Part shown: positions 1 through 64,000 of the stretch, piece after piece
Position numbering within the stretch: the first letter of the stretch is position 1
Layout: every line of letters begins with the position of its first letter
Source of the DNA: Muribaculaceae bacterium
Lineage (GTDB): Bacteria; Bacteroidota; Bacteroidia; Bacteroidales; Muribaculaceae
Length of the DNA stretch: 64,000 nucleotides
Assembly (NCBI GenBank): GCA_017405965.1
Contig: JAFQZK010000003.1
Span: 124,001 to 188,000 of the forward strand
Direction: 5' to 3'
Made by a program: the position numbers and the translations under genes
Notes under the pieces: generated by a model
The model's input: only the letters and a program-made list of their open reading frames with translations
What the model was told of the DNA's origin: nothing
Database searches by the model: none

Positions 1-555
1 TATGCCAAGCGTCACGACGTGCGTTCGCTGGAACTGGCCACTAAGATTTACGACCAGCAGGTAAAGGTCGCCCGCAGCGAGATGATGCCCAAGTTGGCTG
101 CCGTCGCTGCCCTGCATGCCACCAACCCCAACAGCTATGACGGATTCGAGAACCGCTTCGGCGCTGCTTTCAGCGTGGGAGCGACGCTGCGCGTGCCCTT
201 GTGGCACTGGGGCGGCTTGAGCAACAAGGTCAAGGCTGCACAAGTCGATGCCAACGTCAAGCGCCTGGAGCTTGATGACGCCAAAGAGAAAATCGCCCTG
301 CAGATCAGCCAGGCCGCCTTCAGCTACCAGGAGGCCTACAAGACTTACGAGGCCACCAAGGCCAATCTGGCTCAGGCCGACGAGAATCTGCGCATCGCCG
401 GTATCGCCTTCAAGGAAGGCATGGGCACCGTCGATGAGGTGCTTGGCGCCCAAACTGCATGGCTCAAGGCCAACAGCGAGAAAATCGATGCCGAAATCAA
501 CGTCCAGCTCACCTATGAGTACCTGGCCAAGGTCATGGGCTCGATGAACTACTAA
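1..555 (+). CDS. TolC-like outer-membrane efflux protein, C-terminal part
   Basis: The reading frame is open from base 1, so the true start lies upstream; about 184 residues are visible. The sequence is rich in Ala, Gln, Lys and Glu with long amphipathic helices (for example KIALQISQAAFSYQEAYKTY) and ends in a segment typical of the outer-membrane efflux protein family, whose trimers form the outer-membrane exit duct of tripartite exporters. A HlyD-type adaptor and two ABC-2 permeases follow on the same strand, so this is most likely the first gene of a four-gene efflux operon. The substrate cannot be read from the sequence. The gap to the next gene holds a 9-bp tandem repeat. Confidence 0.85.
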   Translation, partial: YAKRHDVRSLELATKIYDQQVKVARSEMMPKLAAVAALHATNPNSYDGFENRFGAAFSVGATLRVPLWHWGGLSNKVKAAQVDANVKRLELDDAKEKIALQISQAAFSYQEAYKTYEATKANLAQADENLRIAGIAFKEGMGTVDEVLGAQTAWLKANSEKIDAEINVQLTYEYLAKVMGSMNY

Positions 556-567
556 AAGTAAAAGAGA

Positions 568-612
568 ATCTAGAATATCTAGAATATCTAGAAAATCTAG
601 AGAATCTAGAAA
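568..612. repeat. Five 9-bp tandem units, ATCTAGAAN type
   Basis: Units start at 568, 577, 586, 595 and 604 and read ATCTAGAAT, ATCTAGAAT, ATCTAGAAA, ATCTAGAGA and ATCTAGAAA. Each contains the palindrome TCTAGA. The array lies between the TolC-like gene and the HlyD gene. Arrays of the same unit occur at 40923-40958 and 50190-50216. Confidence 0.95.
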
Positions 613-641
613 AAACAGACAACTGATAAAAAGAATACAAT

Positions 642-1652
642 ATGGAAAAAGACGAACAGAGAACTGTGGTCCGCAAAAAGGACAAAGCGCTGCTGGCTGC
701 ACTGGCCGTGTTTGCGCTGGTGATGGCAAGCATTGCCGTCGTGGGCATCCTGCTCATCCATCCTGCCGAAACCACTATCCAGGGACAGGCCGATTGTGAC
801 GCTGTGCGCGTGAGCGGCAAGTTGCCGGGACGCATCGTGCGATTCTACGTCCACGAGGGCGACACGGTGCACAAGGGCGACAAACTGGTGAGCATCTATT
901 CCAGCACGGTCGATGCCAAGTATTACCAGGCCAAGCAGATGCAACAGGCCGCCGCTTCCCAGGATCAGAAAGCAGCAAAGGGCACTCGCGAGGAGTTGAA
1001 GCAAGGCGCCTACAACATGTGGCAGCAGGCTATCGCCGCACAGACCATCGCCGAGAAGACCTACCAGCGTGTCGAGAACCTGTTCAAGCAGGGTGTCGCC
1101 ACCCAGCAGAAGCGTGACGAGGCCAAAGCCGCCTATGATGCCGCCACGGCTCAAGTCAAGGCTGCCAAGGCCCAGTACGACATGGCTGTGAAGGGTGCTC
1201 AGCAGGAGGACAAGAATGCTGCCAAGAGTATGGCCAACGCTGCCCGTGGCACCGTCATGGAGGTGGAGAGCCTGCTCGAGGATCAGGTGCTCGTGGCACC
1301 GTGTGACGGCGAGGTTAGCGAGATTTACCCCCAGGAGGGCGAACTCGTGGCCATGGGCACGCCCATCATGTCGATTGCCAAGATGGACGACATGTGGGTG
1401 AGCTTCAGCGTGCGTGAGGAAATCCTGAACGACCTGCCCATGGGCAAGGAAGTGAACGTGCGTATCCCTGCCCTGAACAATATGCAGACCAAGATGTCGG
1501 TCTATTACATCCACGACATGGGCAGTTATGCCGTTTGGCAGGCTGCCAAGGCGCAAGGCCAGTACGACAGCAAGACCTTTGAGGTGAAGATGCGTCCCAC
1601 CAGCAAGGTGCCCAATCTGCGACCCGGCATGTCGGTCATCCTTGAGAAATAA
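642..1652 (+). CDS. HlyD/EmrA-type membrane fusion protein
   Basis: Periplasmic adaptor that links an inner-membrane transporter to a TolC-like duct. There is one N-terminal membrane segment at about residues 14-37. A split lipoyl-like fold follows: the first half around residues 50-85 (VSGKLPGRIVRFYVHEGDTV), a long Ala/Gln/Lys-rich coiled-coil hairpin at about 90-200, then the second lipoyl half around 215-260 (VLVAPCDGEVSEIYPQEGEL) and a beta-barrel region. At 336 aa it has normal length for the family. It sits 86 bp after the TolC-like gene, separated by the 9-bp repeat array, and 22 bp before the first permease. Family assignment is firm; the exported substrate is unknown. Confidence 0.9.
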   Translation: MEKDEQRTVVRKKDKALLAALAVFALVMASIAVVGILLIHPAETTIQGQADCDAVRVSGKLPGRIVRFYVHEGDTVHKGDKLVSIYSSTVDAKYYQAKQMQQAAASQDQKAAKGTREELKQGAYNMWQQAIAAQTIAEKTYQRVENLFKQGVATQQKRDEAKAAYDAATAQVKAAKAQYDMAVKGAQQEDKNAAKSMANAARGTVMEVESLLEDQVLVAPCDGEVSEIYPQEGELVAMGTPIMSIAKMDDMWVSFSVREEILNDLPMGKEVNVRIPALNNMQTKMSVYYIHDMGSYAVWQAAKAQGQYDSKTFEVKMRPTSKVPNLRPGMSVILEK

Positions 1653-1674
1653 CAAACCTATCCTGTAGCGACTA

Positions 1675-2850
1675 ATGACAAGCAACTTGCCCAAATACAT
1701 CGGGAATTCGTTCAAGCGCGGGTGCATTCAGCTCGTGCGCCGTCCCATGTACTTCCTGTTGATCGTCATCATGCCGCTGTTGTGCTGCTGGTTCTTGATG
1801 GACCTCATCAAGGACGGTTCGGTGCAACGTGTGCCCGTGGGTCTCGTTGACCTGGACAACAGCAGCCTGTCGCGTCGCGTCTCGCGCAACCTGAACGGTT
1901 TCCAGCAGGTGAACATCAACCGACGCTACAGCAACTTTGCCGAGGCCCGTGACGCCGTGCAGCGTGGCGAGGTGTATGGCTTCTTCTTCATCCCCGATAA
2001 TCTCGAGGAGCAGGCACTGGCTGGCCGCCAGCCCGTGGTGAGCTATTATGTGAATTATGCCTTCTATGCTCCAGGCTCGATGCAGTACAAGGGTTTCAAG
2101 ACCATCTCGCTGCTCGTCAATGGCGGCATTGTGCAAACGGCATTGCGCACTGTGGGCTTGTCCAACAATGGAATAGAATCGGCCTTGGTGCCCTATCAGA
2201 CCCATGTGCACATGATAAGCAACCCGTTCACCAACTACAATTTCTACTTGAACAGCACCTTTGTTCCCTGTTTCTTGTCGTTGTTCATCCTGTTGATGAC
2301 GGCGTTCTCACTGGGTATGGAGCTCAAGTCGGGCTTGAGCCGGCAGTGGCTCAGGACTTCGGGTGACAGCATGTTCCTGGCTCTTGTGGGCAAGCTGGTA
2401 CCGCAGACGGTGCTGTTTACCGCTGTAGGCTGGTTCATCCAGTGGATGATGTACCGATGCTTTGATTTCCCGCTGAACTGCAACCCGTGGAATATGCTCA
2501 TCGCCATGTTCCTGCTCGTGGTCGCCAACCAGAGTTTTGCGGTATTGATTTACTGTTTCGTGCCTAACTTCCGCTACGGTACAATGCTGTGCACGCTGTT
2601 GGGTATGGTGTCGTTCTCGTTCTCAGGATTCTCGTTGCCTCAGGAGTCAATGTATTCTTGGGTGGCGGCTCTGGGTTATGTGATGCCCATCAAGTACTAC
2701 TTCCTCATCATGGTGGATCAGTCGTTGAATGGCATCGACCTGTATTATTCAAGATTTTATTATGCTGCACTCATCGGGTTCACCATCCTGCCCATGCTGT
2801 TGTCATGGCACTTGAAGAAGGAGTGCTTGAATCCCGTGTATGTGCCTTGA
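1675..2850 (+). CDS. ABC-2 type transporter permease, first of pair
   Basis: 391-residue inner-membrane protein with the ABC-2 layout: one N-terminal membrane helix (about residues 22-44, MYFLLIVIMPLLCCWFLMDL), a periplasmic domain of about 150 residues, then five hydrophobic helices towards the C terminus. ABC-2 permeases of this kind occur beside HlyD and TolC genes in Bacteroidetes and other Gram-negatives. No ATP-binding subunit is encoded in the visible operon; it could lie upstream of the window or elsewhere, or the permeases may work without a dedicated one. The start is the ATG at 1675. The gene overlaps the next one by 11 bp if that gene starts at 2840. Confidence 0.85.
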   Translation: MTSNLPKYIGNSFKRGCIQLVRRPMYFLLIVIMPLLCCWFLMDLIKDGSVQRVPVGLVDLDNSSLSRRVSRNLNGFQQVNINRRYSNFAEARDAVQRGEVYGFFFIPDNLEEQALAGRQPVVSYYVNYAFYAPGSMQYKGFKTISLLVNGGIVQTALRTVGLSNNGIESALVPYQTHVHMISNPFTNYNFYLNSTFVPCFLSLFILLMTAFSLGMELKSGLSRQWLRTSGDSMFLALVGKLVPQTVLFTAVGWFIQWMMYRCFDFPLNCNPWNMLIAMFLLVVANQSFAVLIYCFVPNFRYGTMLCTLLGMVSFSFSGFSLPQESMYSWVAALGYVMPIKYYFLIMVDQSLNGIDLYYSRFYYAALIGFTILPMLLSWHLKKECLNPVYVP

Positions 2851-4111
2851 TGATATGACCGAGAAAGTTAAACATAGCAGGCTTTTCCTGTGGTTCGTGC
2901 AGGTGCTGAGGGTGTGCGGACGCGAGTTGTTGCTCGTGTTCCGTGACGAGGGTGTAGTGATTTTCTTCCTGCTCCTCAATGCCGTTTATCCTGTCTTGTA
3001 TGCCCTCATCTACAATCCCGAGGTGGTGCGCAACGAACGCGTTGTCGTCGTCGATGACAACCGCACGGCATTGAGCCGTGACATGGTGCGCCGTCTCGAT
3101 GCCACACAGGAAATCGCCATAGCCGGATATGCCGCCAACATGCAGGAGGCCCAGGAAGCCATGCACCGCAAGGAGTGTTACGGCATCCTGTACGTTCCGC
3201 GTGACTTCGGCCAGAGTGCCGGCCGTGGCGAGCAGGCTCATGTGTCGCTCTATTGCGACATGAGCGTGATGATGCGTTACAAGGCCATGTTTACTGCCCT
3301 GTCCAATGTCACCCAGGCGATGGGCAACGAGAAGATGGCTGCAGTCGTTGAGCCTGTAATGAATATGAGCGGTTCCATCGTCGAGAACCGTCAGGTGCCT
3401 GTGGGCAATCCTGCCATGGGTATCGCGAGCGCTGTGCTGCTGTTCATCCTGCCGCTTGTGCTGCAGCAGAGTATGATATTGGGTATCGCGATGCTGCATG
3501 GCGGCAGCATCGAGCGCCGTCGCCGCAACGGCGGACGTGACCCGATGGCCGTTGAGGCCAGTCCCGGTGCCACCATTGTCGGCAAGATGATGTGTCACCA
3601 GATCATCTACGTTCTCCCCGTCATCTATGTCTTGCATTATGTGCCGCTGATGTTCGGATTCCCGCAATACGGCAATCTGCTGCACATCATCTGTCTGGCC
3701 GTCCCCTTTGTCATCGCTGTTTCCTTCATGGGACAGACGTTGTCGGCCGTTGTCAACGAGCGTGAGAGCGTTTTCCTCTTGTTTGTGTTCTCGTCGGTTG
3801 TGTTTGTGTTCCTCACGGGTGTATCATGGCCCCGTTACCTGATGTCAAGGTTCTGGTGGCTTGTGGGTGACTGCGTGCCGGGCACATGGATGGTCAACGG
3901 CTATGTTCTCATGCAGTCCAACGGCGCCACACTCTATCAGGTGCAGCACCAGTACTGGATGCTGTGGCTGCAAGTGCCCGTGATGTTCATCCTGGCCTAC
4001 CTCGTTGAGCGTTACGTCAACCGTCGCCGCTACCGCTCTTGGATTGCCGCCAGTGAGGACAATCCCAAAGTCCTCACCCGCATCGACCTCGCCAAGAACG
4101 GTGTCGGATAA
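2840..4111 (+). CDS. ABC-2 type transporter permease, second of pair
   Basis: 423-residue paralogue of the preceding permease, probably forming a heterodimer with it. It has an N-terminal hydrophobic helix (VVIFFLLLNAVYPVLYALIY), a periplasmic domain containing RNERVVVVDDNRTALSRDMV, which is typical of this permease type, and five C-terminal helices. The ATG at 2840 overlaps the previous stop; a second ATG at 2855 would give a start 4 bp after that stop and is equally plausible. The gene closes the export operon. Confidence 0.85.
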   Translation: MCLDDMTEKVKHSRLFLWFVQVLRVCGRELLLVFRDEGVVIFFLLLNAVYPVLYALIYNPEVVRNERVVVVDDNRTALSRDMVRRLDATQEIAIAGYAANMQEAQEAMHRKECYGILYVPRDFGQSAGRGEQAHVSLYCDMSVMMRYKAMFTALSNVTQAMGNEKMAAVVEPVMNMSGSIVENRQVPVGNPAMGIASAVLLFILPLVLQQSMILGIAMLHGGSIERRRRNGGRDPMAVEASPGATIVGKMMCHQIIYVLPVIYVLHYVPLMFGFPQYGNLLHIICLAVPFVIAVSFMGQTLSAVVNERESVFLLFVFSSVVFVFLTGVSWPRYLMSRFWWLVGDCVPGTWMVNGYVLMQSNGATLYQVQHQYWMLWLQVPVMFILAYLVERYVNRRRYRSWIAASEDNPKVLTRIDLAKNGVG

Positions 4112-4170
4112 CCCCGTCTTATCCGTTTGTCTGTAATTTCCGTTTTATCCGTTAATCCCGCCCGAGTATA

Positions 4171-4800
4171 ATGATTGAGATGACGTTTCCCGGGGATACC
4201 AGAGTGCTGGTGTGGCCACTCGACGAGCAAGCACCGCAACTGCTGGCTTTGTGCCGTGAGGCAGGCATCCCTGTCGATGACATGATCGACATACCGGTTA
4301 AGCGTCAACGGGAGAAGGCGGCCGAGCGACTGCTGTTGTGCCGGGCTTTGGGCCGCCCCGTGATTCCGTCTCACACCAGTCAAGGGGCGCCTTATATCGA
4401 GGGCAACCCTGTAAACATCAGTATCACCCACACGCAACGCCTTGTCGCTCTTGCTGTCAACGAGGACGAGATCATCGGCATTGATGCCGAGCTCATGGAC
4501 CGCAAACAGGTGCTGCGGGTGCGAGACAAATTCCTCAATTCCACCGAACAGCAGTTCATCAATCCTGACGACCAAGCCGCCCATGTCATCGCCTGGACGG
4601 CCAAGGAGGCTGTCATCAAGGCTGAGCGCAACAGCGCCATCGATTGGACCGACGGCATCTGCCTGGAGCCTTTTTCGGCCGATGGATTTGATGTCCGTGA
4701 GGTCACGTTAGCCGCCCGTTGTGGTGACCGAAGTTACCACCTGATTTGTCGCCTGGTCGAGGGGCATTGCTTGACGGTTGCGCTTGCTTCCTCGCAGTGA
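4171..4800 (+). CDS. 4'-phosphopantetheinyl transferase superfamily protein
   Basis: Transfers the phosphopantetheine arm of CoA to a carrier-protein serine. The two hallmark motifs are present: GID at residues 103-105 inside EIIGIDAELMDRK, and WTAKEA at residues 142-147 followed by the VIK lysine. The acidic residue pair and the lysine correspond to the Mg/CoA-binding residues of the Sfp/AcpT superfamily. At 209 aa it has normal Sfp-type length. It starts 59 bp after the permease gene and may be cotranscribed with it; whether it serves fatty-acid ACP or a secondary pathway cannot be told from the window. Confidence 0.88.
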   Translation: MIEMTFPGDTRVLVWPLDEQAPQLLALCREAGIPVDDMIDIPVKRQREKAAERLLLCRALGRPVIPSHTSQGAPYIEGNPVNISITHTQRLVALAVNEDEIIGIDAELMDRKQVLRVRDKFLNSTEQQFINPDDQAAHVIAWTAKEAVIKAERNSAIDWTDGICLEPFSADGFDVREVTLAARCGDRSYHLICRLVEGHCLTVALASSQ

Positions 4801-4865
4801 TTATCATCCTTGATGCAATAATGCGGCGAAATAATCGTTAATAGAGTATAAATAAATCGTAAAAA

Positions 4866-7800
4866 ATGATGATTAAAATAATGAGATATTTCGTCCGTAT
4901 GGCCTTGTCAGTTGTTGTGCTGGCCTGCTGTACTGTAAATATGCATGCGCTTGACAAGAGCTACTATGCCACGACGAGTAAACTCGCCGAAGGCAGCTGG
5001 GTCAAGATTGCTGTGAAGGAAAGTGGTATCTATCAGATAACGGCCGATGACATCCGTGCTTGGGGCTTGGGCACCGACTTGTCGAAGATTCACGTGTTCG
5101 GCTACGGCGGCAAACCGTTGAGCGAGACGATGCTAGGCGACAATTATGCCGATGACCTGCCGCAGATGCCCATCGTGCGCACCGGCGACCGCATTCTGTT
5201 CTATGCCCATGGTCCCTTGACCTGGAAACACAAGGGCACCGCACTTGAACAGGTTCAGGTGCAGCATCCCTATGCCATTACCGGATCCTACTTCGTCACC
5301 AACGATGACCGCTTCACCGACATCGCTGCGGTCAAGGCCGATAATGACCCTTCAGGCGAACTCATTTCAACTTACACCGAGCGTCTGTATCACGAGCTGG
5401 AAATCATTAATCCCGGTGAGACTGGACGTGCTTTCCTGGGCGATGACTTCAAGAGTAACCGTCACCAGACGTTCAAGTTCGACCTCAGCGGCAAGGTGCA
5501 AGGCTCTCAGGTGAAATCCTACTTGATGTTCGGTGCGAGAACACCCAATGTGAACAGCACCGTCACCTCGAGTTATAACGGCAAAGCACTGCCCGTGACC
5601 GATGCCGACCTCATCAGTGCCGTGAATGGCGTTTCCCACGTCCATTACTATCTCAATGGCCAGAGTGCCGGATCCATCAAGACGTTTACAGTCGACGACA
5701 CCGATGAACTGAACTACACCCTGGATTATTCCTGCAACGGTACGGTGGAACTGGCCCGTCTGGATTTCTTGACCATCAACTTCGAGCGTTATCTGGCGCT
5801 GCGTAAAGGTCACTTGACCTTCGGCTTGCAGTATGCCAATTCCAGCAACTGCTATCGCGTGAGCGAATGCGGCGGCGCTACCCACGTGTGGAATGTCACC
5901 GATCCCTTTGCCATCGTGGAGATGAAAACCACCTCAGGCGGCGACGGAATAGTCATTTTCAGCCCCGAGAAAAGCGGCAGGCAAGAGTTCGTGGCTTTTG
6001 ACGAGTCGGGCACTTTCTCTCATCCCGAGTTCGTGGCCGAGGTAGCCAATCAGGACATCCACGGCGAACCGGTGCCCGACATGATTATCCTGTCCCCGGC
6101 TGCTTATCTCGACCAGGCCAATCGTATCGCCGAACTGCATGAGAAGAACGACAACTTCCGTGTGCTTGTGCTTGACCCCGAGAAGGTGTATAACGAGTTC
6201 TCCAGCGGCACGCATGACGCGATGGCTTACCGCAGGCTGTGCAAGATGTTCTATGACCGCGGCGTCAGCGAGGACGGTCACAAGTTGGGCTACCTGCTGT
6301 TGTTGGGTTGCGGTAACTATGACAACCGCCTTGTGGGTGTCGATCGCGATGCGTTGGGCTATCCGGGCTTGCTCACATGGCAGAGCACCATGGGCAAGAC
6401 CGACGACGACTCGATCACGTCCGATGACTATTTCGGCATTCTCGACGATGAGTCGGGACTCGACGATAACGATCGCATGAACATCGCTGTTGGCCGCATG
6501 ATTGTCAAGAACGTGAGCGAGGCCCGTGCCGTGGTCAACAAGCTTGTGAAATATGTCAACAAGCCTGCCTATGGCGCTTGGCGCAATCAGGTGATCATGG
6601 TTGCCGACGACGGCAACCAGGCTGCCCACATGCAGCAGTCCAAGGACATGATTTCCATTGCTCGCAGCAACGGCGGTGAGAATATGATTTATAATTACGT
6701 GTTTATTGATGCCTTCAATGCCGTGAGCGAGGGTGGCGCCCGCACCTATCCTGATGCCCGTACCAAGATGTACACGACGCTCAAGGAGGGTGCATTGTGG
6801 TGGAACTATATCGGCCACGCCAGTACCCAGAACTGGACCGGTGAGGGCCTGATGATGCGTTCGGATGTCGAGACTCAACTTTTCTACCGTCACCTGCCGG
6901 TGCTGTATGCCGCAACCTGCGAGTACACCCGCTTCGACAACACGGTGCTCTCGAGCGGTGAACGCATTTTCCTGAATGCCAACGGCGGTGCTGTGGCCGT
7001 GTTGTGCCCGGCGCGTCTGGCCTATATCTCCAATAACGGCTCCTTGAGCAACGCGGTGGCCAAGTATGTCTTCTCGCCTGACGAGAAGGGCATGCCTCGT
7101 CGCGTGGGCGATATCCTGCGCCTGGCCAAGAATTCCATCAATACCACGATGGACAACAACCGTCGCTACTTCTGCTTCGGCGACCCGGCGATGCGTCTGG
7201 CATGGGCTCCCTATACGGCCCAGATCGAGACGATCAACGGCGAACCCGTGGGTCCTGACAACAAGCCTGTGTTCAAAGCCCGTGAGACCGTTGAATTCAC
7301 CGGCAAGATCGTCAACTTGAGCGGTGAGGTGGCTACCAATTTCAACGGCGCTGTCGTATCGACACTCTTTGGCCCTGAGCAGACCATCACCACCCATGGC
7401 TATGGTTCCGATGGCGTTCCAATCAACTACGATGACCGCCCCAACCGTCTGGCCATCAATGTGGACACCGTTGACGGCGGACATTTCACCGTGCGTGTGG
7501 TCATCCCCAGCGAGGTGAACAATGAATATGACGACTACTCGCCGTCGCTGATCAGCCTGTATGCCTACGACAGCCGTGACAGCCTCGAGGCCAAGGGCTC
7601 TAACAGCGACTTCTATATCTACGGCTACGAGGACGAGCAAGTGGCCGATACCATCGGTCCCCGCATCATCACGCTGGGACTGAACGATGACAATTTTGTC
7701 GATGGCAGTGAAGTCAACGAGTCGCCGCTCGTGCTGGCCACGGTGAGCGATGAGAGCGGTGTGAACTTCTCGTCGGCAGGTATCGGACATTCCATGACGC

Positions 7801-8315
7801 TGACGCTCGACGGCACCAACACCTTCAATGATCTGGTGAGCTATTACACGCCCATGTATGCCGAGCAGGGCACGCTGGGCAGCATCAGTTATCAGTTGAG
7901 CGATCTGGCACCAGGACTGCACTCGCTGCGTCTGCGTGTGTGGGACGTGTATAACAATGTGAATGAGAAGACCATCACTTTCAATGTCGTCAAGGGTCTT
8001 GCACCTGAGATTGCCGATGTGTATTGTGCCGGCAATCCCGCCAGTGTCGAGACATCCTTCTATGTGAAGCATAATCGTCCTGATGCTGTGGTGAGTGTCA
8101 CCATCGAGGTCTATGACCTGATGGGCCGCAAGGTGTGGAGCACGACCCAGTCGGGCCGCAGTGACATGTACACCACGACTCCCGTCACTTGGGACCTGAC
8201 CGATTTGGGCGGACGCCGTGTGCCTCGCGGCATTTACGTCTATCGCGCCACCATCTCGACCGATGGCATCAAGGAAGCCACCAAGGCCAAGAAACTCGCC
8301 GTCGCTGGTGAGTGA
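4866..8315 (+). CDS. porU: Type IX secretion sortase PorU-like, C25 peptidase family (copy 1)
   Basis: 1149-residue exported protein with an N-terminal signal sequence ending near CTVNMHA/LDK. The C25 (gingipain) peptidase domain spans about residues 400-780. The catalytic His is H651 in WWNYIGHAST and the Cys is C685 in LYAATCEYTRFD, 34 residues apart. The C-terminal part has Ig-like beta domains ending in VYDLMGRKVW and GIYVYRATI, the fold seen at the end of PorU proteins. In characterised Bacteroidetes, PorU is the surface sortase that removes the C-terminal signal of T9SS cargo and attaches the cargo to the outer surface. A second PorU-like gene lies 1.5 kb downstream (9820-13278). PorV, the partner known in other species, is at 33923. 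Confidence 0.9.
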   Translation: MMIKIMRYFVRMALSVVVLACCTVNMHALDKSYYATTSKLAEGSWVKIAVKESGIYQITADDIRAWGLGTDLSKIHVFGYGGKPLSETMLGDNYADDLPQMPIVRTGDRILFYAHGPLTWKHKGTALEQVQVQHPYAITGSYFVTNDDRFTDIAAVKADNDPSGELISTYTERLYHELEIINPGETGRAFLGDDFKSNRHQTFKFDLSGKVQGSQVKSYLMFGARTPNVNSTVTSSYNGKALPVTDADLISAVNGVSHVHYYLNGQSAGSIKTFTVDDTDELNYTLDYSCNGTVELARLDFLTINFERYLALRKGHLTFGLQYANSSNCYRVSECGGATHVWNVTDPFAIVEMKTTSGGDGIVIFSPEKSGRQEFVAFDESGTFSHPEFVAEVANQDIHGEPVPDMIILSPAAYLDQANRIAELHEKNDNFRVLVLDPEKVYNEFSSGTHDAMAYRRLCKMFYDRGVSEDGHKLGYLLLLGCGNYDNRLVGVDRDALGYPGLLTWQSTMGKTDDDSITSDDYFGILDDESGLDDNDRMNIAVGRMIVKNVSEARAVVNKLVKYVNKPAYGAWRNQVIMVADDGNQAAHMQQSKDMISIARSNGGENMIYNYVFIDAFNAVSEGGARTYPDARTKMYTTLKEGALWWNYIGHASTQNWTGEGLMMRSDVETQLFYRHLPVLYAATCEYTRFDNTVLSSGERIFLNANGGAVAVLCPARLAYISNNGSLSNAVAKYVFSPDEKGMPRRVGDILRLAKNSINTTMDNNRRYFCFGDPAMRLAWAPYTAQIETINGEPVGPDNKPVFKARETVEFTGKIVNLSGEVATNFNGAVVSTLFGPEQTITTHGYGSDGVPINYDDRPNRLAINVDTVDGGHFTVRVVIPSEVNNEYDDYSPSLISLYAYDSRDSLEAKGSNSDFYIYGYEDEQVADTIGPRIITLGLNDDNFVDGSEVNESPLVLATVSDESGVNFSSAGIGHSMTLTLDGTNTFNDLVSYYTPMYAEQGTLGSISYQLSDLAPGLHSLRLRVWDVYNNVNEKTITFNVVKGLAPEIADVYCAGNPASVETSFYVKHNRPDAVVSVTIEVYDLMGRKVWSTTQSGRSDMYTTTPVTWDLTDLGGRRVPRGIYVYRATISTDGIKEATKAKKLAVAGE

Positions 8316-8378
8316 TGTGGCACCGACTGCCATTTTACATTAACCGGATTGTGTAATTATGGCCTGCCACGCCGCAAG

Positions 8379-8395
8379 TTATGCCCAAGGCATAA
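8379..8395 (+). terminator. Short hairpin after the porU-like gene
   Basis: TTATGCC and GGCATAA form a perfect 7-bp stem with a 3-nt loop, 64 bp after the porU stop codon. It is followed by GATTTGTT, a poor T-run, so terminator function is only possible. Confidence 0.4.
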
Positions 8396-8445
8396 GATTT
8401 GTTAAAATCAGTACTGTTTTTAATAAATTAGGGTGGCATTTAGCG

Positions 8446-8473
8446 TTGTGTTCAAAAAAATGAGGTAACTTTG
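8446..8473 (+). promoter_or_regulatory. Bacteroidetes promoter for rex
   Basis: TAACTTTG at 8466-8473 matches the -7 consensus TAnnTTTG exactly. A TTG at 8446-8448 is a possible -33, with spacing shorter than usual. The implied transcript start near 8480 leaves a leader of about 23 nt to the ATG at 8503 and rules against an upstream TTG start at 8482. Confidence 0.7.
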
Positions 8474-8502
8474 CAAGTTATTTGTATCATAGTATAGATG
8501 AC

Positions 8503-9165
8503 ATGGCTAAGAATAACGAGAACCAGATAATCCTGCCAGAACCGACGATCAGGCGATTGCCCTGGTATCTGTCCTATGTGCGCATGCTCGACAATCTGCA
8601 TGTAGAGTATGTGTCATCGACGCAGATTTCCAAGGAGTTGAATGTGCAGTCGTCGCAGATTGCCAAGGATTTGTCTTTTCTCAATATTCGCGGCAAGACG
8701 CGCATCGGCTACGAGGTGCATAGCCTGGTCGAGGAACTCGAGGGATACCTGGGGTTCAATCGCCAGCATGATGCGGTCGTGATAGGTGTCGGTAGCTTGG
8801 GTGCTGCCCTGATGCAGGACCGCGGCTTGAAGAACTACGGCTTGAACATCGTTGCGGGTTTTGATGTCCGCAGCGAGGTGATAGGAACGAGTCTGGGCGG
8901 TCTGCCCGTTTATGACATCAGCGACCTGGCTGCCTGGCAGCGCGAGCACCGTGTGTCGATCGCCATCTTGACGGTGCCGGTCGATCGGGCTCAGGAGACT
9001 GCCGCGCTCGCCATCGCGAGCGGCATGAGGGCGCTGTGGAATTTCACGCCCTACCGCATCAAGGCACCTGACGATGTGGTGATCGCCAACACGTCGATCT
9101 ATGCCCATCTGGCCATCATCTATAACAGGATGCATAACTCGGATTCAGACTTGAAACAAGAATGA
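8503..9165 (+). CDS. rex: Redox-sensing transcriptional repressor Rex
   Basis: NAD(H)-responsive DNA-binding repressor. The N-terminal winged helix includes YLSYVRMLDNLHVEYVSSTQ and SSQIAKDLSFL, and the Rossmann domain has the dinucleotide-binding motif VIGVGSLGAAL. The C-terminal ANTSIYAHLAIIYNRM is the domain-swapped helix typical of Rex. I chose the ATG at 8503 (MAKNNENQ, 220 aa) over a TTG 21 bp upstream because it fits the promoter position. Rex usually controls fermentation and respiration genes; I see no clear Rex operator upstream of the flanking genes. It is placed between the two porU-like genes, 32 bp before a FAH-like gene. Confidence 0.93.
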   Translation: MAKNNENQIILPEPTIRRLPWYLSYVRMLDNLHVEYVSSTQISKELNVQSSQIAKDLSFLNIRGKTRIGYEVHSLVEELEGYLGFNRQHDAVVIGVGSLGAALMQDRGLKNYGLNIVAGFDVRSEVIGTSLGGLPVYDISDLAAWQREHRVSIAILTVPVDRAQETAALAIASGMRALWNFTPYRIKAPDDVVIANTSIYAHLAIIYNRMHNSDSDLKQE

Positions 9166-9197
9166 GCCCGATGAGATAAATGGGGAACGATTAAGGA

Positions 9198-9770
9198 ATG
9201 AAAGTAATCGGTTTCACAGGAAATTACGATGATAAGCAGGATGCCAGGTGTTATCTGATGGCCGATTCCTCGGTTCTGTACACCGGACGCCCTTTCTTCA
9301 TTCCCGACTTTGCCCAGCGCTTTGTGGCAGCACCGACTATTGTGGTGCGCACGGGAAGGTTGGGCAAGTGCATCGCCCCAAAGTTCGCCCATCGCTATTG
9401 GGATGCCGTCACCGCTGGATTCAGCGTGATGGCATGCCAGGATGTGGATGGACGGATGGAAGCCTTGGACCGTGCATTTGACGGCGCGGCCATCGTGGGC
9501 GATTGGGTGCCTGCCGCGTCTGTCGAGGACGTGCTGCACACGATTGTCGAGGTCAAGGTCGACGACACGCTGGTGTCACGTCACTGTCTGGCCGACATGA
9601 GGCTTCCGTTGGCCGATGCCCTGTCGGCGGTGAGCACGCGTTGCAGCATCAAGATGGGCGACCTGCTGTTCACCGGCGATGCCGGCACGCCGTTCACGCT
9701 GTCACCAGGTATGCGCCTGACATCCAGTATCGGGGACAGGAATGTCCTTGACGTGAAAGTGAGACTATAA
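9198..9770 (+). CDS. Fumarylacetoacetate hydrolase-family-like protein
   Basis: 190-residue cytosolic protein. The middle and end follow the FAH fold: PFFIPDFAQRF, then VVRTGRLGKCIAPKFAHRYW with DAVTAGFSVMACQ (compare the usual 'GKNI...DYVAGYTVGND'), and near the end the lS...i.pGD.lfTG pattern in STRCSIKMGDLLFTGDAGTP. The usual acidic metal ligands are poorly conserved, so catalytic activity is doubtful. It follows rex by 32 bp and precedes the second porU-like gene by 49 bp. No specific substrate can be assigned. Confidence 0.6.
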   Translation: MKVIGFTGNYDDKQDARCYLMADSSVLYTGRPFFIPDFAQRFVAAPTIVVRTGRLGKCIAPKFAHRYWDAVTAGFSVMACQDVDGRMEALDRAFDGAAIVGDWVPAASVEDVLHTIVEVKVDDTLVSRHCLADMRLPLADALSAVSTRCSIKMGDLLFTGDAGTPFTLSPGMRLTSSIGDRNVLDVKVRL

Positions 9771-9819
9771 CGAGATAAATATATATTTGGTAACTGAATA
9801 ATAACCAAGAAAATTAGAT

Positions 9820-12800
9820 ATGCGCAATCTGACAAAACTTCAACTCGTGTGCGCTGTAGTGCTGGCCATCTTCTGTGCCGGCTTTGCCAGCGCATTTAAC
9901 GTATCGAACTATGCGACTACATCCGTGCTTGCCAATGGCAAATGGGTGAAGATTACGATTCCCGAAACCGGAATGTATGAAATCACTTACGAGGAGCTTC
10001 GTGAAATGGGTTTCAACAGTCCTGAAAGGGTTAGTGTGTACGGCTTCGGCGGCGGCAAAATCAGTGAGACCCTCACTAGCAGTGCCCCCGATGACCTGAA
10101 GCGTATCCCCATCATGCGTAGCAACAACAAGATTTGTTTCTATGGCGTGGGACCTGTCACCTTCAGTCTCGCTGACTACAACACGCAGCCGCGTTATACT
10201 CGCACTTTCAACCCTTATTCGCTCACGGGTAACTATTTCCTCACCGAGTCCGATCAGCCTGATTTGCTGCCAGCCAAGAAGGCAAAGGTTACTGTGAACA
10301 ACGCTGTGAACACGCCCACGAGCCTCAGCTATTGCTATCACGAGCGTGAAATCCTCAGTGTGGGTGGTTCTGGTAAGGAAATGCTCGGCGAGGACTTCTC
10401 GGCTGGTAATTTCAAGGCTGATTACTACATGCCTGAGATTGCCGACAGCACGATTGTAGTGCATACTTCAATTGCTGCAGTTACCCCGGTTATCTCTTAT
10501 GCCACCGTTATCTTCCACAGTGGTGCCGCTGTCGATACTGCCGAGTTCTCGGTATCGTCTTCACGCATCTACCCGTTGGGCTCTTCAACGACTTCATCGA
10601 CCACGTTGTATAACTTGGCTACCCCTTATGCCAAGTTGAGGCTGACTGACCCTGCTGAGCACGGCCAGTTGGAGCCTTTCCTGCGTATGAGTGATACGGA
10701 GCAAATCATCGAGATGGGCCGTTTGGACTATTTCGTGTTGACCTACAAGCGCTACAATGTCATCAATGATGATGAGCAGAACCAATTGATGATGGGCTAT
10801 GCCGCTACTCGTGGTAACGAGCGCTTCATGTTGCCCAACGCAACGTCGAACGTCGTGATCTGGTGTGTCAACAGCCCCACTTATCCCACCGAGGTTTATA
10901 CCTATCCTTACAACGACGAGACCGGTTCAGGTCTTGAGTTCTTCTCGACCGCTACCTCGGTTTCTCATTATATCGCTTTCGATCCCACCAAGACGTTGAA
11001 GAAAATCACCGGTTTTGAGAGCGTTCCTAATCAGAACCTGCATGGCATGGCAGTTCCCGAACTGCTGATCATCACCGACAAGATGTTCCATGAGCAGGCC
11101 CAGCGCGTGGCCGACCTTCATGCTGCTGTCGATGGCATCGACGTGGCCGTGGTGGATCAGGACCAGATCTTCAACGAGTTCTCCAGCGGTACCCGTGACG
11201 CTATGGCTTATCGCCTGCTGTGCAAGATGCTCTACGACCGCAACAACACCAAGTTCAAGAACCTGTTGCTGTTCGGTACCGGTACGTTCGACAACCGTGA
11301 GATCATGGGTGCCCATCCCGGCAACCTGCTCACCTACCAGAGCGACAACAGTAACTTCGAGAACTACTCCTTCACTTGCGACGACTTCTATGGCTTCTTG
11401 GATGACAACTCCGGTGCCAATGTCGCCAACGATAAGCTGCGCATCGGTGTAGGCCGCATCACCTGCTCCGACGTCGAGGAGGCTAAGAGTGACGTTGACA
11501 AGCTGATCGAATACTATGCCACTCCCGACTATGGCGTATGGCGCAACAACACGATGGTGGCATCCGACTCTCCCGAGCGTGGTGACTATATGTACCAGGG
11601 CGAGACCTACAAGAACATGATCGACAATGAGCTCAATACTGGTATGAACGTCACTACCGTTCACAATACGCAGTATCCTCGCTCTACGACCGAGCCCGGT
11701 ATCGTCGAGGAGAAGAAGACGGCCGTCGAGGGTAAGCAGCTGTGGAGCAACACGCTCAAGAACGGTGTCTATTTCTCGACCTATGTAGGCCACGCTGGCC
11801 CCATCTCGTTCACCAAGAAGAACAAGATGTGGACTACCGGTGATGTGGCTCGTACCAGCTACAGCCACTGGCCCATCATGAGTACTGCCTGCTGTGACGT
11901 GGCTCACTTCGACGGTGACACGCGCGGTATCGCCGAGCTCATGTTCCACAAGCGTGACGGTGGCGCCATCGCTATGCTCACGAGTACGCGCATGGTGTTC
12001 GCTTCGGACAACAATACGTTGAACAAGTACTTCATCAATGCCTTGTTCAGCTATGACAAGAATGGTGTGATGCCCACCCTGGGTGAAGCTTACAAGCAGT
12101 CGAAGCTCGGTTTCACTTCCTCCAACACCAACAAGATGTCCTTCTTCCTGCTGGGTGACCCCGCCATCAAGATCAATTATCCCATCTCACGTTTCCAGAT
12201 CATTGAATTGAACGGTGCCGACATGACCGACTCGACCGATATGGCCATGCTTCGCCCCCTCAGGAAGTTCAACGTGGTGGCTCATGTGCTGGATGCCGAG
12301 GGCAATCTGGATACCAGCTTCAATGGCGATGCTACGGTGACGCTCTACGACAAGGAGGAGCTCTTCACGACGCTCAACTCGACTTGGACCTACTCCAACC
12401 TCAATGCCAAGATCTACTTCAACCGCGATAAGCTCACCGAGCTCAACGGTCGCGTGGAGAATGGCGTGTTCACCGCTTCGGTGATTGTGCCCGAGAATCC
12501 CAAGGCCAAGAACGAGATGGTGCTGATGCGTGTCTATGCCCACAAGGACAATAGCGACTACATGGTGAACGGTTTCACCAAGAACATCAAGATGCTGGCC
12601 TATGACGAGCACATGGCTATCACCGATACCCAGAACCCCGTCATCACCAACATGTATATCAACAATGAGGACGCCTTCAATTACGGATCAACCGTTGGAA
12701 CCACCTCGATGCTCTATATCACCGCTACCGATGATCAGGGTATCAACTTCCACAACTCGGTGGAGAGGAGCATGAGACTCGTTCTGGATGCCGGTCGTCC

Positions 12801-13278
12801 CTCCTACAATGATATCACCTGCTATGCCAGCACGACCAACGAGGGCAAGACCGTGAACGTCGAGTTCCCGCTGACCAACCTGTCCGAGGGTCTCCACACG
12901 TTGACCTACACCGTCTATGACCTGGTGGGTAACAGTGCCGAGCGCACCATCACCTTCATTGTGGGCCAGACCGGTAATGTGGAACTCACCACCGACGCCC
13001 TTCCTGCCTATGTCGGCCAGGATGTGAACTTCGACCTCGAAACTGAGCTGAGCAACGCTCCTCAAATGGTGGTACGCGTGACCGATGCCACCGGCAAGCT
13101 CGTGTGGATGAATACCACCAACACCTTCCCCGTGACTTGGAACATGAGAGACATGGACGGCAATCTGGTGCCTGGTGGTCTGTACCGCTACTTCGGTACC
13201 TACACCGATGGTGCCAACTATGGCGGCACCTCGATCAATAAGCTCATCGTTCTTGATCCGCTCAAGACGGCGAACTGA
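9820..13278 (+). CDS. PorU-like C25 family sortase paralogue (copy 2)
   Basis: 1152-residue exported protein with a signal peptide ending around GFASA/FNV. It is colinear with the 4866-8315 product from the first mature residues (NYATTSVLANGKWVKITI compared with YYATTSKLAEGSWVKIAV) to the C-terminal beta domain. The catalytic pair is kept: H658 in YVGHAG and, by alignment, C692 in STACCDVAHFD, again 34 residues apart. The end (VRVTDATGKLVW then GGLYRYFGTY) resembles the PorU C-terminal fold. Two complete PorU-like genes in one locus are unusual; the second may have a different cargo preference or attachment chemistry. It is followed by a strong hairpin terminator at 13301. Confidence 0.85.
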   Translation: MRNLTKLQLVCAVVLAIFCAGFASAFNVSNYATTSVLANGKWVKITIPETGMYEITYEELREMGFNSPERVSVYGFGGGKISETLTSSAPDDLKRIPIMRSNNKICFYGVGPVTFSLADYNTQPRYTRTFNPYSLTGNYFLTESDQPDLLPAKKAKVTVNNAVNTPTSLSYCYHEREILSVGGSGKEMLGEDFSAGNFKADYYMPEIADSTIVVHTSIAAVTPVISYATVIFHSGAAVDTAEFSVSSSRIYPLGSSTTSSTTLYNLATPYAKLRLTDPAEHGQLEPFLRMSDTEQIIEMGRLDYFVLTYKRYNVINDDEQNQLMMGYAATRGNERFMLPNATSNVVIWCVNSPTYPTEVYTYPYNDETGSGLEFFSTATSVSHYIAFDPTKTLKKITGFESVPNQNLHGMAVPELLIITDKMFHEQAQRVADLHAAVDGIDVAVVDQDQIFNEFSSGTRDAMAYRLLCKMLYDRNNTKFKNLLLFGTGTFDNREIMGAHPGNLLTYQSDNSNFENYSFTCDDFYGFLDDNSGANVANDKLRIGVGRITCSDVEEAKSDVDKLIEYYATPDYGVWRNNTMVASDSPERGDYMYQGETYKNMIDNELNTGMNVTTVHNTQYPRSTTEPGIVEEKKTAVEGKQLWSNTLKNGVYFSTYVGHAGPISFTKKNKMWTTGDVARTSYSHWPIMSTACCDVAHFDGDTRGIAELMFHKRDGGAIAMLTSTRMVFASDNNTLNKYFINALFSYDKNGVMPTLGEAYKQSKLGFTSSNTNKMSFFLLGDPAIKINYPISRFQIIELNGADMTDSTDMAMLRPLRKFNVVAHVLDAEGNLDTSFNGDATVTLYDKEELFTTLNSTWTYSNLNAKIYFNRDKLTELNGRVENGVFTASVIVPENPKAKNEMVLMRVYAHKDNSDYMVNGFTKNIKMLAYDEHMAITDTQNPVITNMYINNEDAFNYGSTVGTTSMLYITATDDQGINFHNSVERSMRLVLDAGRPSYNDITCYASTTNEGKTVNVEFPLTNLSEGLHTLTYTVYDLVGNSAERTITFIVGQTGNVELTTDALPAYVGQDVNFDLETELSNAPQMVVRVTDATGKLVWMNTTNTFPVTWNMRDMDGNLVPGGLYRYFGTYTDGANYGGTSINKLIVLDPLKTAN

Positions 13279-13300
13279 TCGTTGACCGTTAACTGATAGC

Positions 13301-13346
13301 CGAACGGGGGCGCCCTGAAACCTGGGCACTCCCGTTCGTCGTTTTT
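13301..13346 (+). terminator. Rho-independent terminator after second porU-like gene
   Basis: CGAACGGG (13301-13308) pairs with CCCGTTCG (13331-13338), with an inner GCCC/GGGC extension, followed by TCGTTTTT. It lies 23 bp after the stop codon. Confidence 0.85.
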
Positions 13347-13366
13347 GGCAGCTAAAAAAACGCAGG

Positions 13367-13443
13367 GTGTTGCAAAACTACACTTGACTCAGTTTTAATC
13401 GGCCTAGCGCGATTATTTATAGGTGACATGAGTTTTGCAACAC
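13367..13443. repeat. Perfect 13-bp inverted repeat, MITE-like
   Basis: GTGTTGCAAAACT (13367-13379) and AGTTTTGCAACAC (13431-13443) are exact inverse complements around a 51-bp core without coding capacity. The layout resembles a miniature inverted-repeat element or insertion-sequence end remnants. No convincing target-site duplication is visible. Confidence 0.55.
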
Positions 13444-13468
13444 TCTCCACATATTTTAACCAGGCTCT

Positions 13469-13512
13469 AAAAAAGGATTGCGACCATGCCAAGTGATGGC
13501 ATAGCCGCAACC
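13469..13512 (-). terminator. Minus-strand terminator without an obvious gene
   Basis: Read on the minus strand, ATGCCA/TGGCAT (13486-13491 with 13497-13502) extends through GCG/CGC and GG/CC pairs and ends in six T (A-run at 13469-13474). No intact minus-strand gene lies upstream of it, so it may be left over from a lost gene. Confidence 0.6.
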
Positions 13513-13535
13513 GTTTGTTTGTTGTTGATGTCTGA
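13504..13535 (-). repeat. 32-bp repeat, copy A
   Basis: This 32-bp sequence, beginning GCCGCAACCG and ending GATGTCTGA, is identical to 18018-18049. Both copies lie next to a minus-strand hairpin terminator; copy B directly follows the ferredoxin stop codon. Confidence 0.9.
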
Positions 13536-13796
13536 TGATCTTCACGTGGTCGGTGTTGTCTGGAACCCTAATCCTGTGAGCAATGCGAGTATCCTGATAA
13601 AGAACGCGGATGCCAATTAAAACGATTTATTTTGATTTCTTGTGAGCCCTTGCGAGCAATCCCAATAATACTAGCGCCTTAGCGTGGGGCCCCACGTGCG
13701 CATGCCTAAATAAAGATTGTACCTGTTTTGTGAGGGCGGTCACAATTTTTTGAGGGGTTGTTGCGTTATATATAACAGCAGGTAACATGAAAAGCG

Positions 13797-15491
13797 ATGA
13801 AGCATTTACTGACGGTCATATTGTCAATTCTGGCGCTTGTGGCGACGGTCACAGGCTGTGACGGTGCACACCGTTACGATGCACGCCTGGTGCGGACCGA
13901 CAGTCTGATGCGCCCTGACCCTGACAGTGCCCTGGCTATCGTCCAGGCCGTCGTTCGCGATAGCCTGACGAGCGATGGCGACCGTGCCTACCGCGACCTG
14001 TTGCTTACCCAGGCCCGCTACCGCTGCTACGTCACCGCCACCAGCGACAGCGACATCAACCGCGCCCTGAGTTACTACCGCGCCCACAGCGGCGAGCGCG
14101 AGAAACTCACCCGCGCCTACATCTACAAGGGTGCCGTTATGAAAGAACTAGGCCACCCCGACAGCGCCATGCTCTACTACAAGACCGCCGAAGCCACCGC
14201 CGCCCCCGACGACTACTTCAATTTGGGCTACAGTAAAATGAGGATCGGGGAATTATACCAATCTCAACTTCCCCAAGACAGTGCTGGCATCAAAAGACTG
14301 CTTGAGGCACGTCAATGCTTTAAAATGCTGAATGACACCAATTACCTGATAGTCACACTTGGAATGCTAGGTGCAATCAGCGGTGTCAATTGTCCTGATT
14401 CAGCAAAATCATATTTTGAGCAAGCAATTCGTTTAGCTCAAGACTACAAGCCGTCATTACAATATACTTATAAATCTAAATTAGCTGGAGTATATCTTCA
14501 TGAGAATGAAATAAGAACGGCCAACCAATTGGCTATGGATGTCTTCAGGAACGGAAAAGATGTATGCTATGAGAATCAATTCTATTATTATGCTGCACTG
14601 TCGTTTGTAAGATTAGGGTTGATAGATTCAGCCAAATATGTTGTTTCTCACCTCCCTGTGCTATCTAATGCAATCGACAGTATGAACTACTATAATGTGA
14701 TGGCTGAAATCGCAAAAGCTGAAAACAACCATGAATTATATGGGAAATGTGTAGCACATTCCAAAGAAATCACAACGAAATTATTACATATTAAGTCTGG
14801 TCCCACAGTCTCGCAAAGCGAGCTGATCATCAACAACGAACAGCTTGAGAGAAAACAAGGAGTCGAACACTCTCAAAAGAGATTACTTTGGGGTCTTGTA
14901 TTTCTGCTAGCGTTGATAACAGCGCTTATTATCTTGAAACTGTACTATAATGTCAAGAAATATGAGCGAGAAAAAGCCATCCTTAAACAAGAATTTGATT
15001 TGACATTAAACAGTTGGAAAGAATCTCTACAGGAAGAAAACGCAAAACACGTTTCGACATTAGTTGGGTATAGACTTTCTGCTATCGAAGAACTGTATCA
15101 AGACATCAGGTTCAGAATGAAAGATAACGGAAGAGTTAAAAAATTGTTACTGCTGTCCAGTTTGCTTGAAATCATGAACGAAAGAAATGAACTGCTTGAT
15201 GTCAAGCCTTCTGATTCTTTTTGGGAAAAAATGAAGCTTTCGGTTAACGGCCAATTTAATGGTATCGTCACTTATGTGGAAAAACATTATCCATGTTTAA
15301 CAGATAAAGATATTAACATCTTCTGTTTACTTTGCGCTAACGTAACGCCTCAAATCATCAAGTTGTGTGTGGGATTTTTGAACGCAAAGAGCGTGAGCAA
15401 CTATAAGAATAAGCTCATAAAAAACAAGATGGGGCTTGACATGTCTTTTAATGACTTTATTGATGCCTACATGAGAGGCGATTTGCCATAA
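13797..15491 (+). CDS. TPR lipoprotein with membrane helix and LuxR-like C-terminus
   Basis: 564 residues. A lipoprotein signal ends in VATVTGC with the lipobox Cys at position 21. Helical TPR-like repeats follow to about residue 340, then one membrane helix at about 362-384 (LLWGLVFLLALITALIILKL), a charged linker, and a C-terminal domain with LTDKDINIFCLLC and SVSNYKNKLIKNKMG, which resembles a GerE/LuxR helix-turn-helix. Proteins of this layout occur in Bacteroidales and are thought to be membrane-bound regulators; the target is unknown. The first ~430 bp are strongly GC-rich and the rest AT-rich, with a sharp change near 14225 inside the gene. Confidence 0.7.
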   Translation: MKHLLTVILSILALVATVTGCDGAHRYDARLVRTDSLMRPDPDSALAIVQAVVRDSLTSDGDRAYRDLLLTQARYRCYVTATSDSDINRALSYYRAHSGEREKLTRAYIYKGAVMKELGHPDSAMLYYKTAEATAAPDDYFNLGYSKMRIGELYQSQLPQDSAGIKRLLEARQCFKMLNDTNYLIVTLGMLGAISGVNCPDSAKSYFEQAIRLAQDYKPSLQYTYKSKLAGVYLHENEIRTANQLAMDVFRNGKDVCYENQFYYYAALSFVRLGLIDSAKYVVSHLPVLSNAIDSMNYYNVMAEIAKAENNHELYGKCVAHSKEITTKLLHIKSGPTVSQSELIINNEQLERKQGVEHSQKRLLWGLVFLLALITALIILKLYYNVKKYEREKAILKQEFDLTLNSWKESLQEENAKHVSTLVGYRLSAIEELYQDIRFRMKDNGRVKKLLLLSSLLEIMNERNELLDVKPSDSFWEKMKLSVNGQFNGIVTYVEKHYPCLTDKDINIFCLLCANVTPQIIKLCVGFLNAKSVSNYKNKLIKNKMGLDMSFNDFIDAYMRGDLP

Positions 15492-15590
15492 ACTGCTGCA
15501 TCAATCGGGCATCTCCCCCTTTGGTGATTTTTTATTTTTGTAATATGCTAAAAAGCAGTTGATTATCTACCAGAATGATGAACTGATTTT

Positions 15591-15623
15591 TTTGTCTTTA
15601 TCGGGAAAGTGTGTGTAACTTTG
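15591..15623 (+). promoter_or_regulatory. Bacteroidetes promoter
   Basis: TTTG at 15591-15594 (-33) and TAACTTTG at 15616-15623 (-7), spaced 21 bp, 47 bp before the ATG at 15671. Confidence 0.75.
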
Positions 15624-15670
15624 CAACGAATTCGATAATCAAATTCAATAATAAATAATACTTTTTTATC

Positions 15671-16093
15671 ATGATACAAAAACCCATTTTATTGTTAGTT
15701 TTGTGTTTAATCTGTGGAGTTAATTTGTATGCTAATGATGAAGCAACATATCAAATTAACATACAGAACGTTCCTCATGGCGGCACTCATTCCGAGTATT
15801 ATGCTCCAGCAGATATGCCAGAGGTCTATTTTAACTCGCAGGACATGGAGATCATCATCGTGGCGAATGGTGTGGCCCTTTACTATGACGTGGAAATCAT
15901 CTCTCAAAAGACCAACCATTCTGTTTTATACACCAAAATCAGTGGCTATGGCGACATTATAGACGTCTCCTATCTCCCCGAAGCCTACTATCGCATTGTC
16001 ATTCATTCCTCTAATAATAATGTATTTGAGGGTTATTTCAAGAAGACAGAATCATCGTCTTTGAAAAATCCCTTTTATCATAGAAGAAAATAG
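15671..16093 (+). CDS. Small exported protein, DUF3244-like
   Basis: 140 residues with a signal peptide (LLLVLCLICGVNLYA/ND). The mature part is beta-rich; the pattern around YYDVEIIS, VLYTKISGYGDIIDVS and YYRIVIHSSNNNVFEGYF resembles the small Ig-like DUF3244 proteins of Bacteroides. It ends in a basic stretch (YHRRK). AT-rich compared with the core genome. It has its own promoter at 15591-15623 and lies 41 bp before the next exported protein, so the two may be cotranscribed. Function unknown. Confidence 0.6.
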   Translation: MIQKPILLLVLCLICGVNLYANDEATYQINIQNVPHGGTHSEYYAPADMPEVYFNSQDMEIIIVANGVALYYDVEIISQKTNHSVLYTKISGYGDIIDVSYLPEAYYRIVIHSSNNNVFEGYFKKTESSSLKNPFYHRRK

Positions 16094-16134
16094 AATTACA
16101 GATAATTTATTCCCACATAAAAACATTAAATATT

Positions 16135-17772
16135 ATGAAGAAAAGTTTGATTATTGTACTGTTGGCCATGTTGGGCATGACCCAGCTGTCGGCACAAGAG
16201 GGAGAGTACATCCCGTTTGTGCGTGAAGGCGTGAAGTGGGTATGCTATTTCAATTCCTATAATTGCCATGCTTATGAGGTTGATTGGAGCAGGTTTTATC
16301 CCCTAGGTAAAACCTATTTCACGCTTGAAATCAAGGGCGATACTGTAATAAACGGTAAGGCCTACAAGAAGATGCACAAGTACACCGGCGACGCCATCAA
16401 CGCGCAATGCGACACGGTCCCTGTTTGCCTGCGTGAAGAGGGCAAAATAGTCTATGGCATCATACCAAATCCTGAAGAAAACTATGGCCTTTTTATAGGG
16501 TATGGAATGTGGTTCTACAAAAGACCAGACATCAATATCGTTGATGCAGCACGGAGCGGAGAGGAATTCATCCTGTATGACTTCAGCAATCCTGAAAACT
16601 ATTACAATACCATCTACTACAGGCGCAACGGAGATGGCAGCCTGAGCAATCAGAGTAGTGATTTCAATTATGAAGGGTGTGATGAAGTCCCCATCGGTGA
16701 CAGGATGGCCAGGCGATATCGTTTCAAATACTTTGGCTTTTTTGACTTGTTTTTCACTGAGGGAATAGGCTATGACGGCAGTATTAGCGGCTATACTTTG
16801 GGCTATCTTTATATAAGCAGAGACCAAATGATGCATCCTTGGTTTCAAGGGTTCTTCCTTAATCATGTGGAGGAAAACGGCAAGATCATCTACAAGGGCA
16901 TCAATTATGAGCAGGTGATGCCCGCTGATGGTCATATGCCCATGGCGCAGGAAGGAAAGATCTGGGTCAATGAGCGTGTTATCATCAACAAGGGTGATAC
17001 CACGCGCAGCTACTACTGCTATGAAGTCAAAGGGAACGACCCACGCTTCCCCAGTTATGACGTAAAACAGTGCCACTATTATACTGGTGCGAAGATCGAT
17101 CCCGAGAATGACAGCATCGTCAGCTCGTTAGCTGACCCCTTACTAACGTCTGAAGTTGAATCCCTTTACAATTGGCCTCTTCAAGAAAACATTGAAAAGA
17201 ACCGCAGCATGCTTCGTCACGAAGAACTCACTAACGGCTATCTGCTCTATTGGTTGCAGCACGGAGAGCCAGAAAGGACCATACGGTTCTATGTTGCTCG
17301 ACAGAACTCGCCGAAGGTACTGACCGTGGACAATTTCATCGCTGTGGATCCTGTCGAGGTCGACGGTTTCACGTGCGAGCGTTACGCCTACGTCAACGAG
17401 CAGGGCGAGCCGCAGGCCTACCTGGTCGAGGGCATCGGCTTCGACAGCCGCTGCATGGGTGACCTGCTGACGCCCTTCACGCGCGAGCCCGACCACGATG
17501 CCGACTATCAGGAGTACTGCGGCCTGAGCCACGTGATCAAGAACGGCAAGATCATCTACAAGGGCCTGTGCTACGACGAGCGCCGCGTCCAGCTCCTGAC
17601 CGCCGACGTGAACGGTGACGGCGTGGTGAACATCAGCGACGTGACGACTTTGATCGAGATGATCCTGCACGAGGGACCGTCGCATATCCGTCCCAATGGC
17701 GACATCAATCAGAACGGCGAGACCAACATCAGCGACGTGACGACCCTCATCGACCTCATCATGAGCGAGTGA
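16135..17772 (+). CDS. Exported two-module protein with dockerin-like tail
   Basis: 545 residues with signal peptide (LLAMLGMTQLSA/QE). I do not recognise the body, but it looks like two divergent copies of one module of roughly 240 residues: each opens with an 'EGxxW...V' stretch and a 'KGDT..' strand, includes a KYTGDAI / HYYTGAKI element, and closes with NGKIIYKGINYE or NGKIIYKGLCYD. The C-terminal ~57 residues (from about 17599) are two dockerin-like loops: DVNGDGVVNISDVTTLIEMI and DINQNGETNISDVTTLIDLI, with the D-x-N-x-D/N-G and final D pattern. The N-terminal half of the gene is AT-richer than the last 500 bp. Confidence 0.75.
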   Translation: MKKSLIIVLLAMLGMTQLSAQEGEYIPFVREGVKWVCYFNSYNCHAYEVDWSRFYPLGKTYFTLEIKGDTVINGKAYKKMHKYTGDAINAQCDTVPVCLREEGKIVYGIIPNPEENYGLFIGYGMWFYKRPDINIVDAARSGEEFILYDFSNPENYYNTIYYRRNGDGSLSNQSSDFNYEGCDEVPIGDRMARRYRFKYFGFFDLFFTEGIGYDGSISGYTLGYLYISRDQMMHPWFQGFFLNHVEENGKIIYKGINYEQVMPADGHMPMAQEGKIWVNERVIINKGDTTRSYYCYEVKGNDPRFPSYDVKQCHYYTGAKIDPENDSIVSSLADPLLTSEVESLYNWPLQENIEKNRSMLRHEELTNGYLLYWLQHGEPERTIRFYVARQNSPKVLTVDNFIAVDPVEVDGFTCERYAYVNEQGEPQAYLVEGIGFDSRCMGDLLTPFTREPDHDADYQEYCGLSHVIKNGKIIYKGLCYDERRVQLLTADVNGDGVVNISDVTTLIEMILHEGPSHIRPNGDINQNGETNISDVTTLIDLIMSE

Positions 17773-17887
17773 GGTGCCCTGGTAATAATAGGAGAGCACA
17801 TAATAATGCCAAGTACACCCTACTGAGAAAAGAGAGAGTCGAAAAACACGAGGGAAAAATAGTGTGATCAAGATTCATCAAAATCCT

Positions 17888-17927
17888 GGTGCGGCGCCAC
17901 TGTTTTAAGTCCAGTGTGCGCCGCACC
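17888..17927. terminator. Strong hairpin between convergent genes
   Basis: GGTGCGGCGC-CACTG pairs with CAGTG-T-GCGCCGCACC around a 9-nt loop, a near-perfect 15-bp stem 116 bp after the dockerin gene and before the convergent ferredoxin gene. There is no long T-run on either side, so its role as a terminator is inferred from position. Confidence 0.5.
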
Positions 17928-17986
17928 GCTGATTTCTTCGGTATATGTCGGAAAAAATGTGCTCTTGTCAAGATGACAGTGACATG

Positions 17987-18022
17987 AAAAAGCGGCGGCC
18001 GTTCCCGAAAAGGAACAGCCGC
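17987..18022 (-). terminator. Terminator of the ferredoxin gene
   Basis: On the minus strand a GCGGC...GTTCC / GGAAC...GCCGC hairpin (17992-18022) is followed by five T (A-run 17987-17991). The outer arm overlaps the 32-bp repeat copy B. Confidence 0.8.
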
Positions 18023-18049
18023 AACCGTTTGTTTGTTGTTGATGTCTGA
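18018..18049 (-). repeat. 32-bp repeat, copy B
   Basis: Identical to 13504-13535. It begins just downstream of the ferredoxin stop codon (TAA on the minus strand, 18051-18053) and runs into the terminator stem. Confidence 0.9.
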
Positions 18050-18050
18050 A

Positions 18051-18221
18051 TTATTCGCCGGGAGCGATTGCACCAGTGGGGCAAGCGTCGGCACAAGTGC
18101 CGCAGTCCAGGCAGGTGTCAGGGTCGATCGAGTAGATATCGCCTTCCTTGATTGCATCAGCGGGGCATACCGACTGGCAGGTACCGCAAGCAACACAGCT
18201 ATCAGAAATTACGTAAGCCAT
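18051..18221 (-). CDS. 2[4Fe-4S] ferredoxin, 56 residues
   Basis: Small cytosolic electron carrier. The protein starts MAYVISDSCVACGTCQSVCP and contains two CxxCxxCxxxCP cluster motifs: CVACGTCQSVCP and CLDCGTCADACP, the classic bacterial 2[4Fe-4S] arrangement, ending AIAPGE. Full family length. The likely electron partners are the pyruvate:ferredoxin oxidoreductase or hydrogenase type enzymes of anaerobes (general knowledge; none is in the window). Its promoter is on the minus strand at 18275-18282 and its terminator at 17987-18022. It is transcribed against its neighbours. Confidence 0.96.
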   Translation of the reverse strand: MAYVISDSCVACGTCQSVCPADAIKEGDIYSIDPDTCLDCGTCADACPTGAIAPGE

Positions 18222-18274
18222 AGTGTAGTGTAATTTAAGTGAATTAGTTAATAATGTAAAAGTAAACAGTTCGA

Positions 18275-18307
18275 CAAAAGTAGTGCTTTTATTTGAAATG
18301 GTAGCAA
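18275..18307 (-). promoter_or_regulatory. Promoter of the ferredoxin gene
   Basis: On the minus strand TACTTTTG (18275-18282) fits the -7 TAnnTTTG, and TTG (18305-18307) is a plausible -33 at 22 bp. The leader is about 47 nt. Confidence 0.6.
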
Positions 18308-18377
18308 GTTTTGCCGTTTTTTCTTTCTCGTGAGTTGTTTTTTTGTGTTTTGATGTTCATTTCTCGCGTTTTTTTTG

Positions 18378-18385
18378 TACTTTTG
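18378..18385 (+). promoter_or_regulatory. -7 element for the SUI1 gene
   Basis: TACTTTTG fits TAnnTTTG, 67 bp before the ATG at 18453. No well-spaced -33 box is visible. Confidence 0.5.
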
Positions 18386-18452
18386 ACCTTAGATGAGGGA
18401 GATGCAGGAAGGTTTAATCCTGCCACAGTTTTTTACATAGATTTTTAGACTA

Positions 18453-18812
18453 ATGAACACTACCGATTGGAAAGAAGCCTTGGGCAAGGCCTTTAATGTG
18501 CCCGTCCCCGTAGATAATGAAGTGACCGATGCCACTGAGCAGCCCGTGGAGCGCGAGGATGCCGTCACCCAGCAAGGCAAGGAGCGTCTTGACATCGTTC
18601 TTGAGCGCAAGGGCCGCAATGGCAAGCAGGCGACTATCGTGACAGGATTCACCTGTGACGACGAGGCCCTCAAGCAGGTGGCCTCGACGCTTAAGCGCGC
18701 GCTGGGCGTGGGCGGCAGTGCCCGCGGCGGCGAGATCTTGATTCAAGGTGACTTCAGGCAGCGCGTGCTCGACGAGTTGACGGCGCTGGGTTTCAAGGCA
18801 CGCATCATCTGA
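18453..18812 (+). CDS. yciH: SUI1/eIF1-family translation factor (YciH-like)
   Basis: 119 residues. The C-terminal ~75 residues form a SUI1 domain: TIVTGFTCDDEALKQVASTL, then LKRALGVGGSARGGEILIQG and a terminal VLDELTALGFKARII. The GGSARGGEILIQGD segment matches the basic-GG motif of bacterial YciH proteins, which influence translation-start fidelity. The N-terminal ~45 residues are a variable acidic extension. The gene is 28 bp upstream of the large helicase-nuclease gene, on the same strand. Confidence 0.9.
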   Translation: MNTTDWKEALGKAFNVPVPVDNEVTDATEQPVEREDAVTQQGKERLDIVLERKGRNGKQATIVTGFTCDDEALKQVASTLKRALGVGGSARGGEILIQGDFRQRVLDELTALGFKARII

Positions 18813-18840
18813 TAAGATCATTCTCAACCCTGTAATTGCC

Positions 18841-21800
18841 ATGAGTAATAAAACCGATAACCATCGTCGCAATCTGCTTGTCATCAAGGCATCGGCAGGT
18901 TCAGGCAAGACCTATCGCCTGGCCTTGGAGTATATCCGGCATCTGCTGTTCACGACAACCGAGGATGGCGTGACCTTGGTGCCGCGTCGTGTAGCCGGTG
19001 ACCAGCGCCCGCTCAACACCCATCGTCATCTGCTGGCCATCACGTTCACCAACAAGGCGACCGACGAGATGAAGCAGCGCATCGTGACCGAGCTCTATAA
19101 CCTCTCGCAACCGGGTGTGCGCAGCGACTATCTGGAGGGTTTCGTCAATGAAACCGGTCTGGACGAGGGTAGGGTGCGTGAGTTGGCACGCTTGGCGTTG
19201 AGCGAACTGCTGTTTGACTACAGCAACTTCAACGTGAGTACCATCGACTCGTTCTTCCAGACCATCCTGCGTAACTTCGCCCGTGAACTGGACCGTGATT
19301 TCAACTACGATATCCAGCTCGAGGAGGATTATGCCGTGCGCGTAGCGGTACACAATTTCCTGCTCTCGCTGGGCCGGGAGGACCGCCCCACACCGGTCGA
19401 CAAGTGGGTCAAGGACTACCAGCGCCACCTCGTGCACGGTGATGCCGAGAAGCGCAAGTGGAAATTCTTTGACGACGGTGGCGACCTCAACAAGTTTGCC
19501 AAGCAGATCAACAGCGAGCTGTTCCGCGGCCGCATGGATGACATCCGCGCCTATCTGGGCCGCATCGAGGACGGACGCTTCGTGCCCGATTTCTCGCGCA
19601 TCTATCAGTTCCAGAAAGCGATGATCAGGGTGGCCGAGGAATGTGATAACAAGGTGGCCGCCAGCCTGACCGTGCTCAGGAGTGAACTGCAGCCCGTCAG
19701 CAAGAGCCTGTGGAAGGGACGCACTTTCTATAATTTCCTCGCCAAGACCAACGACGAACCATTGTCCAAGAAAGGCTGGGAAACCGTCGATGATAAAAAA
19801 ATCCTTAACCAGTTCGGCAAGAACAAGCCCGATGACGACGTGATCGAGCGCTTGCGGCAACTCGTGGATGAACATTTCACGCTGCAGGAGCAGGCCGCCT
19901 TTTTCAAGCACATCAAGGACAACTTGGGCTTGCTGGGCATGCTGGCGATGATTGACTTGTTCCTTGAGGAATACCGTCACGAGACCAACTCCATCCTTAT
20001 TGGTGACACCAACGAGCTGATCGGCACTGTGCTTGACAGCGGCTCCGACTTCGTGTATGAGCGTGTCGGGACGATGATCTTCAATTTCATGATCGACGAG
20101 TTCCAGGACACGAGTGCCAAACAGTACGAGAACTTCAAGGGGCTCTTGCGCGAAAGCCTGGCGAACGGCCATTTCAATATGCTCATCGGCGATGCCAAGC
20201 AGTCGATCTATCGTTTTCGCAATGCCGACCCGACGGTGTTCCGCGACCGTGTGGGCGTCGATTTTGCCGATGATATCGATAACGACAGAGCATCCCACAA
20301 CAGCGACGATGACTCGACCCAGGGCGTTCTCCGTCCTGCATCGACCAATTACCGCAGTTCAGCCAACATCATCGATTTCAACAACAGCCTGTTTGTGTTC
20401 ATGAGGGACCAGTACAGCGACCGCCCGGCCGTTGTCAACTCCTATGCCGACATTGTGCAGGCCAAGCCCGACGGCATCGACACCGACAAGGTGCCGGGCT
20501 ATGTGCGCTTGATGACGGGCAACTACAGCAGCCTGCTGCACGATGATGGCATCAAGTCATCGTTGCCTCCCGACCTCGAGATCGGGCCCGACAGCCCTGT
20601 TGATGTGCTTACTGTTCTGCCGGGTTATCTGCTCCAGCTGCATGAGCGCTATGACTGGCGCAACATCGGCATCCTGGTCAACAAGAACAAGGAGGGCGAC
20701 AAGGTGGTGGAGTGCATCCTGGAATATAACAAGCGCACGACGGGCGAGAAAATACGCATCGTGTCAGGCGAGTCGCTCCTGTTGAGCAATTCGCCCATTA
20801 TCAGGCGCATCATCGCTATGCTGCGGTTTATCGACATCAGCCGCTTCGGTGCCGATGAGGAAGACGCCGATGATGCCGAGCGTGACCAGGAAGATGATGT
20901 CGCCAGAGCCATCAGACGTAAACGCGAGAGCGACCGCCGCCTCTACACTTCGCTGGGCCGCTTCATCAAGGCGGTGGCGGCCAATCCCGATGCGTCGCCG
21001 GCCGACAATGGCGCCCTGCTGGTGCAGAGCCTGGATCCTGCCGAAGATACCGCACCCGAGAGCGAAGAGGCCGATGATTTGCTGCAGCACCTCCTGCCGC
21101 CGGCTGGCGAACTCACGACACTGGTAAGCATCGTCGAGACCATCATCGCTCATTTCAAGAATGAGGAGCGCGGCGGTGCCGATGTGGATCGCGAGGCAGC
21201 ATTCCTGCTGGCTTTCCAGGATGCGGTCATGCAGTTTGCGTCGTTGCGCAACGGTGGCAGCGTGAGGGAATTCCTCAAGTATTGGGAAGAGAAGAAAGGA
21301 ACACTCGCCGTGAGCAGCGCGTCCAACGACGACGCCATCGAGATCATGTCGATTCACAAGGCCAAGGGCCTGGAGTTTGATTGCGTGGTCATCCCCTTTG
21401 CCGATTGGGAACTGGACAGCAACTCGCGTGAGACCAATTATTGGATGCCGAACGAGGTGTTTGCCGACGTGTTGAAGTCGATGCATATCGATGCCGGGGA
21501 ACAAATCGAGAACATCATGCCGCCCTTGCTCCATGTGGACAAGGCATCGATTGTGGCCTTGCACAAGCGTGGCCTGCTCAAAGGGGCTGCAGCGGCCTTT
21601 GTCAGCAAGCAGATTGATGACGTGCTCATCGATAACCTCAACAAGACCTATGTGGCCATGACACGACCGCGCAGCGAACTGCACGTGTTTGCCCAGGGCA
21701 AGGAGAATACCGTGGCATCACCGCTGGCCCAGTTCGCGCGCGATTGCGGCGTGATGACGCCCATGGTGCTGGAACCCAAGTGGTATGAATTGGGCACACG

Positions 21801-22482
21801 TCCCACAAGGGCCGATTTCGAAGCCCTGCGCGAGGCCAAGAAACGTAAAAACGCCCTGAAGCCGGGCCGTGACAGTGAGCGCCAGGTGAGCCATGAGCGC
21901 ATCAGCGGCTATACTGTCAACGCCATCCCGCTGAAACTGCGTGTCAAAGTCGATCACGCCTCCAGCCCCAGCATCGATGCCGGCCTCAGACTTCACAGTG
22001 TGCTCAGCCGCATCCATGACCGTGACGATGTGGACCGTGTCATCGATACGGCCCTCAAGCATGGTGTCATCACCACCGACAATCCCGATGATCCCTGCGG
22101 CATCAACAGTGTCAATACCCATGTGCGCGGTCCTGTCCTTGACGCCAACTCGCGCGTCGCTGCTTGGTTCGACCCGGCCAACGTCGTCTATAGCGAGCGC
22201 ACCATCACCAGTGCCAGCGACTCGCTCTGGGACGAGGACGGCATCGAGAACCTGCGCCCCGACCGCATTGTGCGCCGCCCCGACGGCCAGATCATCGTCA
22301 TCGACTACAAGAGCGGTGAGCGTAACGACAAACGCTACCTGCGCCAGTTGAACCGCTACATCACCAAGCTGCGCGCCATCTTCCCCGGCACCCCCATCGT
22401 AGGGCGCCTGTGGTACGTCACCCGTGACCTCATCATCGACCAGGCCGGTAAACCGCTCACCTTAGAAGGTGCAAATTCATAG
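18841..22482 (+). CDS. addA: AddA/RecB-like UvrD-family helicase-nuclease
   Basis: 1213 residues, the length of an AddA-type double-strand-break repair enzyme. Walker A is IKASAGSGKT (about residues 15-24), the Walker B region is MIDEFQDTS (about residue 419), and the helicase motif SIHKAKGLEFDCVVIP is near residue 838. The end carries a RecB-type PD-(D/E)XK nuclease: DRIVRRPDG near 1141, VIDYKSGE near 1155, then the QLNRYI helix. It therefore contains both motor and nuclease. The partner subunit AddB, usually encoded next door, is not visible; an AT-rich two-gene insert follows immediately instead. Confidence 0.88.
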   Translation: MSNKTDNHRRNLLVIKASAGSGKTYRLALEYIRHLLFTTTEDGVTLVPRRVAGDQRPLNTHRHLLAITFTNKATDEMKQRIVTELYNLSQPGVRSDYLEGFVNETGLDEGRVRELARLALSELLFDYSNFNVSTIDSFFQTILRNFARELDRDFNYDIQLEEDYAVRVAVHNFLLSLGREDRPTPVDKWVKDYQRHLVHGDAEKRKWKFFDDGGDLNKFAKQINSELFRGRMDDIRAYLGRIEDGRFVPDFSRIYQFQKAMIRVAEECDNKVAASLTVLRSELQPVSKSLWKGRTFYNFLAKTNDEPLSKKGWETVDDKKILNQFGKNKPDDDVIERLRQLVDEHFTLQEQAAFFKHIKDNLGLLGMLAMIDLFLEEYRHETNSILIGDTNELIGTVLDSGSDFVYERVGTMIFNFMIDEFQDTSAKQYENFKGLLRESLANGHFNMLIGDAKQSIYRFRNADPTVFRDRVGVDFADDIDNDRASHNSDDDSTQGVLRPASTNYRSSANIIDFNNSLFVFMRDQYSDRPAVVNSYADIVQAKPDGIDTDKVPGYVRLMTGNYSSLLHDDGIKSSLPPDLEIGPDSPVDVLTVLPGYLLQLHERYDWRNIGILVNKNKEGDKVVECILEYNKRTTGEKIRIVSGESLLLSNSPIIRRIIAMLRFIDISRFGADEEDADDAERDQEDDVARAIRRKRESDRRLYTSLGRFIKAVAANPDASPADNGALLVQSLDPAEDTAPESEEADDLLQHLLPPAGELTTLVSIVETIIAHFKNEERGGADVDREAAFLLAFQDAVMQFASLRNGGSVREFLKYWEEKKGTLAVSSASNDDAIEIMSIHKAKGLEFDCVVIPFADWELDSNSRETNYWMPNEVFADVLKSMHIDAGEQIENIMPPLLHVDKASIVALHKRGLLKGAAAAFVSKQIDDVLIDNLNKTYVAMTRPRSELHVFAQGKENTVASPLAQFARDCGVMTPMVLEPKWYELGTRPTRADFEALREAKKRKNALKPGRDSERQVSHERISGYTVNAIPLKLRVKVDHASSPSIDAGLRLHSVLSRIHDRDDVDRVIDTALKHGVITTDNPDDPCGINSVNTHVRGPVLDANSRVAAWFDPANVVYSERTITSASDSLWDEDGIENLRPDRIVRRPDGQIIVIDYKSGERNDKRYLRQLNRYITKLRAIFPGTPIVGRLWYVTRDLIIDQAGKPLTLEGANS

Positions 22483-22509
22483 AACATGTGATAATAATTC
22501 AATAAAGTA

Positions 22510-22540
22510 TTGTTAGTGCGACCCATTTCTATTATCTTTG
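22510..22540 (+). promoter_or_regulatory. Promoter of the GIY-YIG/NACHT pair
   Basis: TTG at 22510-22512 (-33) and TATCTTTG at 22533-22540 (-7), spaced 20 bp. The ATG at 22569 is 28 bp downstream. It is the only clear promoter before the two AT-rich genes, so they are probably cotranscribed. Confidence 0.75.
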
Positions 22541-22568
22541 TAATCTTAACAATAAATCTCCTACACTT

Positions 22569-23243
22569 ATGAATAATTCCGAACCTGGATACGTGTATAT
22601 TTTAACTAATCCAAGTTTTCGCGAGGATTGGGTAAAAATAGGTAAAAGTGCTCGTCCCGTTAATGTCCGCTCTAAGGAACTCGACAACACGGCAGTGCCA
22701 TTGCCTTTCGAAATCTTTGCTACAATAAGAACTGTGAAGTACAACGAGGTGGAGAAATTGGTTCATAAGACCATAGACCGTCTTACAGACTTGCGTATTC
22801 GTCAGAATCGTGAGTTCTTTAATGTTGCTCCTCTAGTAGCCCTTGATATCTTTCGTGACATCGCCATCACGATTGATGATGCTGTTGTGACACTTTATGA
22901 AGATAATAAGCCCGTGGAGGATATCGACCACGTAGAAGAAAAGTCCAAGAAGAACGAATCCAAGAACCACGAGCCCAAGCGCGCCCGCTTCAAATTCAGC
23001 ATGTGTGGCATCAAGATAGGCGAGTTTGTAACTTTTGACCCGACAGGCATCCAAGTCAAAGTTGCTACTGATGACTCAGTAGAATATAATGGCCGCATTT
23101 ACAAACTCTCACCCTTTGCTGGCACCTTTATGCCCGAAGATATGCGCAACCAATCCGGAGCCTATCAAGGTGCCAAATACTTCTCCTACAACGGAAAAAC
23201 CCTCACCACCATTCGAAAAGATAAGGAAAATATGGTTTTTTGA
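22569..23243 (+). CDS. GIY-YIG nuclease-like (T5orf172 type) protein with DUF4357-like end
   Basis: 224 residues. The first ~100 residues match the T5orf172/MUG113 subgroup of GIY-YIG proteins: GYVYILTNPSF, VKIGKSARPVNVRSKEL, then the conserved EVEKLVHKTIDRL and REFFNVAP. A charged linker (about 110-140) follows, then a domain like DUF4357: FKFSMCGIKIGEFVTFDPTG, VEYNGRIYKLSPFA, and the SGAYQGAKYFSYNGKTL end. This combination is common beside restriction and defence genes. It is followed after 44 bp by a NACHT gene. Codon use is AT-richer than that of the flanking addA and argS genes. Nuclease activity is inferred from family only. Confidence 0.8.
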   Translation: MNNSEPGYVYILTNPSFREDWVKIGKSARPVNVRSKELDNTAVPLPFEIFATIRTVKYNEVEKLVHKTIDRLTDLRIRQNREFFNVAPLVALDIFRDIAITIDDAVVTLYEDNKPVEDIDHVEEKSKKNESKNHEPKRARFKFSMCGIKIGEFVTFDPTGIQVKVATDDSVEYNGRIYKLSPFAGTFMPEDMRNQSGAYQGAKYFSYNGKTLTTIRKDKENMVF

Positions 23244-23287
23244 ATCAGTGTATTTGGGCTAAGATGGAATGAAAAAAAAATAGGATT

Positions 23288-25312
23288 ATGATATCAGAAA
23301 TTGTAATATCAGCAGTTGTTAAAGAATTTATCAAGTCTGTTACAGATAATGTTATAACTCCAAAGATTAAGGAACTTGCCAAGAAATATGGTATAGCCTA
23401 TAAAGACATGCTGATACCAAGAGGAGAGCATTTTGAAAAATATCTCAATAGAACATATGAAAAATATAGCATTATCAACACTCTGGTATCTCATAATTCT
23501 CAGAGAAAGTTAAAACATATTTATGTCCCTCTAACGTTAGTGAAGGATAATGATGGCGGTAAGAAAAAAGAAACCAGGAAGATTAATAAACTGCCAGAAT
23601 CACTAATAAAAAAGTATAAGAAGATACTTATTACAGATAGTGCTGGAATGGGAAAATCAACAGTCATGAAATTCATGTTTTTAGATGTGATAGAGAAAGG
23701 ACTGGATGTTGTTGGAATTCCCATTTATATTGAACTGAATAGGCTGAATAAAGACCACAAGATTATATCAGAAATTCAGGATGAGATGAATTCTTTATCT
23801 GTGAAATTTGATAACAAGTTGCTGACAGAGCTCATTCAAATGGGTGGCTTTATTTTCTTCTTAGATGGATATGATGAAATAACAACTGCTGATAAAAGTG
23901 AAGTGACATCTGATATTCAGAAATTCATAGATAAGGCGGGTACTAACAACTATTATATTATGACTTCCAGATCGGATAGTCGATTGCCAAGTTTTGGTGC
24001 TTTTCAATCATTTCATATTAAGCCATTTACAAAATCCGATGCTTTTTCATTGTTAATCAAATATGACAAGCATAATAAAGGAGAAAAGGCTAAAAAGATT
24101 ATTGAATTGCTGGAATCTGGAGAAAACAGATCTATCAACGAGTTTTTAGAAAATCCACTATTAGTATCATTGCTATATTCTGCTTTTAATTATAAGGAAA
24201 CAATTCCTTTACAAACATTAAAAAAACATGAGTTTTATGGTCAAGTCTATGAATCATACTTTGACTATCATGATCTTTCAAAAGGTATTGGTCTTCGGGA
24301 AAATTATTCAGGACTGAATAAAGATGATTTTAATAAGGTCTTGAGATTTGTTGGGTATTACTGCTTAATTAAAACTGGGGTTAAGTTTGATAAAGAAACG
24401 ATCAAAAGAGTAATTGAAAAGGCTAAAGCTTATTACAAGTGCTTTAGTTTCTCAGAAACAAGTTTTCTAGATGATTTATTAACCAGTGTCCCTCTGTTCT
24501 CTAAAGATGGTACTGAATATAAGTGGGTACATAAATCTATACTTGAATATTTTGCTGCTTTGTTTATTGCGAATTCGAAGGTCGAAGAACAAGAAAAATT
24601 CTTTAAGGTCCTTTTTGATGAAAAGAATTATGAAAACATGCCCAATTATATGAATATGATGGATTTGTATTATGATATTGATTATGAGGGGTTTTCAAGA
24701 AATATTAAGCTTCCATTATGTAAACAGTATTTAGATTTGTGCAACAGTGAAGTAGAAAATATAAGCCAAAATCTCGTAGACGAAAGGGCAGAAATAATAT
24801 TCAGCAATAGAATTCTGCTGTTGTCGCTCCCATCTAATCAATCAGCAGAGGATGAAGCATCAGATTCTGGTACAGGTTCATCAAGAGCGCTTGAGTTATT
24901 TGAACAGTATATTAAGAATCAAAATAGAATTGGAGAACGTTCTGGTTCAACGTCTACTTGTTTCCATTTAAAGAATGAAACGATATGGGCTTGTCGGATT
25001 GTTGAAAATATATCATATTCAGTAATTGAGTCACTATTGCTTAGAAAACATGACGATCTAATTTTAACTAAGAGCTATTTCGCACCGGTGGACCCGGATG
25101 TAGACCCTACTGTTGAATTGAACATTGAACAAAACAAAGTAATCGTTCTTGATATTGAGACAGGGAAAGAGAATGTAGCACACTATAAATTTTACAATAA
25201 ATTATGTTCTATCTGTAGGACATCAACATTGTATACTAATCGTCGTGTGTGTGAGAACGAAATAAAAAGAATACAAAATGACATCGCGTTAAGTGAACCA
25301 ATTTCCACTTGA
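23288..25312 (+). CDS. NACHT-domain STAND NTPase, candidate anti-phage sensor
   Basis: 674 residues. An N-terminal helical domain (about 1-100) is followed by a NACHT NTPase: Walker A TDSAGMGKST (116-125), the Walker B/NACHT signature FFLDGYDEI (190-198), and the sensor-like YYIMTSRSDSRLP. Downstream are the winged-helix-like region with ENPLLVSLLYSAF, then KWVHKSILEYFAALFIA, which is typical of NACHT proteins. The C-terminal ~200 residues are unassigned and could be the sensor. Bacterial NACHT proteins are an established anti-phage group (bNACHT). The gene is strongly AT-rich, sits 44 bp after the GIY-YIG gene and lies between two GC-rich housekeeping genes, all consistent with transfer. Confidence 0.88.
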   Translation: MISEIVISAVVKEFIKSVTDNVITPKIKELAKKYGIAYKDMLIPRGEHFEKYLNRTYEKYSIINTLVSHNSQRKLKHIYVPLTLVKDNDGGKKKETRKINKLPESLIKKYKKILITDSAGMGKSTVMKFMFLDVIEKGLDVVGIPIYIELNRLNKDHKIISEIQDEMNSLSVKFDNKLLTELIQMGGFIFFLDGYDEITTADKSEVTSDIQKFIDKAGTNNYYIMTSRSDSRLPSFGAFQSFHIKPFTKSDAFSLLIKYDKHNKGEKAKKIIELLESGENRSINEFLENPLLVSLLYSAFNYKETIPLQTLKKHEFYGQVYESYFDYHDLSKGIGLRENYSGLNKDDFNKVLRFVGYYCLIKTGVKFDKETIKRVIEKAKAYYKCFSFSETSFLDDLLTSVPLFSKDGTEYKWVHKSILEYFAALFIANSKVEEQEKFFKVLFDEKNYENMPNYMNMMDLYYDIDYEGFSRNIKLPLCKQYLDLCNSEVENISQNLVDERAEIIFSNRILLLSLPSNQSAEDEASDSGTGSSRALELFEQYIKNQNRIGERSGSTSTCFHLKNETIWACRIVENISYSVIESLLLRKHDDLILTKSYFAPVDPDVDPTVELNIEQNKVIVLDIETGKENVAHYKFYNKLCSICRTSTLYTNRRVCENEIKRIQNDIALSEPIST

Positions 25313-25476
25313 CGGTAATGATTATATCTTCTTTTACTAATAATGGAAACAATCATCCATCCATTTCGACTCTCTGTGGCCAACAGAAAGATCACTAAAG
25401 GCGGACACATGACAAATAAAGTCTACAATCTTTTTTAATACCGTTGCATATCGACAATGTGTGGTTGATGAAGTTT

Positions 25477-25500
25477 GAATGACAAAAAAATTTGTCATTC
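25477..25500. repeat. Perfect 10-bp inverted repeat over the argS -33 box
   Basis: GAATGACAAA (25477-25486) and TTTGTCATTC (25491-25500) are exact inverse complements with a 4-A loop. The right arm begins with the TTTG that serves as the -33 element of the argS promoter. It could be an operator, or the terminator hairpin of the NACHT transcript, although no T-run follows. Confidence 0.7.
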
Positions 25501-25522
25501 CGCTCGACTTGCAGTAACTTTG
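25491..25522 (+). promoter_or_regulatory. argS promoter
   Basis: TTTG 25491-25494 (-33) and TAACTTTG 25515-25522 (-7), spaced 20 bp, 29 bp before the argS ATG. A near-consensus Bacteroidetes promoter. Confidence 0.85.
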
Positions 25523-25551
25523 CACCTTGAATTATAAAACGAGGAGATATT

Positions 25552-27336
25552 ATGTCGATTGATAACATACTTGCTGAAGCTACCGCATTGGCGGTGAAGG
25601 AGTTGTACGGCTTGGATTTCCCGGCCGAGAAGATTGTTCCCCAAACGACGAGGAAGGAGTTTGAGGGCAACTTGACGATTGTGGTGTTCCCCTTCCTGAA
25701 GGCGTCGCACAAGGCTCCCGATGTGACCGCTCAGGAGATTGGCGAGCATCTGCTGGCCCACTGCGAGGCGGTGGAGAAGTTCAACGTCATCAAGGGCTTC
25801 CTGAACATCACCATCAAACCGTCGTTCTGGACCAGCGTGCTGCAGCATGTGGCCCAAACGCCGGACTATGGTTTCAAGCCCGTGACCGACGACAGCCAGC
25901 TGGTGATGATCGAGTATTCGTCACCCAACACCAACAAGCCCCTGCACCTGGGACACGTGCGCAACAACCTGCTGGGTTACAGCCTGTCGTGCATCATGGA
26001 GGCCAATGGCTACAAGGTGGTCAAGACCAACATCGTCAACGACCGCGGTATCCACATCTGCAAGTCGATGCTCGCTTGGCTCAAGTGGGGCAACGGCGCT
26101 ACGCCCGAGTCCACCGGCAAGAAAGGTGACCACCTGATCGGCGATTTCTATGTGCTGTTCGACAAGCACTACAAGGCCGAGATCAAGGAACTGGTCGAGA
26201 AGGGGATGAGCCCCGAGGAGGCCGAGAAACAGGCTCCCCTCATCCAGGAGGCGCACGACATGCTGCGTCGCTGGGAGGCTGGCGACTCCGAGGTGCGTGC
26301 CTTGTGGGAGAAGATGAACAGTTGGGTATATGCTGGCTTTGACGAGACCTACCGCCGCATGGGCGTTTCGTTTGATAAGATTTACTACGAGAGCGACACC
26401 TATCTGGTGGGGCGCGACACGGTGCTCGAGGGCCTCAAGCAGGGTATCTTCTACCGCAAGGAGGACAATAGCGTGTGGGCCGACCTCACGCCCGACGGTC
26501 TCGACCACAAGTTGCTGCTGCGCAGCGACGGCACCTCGGTCTATATGACTCAGGACATCGGTACCGCTCAGTTGCGCTACAAGGATTACCCCATCGACCG
26601 CATGATCTATGTCGTGGGCAATGAGCAGAACTACCACTTCCAGGTGCTCTCACTGCTGCTCGACAAACTGGGCTTCAAGTGGGGCAAGGACCTGGTGCAC
26701 TTCTCCTATGGCATGGTCGAGTTGCCCAACGGCAAGATGAAGTCTCGTGAGGGTACTGTGGTCGATGCCGATGAACTCATGGACGAGATGATCGCCACTG
26801 CCACCGACATGGCCAACGAGCCTGGCCGCTTGCAGGGTGTGCCCGAAGACGAGCGCGAGGACGTACTCCGGATGATCGGCCTGGGCGCCCTCAAGTATTT
26901 CATCCTCAAGGTGGATCCCAGAAAGACCATGCTGTTCGACCCCAGTGAGTCGATCGACTTCAACGGCAACACGGGCCCCTTCATCCAGTACACCTATGCC
27001 CGCATCCAGTCTGTCCTGCGCAAGTGCTGTGAGGACTACAAGAGCGTGGACATCAGCGCCGTGGCCCCCAACGAGAAGGAGACCTCGCTCATCCAGCGCC
27101 TGGCTGACTTCACCTCGGTGGTTGCCGATGCAGGCCGCAACTACAGCCCCGCGCTCATCGCCAACTACGTCTATGACCTGGCCAAGGAGTACAACCAGTT
27201 CTACCACGACTGCAGCATCCTCAAGGAGCAGGACAGCGCCGTGCGCTGCTTCCGTCAGTTGCTGAGCGAAACCGTTGCCGACGTCATCAAGCGCGGCATG
27301 TCGCTCCTGGGCATCGAGATGCCTAACAGGATGTAA
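25552..27336 (+). CDS. argS: Arginyl-tRNA synthetase
   Basis: 594-residue class I aminoacyl-tRNA synthetase that charges tRNA-Arg. The signature HLGH is at residues 132-135 in NKPLHLGHVRNNLLG, and the second signature is the KMKSREGT segment near residue 395. The N-terminal ArgRS-specific domain (FEGNLTIVVFPFLK) and the C-terminal anticodon-binding DALR domain (IQYTYARIQSVLRK through to LSLLGIEMPNRM) are both present. Length is normal. It has its own promoter (25491-25522), independent of the upstream foreign pair. Confidence 0.97.
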   Translation: MSIDNILAEATALAVKELYGLDFPAEKIVPQTTRKEFEGNLTIVVFPFLKASHKAPDVTAQEIGEHLLAHCEAVEKFNVIKGFLNITIKPSFWTSVLQHVAQTPDYGFKPVTDDSQLVMIEYSSPNTNKPLHLGHVRNNLLGYSLSCIMEANGYKVVKTNIVNDRGIHICKSMLAWLKWGNGATPESTGKKGDHLIGDFYVLFDKHYKAEIKELVEKGMSPEEAEKQAPLIQEAHDMLRRWEAGDSEVRALWEKMNSWVYAGFDETYRRMGVSFDKIYYESDTYLVGRDTVLEGLKQGIFYRKEDNSVWADLTPDGLDHKLLLRSDGTSVYMTQDIGTAQLRYKDYPIDRMIYVVGNEQNYHFQVLSLLLDKLGFKWGKDLVHFSYGMVELPNGKMKSREGTVVDADELMDEMIATATDMANEPGRLQGVPEDEREDVLRMIGLGALKYFILKVDPRKTMLFDPSESIDFNGNTGPFIQYTYARIQSVLRKCCEDYKSVDISAVAPNEKETSLIQRLADFTSVVADAGRNYSPALIANYVYDLAKEYNQFYHDCSILKEQDSAVRCFRQLLSETVADVIKRGMSLLGIEMPNRM

Positions 27337-27382
27337 ACTTGGCACAGTTCTTGCATATCAAAGCAAAATGAGTTACCAGTGC

Positions 27383-27397
27383 CGAGACTCAGTCTCG
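27383..27397. repeat. 15-bp palindrome before the Bax-inhibitor gene
   Basis: CGAGACTCAGTCTCG is a perfect palindrome around one central base, 25 bp before the ATG at 27423. It could be an operator or simply a small hairpin; no T-run follows. Confidence 0.5.
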
Positions 27398-27422
27398 ACC
27401 AAGCAAAAAACAATAGACGACT

Positions 27423-28154
27423 ATGAATAACTATTTCGATAACAGCTACCAGAACGGCTATCAGACCGCCGCTCAAGCCGAGAACGAATTGACGTTGCAG
27501 CGCTACGTCGCTGGTGTGATGCGTCGCGTGTATGGCCAGATGACATTTGGATTGCTGGCAACAGCCCTCACTTCTTACCTGGTGTTGTCCAGTGAGCCGT
27601 TGAAGGCCCTGCTTCTTTCCAACAAGATCATTTTCTTGTTGATGTTTGTCAGCGAGTTGGGATTGGTGATTTTCCTGAGTGCCCGCATCAATAAGATGAG
27701 CACCACGATGTCAAAGGTGGCGTTCTATCTTTACAGCATTCTCAACGGTATCACCTTGGCACCAATTTTCTTCGTTTACACGAGTTCGAGCATTGCAGCC
27801 ACATTTGCCATCACAGCAGGCATGTTCGGTGCGATGACCATCTTCGGCTATGTGACCCGTCAGGATCTTTCCAAGATGGGTTCATTCCTGTTCATGGCTC
27901 TGATAGGCTTGATTGTGTGCCTTGTTGTGAATTTGTTCATTCACAGCACCATGTTTGAGATGCTCATCAGTTTCGCTGGCGTGCTCATCTTTGTGGGTCT
28001 GACTGCTTGGGATACCCAGGCCATCAAGCGCATGTGTGCCGAGGCCGATTCAACCGCTGTGGGCAAAGTCGCCACGATGGGTGCCCTTACTCTCTATCTG
28101 GACTTCATCAACCTGTTCATCTACTTGCTGCGCCTGTTCGGCGACCGCAACTGA
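27423..28154 (+). CDS. Bax inhibitor-1/YccA family membrane protein
   Basis: 243 residues with seven predicted membrane helices, starting with a polar N-terminal tail rich in Asn, Tyr and Gln. The family pattern is clear in VMRRVYGQMTFGLLATALTS, NGITLAPIFFVYTSSSIAATF and the loop GLTAWDTQAIKRM, which contains the conserved Trp-Asp-Thr-Gln. Members are putative pH-dependent ion channels or stress-survival proteins in the inner membrane; the bacterial role is not firmly defined. The last eight codons and the terminator are duplicated at 31507-31593. Confidence 0.92.
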   Translation: MNNYFDNSYQNGYQTAAQAENELTLQRYVAGVMRRVYGQMTFGLLATALTSYLVLSSEPLKALLLSNKIIFLLMFVSELGLVIFLSARINKMSTTMSKVAFYLYSILNGITLAPIFFVYTSSSIAATFAITAGMFGAMTIFGYVTRQDLSKMGSFLFMALIGLIVCLVVNLFIHSTMFEMLISFAGVLIFVGLTAWDTQAIKRMCAEADSTAVGKVATMGALTLYLDFINLFIYLLRLFGDRN

Positions 28155-28215
28155 TCTCGGACAACAGGGACAACTTTAATAAGCAACCCCGACAACATCC
28201 ACGTTGCCGGGGTTG
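28129..28215 (+). repeat. 87-bp direct repeat, copy 1 (3' end of Bax-inhibitor gene plus terminator)
   Basis: Spans the last eight codons of the Bax-inhibitor gene, its 3' untranslated region and terminator stem. It is nearly identical to 31507-31593, with four differences by my alignment, two of them adjacent. Confidence 0.9.
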
Positions 28216-28219
28216 TTTG
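28184..28219 (+). terminator. Terminator after the Bax-inhibitor gene
   Basis: CAACCCCG-a-CAAC pairs with GTTG-c-CGGGGTTG (28184-28215) around a short loop, followed by TTTG. Confidence 0.85.
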
Positions 28220-28234
28220 TAGTGTAGTGTGGAG

Positions 28235-28303
28235 GAATTTGTAGTGTTTTGGGGATGGGTTGCAGTAAAAGAATTTCACCTTTGCGAATTTGTAGTGTTT
28301 TGG
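28235..28303 (+). repeat. 18-bp direct repeat in the promoter region
   Basis: GAATTTGTAGTGTTTTGG occurs exactly at 28235-28252 and 28286-28303, 51 bp apart. The second copy contains the -33 box of the promoter at 28289-28319; the first may be a duplicated promoter half or a regulator site. Confidence 0.75.
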
Positions 28304-28319
28304 AAATGTATTATCTTTG
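28289..28319 (+). promoter_or_regulatory. Promoter of the 28451 dockerin-tailed gene
   Basis: TTTG at 28289-28292 and TATCTTTG at 28312-28319, spaced 19 bp. The ATG at 28451 is about 125 nt after the expected transcript start, a long leader of unknown function. Confidence 0.75.
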
Positions 28320-28450
28320 CAAGCGATACATTGAAGACCCAAAAAGCGTATTGCTCAACTTTAAGCATCAAGTGGGGCAATTCAGTCTACGCTGTTAGTG
28401 TCACATGAGAAATGTCTGGACTGGGATGTTTCAGTAAAAACTATTACCGC

Positions 28451-31400
28451 ATGATGAAAAAACTACTTTTTACGTTGATGTTGCTCTTGACGGCTGTCTT
28501 TACCATAGCCGCCCAACAAATCCCGCTACCCGAAATCGTCGTAACTCCCAGCGAGGACTCTTACACCTTTACGGTCATTGACCAGGGTGAATTCCAAATC
28601 ACATGCAGCTATTATGATTTTGAGACAGGCGAATATGGGCCGGAGGAGGAAATACAATTTCCCCTCACGATTTACCGTACCGAGCGCCCCAAGCAATTAT
28701 ATGTTAAGGCTTTTCAGGCTGTGGGAGAATATGAGTTTCACACGTTCACTGAGTATCATTTCATCGCCCCACTAGGCGACGAGATTCCTCCTGCCCCCGA
28801 AATCACAGTAACCAAAGAGGATAATGGTTGGAATGGCTTCCATTATGTTGTCAGTGCAGTTGGTGACGGGAATGTGATTTTTTCCAGAAAACTGAGTGAT
28901 GGATCATGGGAGCGTGCTACAGATTCTGATTCTGAGGGACACCCTTGTTTTATCTTGAGTCCGGAGATAAATATAGATCTATTGTATCAATTCAAGGCTT
29001 ATCAAGAATCAGAGTTTAAGCAATTCTATCTGGACGACGAACATACATGTTATTACACTGTACGCAGTCCGGAGACACGATGGGAGTATGTGGTGCCAGG
29101 GATTAAGTCTCTTAATGGCGATATAATTTTTCAAATGGCTGGTGAAGGCCTGCTTTCCGTTACTTATACTGGCAATGAGGAGGTAACCATCTCGGTTACA
29201 ATTAACGACAATCCTGTCGAATTGGTTGATGGTATGGTTCATCTCGTTCCTGGCTATAATATTATCCATGCGATTGTTTCGGCCGAAGGGTATATTAACT
29301 CTCCACTTGAAGGTTGGTTTGAGATACGTTGGAATGCCCCCACGCCTGAACCGCAGATTATTGTCACTCCAGGCGATCAGGCCTATACGATTGAAGCCGT
29401 CGGTGAGGGCGAGGTACACCTTCGTTGTTATCATGAATGTGATTATCACCATCTGCATGGCGATGTAGAGAATCCTGTCACGATCTCCCGAACGCAATTC
29501 GATGAATTCTTTAATTTTGAGGCAACGGCTCGCTTGGGCGAAGGTTATAATGAGGCAATAGTGAGTCAAGATGTGTGGGTTCCCGCATTGGGCGCGACGC
29601 CAATGCCCGATATCGTCTTCACCGAGGATGAAACCGGCTGCGAGGTGCGTGCCGTTGGCCAAGGCGAGGTGCACCTCTTTCTTGGAGGCAGGTACCATGG
29701 CCAGGAGGTAGAGAATCCTTATAGGATTCCACGGCCTTACCAACAGGACTACTATAGTTTTGAGGCTTACGCCCAGGCCGAAGGCCAATCGGAGAGCGAA
29801 GTGGCATGGGAGACTATTGAAGTGACCCCGTCACCGTGGATTATCTCCAACGAAACATCCCCTTCGGTTTATTTTGAAGAGATTGATAACGTCGATTATG
29901 AAATAACGGCCGGGGGAACGGGAACAGTGCGTCTGTTCATGAATGGAATAGAAGTAGATAATCCATATACTGTGCAAACCCTGCTTATTGATGATATCTG
30001 CAAGTTTACTGCCACAGCCAAGGAACCAGGAAAGCTGACAGGAGATTCTTATGATCCTATCGAAATCAAACCAGGCCCCAAACGTGAGCATTTAGTAACG
30101 ATTACTTCTGATAATGACTTTTATTATGTCACGGCAACGGGTGATGGATATATAACACTGGAAACGTACAATGATAATTACTATCAATATGGCGATTATA
30201 ATTATCATCATTCAGCAGAAGGCGAAGGTACTGTTAGTGTGGCTATCCCACGAGAGGGCTTTTCTCAATGGACATATGTTGCAAAGCGACTCAACGTCGA
30301 TGATGGAGATATACTCGGCTTTGACGTGGGTTCATTCATGGTTGTGTTCAAGGAATTGACTACGACAAGCCCTGTCATCTACGGTTGGCCTAGTAATGAT
30401 CAATACAAAATAGTCGCTAGACCTCACTTTAGTTTTTTATTTGATAGTGGTGATCACATTCAAGTACAATATGGTACCCAGCTGATGCTTGATGGCACTG
30501 TGGTTGAAGAACCCTATTATATTGATCGTGAAGAACATGATAAGTATTATAATTTCAGCGCAGTGACGACACTTCGTTACGAGAGATATGAATATTTGGG
30601 TATAATTAATGGCGTACGCTTTTATTCATCTGAGCCTCTTGAGACGATAGAGGTTTTTAGTGACGTTGTCGATGCAACCATTAAAGTTCGTGCTGGTGGC
30701 GATAATTTCTATTTTGACTATGAAGATAACGTTTGGGACGAGGAGACGGGAGAAGAAACGCGATTACTCCGCTATGAAGTCAATGTGAGAAAAAGGGCCT
30801 CTGGTGAGTCGTCGGACAATTATTACGCTCATCATGCAGCGGTCAAAGATAATCATGATTACTCAGGAATCGCAATTGTGCCTGATCGGGTAGAGATAGA
30901 GTACAATGATATGCACGACCCAGAACCTGATTATATATATTATGGCTTTTGGGGAGATGTCATATATGAATTTAAGGCCTTGACTTGGCCTGGAGTTTCT
31001 GGTTGGGGTAGAGATGGTGTTTACTTTAGAGAGTTTTGTCCTGTTACGGCGATTGCCGATGATGCTTTCTTGGGCAACAGTGCGTTGACGGGTGTGGAAA
31101 TCGGCAAGAATGTGACTAGTATCGGCAAGGATGCCTTTAAGGGCTGCTCTGACCTGACCGATGTGACCTGCTGGGCGATGACTCCACCCACAATGACCAA
31201 TGTTGAGACTTTTGACGAGGCTTGCTACAGCTACGCGACGCTGCGAGTGCCTGAGTCCTCGGTTGATAAGTACAAGAATGCTGACTGGTGGCGCAAGTTC
31301 CGGCACATTGAGGGCGTTGCTGTCCCCGGTCTGCCTGGTGATGTTAACGGTGATGGGGAACTCGGCATTGCCGACATCAATACGTTGATAGATGCGATTC

Positions 31401-31501
31401 TGATGTCAAACACCCAATCCATTTATGACATCAACGGTGACGGTGAGATAACCATATCTGATGTGATGGCGTTGATTGATATGTACCTTTCAATGGACTG
31501 A
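28451..31501 (+). CDS. Large exported repeat protein with BspA-like LRR and dockerin-like tail
   Basis: About 1016 residues from the ATG at 28451 (MMKKLLFTLMLLLTAVFTIA, a clean signal peptide); an in-frame ATG at 28412 would put 13 polar residues before it and is less likely. The body is a string of beta-rich repeats of about 95 residues, each opening with a P-x-I-x-x-T pattern (EIVVTPSEDSYTFTV, PQIIVTPGDQAYTIEAV, PDIVFTEDETGCEVRAV) and a G-x-G-E-V-x-L core. Near the end is a BspA-type leucine-rich unit (DDAFLGNSALTGVEIGKNVT) and finally two dockerin-like loops (DVNGDGELGIADINTLIDAI and DINGDGEITISDVMALID). Mostly AT-rich. Likely a surface adhesin or glycan-binding protein. Confidence 0.75.
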   Translation: MMKKLLFTLMLLLTAVFTIAAQQIPLPEIVVTPSEDSYTFTVIDQGEFQITCSYYDFETGEYGPEEEIQFPLTIYRTERPKQLYVKAFQAVGEYEFHTFTEYHFIAPLGDEIPPAPEITVTKEDNGWNGFHYVVSAVGDGNVIFSRKLSDGSWERATDSDSEGHPCFILSPEINIDLLYQFKAYQESEFKQFYLDDEHTCYYTVRSPETRWEYVVPGIKSLNGDIIFQMAGEGLLSVTYTGNEEVTISVTINDNPVELVDGMVHLVPGYNIIHAIVSAEGYINSPLEGWFEIRWNAPTPEPQIIVTPGDQAYTIEAVGEGEVHLRCYHECDYHHLHGDVENPVTISRTQFDEFFNFEATARLGEGYNEAIVSQDVWVPALGATPMPDIVFTEDETGCEVRAVGQGEVHLFLGGRYHGQEVENPYRIPRPYQQDYYSFEAYAQAEGQSESEVAWETIEVTPSPWIISNETSPSVYFEEIDNVDYEITAGGTGTVRLFMNGIEVDNPYTVQTLLIDDICKFTATAKEPGKLTGDSYDPIEIKPGPKREHLVTITSDNDFYYVTATGDGYITLETYNDNYYQYGDYNYHHSAEGEGTVSVAIPREGFSQWTYVAKRLNVDDGDILGFDVGSFMVVFKELTTTSPVIYGWPSNDQYKIVARPHFSFLFDSGDHIQVQYGTQLMLDGTVVEEPYYIDREEHDKYYNFSAVTTLRYERYEYLGIINGVRFYSSEPLETIEVFSDVVDATIKVRAGGDNFYFDYEDNVWDEETGEETRLLRYEVNVRKRASGESSDNYYAHHAAVKDNHDYSGIAIVPDRVEIEYNDMHDPEPDYIYYGFWGDVIYEFKALTWPGVSGWGRDGVYFREFCPVTAIADDAFLGNSALTGVEIGKNVTSIGKDAFKGCSDLTDVTCWAMTPPTMTNVETFDEACYSYATLRVPESSVDKYKNADWWRKFRHIEGVAVPGLPGDVNGDGELGIADINTLIDAILMSNTQSIYDINGDGEITISDVMALIDMYLSMD

Positions 31502-31506
31502 CATTT

Positions 31507-31593
31507 TGCGCCTGTTCGGTGGCCGCAACTGATCTCGGACAACAGGGACAACTTTAATAAACAACCCCGACAACACCCACGTTGCCGGGGTTG
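31507..31593 (+). repeat. 87-bp direct repeat, copy 2
   Basis: Begins 5 bp after the stop codon of the dockerin-tailed gene and repeats the end of the Bax-inhibitor gene and its terminator (28129-28215). The two copies bracket the 28451-31501 gene. Confidence 0.9.
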
Positions 31594-31602
31594 ATTTTTT
31601 TG
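31562..31602 (+). terminator. Terminator, duplicated copy
   Basis: Same CAACCCCG/CGGGGTTG hairpin as at 28184, here followed by a better T-run (ATTTTTTT). It serves the upstream dockerin-tailed gene. Confidence 0.85.
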
Positions 31603-31672
31603 CCGGGCAGGGCTTGAGGTGGTGGTTGTTAGGGTGATGCATGTGGTGGCCGTCGGTAAAAATCACGGTATA

Positions 31673-31706
31673 TTGTTGTAGTGTCACGGATTATGTTGTA
31701 ACTTTG
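31673..31706 (+). promoter_or_regulatory. Promoter of the amylase gene
   Basis: TTG at 31676-31678 (or 31673-31675) and TAACTTTG at 31699-31706, spaced 20 bp. The ATG at 31756 is 49 bp downstream. Confidence 0.75.
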
Positions 31707-31755
31707 TCGCTTACAAGTAATTGATTACAGAATAATAACCAAAATAACAGATAAG

Positions 31756-33840
31756 ATGAAAAAGCTTTTTATTGCAGCAACGTTAGCAGTGCTGCCGGTG
31801 TTGGCCTTTGCACAGGGGTGGCCCGCGAATTATAGTGGCGTGATGTTGCAGGGATTCTACTGGGACTCTTTCAACGACAGCAAGTGGACTAACCTGGAGT
31901 CGCAGGCCGACGAGTTGGCCGAGTTCTTCAAACTGGTGTGGATTCCCCAGAGCGCCAGCTGTAACGGCACGTCGATGGGCTATGACGCCGTGTACTGGTT
32001 TTCCAACTACAATAGCTCCTTCGGCACCAAGACGGAGTTGCAGTCGATGATCAATTCCTTCAAGAGTAAGGGCATCGGCACCATTGCCGACGTGGTCATC
32101 AACCACCGCAAGAGCATCAACGACTGGGTGACGTTCCCCAGCGAGACCTATAAGGGTGTGACTTACAAGTTACTGTCCACCGACATTTGCCGTGACGATG
32201 ACGGCGGTGCGACACTCAACTGGGCCAACCAGAACGGCAAGTCGCTGAGTGCCAACAACGACACCGGCGAGGACTGGAGCGGACTGCGTGACCTGGACCA
32301 CAAGAGCACTAATGTGCAGAATGCCGTCAAGGCCTATATCCAGATGCTGCTCAACGACCTGGGCTACGCGGGTTTCCGCTACGATATGACCAAGGGTTAC
32401 TCGGCCAGCTATACGGGTATGTATAACGCCTATGCCAACCCGACCTATTCGGTGGGCGAGTATTGGGACGGTAACCTGAGCGCCGTCAAGGCATGGATCG
32501 ACGGCACCAAGGTCAACGGAGTGGTGCAGAGTGCGGCCTTTGACTTCCCGTTCCGTTACACCGTGCGCGACGCGGTCAACAACAACAATTGGACCGGTCT
32601 CTCGGGCAGCGGCAAGGGCCTGAACATGGATGCCAATTACAGGCGTTACTCGGTGACCTTCGTCGAGAACCACGACACGCAGTATCGTGACGCCAGCAAT
32701 CCTCAGGATCCCATCAACCAGTATATCGCGGCCGCCAACGCCTATATGCTGTCCTTGCCTGGCACGCCATGCGTTTTTCTCAAGCACTGGTTGAGTTACA
32801 AGGAAAGCATCAAGCAGATGATCTATGCCCGCCAACTCGCTGGCATCACCAACACCAGCACGACGGCGCAGCAGGGTTCCAGCTCGGCGAACAATTATTA
32901 TGCCCAGCGCACGACGGGCACTCGTGGCACATTGCTCGTTGCCATGGGTAACACCGCCTATACGATTCCTTCGACCTATGTTCTCGTGGTCAGCGGCACC
33001 AACTACCGCATGGCGCTGAGCAAGACCACTGAGACCGCTTGGGCCAGCATTCCCAGCGGCACGCACCAGGATCCGTTCAACGTCACGTTGACGGCAGTGA
33101 GCCAAACCGCCGGTGCCAAGATCGTCTATACGCTCGACGGCAGTGAGCCCACAGCCACCAACGGCACTGTGATAGCCAGTGGCGGCACCGCCCGCATCAA
33201 CAAGTGCTTGACCATGAAGGCCGGTCTGCTGATCAATGGTGCCGTTACGGGTGTGATTACCCGCCATTACACTGTCGTGAATGAGGAGTATGACCCCTAT
33301 GAGATTACCGTCTATCTCAAGGACCCGACCGTTTCGCCCAACAACTGGCCGCAGGTGGCCTACTACTGCTGGGACAGCAACGACGTGCAGCAGTGCGGCA
33401 ACTGGCCTGGCCAAGTGGTGACCGACACCCGCATGGTCAACGGCGTGAAATTCTATTACAAGACCTTCACCATTACCGGCACCAACTATAGTGTCAACTT
33501 CGTGTTCAGTCAGGGCGGCAGCACTGCCGGCAGCCACCAGACTGTCGATGTGACGGGCGTGAGGGAAACCTCCTTCTTTGAAGTGACGACCCAGACCAAC
33601 AAATACCAGGTGCGCAATGTCACGGCCGATTATCTGCCTTATCTTGACGAAGAGCCTTTGCTCGGTGACGTGAACGGCGACGGCCAGGTCAACATCAGCG
33701 ACGTCACCCTGTTTGTCAACAGCATGATGGCCGAGGCCCTGGAGAATCTTGTCGTTGAGAATGCCGACATCAACCGTGACGGCTTCATCAACATCAGCGA
33801 CGTGACGGCGCTTATCAATATGATTCTCAGCAGCCGTTGA
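31756..33840 (+). CDS. Secreted GH13 alpha-amylase with starch-binding module and dockerin-like tail
   Basis: 694 residues with signal peptide (ATLAVLPVLAFA/QG). The GH13 barrel spans about 25-430; the catalytic residues are D210 in FRYDMTKGY, E235 in SVGEYWDG and D307 in VENHDTQ. Then comes a chitobiase-C-like domain (about 440-510, KIVYTLDGSEPTATNG) and a domain resembling a CBM26 starch-binding module (about 515-620, VAYYCWDSNDVQQCGNWPG). The tail has two dockerin-like loops (DVNGDGQVNISDVTLFVNSM and DINRDGFINISDVTALINMI). It should cleave alpha-1,4-glucans outside the cell; the tail suggests surface attachment or complex assembly. No Sus-type TonB transporter lies nearby. Confidence 0.9.
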   Translation: MKKLFIAATLAVLPVLAFAQGWPANYSGVMLQGFYWDSFNDSKWTNLESQADELAEFFKLVWIPQSASCNGTSMGYDAVYWFSNYNSSFGTKTELQSMINSFKSKGIGTIADVVINHRKSINDWVTFPSETYKGVTYKLLSTDICRDDDGGATLNWANQNGKSLSANNDTGEDWSGLRDLDHKSTNVQNAVKAYIQMLLNDLGYAGFRYDMTKGYSASYTGMYNAYANPTYSVGEYWDGNLSAVKAWIDGTKVNGVVQSAAFDFPFRYTVRDAVNNNNWTGLSGSGKGLNMDANYRRYSVTFVENHDTQYRDASNPQDPINQYIAAANAYMLSLPGTPCVFLKHWLSYKESIKQMIYARQLAGITNTSTTAQQGSSSANNYYAQRTTGTRGTLLVAMGNTAYTIPSTYVLVVSGTNYRMALSKTTETAWASIPSGTHQDPFNVTLTAVSQTAGAKIVYTLDGSEPTATNGTVIASGGTARINKCLTMKAGLLINGAVTGVITRHYTVVNEEYDPYEITVYLKDPTVSPNNWPQVAYYCWDSNDVQQCGNWPGQVVTDTRMVNGVKFYYKTFTITGTNYSVNFVFSQGGSTAGSHQTVDVTGVRETSFFEVTTQTNKYQVRNVTADYLPYLDEEPLLGDVNGDGQVNISDVTLFVNSMMAEALENLVVENADINRDGFINISDVTALINMILSSR

Positions 33841-33922
33841 CTAAAATCGTTGTGATTATACAATAAAAGCGGGATTTCTAAGTTAATTAGGTAAAGAACA
33901 TTCTGTAATTTCCTGATTAGAA

Positions 33923-35095
33923 ATGAAACTGTACAAATCAATAATTGCCATCGCACTGATGGCTACCGCATTGACTGCCGTTGCTCAGGACGACATCAAG
34001 AATACCGAGTTCAACCCCGTCACCACCGGTGTGACCTCACTGGCTATCACCCCTGATGCCCGCGGTGCGTCGATGGGTGACCTGGGTGCCGCTACCGAGG
34101 CCGACGTGAACTCCCAGTTCTGGAACCCGTCGAAATATGCCTTTGCCTACAGCGGCGCCGGTGTGTCGCTGTCCTACACGCCCTGGTTGCGCAAGATTGT
34201 CAACGACATCTATCTGGCCAGCCTTGCAGGCTATTACAAGATTGGTAGCAGTGACAATCAGGCCGTGAGTGCCTCGTTGCGCTACTTCTCGCTGGGTGAG
34301 GTGATGGCGACCGATGGCGACGGTGCCATGGTTTCGACCATCAACCCGTTCGAGATGTCGGTCGATTTGGGCTACAGCCGCAAGTTGAGTGAGAAATTCG
34401 CCATGGGTGTAGTGCTGCGTTACATCTACAGTGACCTGGGTTACAGCGCAATGAATACGGGTGAGCAGACCTCGAGTGCATCGGCTTTCTCGGCCGACCT
34501 GTCGGGCTATTACACCACTTTCCCCGTCATCGGCCGCAACGAGTGCCAGTGGTCGCTGGGTTTCAATTTGTCGAACATCGGTTCCAAGGTGTCCTACAAC
34601 AAGGGTAATGACCCCGCCTATCTGCCTGCCAATCTCAAGATCGGTACCGCGTTCACCTTCCCTCTGGCCGACTACAACAACCTGACGCTGGCTGTCGACG
34701 CCAACAAGTTGCTGGTGCCCGCCAAGCCCCGCGTGACCGACTTTGAAGGATCGCAGGACTATGACGACGCCCTCCAGGAATGGAAGGACAAGTCATCAAT
34801 TTCGGGTATCTTCGACAGCTTCAGTGACAACTTCGCTAAGCGCATCACCTATTCGGTGGGTGCCGAGTATGCCTACAACCAGCAGTTCTTCCTGCGTGGC
34901 GGCTACTACTACGAGAGCAAGTACGCCGGTAACCGTCAGTACTTCGGCCTGGGTGCGGGATTCTCGCTCAATGTCATCAAGATCGACGCCAGCTACATGA
35001 TTGCAACGGCCCAGAACAGTCCTCTGGATCAGACCTTGCGTTTCACGCTCTCGTTCGACATGGATGGCATCAAGAACCTCTTTGGCCGCAACTAA
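33923..35095 (+). CDS. porV: Type IX secretion outer-membrane protein PorV
   Basis: 390 residues with signal peptide (IALMATALTAVA/QD). The N-terminal family signature is clear (VTSLAITPDARGASMGDLGA followed by SQFWNPSKYAFAYSGAG), as is a FadL-like beta-barrel ending in LRFTLSFDMDGIKNLFGRN. In characterised species PorV is the shuttle that carries T9SS cargo from the translocon to the PorU sortase. Here it lies about 20 kb from the two porU-like genes, between an amylase gene and ispF. No other T9SS translocon genes (porK, L, M, N, sov) are in the window. Confidence 0.93.
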   Translation: MKLYKSIIAIALMATALTAVAQDDIKNTEFNPVTTGVTSLAITPDARGASMGDLGAATEADVNSQFWNPSKYAFAYSGAGVSLSYTPWLRKIVNDIYLASLAGYYKIGSSDNQAVSASLRYFSLGEVMATDGDGAMVSTINPFEMSVDLGYSRKLSEKFAMGVVLRYIYSDLGYSAMNTGEQTSSASAFSADLSGYYTTFPVIGRNECQWSLGFNLSNIGSKVSYNKGNDPAYLPANLKIGTAFTFPLADYNNLTLAVDANKLLVPAKPRVTDFEGSQDYDDALQEWKDKSSISGIFDSFSDNFAKRITYSVGAEYAYNQQFFLRGGYYYESKYAGNRQYFGLGAGFSLNVIKIDASYMIATAQNSPLDQTLRFTLSFDMDGIKNLFGRN

Positions 35096-35107
35096 GTTCT
35101 CTTGACT

Positions 35108-35596
35108 ATGTTCCGCGTGGGTTTGGGATTTGACGTACACCGCCTGGTCGAGGGCCGAGCCCTGTGGCTGGGCGGCGTGAACATTCCGTGGGAACGCGGC
35201 TTGCTGGGACACAGCGATGCCGACGTTGCCATCCATGCCCTGTGCGACGCCCTGCTGGGTGCCGCTGCCCTGCGCGACATCGGTTACTATTTCCCGGATT
35301 CTGATCCGCAATACAAAGGCATCGACAGCCGTCTGTTGTTGCGGCATGTGATGCACCTGCTTGATGAAAACGGCTACCGCTTGGGCAACTGCGATATCAC
35401 CATCTGTGCCGAGCGGCCGAAACTCAATCCTCACATCCCTGCCATGCAGCGTGAATTGGCAGCGTGCATGGACTGTGAACCCGGACAAGTGTCCATCAAG
35501 GCCACCACGACCGAGAAACTGGGCTATACCGGCCGTGGCGAGGGCATTGCCGCCCATGCTGTTGCATTGATTGTATCAAAATCGGTACAACCATGA
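35108..35596 (+). CDS. ispF: 2-C-methyl-D-erythritol 2,4-cyclodiphosphate synthase
   Basis: 162 residues from the ATG at 35108 (MFRVGLGFDVHRL); a TTG two codons upstream is ignored because IspF starts at this point. It makes the cyclic diphosphate intermediate in the non-mevalonate isoprenoid pathway. Metal-binding D9 and H11 in FDVHRL and the family motif LLGHSDADVAIHALCDALLG are present, as is the terminal KATTTEKLGYTGRGEGIAA. Length is normal. The stop overlaps the next gene by 4 bp (ATGA). Confidence 0.97.
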   Translation: MFRVGLGFDVHRLVEGRALWLGGVNIPWERGLLGHSDADVAIHALCDALLGAAALRDIGYYFPDSDPQYKGIDSRLLLRHVMHLLDENGYRLGNCDITICAERPKLNPHIPAMQRELAACMDCEPGQVSIKATTTEKLGYTGRGEGIAAHAVALIVSKSVQP

Positions 35597-36666
35597 AGGC
35601 CCAGGCACGACTGCAGCGGCGCATCCCTTATCTGGACATCCTGCGCATCGTGGCCTGCATGCTGGTCATCCTCATCCACACGCCCATCCGTCAATACGAC
35701 ATCTATTACAACACGCCGTCGATAGCCGGTGTGGTCTATACCGTGCTGGTGGCTGTGAACTGCAACCTGTTTTTCATGATCACGGGCGCCTTGTTGCTCC
35801 CTGTTACGCGCACGGGCAAGAGTTTCGTCAAGCGGCGCATGTGGGCCGTGCTGCCGCCCTTGTTGGTGTGGACGGTCGTTTATCTGCTTGAACATGCCTT
35901 CCTGCTGCACAACTTCACACCGCGATTGCTCACCTCGATCCTGTTCCATCCGGTTGAGGGACTGTTGTGGTATGTGTATGTGTTGGTTGTCATCTATGTG
36001 ACCTTGCCGTTGTTGAGCAGGTGCATCGAGGCCATCGGCAAGCGGGGCGTCGAGGTGCTGCTCGTGCTGTGGGTGCTGTCATCGTTCATCCCTTATCAGC
36101 ACGGCGTGTTCATGGAGGCTTCTCAGTACAGTCACAACATGTTCGGCGCGTTTGCCAACTACTACGGCTACGTGCTGCTGGGCTACTACATCCATCGTTA
36201 CGACCTTCCCGTGTTCACCCTTAAACACGGGTGGAAGTGGGCTCTGCTGTTCATCCTGGGCATCGTGGTGATGCCGCTTTTTGAGTTCCTGGTGCAGGGG
36301 AATTTCGGAATCACTTGGCAGCAGCACATCGACACGCTGACCAACGACATCAGCGTCAACAACATCGCCATGGCCACGCTGTTGTTTGTCGTTATCAAGC
36401 ATTTCGCCCCCGGGCGTTACGCCCCCGAGCGTCATCCCGCAACTGCCACTTGGTGGCCCCTGTTGAGCGTCTGCACCTTCGGCATCTACCTGTCACAGAT
36501 GATTGTGCTGCGCCAGGTCGTATGGCCGTTGACTGCCTCGTGGTTGGGACACGCCCACTGGGTCGTTGACTGCCTGGTGAGCGGGGTGCTCACATTCGCC
36601 GTCTGTTTCCTGCTCGTGCTGTTGCTGAGGTTCCTGCCTTTCCGCCGATACATCGTGGGCAAGTGA
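35593..36666 (+). CDS. Acyltransferase 3 family membrane protein
   Basis: 357 residues, about ten hydrophobic helices. The N-terminus RIPYLDILRIVACMLVILIH is the hallmark of the acyltransferase-3 (OafA/WecH) family, with the active-site His in that helix (H36). Such proteins O-acylate cell-surface glycans or are uncharacterised homologues. It overlaps the end of ispF by ATGA, so the two are translationally coupled, although no functional link is obvious. Confidence 0.85.
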   Translation: MKAQARLQRRIPYLDILRIVACMLVILIHTPIRQYDIYYNTPSIAGVVYTVLVAVNCNLFFMITGALLLPVTRTGKSFVKRRMWAVLPPLLVWTVVYLLEHAFLLHNFTPRLLTSILFHPVEGLLWYVYVLVVIYVTLPLLSRCIEAIGKRGVEVLLVLWVLSSFIPYQHGVFMEASQYSHNMFGAFANYYGYVLLGYYIHRYDLPVFTLKHGWKWALLFILGIVVMPLFEFLVQGNFGITWQQHIDTLTNDISVNNIAMATLLFVVIKHFAPGRYAPERHPATATWWPLLSVCTFGIYLSQMIVLRQVVWPLTASWLGHAHWVVDCLVSGVLTFAVCFLLVLLLRFLPFRRYIVGK

Positions 36667-36732
36667 TACAATGCTGGCAGTTTTGTTGCCTGCATCCGGC
36701 CGCCACTGTTGATGAAAAAGTGGTAGCGTTTT

Positions 36733-36763
36733 TTTGTTTTTTCGTGATGGCGCTGTATCTTTG
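36733..36763 (+). promoter_or_regulatory. Promoter of the NAGPA-type gene
   Basis: TTTG 36733-36736 and TATCTTTG 36756-36763, spaced 19 bp. The ATG at 36801 is 37 bp downstream. Confidence 0.8.
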
Positions 36764-36800
36764 CATCATTAACGCGTTAAACCATAAAAACTGATAAACG

Positions 36801-39257
36801 ATGAAAAAAACTTTACTGTTGTCTATTGTGCTGGGGGCACTCACCGTGCTGACCGCCCATGCCGATTTCGTGATAGGCGGTAAGACCTATTCGGCCGATA
36901 CGCTGGTCCGTCGTCAGGTGGGACCGGGCATGGTCAACACGATTGTGCGCATCCCCGACATGCCGCTCAATGTTTATATGGTCGAGGTTGACCTCAACAA
37001 TCCCAATAACCGTGTTGAGACCACCTACGGATACGGCACAGTCGGCAAAACCGAGTTGCTCTCCAATGCCGTGCAGCGTCATCGCACGCCCACCAAGCGC
37101 CCCCTTGTGGCCTGCAATGCCAATTTCTGGATCACCGGTGGCAATTTCCCGTTGGCCTATTTTGGACTGGGTACGCCTCAAGGCGGTGTGGTGCGTAACG
37201 ACACCACAATTGTGAATTTCAACAACACGGTCGACGTGTGGGTCGGTGGAGCCCAAAATGCAGGCACTGCGGGCATCACCCATGACAAGACCATTGTGAT
37301 GGGACGACTGAAATGGAGCGGTTTCATCTATTCCGACAAGTTTGCCCAACCCTTAGAGTACCAGAATGTGAATCGTCGTGCCGTGACGGGTGAGATCTGC
37401 CTGTATGGCCCTCCCTATACCCGCACGCGCATCTTCCAGAACGACTGGGTCGCTTTCGGCACGCGTGGCCATAATCACAGCGATAACTACTACCTGAATT
37501 TTGTCGACGGCAGCGAGTGGAACACCGCTGGTCCCATGAGGTTCACTGTTGCCGAGATCATCCCCGGGAAGGATAAACTCACCCTGGGTGACTATGATGC
37601 CTGTCTCACAGTCACCGGCGACGCCAACAAGGCTGTGATGGCTGCCCTCGAAGTGGGTGATGTGATTGAACTGACGTCAGGTTGGGCGACCATGGATGCC
37701 GACGCTACCGTTCAACCCGTCGGCGGCATCGAGAACCTGGTCACCGGTAATGCGATCATCATGCACAACGGCGAGTTGACGGCTCGCAACTACGAGGACG
37801 GCTACAACACGCCCGACTATTCACGCACCTGCTACGGCACCAGTGCCGACGGCAAGCACCTGTACTTGATGGTTATCGACAAGTCGGCCAGCCCGCAATA
37901 CGGCCTCTCGTTAGGCTGTCCTACCGACAAGGCTTGCGAGATCATGCGCCAGATGTGCCCTGATGTGAACGAGATTGTGAATATGGATGCCGGCGGCTCG
38001 GCCGAGATGCTGGTGATGGGCAAAATCATCAACACCACAACCGAATCAACGCCCCGTGGTGTGGCTACCGGATGGATGGTCGAGGCCATCGGCGAGGAGG
38101 ATTATGAAGTGGCCAGCATCGCTTTTGACCAATATCGTCTCGACATCCCCGAGTTCTCCATGACCAAGCCCCGCATTCTGGGTTACAACAAGATCGGCGA
38201 ACTCATTGACGAGGATGTGCAGGGCTTCACACTGACGTGCACCGACGAGGTGGGCACTACCGACGGCGACGTCTTCATTGCAGCGGGCGATGAGGCCTAT
38301 GGCACAGTGACTGCCACACTGAACGGTATGACTGCAACCGCTCCGGTGCATGTGATGCCGGCTCAGCCTTACATCTTGCTTAATCCACTCGTTATTGATG
38401 ATCGCGACTATCCCATCGAGGTGGCTGCCAAGATGGGAGACAAGGTGTTCTTCTATGGCACGACAGGCATCGAATGGAGCATCAACGACACCACTGTGGC
38501 CACGATCACCGACGGTGTGCTGCGCGGCAAGCAGAACGGTTCTACCAGGATGAATTGCACCCTGGGCCCGTACAGCATGACAGGAAGTGTGAAAGTGCAG
38601 ATCAGCGACGAGCCCTATCGTTATGAGGGATGGGACGGCTGGACGCTCAGGGGAACCGGTGCCAAGAACCTGACTCTTGACGAGGAGACCGGCCACATGA
38701 CGTTTGACTATACGACCAACCGTCTGCCCAACATCAAGATGACCAAGAGCGTGACCTTGTTTGGTCTGCCCGATACCGTAGGCCTCATCTTCAACTCCAC
38801 GATGCCCATCGACTATGTGCAGATGGATACCCGCAACTACTTCTACACCAAGGTCAACTACGTCATGTTCGAGCCCGAGGAGGGTAAACCGTACTTTGAG
38901 CCGGGCGTCGACCATCTGCTCTTGCTCAACCTCAAGGAGATGGGCGGTGCCGACTATGTGGGCACTTATCCCATCAACATCAGGTCCATCAAGTTCACCC
39001 TGAACAAGGATGCCGAGGAGAAGAACTACGAGATCAACCTCAAGGCGTTCTATTGCCACTATCCGGGTACCGACGGGCCGCAGCCCTACATCTCGGGTGA
39101 CGTGAACAATGACGGCGAGGTGAATATCGCCGACGTGAATGCGGTCATCGCTGTCATCCTGATGGATGCCACCTCTCCCGGTGCCGACGTGAACGGCGAC
39201 GGCGAGGTCAACATCGCCGACGTGAACGCCGTTATTGACCTCATTCTCAACATGTAA
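36801..39257 (+). CDS. Exported phosphodiester glycosidase (NAGPA domain) with dockerin-like tail
   Basis: 818 residues with signal peptide (IVLGALTVLTAHA/DF). Residues about 60-430 form a phosphodiester glycosidase/NAGPA domain: CNANFWITGGNFPLAYFGLG, LYLMVIDKSASPQYGLSLG, and the diagnostic NMDAGGSAEMLV close to residue 400. Two beta-rich domains follow, one Big-like (TATLNGMTATAPVHV), one about 150 residues and unassigned. The last ~54 residues are two dockerin-like loops, DVNNDGEVNIADVNAVIAVI and DVNGDGEVNIADVNAVIDLI. The family removes sugar-1-phosphodiester caps from glycans; the natural substrate here is unknown. A terminator follows at 39285. Confidence 0.85.
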   Translation: MKKTLLLSIVLGALTVLTAHADFVIGGKTYSADTLVRRQVGPGMVNTIVRIPDMPLNVYMVEVDLNNPNNRVETTYGYGTVGKTELLSNAVQRHRTPTKRPLVACNANFWITGGNFPLAYFGLGTPQGGVVRNDTTIVNFNNTVDVWVGGAQNAGTAGITHDKTIVMGRLKWSGFIYSDKFAQPLEYQNVNRRAVTGEICLYGPPYTRTRIFQNDWVAFGTRGHNHSDNYYLNFVDGSEWNTAGPMRFTVAEIIPGKDKLTLGDYDACLTVTGDANKAVMAALEVGDVIELTSGWATMDADATVQPVGGIENLVTGNAIIMHNGELTARNYEDGYNTPDYSRTCYGTSADGKHLYLMVIDKSASPQYGLSLGCPTDKACEIMRQMCPDVNEIVNMDAGGSAEMLVMGKIINTTTESTPRGVATGWMVEAIGEEDYEVASIAFDQYRLDIPEFSMTKPRILGYNKIGELIDEDVQGFTLTCTDEVGTTDGDVFIAAGDEAYGTVTATLNGMTATAPVHVMPAQPYILLNPLVIDDRDYPIEVAAKMGDKVFFYGTTGIEWSINDTTVATITDGVLRGKQNGSTRMNCTLGPYSMTGSVKVQISDEPYRYEGWDGWTLRGTGAKNLTLDEETGHMTFDYTTNRLPNIKMTKSVTLFGLPDTVGLIFNSTMPIDYVQMDTRNYFYTKVNYVMFEPEEGKPYFEPGVDHLLLLNLKEMGGADYVGTYPINIRSIKFTLNKDAEEKNYEINLKAFYCHYPGTDGPQPYISGDVNNDGEVNIADVNAVIAVILMDATSPGADVNGDGEVNIADVNAVIDLILNM

Positions 39258-39284
39258 GAGTTTGTGATTGAATCATGGATAATG

Positions 39285-39315
39285 AAAACGGGTGGCCATC
39301 GGGCCGCCCGTTTTT
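39285..39315 (+). terminator. Terminator after the NAGPA-type gene
   Basis: AAAACGGG-t-GGCC pairs with GGCC-g-CCCGTTTT, followed by T and C. Confidence 0.85.
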
Positions 39316-39390
39316 CGGTCAATGGAAGCCTATGGTTTTCGTTCAGGACCGGCTCGAGTCACGGCAAAGCCAAACAAAAATAGTCATTTG

Positions 39391-39422
39391 TTTGGCTCTG
39401 AGTTTGATTTGCAGTACCTTTG
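39391..39422 (+). promoter_or_regulatory. Promoter of the suf operon
   Basis: TTTG 39391-39394 and TACCTTTG 39415-39422, spaced 20 bp, 34 bp before the sufB ATG. Confidence 0.85.
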
Positions 39423-39456
39423 TGCTGCTTTTAGAGAGAGGTATTGAATATAACTG

Positions 39457-40917
39457 ATGAAAGAGAACGAGAAACCTGAAAAAGGGAATCAGATTATAGA
39501 GGAAGCGGCACAAGCCGAGTATAAGTATGGCTTCGTGACCGATATCGAGACCGAGGTCATTCCCAAGGGATTGGACGAGGATGTGGTGCGCCGCATCTCG
39601 GCCTTGAAAGGTGAACCCGAGTGGCTGCTGGAGTTCCGCCTGAAGGCTTACCGCCACTGGCTGACGCTCAAGGCTCCCACCTGGGGCCATGTGCATGTAC
39701 CCGAGATTGATTTCCAGGACATCAGCTACTATGCTGCACCGCGCAAGAAAACGGCGGGTGAGAAAAAGGAGATTGATCCCGAACTGAAAAAGACCTTCGA
39801 CAAGTTGGGCATCCCCCTGGAGGAGCAGTTGCGCTTGAGCGGTATGGCTGTTGACGCCGTCATGGACAGTGTGAGCGTGAAGACGACCTATCGTGAGCGT
39901 CTGGCCGAGCTGGGTGTGATTTTCTGCTCGATGAGCGAGGCTGTGAAGGACTATCCTGACCTGGTGCGCAAGTACCTGGGCAAGGTGGTGCCTTATACCG
40001 ACAATTTCTATGCCGCCTTGAACTCGGCAGTGTTCAGCGACGGCTCGTTTGTGTATATTCCCAAGGGTGTGCGTTGCCCGATGGAACTGTCCACCTACTT
40101 CCGCATCAATGCGGCTCAGACAGGTCAGTTCGAGCGCACGCTGATTGTTGCCGACGACGATGCCTATGTCTCCTACCTGGAGGGCTGTACCGCCCCCATG
40201 CGCGACGAGAACCAGTTGCACGCTGCCATCGTCGAAATCATCGTCGAGGATCGTGCCGAGGTCAAGTACAGCACCGTGCAGAACTGGTATCCCGGCGACA
40301 AGGACGGCAAGGGCGGTATCTACAACCTGGTGACCAAGCGCGGATTGTGCCGTGGCGACCACAGCAAGCTCTCGTGGACTCAGGTCGAGACCGGTAGCGC
40401 CATCACGTGGAAGTACCCCAGCTGTGTGCTCAAGGGTGACCACTCGGTGGGTGAGTTCTACAGTGTGGCCTTGACCAACAACTGGCAGGAGGCCGACACG
40501 GGCACTAAGATGATTCATCTGGGCAAGAACAGCACCAGCACCATCGTGAGCAAGGGCATCAGCGCCGGCCATAGCCAGAACAGCTATCGCGGTATGGTCA
40601 AGATAGCCCCCAAGGCGACCGGTTGCCGCAACTTCACCCAATGCGATAGTCTGCTGCTGAGCGACACCAGCGGAGCCCACACTTTCCCCGTGATTGAGGT
40701 GGGTAACGACACGTCGGTGGTTGAGCACGAGGCAACGACCAGCAAAATCAACGAGGATCAGATTTTCTACTGCAACCAGCGTGGCATCGCTACCGAGGAT
40801 GCCGTGGGACTCATCGTCAACGGCTATGCCAAGGAGGTGATGGCCAAATTGCCGATGGAGTTTGCCGTCGAGGCCCAGAAACTCCTGAGCATCTCGCTCG
40901 AGGGCAGCGTGGGATAA
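39457..40917 (+). CDS. sufB: Fe-S cluster assembly scaffold SufB
   Basis: 486-residue core subunit of the SufBCD scaffold that assembles Fe-S clusters in the cytosol. It contains the family stretches [39 protein letters not shown], the active-site-region [20 protein letters not shown], and [20 protein letters not shown] near the end. First gene of sufBCDS, with a strong promoter. The 78-bp gap to sufC carries four 9-bp ATCTAGA-type units, placing an unusual repeat array inside an essential operon. Confidence 0.97.
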
Positions 40918-40922
40918 TCATC

Positions 40923-40958
40923 ATCTCTAGAATCTCTAGAATATCTAGAACCTCTAGA
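40923..40958. repeat. Four 9-bp tandem units between sufB and sufC
   Basis: Units ATCTCTAGA (40923), ATCTCTAGA (40932), ATATCTAGA (40941) and ACCTCTAGA (40950). Same period and core as 568-612 and 50190-50216. Confidence 0.92.
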
Positions 40959-40995
40959 AAATAAAAAAGTAAAAGAAAAAATAAACGATAATATC

Positions 40996-41754
40996 ATGTT
41001 AGTAATAAAGGATTTACAGGCCTCGATCGAGGACAAGCAGATATTGAAAGGCATCAACCTGACGGTTAAGCCGGGTGAGGTGCACGCCATCATGGGACCC
41101 AACGGTTCGGGCAAGAGCACCCTGAGCGCTGTGCTGACGGGCAATCCCGCTTATACAGTGACCGGCGGCAGCGTCGAGTTCTACGGCAAGGACCTGTTGG
41201 CCCTCTCGCCCGAGGACCGCGCCCACGAGGGTCTGTTCTTGAGTTTCCAGTATCCCGTCGAGATTCCCGGTGTGTCGATGGTCAACTTCATGCGCACCGC
41301 CTTGAACGAGAAGCGCAAGTACTTCGGTCAGGAGCCGTTGAGCGCTGCCGACTTCCTGAAACTCATGCGCGAGAAGCGCAGCATCGTGCAACTCGATAAC
41401 AAACTCGCTTCGCGTGCCGTTAACGAGGGCTTTTCGGGCGGTGAGAAGAAGCGCAACGAGATTTTCCAGATGGCTATGCTCGAGCCCAAGTTGAGCATCC
41501 TCGACGAAACCGACAGTGGCCTTGACATCGATGCCCTGCGCATCGTCGCCAGTGGCGTGAACACGCTCAAGAGCAAGGACAATGCCACCATCGTCATCAC
41601 CCACTATCAGCGTCTGCTGGACTATATCAAGCCCGACTTTGTGCATGTCCTGTACAAGGGCCGCATCGTCATGAGCGCCGGTCCCGAGCTGGCTCTGGAG
41701 CTTGAGGAGAAGGGATATGACTGGATCAAGGAACAAGTCGATTCACAGCAATAA
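40996..41754 (+). CDS. sufC: Fe-S assembly ATPase SufC
   Basis: 252-residue ABC-type ATPase of the SufBCD complex. Walker A is GPNGSGKST, the signature region is [11 protein letters not shown] (the SufC-specific variant), and Walker B is [17 protein letters not shown], followed by the switch His in [11 protein letters not shown]. Length and motifs are textbook for SufC. The stop is adjacent to the sufD ATG with no gap. Confidence 0.97.
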
Positions 41755-43110
41755 ATGGAGATGAACGCACTCAAGCAATATATCGACCTGTTTGATGAGT
41801 GCCGCGCGCTCATCGAGCAGCAGTCGCCCGCCCTGTTGAACGCCTTGCGGGAACAGGCGCGTGAGCAATTGGAGACGGCTCGCTTGCCGCGTAAGGGCAG
41901 CGAGGACTATGAGGCGACCGATCTCGAGGCCGTGTTCTCGCACGACTATGGCGTGAACATCAACCGCCTGCCCTTTGACGCTGACCCGGGCGAGACGTTC
42001 CATTGCGATGTGCCCAACATGAGCACCTGCCTGTACTACAGCAGCAATGACGCCTTCCACAGCAGTCCCACCGCCGAGCGCAATATCGGCCAAGTGGTGG
42101 TCGAGCCTTTCAGCATGGCCGCGGTTGATTACCCCGAGTTGATGAACGCCTATTATGGCAAACTGGCTCGCTTGAGCGACCCCACCGTGGCGCTCAACAC
42201 CCTGCTGGTGCAGGATGGCCTGTTTATCTATGTCCCCGATGGTGTGGTGGCCGAGCGTCCGGTCCAGTTGGTCAACATCTTCAATGCAGCGCTCGACATG
42301 ATGGTGCAGCGACGTCTGCTCATCATCGTGGGCAAGAATGCAGCCATCAAATTATTGGCCTGTGATCACACGCAGAGTCCTGACTACCATTACCTGAACA
42401 ATCAGGTGGTGGAGATCGTCGCCATGCAGGGAAGCACGGTTGATTACTATGACATGGAGGAGAGCACTCCGTTGACCAACCGTGTCTCGTCTATTTACGT
42501 CGATCAACACGAGGGCAGCAATGTGCTCATCGACGGTATCACACTCATCAACGGTTTCACCCGCAACAACTACCACGTCGAGGTCAACGGCGAGCATGCC
42601 GAGACTCAACTGCTGGGTATGACGATTGCCAGTGGTGAGCAGCACGTCGATAACCACACGTTCATCAGTCACAATGCACCTCGTTGCCACAGTAACGAGA
42701 TGTTCAAGTATGTGCTCAATGATAAGGCTGTAGGTGCCTTTGTCGGTAAGATTCTGGTGAAGCCCGACTGTCCCCGTGTCGAGGCCTATCAGGGCAACCG
42801 CAACCTGTGCGGCGCTCCCACGGCCAAGATGTACACCAAACCTCAACTCGAGATCTACACCGATGACGTGATGTGTTCTCATGGTTCGGCTGTCGGACAA
42901 CTCGATGAGGATGCCCTGTTCTATATGCGCACACGAGGAATCGGCATTGAAGAGGCCCGCCGCCTGTTGATGCAGGCCTTTGTCGCCGATGTCATCGATG
43001 GTGTGCGCCTCGACGCCCTCAAGGACCGTCTGCATTATCTGGTGGAGAAGCGCTTTGCCGGTACGTTGAGCAACTGCGCCAGTTGTATGGCCGCCTGCAG
43101 AAAGAATTAG
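41755..43110 (+). CDS. sufD: Fe-S assembly protein SufD
   Basis: 451 residues, the second scaffold subunit and a distant paralogue of SufB. The beta-helix core has VNIFNAALDMMVQRRLLIIV, DHTQSPDYHYLNNQVVEI and the conserved NRNLCGAPTAKMYTKPQLEIYTDD split across 42799-42870, then CSHGSAVGQLDEDALFYMRT. The C-terminus holds a Cys pair (NCASCMAACRKN) whose function I cannot assign. The start is the ATG directly after the sufC stop; a second ATG two codons later is also possible. Confidence 0.95.
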   Translation: MEMNALKQYIDLFDECRALIEQQSPALLNALREQAREQLETARLPRKGSEDYEATDLEAVFSHDYGVNINRLPFDADPGETFHCDVPNMSTCLYYSSNDAFHSSPTAERNIGQVVVEPFSMAAVDYPELMNAYYGKLARLSDPTVALNTLLVQDGLFIYVPDGVVAERPVQLVNIFNAALDMMVQRRLLIIVGKNAAIKLLACDHTQSPDYHYLNNQVVEIVAMQGSTVDYYDMEESTPLTNRVSSIYVDQHEGSNVLIDGITLINGFTRNNYHVEVNGEHAETQLLGMTIASGEQHVDNHTFISHNAPRCHSNEMFKYVLNDKAVGAFVGKILVKPDCPRVEAYQGNRNLCGAPTAKMYTKPQLEIYTDDVMCSHGSAVGQLDEDALFYMRTRGIGIEEARRLLMQAFVADVIDGVRLDALKDRLHYLVEKRFAGTLSNCASCMAACRKN

Positions 43111-43154
43111 CAGTAAAACCTCTCTCAACTAAGGACTAGAAACTAAAAACTGAA

Positions 43155-44366
43155 ATGGACATCAACAAGATACGCGAGGATTATCCCATCCTGCAACGCC
43201 AGATCGAGGGCCGTCCGCTCATCTATCTCGACAATGCCGCCACGTCCCAGACGCCGCGTTCGGTGGTGGAGGCCATCGACCAGATGTACTTCCACTACAA
43301 GGCCAATGTGCATCGTGGTGTACACACGCTGTCGCAAGAAGCCACCGACATGGTGGAACTCACACGCGAGAAAGTGCGGGCGTTTATCAATGCGGGCAGC
43401 GTGCAGGAGGTGATTTTCACCCGCGGCACCACCGAGGGCATCAACCTGGTGGCCTCCTCGTTCGGCCAGATGCTGGAGAACGGCGACGAAATCATCGTCA
43501 CCGTGATGGAGCATCACAGCAACATCGTGCCTTGGCAACTCATCGGTCAGCGTAAGCGTGTCACCCTGCGTGTCGTGCCCATCAACGACCGCGGCGAGGT
43601 CGATATGGAGGCCTATGAGGACCTGTTCAGCGACAGCACCCGTTTTGTGGCGCTGGCCCATGTGTCCAACGTGCTGGGCACTGTCAATCCCGTGAAAGAG
43701 ATGATTGCCGTCGCCCACCGTCATGGTGTGCCCGTACTCATCGACGGAGCCCAGGCCGCTCCTCATGTGCCTGTCGATGTTCAAGACCTGGATTGTGATT
43801 TTTATGCCTTCTCGAGTCACAAGATGTATGGCCCCGCCGGGGTGGGCATCCTCTACGGCAAGCGTTACTGGCTGGACAAGATGCCGCCTTACCAGGGTGG
43901 GGGAGAAATGATAGGTCAGGTGACGTTTGAGCGCACAACTTTCGCCGAGTTGCCGTTCAAGTTCGAGGCCGGCACTCCTGACTTTGTGGATATCGCCGCC
44001 TTTGGTGCCGCGATCGACTATGTGCAGGGTCTGGGATTAGATAACATCGCTGCCCATGAGCATCAGTTGCTCAAGGCTGCCGTCGAGGGACTTGAGACAA
44101 TAGACGGGATGCGCTTCTTTGGCACCGCAACGGACAAGAGCGGCGTGGTGTCCTTCCTCGTTGGCGACATCAGCAGTTATGACATGGGACTGCTGCTCGA
44201 CAAGTTGGGTATAGCGGTGCGCACCGGCCACCATTGTGCCCAGCCGTTGATGGCCCGCTACGGTGTGACAGGCATGGTGCGTGCCTCGTTTGCCGTGTAC
44301 AACACGCTCGACGAGGTGGCTTCCTTTGTCGCTGCTACCCGTCGTGTGGCCGACATGCTTCGCTAG
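43155..44366 (+). CDS. sufS: Cysteine desulfurase SufS
   Basis: 403-residue PLP enzyme that takes sulfur from cysteine for the SufBCD scaffold. The PLP lysine is in AFSSHKMYGPAGVGILYG and the active Cys is in RTGHHCAQPLM, the group II pattern. N-terminal IYLDNAATSQTP is a family hallmark. Last gene of sufBCDS; no sufE or sufU lies in the operon or nearby, so the sulfur shuttle must be encoded elsewhere or be dispensable. Confidence 0.96.
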   Translation: MDINKIREDYPILQRQIEGRPLIYLDNAATSQTPRSVVEAIDQMYFHYKANVHRGVHTLSQEATDMVELTREKVRAFINAGSVQEVIFTRGTTEGINLVASSFGQMLENGDEIIVTVMEHHSNIVPWQLIGQRKRVTLRVVPINDRGEVDMEAYEDLFSDSTRFVALAHVSNVLGTVNPVKEMIAVAHRHGVPVLIDGAQAAPHVPVDVQDLDCDFYAFSSHKMYGPAGVGILYGKRYWLDKMPPYQGGGEMIGQVTFERTTFAELPFKFEAGTPDFVDIAAFGAAIDYVQGLGLDNIAAHEHQLLKAAVEGLETIDGMRFFGTATDKSGVVSFLVGDISSYDMGLLLDKLGIAVRTGHHCAQPLMARYGVTGMVRASFAVYNTLDEVASFVAATRRVADMLR

Positions 44367-44394
44367 AACAACGAAATCAAAATATTTAATAGGG

Positions 44395-45870
44395 ATGAAG
44401 AAACCTACTTTTTTATTGGCTTTGGCATTTTTGTGCAGCCTGTTTTCACTTGCCGACACGTCAACGACGGTGGTCAATATCGGCTCAACCACTCAGATGA
44501 CTTTGTCAGAATTAATCGGTAAAGGTCTGCCAGTGGTTTATATCGAGACTGTTGACGGTGTGAAGCCCACGTGCGATACCGTTTATGCACCTCCTGGCTG
44601 CTGGGGCGAAACCGTCAACTCTGAGAAAGTACCCGGACGCCTTTTCATCTATGACCGTGTTGCCGGTATGGACAGTGTGCTGTACGACAGCGGCGACTAT
44701 GAGAAGAACGTCGGCGGCATGACTATCAAGGTGCGTGGTAACACCAGTGCCGCCACCGATGAGAAGAAACCTTACAAGATCAAGTTGCAAAAGAAAGCTG
44801 ACCTGTTGCTCCGTGGCGTGGACTCGGTGTACAAAGACAAGGAGTGGCTTCTGCTCAAGGACCCGTTTGTGTTCACCAACACGGCTTTCCGCATCAGCGA
44901 GATGGTGGGAATGATATGGGTGCCTGGGCACCGTTATGTGAACGTGGTCATCAACGACGATTATCACGGCATCTACTTGTTGACCGAGGCTGTGAAACGC
45001 AATCCCGATTGCCGCTTGAATGTGGACAAGAACTGTGGGTACATCTTCGAGTGCGACCTGTACTGGTGGAATGAGAGCGTATATGTCAGGTCCAATGAGG
45101 CCCCCAGTTACAATTACACCTTCAAGTACCCCGAGGATGAGGATATCACCCAGGAACAGCTGGATTATGCCCAGACGATGGTCCGGGCCTACGAGGCCTC
45201 GCTCACCCAGGACAACTACCCTGACCTGATCGACGTGAGGTCGTTTGCTGCCTGGTGTCTGGTGCATGACATTGTGGGCACAAAGGATGGTGGTGGCTGC
45301 AACCGCTTCTACTCCAAGTATGACACCACGGCCCAGAGCAAGATTTTCATGCCTGTGGCATGGGACTTTGACTTGGCTGAACGCACTACCGGGGCATGGT
45401 CGCGTATCCATGAGGTTTACATGAAGAAACTGTTCAATAACCCCAACCGTGCTTTCGTTCATGAGTATATACGTCTGTGGTGCGAGATGCGTGATACCTA
45501 TTTGAGTGACGTCCACTCCTACTACATGAACTTTGTGAATTCTCCTTTGGGCAGGGCTTTGCAAGACTGTTATCACCTCGACAACAAGGTGTGGGATACC
45601 AACAGGTGGTTCCAGAACGCTGCAACCGACCGCTTGATGTGGTTGCAAAGGCGTTATACTTGGCTAGACTCGAATATCATGTCGTTCCATGTGCCTAACG
45701 ATGTGAACATCGATGGCGTGGTGAATATCACCGATGTGACTGAGCTCATCAAGATGGTGATGGGGACCAAACGTGCGCTGATTACGGGTGACATCAATGG
45801 CGACGAGGAAGTCAACATCAGCGATGTCACGTCACTCACCAATCTGCTAATGAATAGCATTAATGATTGA
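44395..45870 (+). CDS. Exported CotH-kinase-like protein with dockerin-like tail (tandem copy 1)
   Basis: 491 residues starting at the ATG at 44395 (MKKPTFLLALAFLCSLFSLA, a good signal peptide); the open frame extends upstream over the end of sufS without a signal. The CotH core is clear: TIKVRGNTSAATDEKKPYKI, DKEWLLLKDPFVFTN, HGIYLLTEAVKRNPDCRLN, and the later metal-region MPVAWDFDLAERTTG. CotH proteins are atypical secreted kinases in spore coats and are also joined to dockerins in some cellulosome systems. The last ~58 residues are dockerin-like loops (DVNIDGVVNITDVTELIKMV and DINGDEEVNISDVTSLTNLL). Overlaps or abuts the next paralogue. Confidence 0.85.
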   Translation: MKKPTFLLALAFLCSLFSLADTSTTVVNIGSTTQMTLSELIGKGLPVVYIETVDGVKPTCDTVYAPPGCWGETVNSEKVPGRLFIYDRVAGMDSVLYDSGDYEKNVGGMTIKVRGNTSAATDEKKPYKIKLQKKADLLLRGVDSVYKDKEWLLLKDPFVFTNTAFRISEMVGMIWVPGHRYVNVVINDDYHGIYLLTEAVKRNPDCRLNVDKNCGYIFECDLYWWNESVYVRSNEAPSYNYTFKYPEDEDITQEQLDYAQTMVRAYEASLTQDNYPDLIDVRSFAAWCLVHDIVGTKDGGGCNRFYSKYDTTAQSKIFMPVAWDFDLAERTTGAWSRIHEVYMKKLFNNPNRAFVHEYIRLWCEMRDTYLSDVHSYYMNFVNSPLGRALQDCYHLDNKVWDTNRWFQNAATDRLMWLQRRYTWLDSNIMSFHVPNDVNIDGVVNITDVTELIKMVMGTKRALITGDINGDEEVNISDVTSLTNLLMNSIND

Positions 45871-45877
45871 TAGCGCG

Positions 45878-47356
45878 ATGAGAAGAGTTATTGCGTTGAT
45901 GTCGGTCATGGGGCTGTTGACTTTCCCCATGAGGGCTCTTGCCGACACGTCAACGACGATGATTGCACTGGGTGACACCGTACAGATGACGCTGAGTGCC
46001 ATCATCGGGCAGGGACTGCCGGTAATGTATGTCGAGACTGTTGACGAGGAGGAGCCGACGTGTGACTATGTGTCATCCCCTCCCGGGTGTATGGGTTATT
46101 CGATTACCAATGCGACTAAGGTGCCTGGCCGACTGATTGTGTACAGTCGCATCGACGGCATGGACAGCGTGCTGTATGACAGTGGCGATTATGAGAAGGA
46201 TCTGAGCGGCATGACCATCAAGATACGTGGCAACGCGACGGCCTACGATGTCAAGAAACCCTACAAGATCAAGCTGGAGAAAAAGAAAGATTTGCTGTTC
46301 AGGGGCAACGAGAGCCTGTACAAGGACAAGGAATGGCTGTTGCTCAGGGATGATTACATGACCACCGTCGCTGGCCTCAAAGTGAGTGAACTGGTGGGTA
46401 TGCCGTGGACTCCGCAATATCACTATGTGAATGTGATTATGAATGGACGCTACCGTGGCGCCTATTTGTTGTGTGAATCGGTGAAACGCAATCCTGATTG
46501 CCGATTGAATGTTGACAAGGATTGGGGCTTCATCTTTGAACTAGACCCTTACTGGTGGAATGAGGACGTGTATGTGAACTCGTCTAAGTCTCCATCCTAT
46601 AATTACACGTTCAAGTACCCCGACAGCGACGATATCTTGCCCGAGCAACTGGAGTACATGCAGAGGCTTGTGACAGTCTTTGAAGCCAGTCAGAGGCAGC
46701 AGAATTATCCCGACTTGATTGATGTGAGGTCGTTTGCCGCCTGGTGTCTGGTGCATGACATCGAGGGCACCAAGGATGGTGGCGGATGTAACCTGTATTA
46801 CATGAAGTATGATACCACGGCCCAGAGCAAGATTGTCATGCCGCTGACGTGGGATTTTGACATGTCGGAGCGAACTGTGTCGGAATGGTCGCGCAGCCAT
46901 ACCGAACACATGAAGAATCTGTTCAACAATACCAGCAATCGCGCGTTTGTCGGCGAATTTGCTGCATTGTGGCGTGAGATTCGCGGCACAATTGTCAACG
47001 ACATGAGGGAGTATATGTTGGCTTTTCGTCAGTCCGATGAGGGTGTTGCATTGAGTAACAGTTTTGTACTTGACAGGATTGTTTATAACCGCAACCTGAG
47101 TGTTATGTCTAATACGATGTCGCGCTACACCTGGATACAGGGGCGTTTTCCCTGGATGGATGATTCCGTCACGGCATTGAATCCGCTGGGTGACGTGAAT
47201 GTTGACGGCAAGATAGACATTACCGATGTGACCATGCTGATACAATCCTTCATGAACGACAGTGCCGAGTCAATGTATGCCGCAGATGTCAACGAGGACG
47301 GCAAAGTGAACATCACCGATGTGACGCAGTTGATATCTAGGATTCTTGAATTCTGA
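45878..47356 (+). CDS. Exported CotH-kinase-like protein with dockerin-like tail (tandem copy 2)
   Basis: 492 residues from the ATG at 45878 (MRRVIALMSVMGLLTFPMRA signal); an ATG at 45863, overlapping the previous stop by 8 bp, is the alternative. It is closely similar to the preceding protein in every block: TIKIRGNATAYDVKKPYKIK, DKEWLLLRDDYMTTV, VKRNPDCRLNVDKDWGFIFE, LTWDFDMSERTVSEWSR. The tail has DVNVDGKIDITDVTMLIQSF and DVNEDGKVNITDVTQLISRI. The tandem arrangement shows a local duplication; divergence of the middle suggests different targets. A bidirectional terminator follows. Confidence 0.85.
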   Translation: MRRVIALMSVMGLLTFPMRALADTSTTMIALGDTVQMTLSAIIGQGLPVMYVETVDEEEPTCDYVSSPPGCMGYSITNATKVPGRLIVYSRIDGMDSVLYDSGDYEKDLSGMTIKIRGNATAYDVKKPYKIKLEKKKDLLFRGNESLYKDKEWLLLRDDYMTTVAGLKVSELVGMPWTPQYHYVNVIMNGRYRGAYLLCESVKRNPDCRLNVDKDWGFIFELDPYWWNEDVYVNSSKSPSYNYTFKYPDSDDILPEQLEYMQRLVTVFEASQRQQNYPDLIDVRSFAAWCLVHDIEGTKDGGGCNLYYMKYDTTAQSKIVMPLTWDFDMSERTVSEWSRSHTEHMKNLFNNTSNRAFVGEFAALWREIRGTIVNDMREYMLAFRQSDEGVALSNSFVLDRIVYNRNLSVMSNTMSRYTWIQGRFPWMDDSVTALNPLGDVNVDGKIDITDVTMLIQSFMNDSAESMYAADVNEDGKVNITDVTQLISRILEF

Positions 47357-47657
47357 TTCTTCTGCACAATGGCCTGATGGCCTTGCAATGAGGCATAATC
47401 AAAAAAAGAACAGACAAGGTTCACACCCTGTCTGTTCTTTTTCAGTGTTCTGAAGCCTAAATACTTTTCTTATAAACCCAAATGCTCATGATATTAGACA
47501 TATAAACAAGCCTAAAAACATTATTAATTTTGATGATGCAAAGAAAAACAATGAATGACAAGACACCAAATCTTTTCTACCAATCGCCCGTTTTCTTATG
47601 CGAAACGGGTGTGATCGGTAAAGCAAGGAGATTTTTGATGTTTCAGTAGGGGATGCC
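47357..47657. other. 301-bp convergent intergenic region
   Basis: Between the tandem CotH gene and the minus-strand glycosyltransferase. It contains a bidirectional hairpin at 47403-47442 and is otherwise AT-rich, with no open frame or promoter that I can support. Confidence 0.7.
47403..47442. terminator. Bidirectional terminator
   Basis: AAAAAGAACAGACA (47403-47416) pairs perfectly with TGTCTGTTCTTTTT (47429-47442) around a short loop; both strands end in T-runs, fitting convergent genes. Confidence 0.9.
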
Positions 47658-48635
47658 TCAGGGTTTGGGCTGGTAGTTGCGTCCCACGACCGAGCACAGG
47701 AACCAGCGGCCAGGCAACGAGGCCAGGATGCCCAACTTGTTCTTGAGGCGCACGCCGGGGTCGGTCAGGCATGACCACCTCAGGCGCTTGATGCCTGCCC
47801 AGCATCGGTCTTGGAGGGCTTGATAATCGCCGTTCTTGTCTTGATGGCTCAGCAACAGGATATTGAAATAGGCGCTGAGCGAGCGGCTGCATACGGCCTT
47901 ATAGTAGCGCTTATCATGCGCTGATATGTCTTTTTCCAGGTTCTCGCACACATCGAGCACGTCGCTGCGACGTGGCGAAAACACCCTCATGCTGTTGCTC
48001 TCGTGCTGCCTGTAGCCGTACAGGACTTGATCGGTGGTCACGATATGGTCGCATTTCTTGAGCAACGGGTAGATGATGGCCAGGTCCTCATAGATGATGC
48101 CCAGCGGGAAGCGGATGTCCTCGAACAATGATGCTTTGAACAACCGTCCCCACGGCGAATGGGTGAGGCCTTGCTGATAGAACACGGCCATGATGGCTTC
48201 GTGCTGGTTGTAGTGGTGAATTGCGGGCTTGGCGACAGTGGGGAAATCTGGTTTGTCGCCATAGAAGGGGATATAGGCTCCGACGGCGATATCGGCATCG
48301 TCGCGTTGGAGCAGTTGGAGCAGGCTCTCGGCAAAACCAGGGTGCAGCACGTCGTCACTGTCCACCATCATGACCAGTTCGCCGGTCATGGCGTCCAATG
48401 CGGTGTTACGGGCCGCCGAGTGCCCCCCGTTGGGCTGATGGATGACACGGATGCGCTCATCGCGCCCGGCCCAACGGTCGCATTTCTCGCCGGTGCTGTC
48501 GGTACTGCCGTCATCCACGACGATAATCTCCAGGCGTCGGTAACTCTGGGTCGTAATGCTCTGCAAGCATTGATCCAGAAACGCCTCGGCATTATAGACG
48601 GGCACAATAACCGATATCAGCGGCTCCATCATCAT
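47658..48635 (-). CDS. Family 2 glycosyltransferase
   Basis: About 325 residues. The GT2 N-terminus is intact: PLISVIVPVYNAEAFLDQCL, EIIVVDDGSTDSTGEKC, and the nucleotide-sugar/metal motif MVDSDDVLHPG; LTHSPWGRLFKASLF and IIYEDLAIIYPL are the usual downstream helices. Cytosolic or membrane-associated, likely adding a sugar to a surface polysaccharide; the substrate is unknown. I start at the ATG at 48635 (MMMEPLIS); two more ATGs follow directly, and one 21 bp upstream is less likely. It lies alone downstream of cysS, separated by a hairpin. Confidence 0.88.
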   Translation of the reverse strand: MMMEPLISVIVPVYNAEAFLDQCLQSITTQSYRRLEIIVVDDGSTDSTGEKCDRWAGRDERIRVIHQPNGGHSAARNTALDAMTGELVMMVDSDDVLHPGFAESLLQLLQRDDADIAVGAYIPFYGDKPDFPTVAKPAIHHYNQHEAIMAVFYQQGLTHSPWGRLFKASLFEDIRFPLGIIYEDLAIIYPLLKKCDHIVTTDQVLYGYRQHESNSMRVFSPRRSDVLDVCENLEKDISAHDKRYYKAVCSRSLSAYFNILLLSHQDKNGDYQALQDRCWAGIKRLRWSCLTDPGVRLKNKLGILASLPGRWFLCSVVGRNYQPKP

Positions 48636-48656
48636 TAATCTATAATCATAAATCAA

Positions 48657-48686
48657 ACACGCAGCCCCGCATACGGGACTGCGTGT
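48657..48686 (-). terminator. Hairpin after cysS
   Basis: ACACGCAG pairs with CTGCGTGT (48657-48664, 48679-48686) with an inner CCCG/GGG stem. A short T-rich stretch (TTTGATTTAT) follows on the minus strand. The hairpin lies between cysS and the glycosyltransferase. Confidence 0.7.
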
Positions 48687-48694
48687 TCATTAAA

Positions 48695-50170
48695 TCACTT
48701 CACTTTCCACTCAAAGCCGTCCTTGGTGTCCTTGACCTCGAAACCGAATTCGGCGAGCTTGTCGCGAATCAGGTCACTGGTGGCCCAGTCCTTGGCAGCC
48801 TTGGCGTTGCGGCGCATCTCCAGCAGCAGGTCGACGGCCTGGCGGTAGGGCTCCAGATTCACGCTGTCGCCACCGGCGGCATCGTCGCGGATGCCCAGCA
48901 CGTCGAACAAGTAGGTCTGGAACACGCTCTTCAACTCGTCGATGTCGGCCTGACAGAGGCTGGCATGTCCGTCGTTGGCCTGGTTGATGACCTTGCAGGC
49001 GTCAAACAGGGTGGCGATGACCGTCGGAGTGTTCAGGTCGTCGTTCATCGCTTCGGCACAGCGCTCACGGTAGTTGTCGAGCTTGAGCGACGACTGTGCA
49101 GCGGCGGTGAGGCCATTGAGGCGGTGCCAACCGTCGAGCATGCGCTCCAGAGCCTTCTCGGCAGCCTGCAGGGCCTCGTTGCTGAAGTCCACGGTGCCGC
49201 GGTAATGGGCCTGAAGGATGAAGAAGCGGATGGTCATGGGCGTGTAGGCCTGGGTCAACGCGGGATGGTTGCCCGTGAAGAACTGCTCCAGGGTGATGAA
49301 GTTGCCCAATGACTTGCCCATCTTCTGCCCGTTGATGGTGATCATGTTGTTGTGCATCCAGTAGCGCACCATCTCGTCGCCCTGGCTGGCAACGGCCTGT
49401 GCAATCTCGCACTCGTGGTGCGGGAACACGAGGTCCATGCCACCACCGTGGATGTCGAAATGCTTACCCAGATACTTGCGGCCCATGGCGGTGCACTCGC
49501 AGTGCCAGCCGGGGAAACCGTCGCTCCAGGGCGACGGCCAGCGCATGATGTGCTCGGGCTGTGCTTTCTTCCACAGGGCGAAGTCGGCCTGGTTGTGTTT
49601 CTCTCCCACACCCTCGAGTTCGCGGCTGGCGTTTAGGATGTCGTCGAGGTTGCGGCCCGACAGCACGCCGTAGCGGTGGTCGCGGTTATAGGCCTCGATG
49701 TCAAAATAGACGCTGCCGTTGCTCTCGTAGGCATAGCCGTTCGCCATGATCTGCTTCACCAGTTCCTCCTGCTCGATGATGTGTCCTGTGGCATGAGGCT
49801 CGATGCTGGGAGGCAGCACGTTCAAGGCCTGCATGGCGGCATGGTAGCGGTTGGTGTAGTATTGTGCCACTTCCATGGGCTCGAGCTGCTCGAGACGGGC
49901 CTTCTTGGCGATCTTGTCCTCACCTTCGTCGGCATCATGCTCCAGGTGGCCCACATCAGTGATGTTGCGCACATAGCGAACCTTGTAGCCCAGCTGCTGC
50001 AGGTAACGGAACAACACGTCGAACGTGATGGCCGGCCTGGTGTGACCCAGATGGGGATCGCCATAGACCGTGGGACCGCAAACATACATGCCCACCATGG
50101 GCTCGTTCAGGGGCTGGAAGTGCTCCTTGCGCCGCGTCAGTGTGTTGTATATGTACAAGGGATGGTTCAT
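48695..50170 (-). CDS. cysS: Cysteinyl-tRNA synthetase
   Basis: 491-residue class I synthetase charging tRNA-Cys. The N-terminal active-site block [20 protein letters not shown] contains the HIGH-type HLGH and the first Zn-ligand Cys; [14 protein letters not shown] and [10 protein letters not shown] give the remaining Zn-site Cys and His; [14 protein letters not shown] carries the KMSKS-type loop. Length is usual. Start is the ATG at 50170. The 66-bp upstream gap holds three 9-bp ATCTAGA-type units, the third locus of this repeat. Confidence 0.97.
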
Positions 50171-50189
50171 AACTCTTACAGTGTTTGTT

Positions 50190-50216
50190 TTCTAGATTAT
50201 CTAGAGAATCTAGAAT
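50190..50216. repeat. Three 9-bp tandem units upstream of cysS
   Basis: TTCTAGATT (50190), ATCTAGAGA (50199) and ATCTAGAAT (50208). Same 9-bp period and TCTAGA core as the arrays at 568-612 and 40923-40958. Confidence 0.9.
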
Positions 50217-50236
50217 TCCTGATTTTTAAACTGGAA

Positions 50237-50566
50237 TCAAGCCTGGCCCTTGGGCAGGGGGAAATCCATGATGCCGCCCTGATTGCCGGCGGGGCGCATG
50301 ATCTTGATTTCGCCGAAGTTGCTCTCGTAGCGGCGGATGTTGTCCTGCAGCGCGAGCATCAGCTCCTTGGCGTGCTGGGGAGCCATGATGATGCGGCTCT
50401 GAACACGTGCCTGCGGCATGTTGGGACCGCGCAGGATCATATCGATAAAGAAATCGTTGGGACCATGGGCAATCATAGCCATGTTGGCATAGCGGCCTTG
50501 CAACTCTTCCTTGGGGATTTCAATCTTAATCTGGTTCTGGTTGGGATTCTGATTTTCGTTTGCCAT
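50237..50566 (-). CDS. DUF3467 family protein
   Basis: 109 residues, small and soluble, with an Asn/Gln-rich N-terminus (NENQNPNQNQIKIEI) followed by the DUF3467 pattern: YANMAMIAHGPNDFFIDMIL, VQSRIIMAPQHAKELMLALQ, IRRYESNFGEIKI. Function of the family is unknown. It lies between the NigD-like gene and cysS on the same strand, with 28-bp and 66-bp gaps, probably one transcript. Confidence 0.88.
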   Translation of the reverse strand: MANENQNPNQNQIKIEIPKEELQGRYANMAMIAHGPNDFFIDMILRGPNMPQARVQSRIIMAPQHAKELMLALQDNIRRYESNFGEIKIMRPAGNQGGIMDFPLPKGQA

Positions 50567-50594
50567 AATGTTTTAATTATGAAATAAATGATTG

Positions 50595-51260
50595 TTATTT
50601 AGTAAAATCGTAATGTTCGGTGTCAGGAAATGTCACGTCGTTGAGGTGGACGCGCAGGCAGCGGAACGTGTCCTTGCGCCACAAGGCACCCACGTTGAAC
50701 GAGGCATAGCAATCGCGCCAAAAACTGGCATGCTCGCCTCTCAGGTCATGCACCAGATAGCAGTGCACCGTGTCGCTGGCCAGGGTCGTAGCATCGGCAA
50801 CGAGCATGAAGGTGCGTGATTTGCCGGTGAACTCGACTTGGCAGTGCAGGTTGATGAACTCGCCCGTGCGCCACAGGCTGCGCAGTTTCACTGCTTGCCG
50901 GGGCAGGCTGTCGGGCGACGCTTGGGTCTGCCGCAGCGAGTCGCTGATGATGGCGCTGCAGCCGTACACCTTGATGTCGCGGCTGTCACTGGCGCGATTG
51001 TCAGCGAAGTCGTAGCGCAGCAATACGCGTTGGTGTGTCTTGACATCGCTGACGGTGACGTTGGACTGCAGCTTGACCGATGCCGAATCGCCGTGCCCCA
51101 CGTACTCGAACACCGCGCCGCGGTCGTTCTGGCCCAGATAGGTCACGATGTCATAACGGTAGTCGGTATAGGCACGGTCGATGTCCTCCTGCATGTCGCA
51201 CGAGACAACGGCAAGCAGAGCCGCCAACAGCAATATGGGCAGGTGATGGAGTCTTTTCAT
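50595..51260 (-). CDS. NigD-like lipoprotein
   Basis: 221 residues with a lipoprotein signal ending LAVVSCDMQ (lipobox Cys about residue 21). The mature protein is beta-rich: an OB-like first half ([28 protein letters not shown]) and a second half with [31 protein letters not shown] and [11 protein letters not shown], the pattern of NigD-like proteins of Bacteroidetes, whose role is unclear. The start overlaps the lolD stop by 4 bp, so it is translationally coupled to the lipoprotein-export ATPase. Confidence 0.6.
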
Positions 51261-51943
51261 CGAACTGAGCGGATGGTTTGTTCAACTATCATGCCGTCGC
51301 GCATGTGTAGCGTGCGGTCGGCTTGAGCGGCGAGGTCCTCATCGTGGGTGACAATGATGAACGTCTGGCCCAGGTCCTCGCGCAGGTCAAAGAACAATTG
51401 GTGCAGTTCCTGCTTGTTCTGGCTGTCGAGGCTGCCCGACGGCTCGTCGGCAAGAATCACCTTGGGGTTGTTGATGAGCGCACGGGCCACAGCAACGCGC
51501 TGGCACTCGCCGCCGCTCAATTGTGACGGCTTGTGGTTCAAACGGTCGGCCAGATGCAGTTTCTCCAGCAGGTGTCGCGCGCGGTTCATGGCATCGTTGC
51601 GGTTGTCACCGCCCAGCAGCGCGGGGATGGCGACATTCTCGAGCATCGTGAATTCGGGCAGCAACTGGTGGAACTGGAACACGAAACCGATGTTGCGGTT
51701 GCGGAAGTGGGCCAATTCCTTGTCTTTCAGTGCAAGAACATTCTTTCCCTCGTAGCGCACCTCGCCCTGTTGTGGCATGTCGAGTGTGCCGATAATCTGC
51801 AACAGCGTTGTCTTGCCGGCCCCGCTGGGACCCACAATCGACACGATTTCGCCCTGAGCGATATCAAGTTCCACGCCCCGGAGCACCTCCAGGTCGCCAT
51901 ACCGCTTCACTATGTTCCTTGCCTCAATCATTGACGATGACAT
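51257..51943 (-). CDS. lolD: ABC transporter ATP-binding protein, LolD-like
   Basis: 228 residues. Walker [11 protein letters not shown]-loop [11 protein letters not shown], signature [15 protein letters not shown], Walker [13 protein letters not shown] and switch His in VTHDEDLA. The [11 protein letters not shown] segment and overall length fit the LolD/MacB ATPase subgroup, which releases lipoproteins from the inner membrane. No LolC/E permease gene adjoins it. First gene of a minus-strand cluster (lolD, NigD-like, DUF3467, cysS) read from 51943; the -7 box is at 51958-51965. Confidence 0.85.
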
Positions 51944-51957
51944 TACGTTTAAGAGTG

Positions 51958-51965
51958 CAAAGATA
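51958..51965 (-). promoter_or_regulatory. -7 element for the lolD cluster
   Basis: TATCTTTG on the minus strand, 14 bp upstream of the ATG; the leader would be only about 8 nt. No clear -33 box. Confidence 0.6.
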
Positions 51966-52010
51966 ACAAAAAATTAGGAATAAAACACGTTTTTTATGGA
52001 AACTTTGTTG

Positions 52011-52018
52011 TACCTTTG
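52011..52018 (+). promoter_or_regulatory. -7 element for metK
   Basis: TACCTTTG matches TAnnTTTG. The ATG at 52166 is 147 bp downstream, leaving a long leader that holds a structured element. Confidence 0.7.
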
Positions 52019-52048
52019 CAGCCACAATTTTAAGTAACGTATAGTAAT

Positions 52049-52129
52049 AGTGGACAAATTTGGCTGCTTGCAACCACTTGAAAAAATGCTAAAACTGCGA
52101 TAATCAATTACTTTATCGGTTTCTTTAGC
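52049..52129 (+). ncRNA. Structured metK leader, possible SAM riboswitch
   Basis: The ~140-nt leader contains GCAACC (52070-52075) and TGCTAAA (52087-52093), pieces resembling the conserved core of S-box type SAM riboswitches. AGTGG/CCACT (52049-52053, 52074-52078) competes with the small hairpin TGC-TT-GCA flanked by GG/CC (52062-52075). GCTAAA pairs with TTTAGC (52088-52093, 52124-52129), enclosing CGATAA/TTATCG (52098-52103, 52113-52118). Competing structures upstream of the SAM synthetase gene fit feedback control by SAM. I cannot run a covariance model, so class and ligand are inference. Confidence 0.5.
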
Positions 52130-52165
52130 GTTCATGTTCCACACGAATTTTAATTATTTGGTACA

Positions 52166-53431
52166 ATGAACAGTAAGAATTATCTATTCACGTCGGAGAG
52201 CGTGTCCGAAGGGCACCCCGACAAAGTCGCTGACCAGATCAGTGACGCTATTCTTGACAAGTTTCTCGCCTTTGACCCGCAGGCTCATGTGGCTTGTGAG
52301 ACGTTGGTGACGACGGGACAGGTCGTCATCTCGGGCGAGGTGACCACCAACGTGTACATCGACTTGCAGCGTACCGCTCGCGAGATGATCCAGAAAATTG
52401 GCTACACCAAGAGCGAGTACCAGTTCGACTTCAACTCGTGCGGCATCCTCAACAGCGTGCACGAGCAGAGCGGCGACATCAAGCAGGGTGTTGACAAGGC
52501 CGAGGACAACCAGGCCGACCAGGGCGCCGGCGACCAGGGCATGATGTTCGGTTTTGCCTGCAACGAGACGCCCAACTACATGCCGTTGACGCTCGACTTG
52601 GCCCATGCTCTCATGCGTGAACTGGCCGACATCCGCCACAACCACCTTGAACTGATGCCCTACCTGCGCCCCGACAGCAAGGCTCAGGTGACCGTCGAGT
52701 ATGACGGTGATACGCACCGCCCCGTGCACATCCACACCATTGTGGTGAGCACTCAGCATGACGATGATGTGGATCAGAAGCGCATTGCCGCCGATGTCCA
52801 CAATATTCTCATTCCCAGAACACTGGCGCACTTCGGCGAGGACATCCGTGCCATGTATGACGACAAGACCGAGGAGTTTGTCAATCCCACGGGTAAGTTC
52901 GTCATCGGCGGGCCTCACGGTGACACGGGTCTCACGGGCCGCAAAATCATCGTGGACACCTACGGTGGACGCGGTGCTCACGGCGGCGGCGCCTTCAGCG
53001 GCAAGGACCCCAGCAAGGTGGACCGCAGCGCTGCTTACGCCTGCCGTCACATCGCCAAGAACGTCGTTGCAGCAGGCATTGCCGACGAGGTGCTCGTGCA
53101 GGTGGCCTACGCCATCGGCCGTGCCGAGCCGGTGAGCTTCTACATCAACACCTATGGTACCAACCATGTGGGAATGAGCGACGCCGAGATTGCCGACATC
53201 CTCAAGAAGTTGTTCGACATGCGTCCTGCCGCCATCATCGAGCGGCTGAAACTGCTCAATCCCATCTACACCGAGACGGCCGCCTATGGTCACATGGGCC
53301 GCAAGTATGAGCTGAAGGTGAAAAAGTTTGAGTCGCTCTACAACGAGACCAGGGAGGTCGAGGTTGAACTCTTCACTTGGGAGAAGCTCAACATGACCGA
53401 GACGCTGCGCGCCGCCTTCGGCCTCTTGTAA
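52166..53431 (+). CDS. metK: S-adenosylmethionine synthetase
   Basis: 421 residues; makes SAM from methionine and ATP. The N-terminal [20 protein letters not shown] motif, [16 protein letters not shown] and [18 protein letters not shown] are the three MetK signatures. It is longer than the ~384-residue enterobacterial enzyme, with an insertion before the last third ([17 protein letters not shown] region), which I believe is usual for Bacteroidetes forms. Preceded by a long structured leader and followed by a 10-bp tandem array and a bidirectional terminator. Confidence 0.97.
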
Positions 53432-53446
53432 CAAGCCGGCAGACCT

Positions 53447-53516
53447 AGTCCGACCTTGTCTGACCTTGTCCGACTTGGTCCGACTTAGTCCGACATTGTC
53501 TGACAAAGTCCGACTC
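53447..53516. repeat. Seven 10-bp tandem units after metK
   Basis: Units of ten bases with core GTCCGAC: AGTCCGACCT, TGTCTGACCT, TGTCCGACTT, GGTCCGACTT, AGTCCGACAT, TGTCTGACAA, AGTCCGACTC, in strict register. A minisatellite between convergent metK and recA, 15 bp after the metK stop codon. Confidence 0.95.
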
Positions 53517-53541
53517 CTGCTCAACCAGGGGCAAGAAAAAA

Positions 53542-53570
53542 GCCACGGGACTCCCGTGGCTTTCTTTGTT
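53542..53570. terminator. Bidirectional terminator of metK and recA
   Basis: GCCACGGG (53542-53549) and CCCGTGGC (53553-53560) with a 3-nt loop. TTTCTTTG follows on plus, and an A-run precedes it (T-run on minus). Confidence 0.9.
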
Positions 53571-53581
53571 GTGTTGTGGCG

Positions 53582-54625
53582 TTACTTGGCCTTCATGGCC
53601 TCCTTGATCTTGGTCTCGAGTTCCTCGGCCAGCTCGGGGTTGTCGGCCACCATCTGCTTGGCGGCGTCGCGGCCTTGACCCAGCTTGGTGCCCTCATAGG
53701 AGAACCAGGCGCCGCTCTTCTTGACGATGCCGAACTCGACGCCCAGGTCGATGATTTCGCCCACCTTGCTGATGCCCTCGCCGAAACGGATTTCAAACTC
53801 GGTCTTGCGGAAAGGAGGAGCCACCTTGTTTTTCACCACTTTTACCCTGGTGAGGTTACCAACCACCTGGTCGCCGTCCTTGATCTGGCCCGTGCGACGG
53901 ATGTCAAGGCGCACGCTGCTGTAGAACTTCAGCGCGTTGCCGCCGGTCGTGGTCTCGGGGTTGCCGAACATCACGCCCAGTTTCTCACGCAATTGATTGA
54001 TGAAGATGCAGCAGGTGTTGGTGCGGCTGATGGTGGCCGTCAGTTTTCTCAGGGCCTGGCTCATCAGGCGGGCCTGCAGACCCATCTTGCTCTCACCCAT
54101 CTCGCCCTCGATTTCGGCCTTGGGTGTCAGGGCAGCGACACTGTCGATGACAATGATGTCGATGGCGCTGCTGCGGATAAGCTGGTCGGCAATCTCCAGA
54201 GCCTGCTCGCCGTTATCGGGTTGGCTGATCCACAGGTTGTTAACGTCAACGCCCAGCGACTCGGCATAGAAGCGGTCGAAGGCATGCTCGGCATCGATGA
54301 TGGCGGCGATACCGCCCATCTTCTGGGCCTCGGCGATGGCATGGATCGCCAGCGTGGTCTTACCTGATGACTCGGGACCGTAGATCTCGATGATGCGGCC
54401 GCGGGGATATCCGCCCACGCCCAGCGCATTGTCCAAACCGATGGAGCCGGTGGGGATGACCTCGATGTCCTCGATGTGGTCGTCGCCCAGTTTCATGATC
54501 GACCCGCTGCCGAAGGTCTTGCCGATTTTATCCATGGCCACCTGCAGGGCCTTGAGCTTTTCGGGAGAAACCTCCTTGCGCTGCGGCTGGTTGGTTCCTT
54601 CCTGATTCATGATTTCTTCTGCCAT
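53582..54625 (-). CDS. recA: Recombinase RecA
   Basis: 347 residues from the ATG at 54625 ([10 protein letters not shown]); a TTG two codons upstream is not needed. Central recombinase of homologous repair and the SOS response. Walker A is [20 protein letters not shown] (the GPESSGKT motif), Walker B is in [20 protein letters not shown], and the loop [20 protein letters not shown] is invariant. The C-terminal DNA-binding tail is present. Convergent with metK across a shared terminator. Confidence 0.97.
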
Positions 54626-54672
54626 TTTCAATAGTGTTTTATGATGTGATTTTTGATTGTCAATCCAACTTG

Positions 54673-54680
54673 CAAAGTTA
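54673..54680 (-). promoter_or_regulatory. -7 element for recA
   Basis: TAACTTTG on the minus strand, 47 bp before the recA ATG. No LexA-type box recognised; no clear -33. Confidence 0.65.
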
Positions 54681-54773
54681 CAAAAAATATCTGTATGATG
54701 GCCCGTTCTTGCCAGGAAAAAAATGATGAAAAAAAATTAATGTAATAAGCGCTCAGTTTTCAGGAATAATTTG

Positions 54774-54781
54774 TACTTTTG
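54774..54781 (+). promoter_or_regulatory. -7 element for the 54833 gene
   Basis: TACTTTTG fits TAnnTTTG, 51 bp before the ATG. -33 box not clear. Confidence 0.5.
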
Positions 54782-54832
54782 TCAAATTTAAGTCGAAAAA
54801 GTCCATTATTAACCATTTAATTTATCATTGCA

Positions 54833-57355
54833 ATGAGGAAAGTATTTACGTTATTAACCATGTGTATGCTGGCAAGCATGGCTTGGGCCGGTGTAATCAC
54901 ATTTGATCCTGCGGTTGACAAAGGCACGTCAGGCGAACAGGCTTCGGCTTATGATGTACCGAAGGAGAATGTGAACATCCATGTGTCCAATGGCTTGGTT
55001 GCTGCTGACAAAGGCGTTTGGGCCTATCGTGTTTACAAGGGCCAGACGATGACCTTCACTTGTCAGGATGCTTCAATCCTTAAAATTGAGATTGAATGCG
55101 CTGCAAACGGTGTCGAAAAGTATGGCCCCGGTTGTTTCACTGTTGACCTCCCCTCTTACACCTATGAGGAGAGTGGCCCTAACGGCACTTGGGTAGGCTC
55201 GTCAAACAGCGTCGTTTTCACGGCAGCGTCCAATCAGGTGCGTGCCACCAAGATTATCGTTACCACTGGCGAGGCTGGTCTTGTTCCTCCCGTTATCTCA
55301 CCTGCCGGAGGCAAATTCTACCTCCCCTTGAATGTGAGCATCACTTGCCCCACTCCCAACGCTCAGATTTACTACACCACCAATGGCAGTGAGCCCTCCA
55401 CTGGCTCGACCCGTTACACGGCTCCCTTCAGCGTAAGTACTAACACTACCGTGAAGGCCATCTCGGTTCTTGACAGCGATGTCAGTGATGTGGTAAGCGC
55501 TGAATTTACCTATGGTGGCGATGCAACCAGGGTTGCTAACATTGCTGCCTACAAGGCTGTTGCCGACGAGACCCTCGTTGTCTTCACCAATCCCGTGACT
55601 GTGCTGGCTCAGAGTGGCAGCCGCATGTTTGTGCAGGATGATACGGGCAACGCACTCTTCTTTGGCAATGCTGGCCAGAACTACAAGAATGGTGACGTCA
55701 TTCCCGCTGGCTTTGCTGGCGTGAAGACGACCTGGGACGGTGAAGCCGAATTGAAGGACCTCGAGTGCTTCATGGCCCCGACAAGCAATAGCCCCGTTGC
55801 TCCTCTGGAGATTACTTGCAACCAAGTGAGCGGTAACCTCTTCGGCAAATATGTGCTGTTGAAGAATGTCACCTTTGATGTGTCTGCCAAGAAAGTCCAG
55901 GATGAATCGGGTGAGGTTCCCTACTATTGCAACATGAACATCTCTAACGACGACATTCTTGCAGGTCACACCTATAACCTGTGGGCTATCGTTGGCTCTT
56001 ATGGTAAGCAGAACACCACCTATCAGTTGCTGCCTATTAAGATTGAGGACCTTGGTGGCGAAGAGCCTCCCATCGAGGGTGTTGCCCTGTGTGAATTGGG
56101 CGATATCGCCGATGGAACGAAGGTGACTATCAAGAACGACGCTATCGTATTGGGTCAGGTGGGCAGCTACCTCTACCTTAAGGATACAGAGTGCGGCTTT
56201 GGCCTCGCTTATGGCTCCTGCGGTAAGACTTATAAGCCTGGTGATGTAATCCCCGCTGGCTTTGGCGGTGAGAAAACCACCTATGACATGGAGCCTGAGT
56301 TGAAGAGCCTCACCGGCTTCCAGGCTGCCAAGAGCAACATCGGCGGCGTTAATGCCCTCGAGGCCGCAGCACGTCTCACCCGCATCAGTGAGATCGGTCA
56401 TGACATCTGGGGTCAGTATGTCAAGATTGAGAACGTCTTCATCGATCTCGATGGCAAGACCTTCCGTGATGCCGATGGCAACGCAATCGGTTACTACGAC
56501 CGCTTCAGCATCCAGTATCCCTCGGATCTGAGCAAGCCCTACACGGTATATGCCATTGTGGGTTCCTTCAGGACCAACTATCAGTTGCTGCCCACTCGCA
56601 TCGACTTCAAGGAGCCTCCTGTGAATGTTGCTTGCATCGAAGAACTGTATGCACTGAATCAAGGTACGGTTGGTCACTTCACCACTCCGCTGACCGCAGT
56701 TTATCAGAATGGTCCCAGACTGTACGTAAGGGATTACGACGACCATTTCACCCTGGTTTACGGTTCCTTGACTGCCACCTTCGAGAATGGTGACTACATC
56801 AACGGCGCTGAGGCAAGCTGGACCCTGTACCAGAACAACAAGCAGTTGACACCTGTTGCCGAGACCTTCGTAGTCGCTGGTCACAGCACTCCCGTTGAGC
56901 CCGAGTACATGTCAATTGAGGAAGTTTCGGCCGACATGATTCATCGTTTCTTAGCTTTCGAGGTAGTGACTATCGAGTGCGTTGAGGAAAATGGCAGGAA
57001 GAACTACACCATGTATGACGAGACTGGCTCGATGATCCTGTACGATCAGTTCCGCGAGTTGGAGAAGATCCAGAATTTTGACACTGACTTCTATGTTGAA
57101 GGCTTCTTGACGGTTTACAATGGTACGCTGGAGCTCTATCCCACGAAGGTTCAACCTCTTAACGACTGTGGCCTCAAGGGTGACGTGAATGGTGACGATG
57201 AGATCAACATCGCTGACGTGAATGCCTTGATCGACATCATCCTGAGCGGTAAGACTCCTGATGACTGCACCATGTGGCGTGCCGATGTGGCTGCCGACAA
57301 TGAGCTCGGTATCGCCGACGTGAATGCCTTGATCGACATGATCTTGAAGATGTAA
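54833..57355 (+). CDS. Exported multidomain protein with OB-like repeats and dockerin-like tail (tandem copy 1)
   Basis: 840 residues with signal peptide (LTMCMLASMAWA/GV). After a jelly-roll-like first domain (GPGCFTVDLPS...AASNQVRATKIIVTTG) comes a chitobiase-C-like Fn3 domain (IYYTTNGSEPSTGSTRYTAP). Then follow three or four repeats of an OB-like domain, each with a 'GS/YLYLKD..CGF.LAYG..G.TYK.GDVIPAGF' pattern (residues about 235-370, 420-560, 600-720). The tail is two dockerin-like loops: DVNGDDEINIADVNALIDII, and a weaker second, DVAADNELGIADVNALIDMI, which lacks the central Asp-Gly. Likely a surface-exposed binding protein; the ligand is unknown. Confidence 0.75.
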   Translation: MRKVFTLLTMCMLASMAWAGVITFDPAVDKGTSGEQASAYDVPKENVNIHVSNGLVAADKGVWAYRVYKGQTMTFTCQDASILKIEIECAANGVEKYGPGCFTVDLPSYTYEESGPNGTWVGSSNSVVFTAASNQVRATKIIVTTGEAGLVPPVISPAGGKFYLPLNVSITCPTPNAQIYYTTNGSEPSTGSTRYTAPFSVSTNTTVKAISVLDSDVSDVVSAEFTYGGDATRVANIAAYKAVADETLVVFTNPVTVLAQSGSRMFVQDDTGNALFFGNAGQNYKNGDVIPAGFAGVKTTWDGEAELKDLECFMAPTSNSPVAPLEITCNQVSGNLFGKYVLLKNVTFDVSAKKVQDESGEVPYYCNMNISNDDILAGHTYNLWAIVGSYGKQNTTYQLLPIKIEDLGGEEPPIEGVALCELGDIADGTKVTIKNDAIVLGQVGSYLYLKDTECGFGLAYGSCGKTYKPGDVIPAGFGGEKTTYDMEPELKSLTGFQAAKSNIGGVNALEAAARLTRISEIGHDIWGQYVKIENVFIDLDGKTFRDADGNAIGYYDRFSIQYPSDLSKPYTVYAIVGSFRTNYQLLPTRIDFKEPPVNVACIEELYALNQGTVGHFTTPLTAVYQNGPRLYVRDYDDHFTLVYGSLTATFENGDYINGAEASWTLYQNNKQLTPVAETFVVAGHSTPVEPEYMSIEEVSADMIHRFLAFEVVTIECVEENGRKNYTMYDETGSMILYDQFRELEKIQNFDTDFYVEGFLTVYNGTLELYPTKVQPLNDCGLKGDVNGDDEINIADVNALIDIILSGKTPDDCTMWRADVAADNELGIADVNALIDMILKM

Positions 57356-57494
57356 TTCACTGCATAGTTCAACTGACCATAGCATGAAGCAGCTGAAACG
57401 AAAATACGTTAGCCTGGATGCCGCTAGTCCTGCAGGGTTAGTAGGGCGCCATGTGACGTTGATGTGCGCTGCTGCCATGCCATGAACATGATTC

Positions 57495-57532
57495 AATCGG
57501 GACTCACTGTGTGTGGGTCCCGATTTCTTTTT
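57495..57532 (+). terminator. Terminator between the tandem paralogues
   Basis: AATCGGGAC (57495-57503) pairs with GTCCCGATT (57517-57525), followed by TTTCTTTTT. Sits 140 bp after the first paralogue. Confidence 0.88.
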
Positions 57533-57623
57533 CAAGCTGTAAGAACACAGCTTTATAAAAAGTATCATAATTTTATTTTTTCTTCCCATTTCACTTGCGT
57601 TTTCGTTTTATTATCTCAGCACA

Positions 57624-60122
57624 ATGAAAAAAGTATTCTCTCTATTGTTTGCTTGCCTGTTGTCCCTGACAATGTCGGCAACAACCCTTGTCGTGGTCTT
57701 TGACGCCACGGTAGACGTGGGTAACGGCTCCACAACAGCCGAACCGTTCATGATTGAAAAAGATGGAGTCACCATGTCGGTCTCCAATGGTGTTGCCAAC
57801 GGCAATCAATATCGCATCTACAAGGGACAGACGCTCACCATCTGCAGCGCTGTTGGACCTATTATCAACATCGACTTCCATTGCGTGGCGATGGATAATG
57901 AAAAATACGGCCCTGGCTGTTTTGTAGCCAATGTGGGCGATTATGGCTTTGAGGGTTATGACGGCCATTGGAGCGGTCTTTCCCAGTGTGTGACCTTCAC
58001 TGCCGCATCCAATCAGGTGCGCATTACCAAAATCGTGGTCACTGTTCAAATCGACGGTGTGGCTCCTCCCACGATAAGACCGGCAGGCGGCACTTACTAT
58101 GAACCCATCGAGGTGAGCATCACCAGTGCTGATCCCGAGGCCGTGATTCATTACACGGTCGATGGAAGCATGCCCACCGTTGACTCCCCAGTTTACAGCG
58201 CCCCATTCGCGCTCGCCAGCGATGCTACAGTCCAAGCCGTGGCCGTACTGGATGGCGAGACAAGTGCTGTGTCGACTGCCCGGTATGTCTTCAATTCTCA
58301 AGGAGACTATGTCCTTGTTGACAGCATCAAGCAGCTGAAGGCGCTGGACGACAATACCAGAGTTAAATTCAATAATCCTGTGCAAGTCATCGCTCAAATT
58401 GGTAATTACATGTGGGTCAAGGATAACAGCGATTGTGTCCAACTGTATGGCCCTGCTGGACAGATCTACATGCCTGGTGATATGATTCCAGCCGGTTTCA
58501 TGGGAACCAAGACGGTTTATCAAGGTGTGGTCGAATTGAAAGACCTCAGCGATTTCCGACCTGCAGCGGTCAACAGGTCTTTGGAACCCGAGGTGGTCAC
58601 CATTCCTGAACTGAATGACGATTTGTTGTCACACTATCTACTGATTAAAGATGTGACGTTTAGCTACGATGGCACGAGTTACTACATCACCGATGCCGAG
58701 GGCAACACTTGTCCGTTGTATTTGAGAGACTCCAACTTTCCTGCGCCAGACAATCTCGTGGGACGCTGGGATGTATATGTGGTCTTGAGTGCCTATAGGG
58801 GCGTTTATCAGTTGATACCCGTCAATAACCCAATTCATGGCTACGATCCCATTGGGTTTGGGGATATCTACAATCCCGAGATTCCCAATGGCACGAAGAT
58901 GATGTTTGAGTATGATGCCACTGTCCTGCTCCAATATGGCAGGTATCTGTATGCACGTGACATGACGGGCTATGCGCTGATTTATGGCGATACGCAACAA
59001 ACCTACAACCAGGGTGATGTCATTCCTGCAGGCTTTATGGCCACCAAGACGACTTACCAAGATATGCCGCAATTGACTTATCCCGAGAACTTCATGCCCG
59101 CTACTGGCCAAGTGGAACTCGATGCCGAGGACATGGAATTGGAAGACATCGATGTGTTTAAATTCTGCCATTATGTGAAGGTGGCGCAGGTGATGATTAC
59201 GCCCAACAACGATAGTCCGAACGGATCGGGCATATTGACCGACGGCTACGGTGACACGCTTAACTATTACGACCCCCTCGGTCTATTGCGACAAGGCGTC
59301 CTTGAATCGGGGAAGTGGTACACGGTCTATGGCGTTGTGGGGATGTACCGTCAGCAGCCTGAATTCATACTCACCAAAATCGAGGGATTGGCTCCGCTGC
59401 CCTTGATTGATGTGGCTGACCTGAGTGAATTGTATAACCTGGACATGTTACAACCGGCGCATTTCACGACACCGCTGATAGCTGTATATCAGAATGGTCC
59501 CGAACTGTATGTCAAGGATGCTGAAGGATGCTTCGGCCTCGTTTACGGTAACCTGGAGAATATTTTCAACAATGGTGACATCATTAATGATGCGGTGTGC
59601 TCGTGGTCAGAATATGATTGGCGCCGAATCCTGAATCCTGATGCCGCGACGTTTGTTTCCAGCGGTTCAGGTCCTGCCGTTGAACCAGAGATGATCCCCA
59701 TCGAGGAAATCTCCAGAGATATGGAGTATTGCTACGTGAAATTCGAGGGCGTGACTCTGGTCAAGGTTGATGATTATGGTCGCTATAAGATGAGTGACGG
59801 GACGGAAGAAATAAGGGTTACTTGGCCAGGGAGGTTGCCTAAGCCCAAGAAGCTAAACTTCCCTTGTACTTATTCTGGTGAAGTGACAATTGCCGATGTC
59901 AATTTCTTGATTGATGTGATTCTGGATAAGCCTAAGTTTTGGGACGGAAAATACGACGTGACCGGAATATTGTATGTTGACAAATATGCAATGAGTGTCA
60001 AAGCCCTTATGGTTACAATCCCGGACGACGCATATGACTTAAATAGCGCTGACCTGAATGGTGACGGGGAAATCAACGTTGCAGACTTGAATGAATTGAT
60101 CGGCATTATCCTTGTAGAATAG
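57624..60122 (+). CDS. Exported multidomain protein with OB-like repeats and degenerate dockerin-like tail (tandem copy 2)
   Basis: 832 residues with signal peptide (LLFACLLSLTMSA/TT). Colinear with the 54833 product: jelly-roll-like start (GPGCFVANVGD, ASNQVRITKIVVTVQ), chitobiase-C-like domain (VIHYTVDGSMPTVDSPVYSA), and OB-like repeats with YMPGDMIPAGFMGTKT and YNQGDVIPAGFMATKT. The tail differs: the first loop lost its metal-binding D-x-N-x-D-G (only SGEVTIADVNFLIDVIL remains), about 40 residues are inserted, and only the last loop, DLNGDGEINVADLNELIGII, is intact. Recent divergence of a duplicated gene. Confidence 0.75.
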   Translation: MKKVFSLLFACLLSLTMSATTLVVVFDATVDVGNGSTTAEPFMIEKDGVTMSVSNGVANGNQYRIYKGQTLTICSAVGPIINIDFHCVAMDNEKYGPGCFVANVGDYGFEGYDGHWSGLSQCVTFTAASNQVRITKIVVTVQIDGVAPPTIRPAGGTYYEPIEVSITSADPEAVIHYTVDGSMPTVDSPVYSAPFALASDATVQAVAVLDGETSAVSTARYVFNSQGDYVLVDSIKQLKALDDNTRVKFNNPVQVIAQIGNYMWVKDNSDCVQLYGPAGQIYMPGDMIPAGFMGTKTVYQGVVELKDLSDFRPAAVNRSLEPEVVTIPELNDDLLSHYLLIKDVTFSYDGTSYYITDAEGNTCPLYLRDSNFPAPDNLVGRWDVYVVLSAYRGVYQLIPVNNPIHGYDPIGFGDIYNPEIPNGTKMMFEYDATVLLQYGRYLYARDMTGYALIYGDTQQTYNQGDVIPAGFMATKTTYQDMPQLTYPENFMPATGQVELDAEDMELEDIDVFKFCHYVKVAQVMITPNNDSPNGSGILTDGYGDTLNYYDPLGLLRQGVLESGKWYTVYGVVGMYRQQPEFILTKIEGLAPLPLIDVADLSELYNLDMLQPAHFTTPLIAVYQNGPELYVKDAEGCFGLVYGNLENIFNNGDIINDAVCSWSEYDWRRILNPDAATFVSSGSGPAVEPEMIPIEEISRDMEYCYVKFEGVTLVKVDDYGRYKMSDGTEEIRVTWPGRLPKPKKLNFPCTYSGEVTIADVNFLIDVILDKPKFWDGKYDVTGILYVDKYAMSVKALMVTIPDDAYDLNSADLNGDGEINVADLNELIGIILVE

Positions 60123-60140
60123 TAAAAAGTAAGCGTTTAA

Positions 60141-60181
60141 CATCAATCGGGGCTTCGCATTTAGCGAGGCCCCGATTGATG
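60141..60181. terminator. Strong hairpin between convergent genes
   Basis: CATCAATCGGGGC (60141-60153) pairs perfectly with GCCCCGATTGATG (60169-60181), with a further TTCGC/GCGAG pairing inside. There is no clear T-run after it on plus. Likely shared by the dockerin-tailed gene and the convergent protease gene. Confidence 0.75.
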
Positions 60182-60201
60182 TTGATGGGTCAAGTTGAAT
60201 G

Positions 60202-61434
60202 CTATTGATGCCTGATGGCGCGGATGCGCTGCGCCAGGGTGGGGTGGGAATAGCTGAACCACACCACCAGCGGGTGAGGTGTGAGGTTGCTCAGGCCGTG
60301 GCTTGCCAGTTTCTTGAGGCCGCTGATGAGCGTCTCGCCGTGGCCGTGGCTGGCGGCGAAAGCGTCGGCGCGGTACTCGGCACGGCGCGAGATGGCGTTG
60401 CCCAGCGGGTTGAGCAGCAGGTCGATGGGCGAGAACAGCAGTGAGAAGGCTACCAGCGCGAGAATGAACGACGGCGCGGTACCACCTAGGGCTGCGGGCA
60501 GGTCGGGATTGCTCACCAGCAGCGAGAAGATGAACAGGTTCACGGCCAGCATACCGATGGTGATGAACATGTTCTTGAACGTGTCGCGGTGCTTGTAGTG
60601 ACCGAACTCATGGGCCAGCACTGCAACAATCTCGTCGGTGGTCATCTGGTCTTGCAGGGTGTCATAGAGCACAATGCGCTTCTTGGGGCCGAAGCCCGTG
60701 AAATAGGCGTTGGCTTTGGTCGAATGCTTGCTGCCGTCGATGATGTAGATGTCCTTGAACTTGGAACCGAAACGTTCCAGTGCCGCTGTGATGGCGTCGC
60801 GCAACTCGCCCTCGGGCAGCGGTGTCTGCTTGTTGAATAGGGGCACAATCAGGTTGCTGTAGAACATTGAGAAGAAGATGACGAATACAGCGCACACCAG
60901 TGTCGCCCAGATCCAGAACTGCTGGCCGAACGTCTGGTACAGCCAGTAGAGCACGGCCATCAGCACAGCACTCAACGCGGTCGAGACGATGAACGACTTG
61001 AGCGAGTCGAGCCAGAAGGTCTTGTGTGTCGTGCGGTTGAACCCGAAGCGTTCCTCGATGACAAACGTCGAGTAGTAGCTGAAAGGCAAACCGATGACGG
61101 TGTTGAACAGATTGTAGATCACCAGGAACAGGATTACCTGCAGCACGGGAATGTCGGTCCATGACTTGCACTGGTTGTCGAGCCATCCCAGCAGCCCGAA
61201 GCCCAGGATGACCAGCGTCAGCGTGAACGACAGGCAGCGCGCAATGAGCGCCACCCGCTTGTTGGTGCGCATGTAGTCCTGCTGCTTGCGGTACTTCTCC
61301 TCGTCGTACAGCCCCTCCAGTTCCGGCGGCACGGGATGTGTCATCCACCGCGTGTTCAGCCACGACAGCACGCTGCTGACGATGAACTCCAGCGTGACAA
61401 AAGCGATAATCAACAATAACAATGTCTGTGCCAT
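60202..61434 (-). CDS. M48 family (Ste24-type) membrane metallopeptidase
   Basis: 410 residues from the ATG at 61434 (MAQTLLLLII); a TTG upstream would add eight residues and is ignored. The zinc motif HEFGH is at about residues 275-279 in VAVLAHEFGHYKH, with the downstream acidic ligand region in RRAEYRADAF. Several membrane helices precede it. N-terminal layout and length fit Ste24/CAAX-protease-like members, which cleave membrane-associated proteins; its substrates are unknown. It ends 21 bp from the convergent hairpin; the next minus-strand gene is 28 bp upstream. Confidence 0.92.
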   Translation of the reverse strand: MAQTLLLLIIAFVTLEFIVSSVLSWLNTRWMTHPVPPELEGLYDEEKYRKQQDYMRTNKRVALIARCLSFTLTLVILGFGLLGWLDNQCKSWTDIPVLQVILFLVIYNLFNTVIGLPFSYYSTFVIEERFGFNRTTHKTFWLDSLKSFIVSTALSAVLMAVLYWLYQTFGQQFWIWATLVCAVFVIFFSMFYSNLIVPLFNKQTPLPEGELRDAITAALERFGSKFKDIYIIDGSKHSTKANAYFTGFGPKKRIVLYDTLQDQMTTDEIVAVLAHEFGHYKHRDTFKNMFITIGMLAVNLFIFSLLVSNPDLPAALGGTAPSFILALVAFSLLFSPIDLLLNPLGNAISRRAEYRADAFAASHGHGETLISGLKKLASHGLSNLTPHPLVVWFSYSHPTLAQRIRAIRHQ

Positions 61435-61462
61435 TTCTATGCTTGCTTTGTTGCGCAAATGG

Positions 61463-62047
61463 TTATTCGCTCATCGCGGTCGATGATTGTTTTTCTTTTT
61501 CCTCGAGGGCGCGCAACTTCTCAATATCCATGTCGTCGGGGTCCCCCTTTCCTGAATACTTCAGGAGCCACCACAATCCGCTGATTAAAGCAACGACGCC
61601 GATTGCAGCCAAAACGATCACATACCAGGGGCTTTTGTCCAATAGCCACAAGACGACAGCAAGCGTGAAGCACAATGTCGTGGTGAGGATAATCAGCTTG
61701 GAGAAAAGGGAGTCGGCGCCAAGCAGTTTGAGCAGGTGCTGCATCTCGCTGGCTGATGAGGAACAACGGATGCGGTCATAGATGAAGGCATAGAACACCA
61801 TGACCAATGCAAACACCAGCATCAGTGCAATCAGCGGACACAAATACAGTTTGCTGTCGCTCACGTCGTCAAATTTGATGATGCCGTTAATGGCAAAAAT
61901 GATGGCCAGCACACCATAAAAAACAATATAGAAACGACAGCCCTTCCTGATGGACTTGAGCAACTGTTCTTTCTCATTGACCTGCTCGGGAGCGAAATCC
62001 TCTTCGGTGGGGATTTGATGCTCATCGATATGATTTTCGGGTTTCAT
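61463..62047 (-). CDS. Hypothetical four-helix membrane protein
   Basis: 194 residues. An acidic N-terminal ~35 residues precede two membrane-helix pairs: YIVFYGVLAIIFAINGIIKF, LCPLIALMLVFALVMVFYAF, LIILTTTLCFTLAVVLWLL and WYVIVLAAIGVVALISGLWW, then a charged cytosolic tail. No family recognised. Lies 28 bp upstream of the M48 protease gene and shares its strand, so the two may be cotranscribed from the promoter at 62112-62142. Confidence 0.6.
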   Translation of the reverse strand: MKPENHIDEHQIPTEEDFAPEQVNEKEQLLKSIRKGCRFYIVFYGVLAIIFAINGIIKFDDVSDSKLYLCPLIALMLVFALVMVFYAFIYDRIRCSSSASEMQHLLKLLGADSLFSKLIILTTTLCFTLAVVLWLLDKSPWYVIVLAAIGVVALISGLWWLLKYSGKGDPDDMDIEKLRALEEKEKQSSTAMSE

Positions 62048-62111
62048 AATGCGTTGATTTTATGTTATTCATCTCTGCCCTTAAGACGGGACCAGGTATA
62101 ATAAAACTTCA

Positions 62112-62142
62112 CAAAGGTAGCATTTTTCTCCAGTTTTTGCAA
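62112..62142 (-). promoter_or_regulatory. Promoter of the membrane protein/M48 pair
   Basis: On the minus strand TACCTTTG (62112-62119, -7) and TTG (62140-62142, -33) are spaced 20 bp; the leader is about 58 nt. It overlaps the 3' end region of yaaA. Confidence 0.75.
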
Positions 62143-62145
62143 GCT

Positions 62146-62913
62146 CTAGTTTTCTTTGATGAAACACGGCTGGTCTGGTTCACTCGAGGCGGAGCTGAAA
62201 GTGAAACCCTCGTACTGGAATGCCGCCAGTTCCTCGGGATTGGAGAGCCTTTCCTGAAGTATCATGCGGGTCGTGGCGCCGCGGCAGGTTTTGGCCCACA
62301 CGGCTTGTACCTTGAGCAGATCGCCCTTGCGCACGAGGAACATGGGCTGCACCACGCGCACCTCTCGCTTGACGCGTTGCCAGTCCACCAGCCGCTGGAA
62401 CTCCTCGGTGGCGAGGTGGATGAGCACACCGTCATCGGCCTTGACGCTGTCGATGAGCTCCTGGGTCAGGCGAGGCTTCCAGTAGTCAAATAAGGTGCCG
62501 CCTCCCGCATCGGGCAGTTCTATATGACCTTCCAGCCTATAGGGGCGTATGTCGTCGAGCGGCCGCAGCAGGCCGTACAGGAACGACATCACCCACAGGT
62601 GACTCTGGGCATGGAGCAACGTGGGCACGTCCAGTGTTTCGGCTTTGAGGTGCTTGTAGGCCTGGCCATGATAGGCGAGGATGGCAGGCAAGGGCTCGTG
62701 GGGGTCATCAAAGCGCAGATAACGCAAGCGGTTCTGCGACGCGATGGCTTGGGAGCAGCCCAGCATTTCGGCAAGCGCCTCGACCGGGTATTGCATCATG
62801 TCACGGGCAAGCGTCTGCGCCTCCTGCAGGAACTGCGGAGTCGTGGCCGTGATGCCCTCGGGCACCGTCGCCCGGTCATTCATGATTTTGGCACTGGCAA
62901 GTATGATCTGCAT
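62146..62913 (-). CDS. yaaA: YaaA-family peroxide-stress protein
   Basis: 255 residues. Matches the DUF328/YaaA family: MQIILASAKIMND at the start, then LRYLRFDDPHEPLPAILAYH, the family hallmark HLWVMSFLYGLLRPLDDIRP, then FDYWKPRLTQ and VWAKTCRGATTRMILQ. In E. coli YaaA limits intracellular iron after peroxide stress. Length is normal. Cytosolic. Transcribed away from the 63245 lipoprotein gene; a weak TAATTTAG upstream (about 62947-62954, minus strand) is a possible -7. Confidence 0.93.
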   Translation of the reverse strand: MQIILASAKIMNDRATVPEGITATTPQFLQEAQTLARDMMQYPVEALAEMLGCSQAIASQNRLRYLRFDDPHEPLPAILAYHGQAYKHLKAETLDVPTLLHAQSHLWVMSFLYGLLRPLDDIRPYRLEGHIELPDAGGGTLFDYWKPRLTQELIDSVKADDGVLIHLATEEFQRLVDWQRVKREVRVVQPMFLVRKGDLLKVQAVWAKTCRGATTRMILQERLSNPEELAAFQYEGFTFSSASSEPDQPCFIKEN

Positions 62914-63244
62914 AAAACGCTATTCTCAATGATTGTCTTTCAATCCGCTAAATTACAACAAAAACGCTGAATATCCGAGGCTGAACGACAAAAACCTGAT
63001 CTGCACTCGTGAAGGCGGCGTCATTGGAAACCTCTCCTGACTGTCCTTTTCAATCCTAAGATGTGCTGTGTTACTCCGCATTTTACGGGAAAATCGGGAG
63101 TGCTAGTCCGCCTTTTCAGTGTTTTTTCCCTCATCGCTTCTGGCTTTTGGCAGTGGGGCGTGGTGGAGATTTTTGCCGAAATGTTGGTTAGGTCTAAAAT
63201 GCGTTGTACCTTTGCAGTATCACATAAAATTATAGACTGAAGAA
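62914..63244. other. 331-bp divergent intergenic region
   Basis: Between divergent yaaA and the 63245 gene. Contains the promoter at 63184-63214 and a possible minus-strand -7 near 62950. A 59-codon open frame (63061-63240) spans the promoter, has no recognisable features, and I do not call it. No RNA gene or repeat seen. Confidence 0.7.
63184..63214 (+). promoter_or_regulatory. Promoter of the 63245 lipoprotein gene
   Basis: TTG at 63184-63186 and TACCTTTG at 63207-63214, spaced 20 bp, 30 bp before the ATG. Confidence 0.8.
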
Positions 63245-63853
63245 ATGAAAAAGATGAAATTGTGGATGATGGCCGCCATCCTGTTTTGCGGCTTTACTTG
63301 TGTGACTTCGTGCAATGGCAATGCCGGCACTGATAAGGCAGAGAAAGAAACAGCCAGTATCGAGCTGGATGAAACTGTTACGTCGGTTATCGACAAATAT
63401 CTCATTGACTCAATCGGCAAGCATTATGCCGGTAATGGTATGTGCATCCCCGCTGTGTCTTATCAAACCAATGAAATGACTAACGACAGCTTGTTTGTGT
63501 GGGGCGACTACTGGGTATTCAAGTACAATATTGTGGGTGATACCCTGAAGTGTGCATCGGGAGGAAGCCATCCTGGAAAAATGTTGCTCCTCAAGAATAA
63601 TAAAGGTGAATACAAGGTGGTATCGTTTGAACAAGTCGAGGACGGTCATGGCAATATGGAGAGTGCAAAGCGCATTTTCGGTAAATACTATGATGATTTC
63701 CACGCCGCTAACAGCGATGAGAATCACCGCGAGGAAGTCCGTGCAGCCGCAATCGCCGACTTTGTGAAAGCCAAAAAGCTGCACGTCAAGCACTATCAGG
63801 ACTACGGCTGGCCCGCCAAGAAGATTCCCGTCGACACCGTTAGCGCGAAATAA
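63245..63853 (+). CDS. Hypothetical lipoprotein
   Basis: 202 residues. A lipoprotein signal ends FTCVTSCNGN (lipobox Cys about 20 residues in). The mature protein is small and mixed: a helical start (SVIDKYLIDSIGKHY), a beta region with VWGDYWVFKYNIVGDTLKCA and KMLLLKNNKGEYKVVSFE, and a helical end (FVKAKKLHVKHYQDY). No family recognised. Periplasmic side of a membrane by prediction. Followed 82 bp later by cinA on the same strand. Confidence 0.75.
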   Translation: MKKMKLWMMAAILFCGFTCVTSCNGNAGTDKAEKETASIELDETVTSVIDKYLIDSIGKHYAGNGMCIPAVSYQTNEMTNDSLFVWGDYWVFKYNIVGDTLKCASGGSHPGKMLLLKNNKGEYKVVSFEQVEDGHGNMESAKRIFGKYYDDFHAANSDENHREEVRAAAIADFVKAKKLHVKHYQDYGWPAKKIPVDTVSAK

Positions 63854-63935
63854 AGGTTAAAGGTTAGAGGTTACAGGTTATCAAGTCTCAGACAGCGGTA
63901 ACTGTACTTACAACTCAGAAACTTAAAACTGAATA

Positions 63936-64000
63936 ATGAAATACAGCATTATTGCCATCGGTGACGAGTTGCTCATCGGGCAGGTCACCGACACCAACTC
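63936..64000 (+). CDS. cinA: CinA-like protein, 5' end only
   Basis: The gene starts at the ATG at 63936 and runs off the window; 21 codons are visible, beginning MKYSIIAIGDELLIGQVTDT. This matches the start of CinA (competence/damage-inducible protein A, nucleotide pyrophosphatase with a molybdopterin-binding-like fold), whose hallmark is the xxxxGDELLxGxxxDTN start. The short visible part still makes the assignment strong; everything beyond 64000 is unseen. Confidence 0.9.
   Translation, partial: MKYSIIAIGDELLIGQVTDTN

Follow-up and report, generated by a model that had tools for sequence, protein, structure and literature searches.

Cohesin-dockerin pairing is familiar mainly from Firmicutes, which use it for enzymes that act on plant fibre. 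The system described here shares type I-like dockerins and the cohesin fold with the cellulosomes of C. thermocellum and R. flavefaciens; a cohesin (Coh) and a dockerin (Doc) occur on one chain, as they do in adaptor scaffoldins, and dockerins far outnumber cohesins in both. It differs from these cellulosomes in that the host is Gram-negative, the cargo is dominated by LRR proteins and peptidases, the Pfam Cohesin model stays below its cut-off, and some scaffoldins end in T9SS-type tails, whereas Firmicute scaffoldins use SLH or sortase anchors. The T9SS type A C-terminal tail (CTD; Por_Secre_tail) is a module unrelated to the dockerin; here, some of the scaffoldins and a small share of the enzymes still have it. 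The NagJ cohesin of C. perfringens (PDB 2jh2, 2ozn) also differs from the present system, as it is Gram-positive and borne on an enzyme, without a scaffoldin array. The scaffoldin-like complex of Ca. Stygibacter (Cloacimonadota; PMC8542988, section 7) is similar in that signal-peptide enzymes including peptidases bear C-terminal dockerins, a tandem-cohesin scaffoldin has a CTD for cell-surface attachment, and the complex is not cellulose-centred. It differs in belonging to another phylum and in having a single scaffoldin of 3755 aa, which carries CBMs, and enzymes of four named types; that section mentions neither tail exchange with CTD-bearing homologues nor a Coh-Doc adaptor cassette. In passages of two rumen studies (PMC6071333, PMC5830445), dockerins are abundant in some Bacteroidetes bins, cohesins occur in certain Bacteroidetes, and RUG606 (Prevotellaceae) is among the bins with a multi-cohesin protein; unlike the present data, these are domain counts, given there without architecture, a T9SS link or tail exchange.

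We analyzed a 64,000-nucleotide stretch of DNA (the window) from a gut-type Bacteroidales bacterium, in which the original prediction had placed eight exported proteins with a common dockerin-like C-terminal tail. Translation of the window ORFs gave all eight as open frames with the predicted stops (Table 1). The CotH ORF ending at 45870 is probably drawn from a start too far upstream; the likelier start is at about 44395, where a signal-peptide-like MKKPTFLLALAFL was found by eye. The BspA-like repeats ascribed to the 28412..31501 protein amount to no more than an LRR_5 match of about 40 aa below the cut-off (26.2 versus 27.7 bits).

Table 1. Dockerin-tailed proteins, their tails, and T9SS sortases encoded in the window.
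Feature	Coordinates	Strand	Scores and remarks
T9SS sortase PorU	4866..8315	+	NF033707 921.7 bits (cut-off 420); Peptidase_C25 274 bits
Second PorU-type sortase	9820..13278	+	NF033707 699.3 bits (cut-off 420); Peptidase_C25 262.5 bits
545-aa exported protein with C-terminal dockerin; no Pfam match in its body	16135..17772	+	Dockerin_1 37.1, own profile 71.7 bits
Its dockerin tail	17602-17763	+	both Ca loops canonical
1029-aa exported protein with C-terminal dockerin; LRR_5 below cut-off	28412..31501	+	Dockerin_1 28.8, own profile 55.6 bits
Its dockerin tail	31337-31489	+	
GH13 alpha-amylase, C-terminal dockerin	31756..33840	+	Alpha-amylase 60.2, Dockerin_1 45.6, own profile 70.4 bits
Its dockerin tail	33664-33828	+	
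NAGPA phosphodiester glycosidase, C-terminal dockerin	36801..39257	+	NAGPA 44.3, Dockerin_1 32.6, own profile 60.6 bits
Its dockerin tail	39096-39248	+	
CotH protein, C-terminal dockerin	44281..45870	+	CotH 80.5, Dockerin_1 29.8, own profile 55.3 bits
Its dockerin tail	45700-45852	+	
CotH protein, C-terminal dockerin	45863..47356	+	CotH 64.4, Dockerin_1 50.5, own profile 67.9 bits
Its dockerin tail	47189-47347	+	
CHB_HEX_C_1 / Fn3_assoc protein, C-terminal dockerin	54833..57355	+	Dockerin_1 20.3 (below cut-off), own profile 60.2 bits
Its dockerin tail	57179-57346	+	second Ca loop degenerate
Protein resembling the 54833..57355 neighbour, C-terminal dockerin	57624..60122	+	Dockerin_1 18.2, own profile 34.2 bits
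Its dockerin tail	59865-60113	+	first loop lost, insertion between halves

The Pfam model for type I dockerins (Dockerin_1, PF00404; gathering cut-off 22.9 bits) matched seven of the eight proteins at E<=1e-3 and six of them above the cut-off; the proteins ending at 57355 and 60122 stayed below it, the latter with an E of 0.003. Dx[DN]xDG calcium loops are present in many folds (PMC3123361), and the tails could in principle be unrelated to one another, their loops being generic EF-hands or chance resemblances. We give this reading practically no credence, as it is already refuted by the controls. A profile built from dockerins of the same genome, the window tails among them, matched all eight tails at 34.2-71.7 bits; the best of 1600 shuffled tails reached 10.4 bits, and none of 2893 reversed ORFs was matched. 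Dockerin_1 also outscored every EF-hand model listed on each of the tails, narrowly for the 60122 tail (18.2 versus 14.9 bits). The common tail was thereby confirmed, and the two EF-hand-like loops predicted for each copy (canonical form D-x-[NDS]-x-[DNS]-x6-D) were found in six of them; in the 57355 tail only one loop is canonical and the other is degenerate, and the 60122 tail has lost the first. NCBIfam gave only weak matches on the eight proteins, to dockerin-bearing models, including "GC-type dockerin domain-anchored" in two of them (16.5 and 18.5 bits; cut-off 29). Por_Secre_tail had no match on any of the eight at E<=5, and by this measure they are not T9SS type A cargo.

Dockerins were also found in relatives and genome-wide, and the tails are neither confined to these proteins nor unconserved. 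At least 169 dockerin ORFs are encoded in the genome, including the eight signal-peptide proteins of the window; 157 of the 161 others matched Dockerin_1 at E<=1e-3, and both canonical loops are kept in 131 of the 169. Cargo families among the 161 were led by LRR_5 (42), followed by C10 (15), FGE (11), CotH (9) and M6 (7), and glycosidases turned up only here and there in the 25 most frequent families listed for each batch, so that the cargo does not consist mostly of cellulases or hemicellulases. The dockerin lies within 10 aa of the C-terminus in 137 of 164 complete ORFs and more than 40 aa from it in 22, an earlier figure of 27 having included 5 ORFs that end at the edge of a fetched stretch. 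Six of these 22 are scaffoldins, and 10 of the 22 dockerins sit in the first 141 residues; dockerins on the N-terminal side occur, for example, in some CotH proteins and in some FGE-sulfatase-like proteins, the end motif of the latter having been read by eye.

It had also been stated that no cohesin-like protein was visible. This holds for the window, which had zero matches, but not for the genome, in which a tuned profile search found 15 cohesin-like domains. Pfam Cohesin (PF00963) gave five matches on the genome, none above the cut-off (best 22.0 versus 24.1 bits), and we therefore call these domains cohesin-fold or cohesin-like rather than PF00963 members by score. We set aside the finding of no cohesin over the cut-off, obtained with Pfam Cohesin alone, as the tuned profile was needed to find the domains. 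Surveys built on Pfam Cohesin may score such genomes as cohesin-free, since here the model with its cut-off applied overlooks every cohesin. Predicted structures of relatives of these domains have the cohesin jelly-roll fold; matched rows in the first model span 1-135, with the dockerin half unmatched in the structure comparison, and the second (pLDDT 69) is of low confidence in its CTD part and is no test of the CTD.

The cohesin-like modules of the genome occur in larger scaffoldin-like proteins, in Coh-Doc adaptors and in a single minimal protein of the Coh-CTD type; in genomes G003 and G043, scaffoldins have 5 to 10 cohesins in tandem. Cohesin scaffoldins and dockerin-bearing enzymes are thus encoded in one genome, as in cellulosomes. 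Small Coh-Doc proteins carry dockerins of the ISDV/ITDV/VSDV type, the commonest type among the cargo tails. Profile searches found T9SS-type C-terminal tails on some scaffoldins. Of seven cohesin proteins without a terminal dockerin, the lineage CTD profile recognised four, three of the four being its seeds and the 214-aa cohesin protein the only independent match; cohesin proteins L023, L034 and L036|4356 had no match to it.

The genome encodes the SprA translocon and, in the window, two PorU sortases, through which scaffoldins with a CTD would be anchored. SprA was rejected as a discriminating correlate, being present in 140 of 148 genomes. Por_Secre_tail matched 3 ORFs in the genome and TIGR04183 matched 7, and a family-specific CTD profile found more, with 20 ORFs in fetched loci and 4 in a further scoring. 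Our CTD profiles were home-made, and curated models served as a check on them. Same-family genomes without a cohesin also have few Por_Secre_tail matches (2 in G021, 11 in G125), so the low CTD count is not due to dockerins alone, and we rejected it as proof of replacement.

Among 19 C10 peptidases of the genome, 17 have a dockerin (one degenerate, 16.5 bits) and two a CTD (one weak, 22.8 bits), never both, and the two modules lie at the same position. This census was full (23 of 23 candidates scored), which removes the bias of loci fetched for their dockerins; the CotH counts of the genome do come from such loci, with 13 of 19 candidates scored. In relatives, C10 and CotH homologues carry a CTD (PF18962/TIGR04183) at the same C-terminal place. 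The exchange is partial in other cohesin genomes, where C10 peptidases (n = 9) had two dockerins, four CTDs and three with neither, and CotH proteins (n = 8) had one, five and two, respectively. Fisher and hypergeometric values for such counts take no account of relatedness. The loci of the relatives were hand-picked, mostly from the top of listings, and are non-random; 4 open-ended ORFs were left out of the C10 counts, as were, for CotH, 4 of the 39 loci (L216, L218, L222 and L223, all from cohesin genomes), which had no CotH ORF above threshold. Exclusivity is not strict outside C10, as a 770-aa ORF at C33:157093 has a dockerin and a TIGR04183 match (24.0 bits). On sequence comparison, homologous enzymes of relatives have their usual surface-export tag at the place that is taken here by the dockerin. 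No report of dockerins replacing T9SS tails was found in a literature search by title and start of abstract, with most subscription papers outside it.

We consider it likely that the tails are docking tags for a cellulosome-like, T9SS-anchored surface complex. Scaffoldins would be exported by T9SS and anchored by PorU, would hold dockerin cargo through calcium-dependent cohesin-dockerin binding, and would be extended or branched into an array by the Coh-Doc adaptors. The resulting complex would display mainly LRR/BspA proteins, peptidases, CotH proteins and nucleases, with some glycosidases. The shared surface-assembly or attachment device proposed originally is supported by the dockerin and cohesin-like repertoires, the predicted fold, the CTD-tailed scaffoldins and the two PorU. 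Fold and co-occurrence are no proof that these cohesins bind these dockerins, and the binding is a prediction. With true dockerins, cohesin-fold partners and dockerins at the CTD place, the cell surface seems to have been rebuilt in part as a plug-and-socket system. The plug would be spread over a surface proteome rich in peptidases and LRR proteins in this Bacteroidales lineage, and on homologous enzymes it replaces an established secretion tag; this makes the outer-membrane passage of dockerin cargo and the T9SS export of non-covalent passengers directly testable. A bolder version, which we hold only tentatively and rather doubt, is that the T9SS tag has been outsourced: cargo would have given up its CTD for a dockerin, join cohesin-CTD carriers in the periplasm and cross the large SprA pore folded, so that about 170 client proteins would be secreted with the help of a few scaffoldins used over and over as adaptors. 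If so, the secreted proteome would be addressed by a protein-protein plug and not by individual secretion signals.

The mutual exclusion of dockerin and CTD at one position of the C10 peptidases, the mostly terminal placement of the dockerins and the weakly matched "domain-anchored" class of NCBI would also suit a dockerin that is itself an export or sorting signal, read by T9SS or another machine instead of the CTD, with the cohesins being unrelated adhesive modules or making scaffoldin-scaffoldin contacts only. We regard this as improbable, since a C-terminal export signal should fail in the 22 proteins with a distant dockerin, the small Coh-Doc proteins are most easily taken as docking adaptors, and dockerins were present in all 12 genomes with the A1 cohesin. 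The reverse does not hold: in the order sample, assigned to Bacteroidales from relatives, 42 of 54 dockerin-bearing genomes had no A1 cohesin, including the dockerin-rich G085, G105, G108 and G097. Dockerins may serve otherwise there, or A1 may miss distant cohesins. Such genomes, the excess of dockerin ORFs over cohesin-like domains and the two degenerate window dockerins would fit dockerins whose specificity for a partner is lost or altered and which serve as Ca-stabilised caps, associate with themselves or bind other ligands, with the few cohesins serving scaffoldin dockerins only. This is less probable still, as both canonical loops are intact in most dockerins, the adaptors carry the dockerin type that is commonest on cargo, and many dockerins per cohesin are normal in R. 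flavefaciens-type systems. Docking to cohesin scaffoldins remains our preferred reading.

The RUG genome series is of rumen origin (PMC5830445). Relatives of the lineage were found among rumen and reticulum MAGs.

All eight exported proteins of the original prediction, which had assigned them a common dockerin-like tail, were recovered as reading frames and translations, ending at 17772, 31501, 33840, 39257, 45870, 47356, 57355 and 60122 of the window. Pfam Dockerin_1 matched seven of the eight at E≤1e-3, six above its cut-off, and the eighth scored 18.2 bits. An own-genome dockerin profile gave 34.2 to 71.7 bits across all eight; its maximum was 10.4 bits on 1600 shuffled tails, and it had no match in 2893 reversed ORFs. 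The tails might have been ordinary EF-hands, and we found that Dockerin_1 outscored each listed EF-hand model in all eight, by a narrow margin in the last, so that the refuting outcome named in the original prediction did not occur. The claim of two calcium loops per tail held as a canonical pair in six proteins and failed in the two at 54833-60122, where the loops are degenerate.

The genome (3.60 Mb, 40 contigs, 96% complete), in which the window occupies C21:124001-188000, contained at least 153 Dockerin_1 matches, with 150 of 322 first-look candidates scored. The genome-wide search for further tails proposed originally yielded 169 distinct dockerin ORFs in the ~1 Mb fetched around Dockerin_1 matches, window included in both figures. 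By a loose rule, 167 of the 169 had a signal-peptide-like start, lipobox-like in 3. Four ORFs found later add to the 169 (two clear, one weak, one partial), and in 16 extra stretches (319 kb, hand-picked from previously unfetched DNA) the partial one was the sole find.

Among the 25 commonest Pfam families per batch, the 161 dockerin ORFs outside the window carried LRR_5 (42), Peptidase_C10 (15), FGE-sulfatase (11), CotH (9) and Peptidase_M6 (7), with at least six subtilases, four endonuclease I proteins and four amylases. Judged by its cargo, this dockerin system is not a cellulosome. The cargo is similar to the set of T9SS clients in other Bacteroidales, and we therefore compared tails on homologous enzymes.

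C10 peptidases were found in 94 of the 148 genomes of our order sample, and we fetched 40 loci out of 34 genomes. Of the relatives' 47 complete C10 ORFs, 41 ended in a T9SS C-terminal tail (CTD; home-made profile), 2 in a dockerin and 4 in neither; both dockerin-ending ORFs belonged to G003, a cohesin genome. Curated models placed a T9SS tail on 36 (Pfam) or 37 (NCBIfam) of the 47, and Dockerin_1 on 2 (Pfam). Split by cohesin profile A1, the tails were 37 CTD, 0 dockerin and 1 neither in genomes without a match, and 4, 2 and 3 in relatives with one. The own genome had 17 dockerin ends (one degenerate) and 2 family-type CTDs (one weak) on 19 C10 peptidases, never both together; C10 peptidases of the same-family genomes G021 and G125 carry CTDs. 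The picture was similar for CotH, to which two window proteins belong: 12 dockerins (9 C-terminal, 3 nearer the N-terminus), no CTD and 1 neither in the own genome; 26 CTD, 2 neither and no dockerin in 28 genomes without cohesin; and 5 CTD, 1 dockerin and 2 neither in relatives with cohesin. Because of these C10 and CotH counts we conclude that, as read from sequence, the dockerin substitutes for the export-and-anchor tag, the CTD, on homologous enzymes of this lineage.

The window itself held no cohesin by profile search, as predicted; cohesin proteins lay elsewhere in the genome. Large ones have the order [LRR or other]-Coh-Doc-Coh-tail (Coh, cohesin-like module; Doc, dockerin), and small ones signal peptide-Coh-Doc.

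Cohesin genes of the genome and sortase genes of the window (C-numbers, contigs)
Feature	Location	Remarks
Two-gene cassette, large and small cohesin proteins	C21:192-195 kb; also on C31 and C4	C21 copy ~4 kb past the window
Large cohesin protein	C24	
Two Doc-Coh-tail proteins	C37	
214-aa Coh-tail protein	C21:121.5-122.2 kb	~2 kb ahead of the window
Two PorU sortases	window 4866-8315 and 9820-13278	span ≤9 kb; Rex and a weakly FAH-like gene in between

A lineage-specific CTD profile matched four of the seven cohesin proteins not ending in a dockerin, three of those four being its seeds. The profile found this CTD on 20 own ORFs of the fetched loci; 3 of them, all scaffoldins, also bore dockerins. 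One more ORF, at C33:157093, carries a TIGR04183 tail as well as a dockerin and has no cohesin. The genome also encodes the SprA translocon. A pair of PorU copies in one genome seems unusual, and the two might be linked to two CTD types.

Starting from the dockerins, cohesin folds, T9SS parts and tail exchange evident from sequence or structure prediction, we infer that CTD-bearing scaffoldins would reach the surface via the T9SS and there hold dockerin cargo. CTD-less cargo may pass the outer membrane by riding a cohesin-CTD carrier through SprA, which lets folded proteins through (PMC9251779), or may exit another way. The dockerin could instead be a positional C-terminal export signal. In 164 ORFs with a complete end it lay within 10 aa of the C-terminus in 137, 11-40 aa away in 5 and deeper inside in 22, and these internal and N-terminal cases speak against such a signal.

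In the order sample, Dockerin_1 occurred in 54 genomes and A1 cohesins (E≤1e-4) in 12, all 12 with dockerins (hypergeometric 2.4e-6, relatedness ignored). Recognised cohesins numbered 5, 7 and 8 in G003 proteins and 10 in one G043 protein. A1 cohesins were found in all 37 genus genomes examined, own included (one by a single match, E 6e-5), and were not found in the family's two other genera within the order sample. We examined nine loci from MAGs labelled Prevotellaceae, Muribaculaceae, Bacteroidaceae or Bacteroidales. In eight, a Coh-Doc-Coh-tail protein (truncated at a contig end in one case) precedes a Coh-Doc protein, and three of these Coh-Doc proteins have extra sequence between or behind their two modules; the ninth had two Doc-Coh proteins. 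No A1 cohesin was found in 42 of the 54 dockerin genomes, several of them dockerin-rich; these have either more distant cohesins or dockerins with another role. All four C10 peptidases read in G085 end in a CTD.

Cohesin-dockerin pairing and non-cellulosomal cohesins are already in print. Also published are a CTD-bearing scaffoldin with dockerin-bearing peptidases in Ca. Stygibacter (PMC8542988) and dockerin and cohesin counts for rumen Bacteroidetes (PMC6071333, PMC5830445). Our full-text literature search found no report of T9SS tails exchanged for dockerins.

Several further observations were made. In dockerin-rich, A1-cohesin-free G085, G105, G108 and G097, many matches begin at profile position 8-11, in ORFs as long as 5,500 aa; they may form a further class of dockerins that pairs with an unseen partner. 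At seven loci from distant genera (L119, L121, L124, L128, L129, L130, L132), the protein adjoining a multi-cohesin scaffoldin has a dockerin ~185-225 aa ahead of a CTD-like end. In two MAGs (L141:4923-6338, L143:683-2065) the small Coh-Doc protein runs on into a C-terminal stretch that, by eye from its end, is FGE-sulfatase-like. Dockerins close to the N-terminus stand behind the signal peptide at L035:2795-3805, L030:3515-5500, L024:1123-2754 and L247:424-1992, in CotH proteins and proteins with an FGE-sulfatase-like end (judged by eye), perhaps where the C-terminus has to remain free. Three dockerin proteins of unequal length (L083:7-2367, L084:915-1538, L084:9790-11586) share their last 25 residues, which suggests recent tail exchange between genes or, since one gene is at a contig end, an assembly effect. 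A NACHT-domain NTPase (window 23288-25312, 29.0 bits) is a possible defence gene; its neighbours are arginyl-tRNA synthetase on one side and a UvrD-like helicase-nuclease (18841-22482) on the other.
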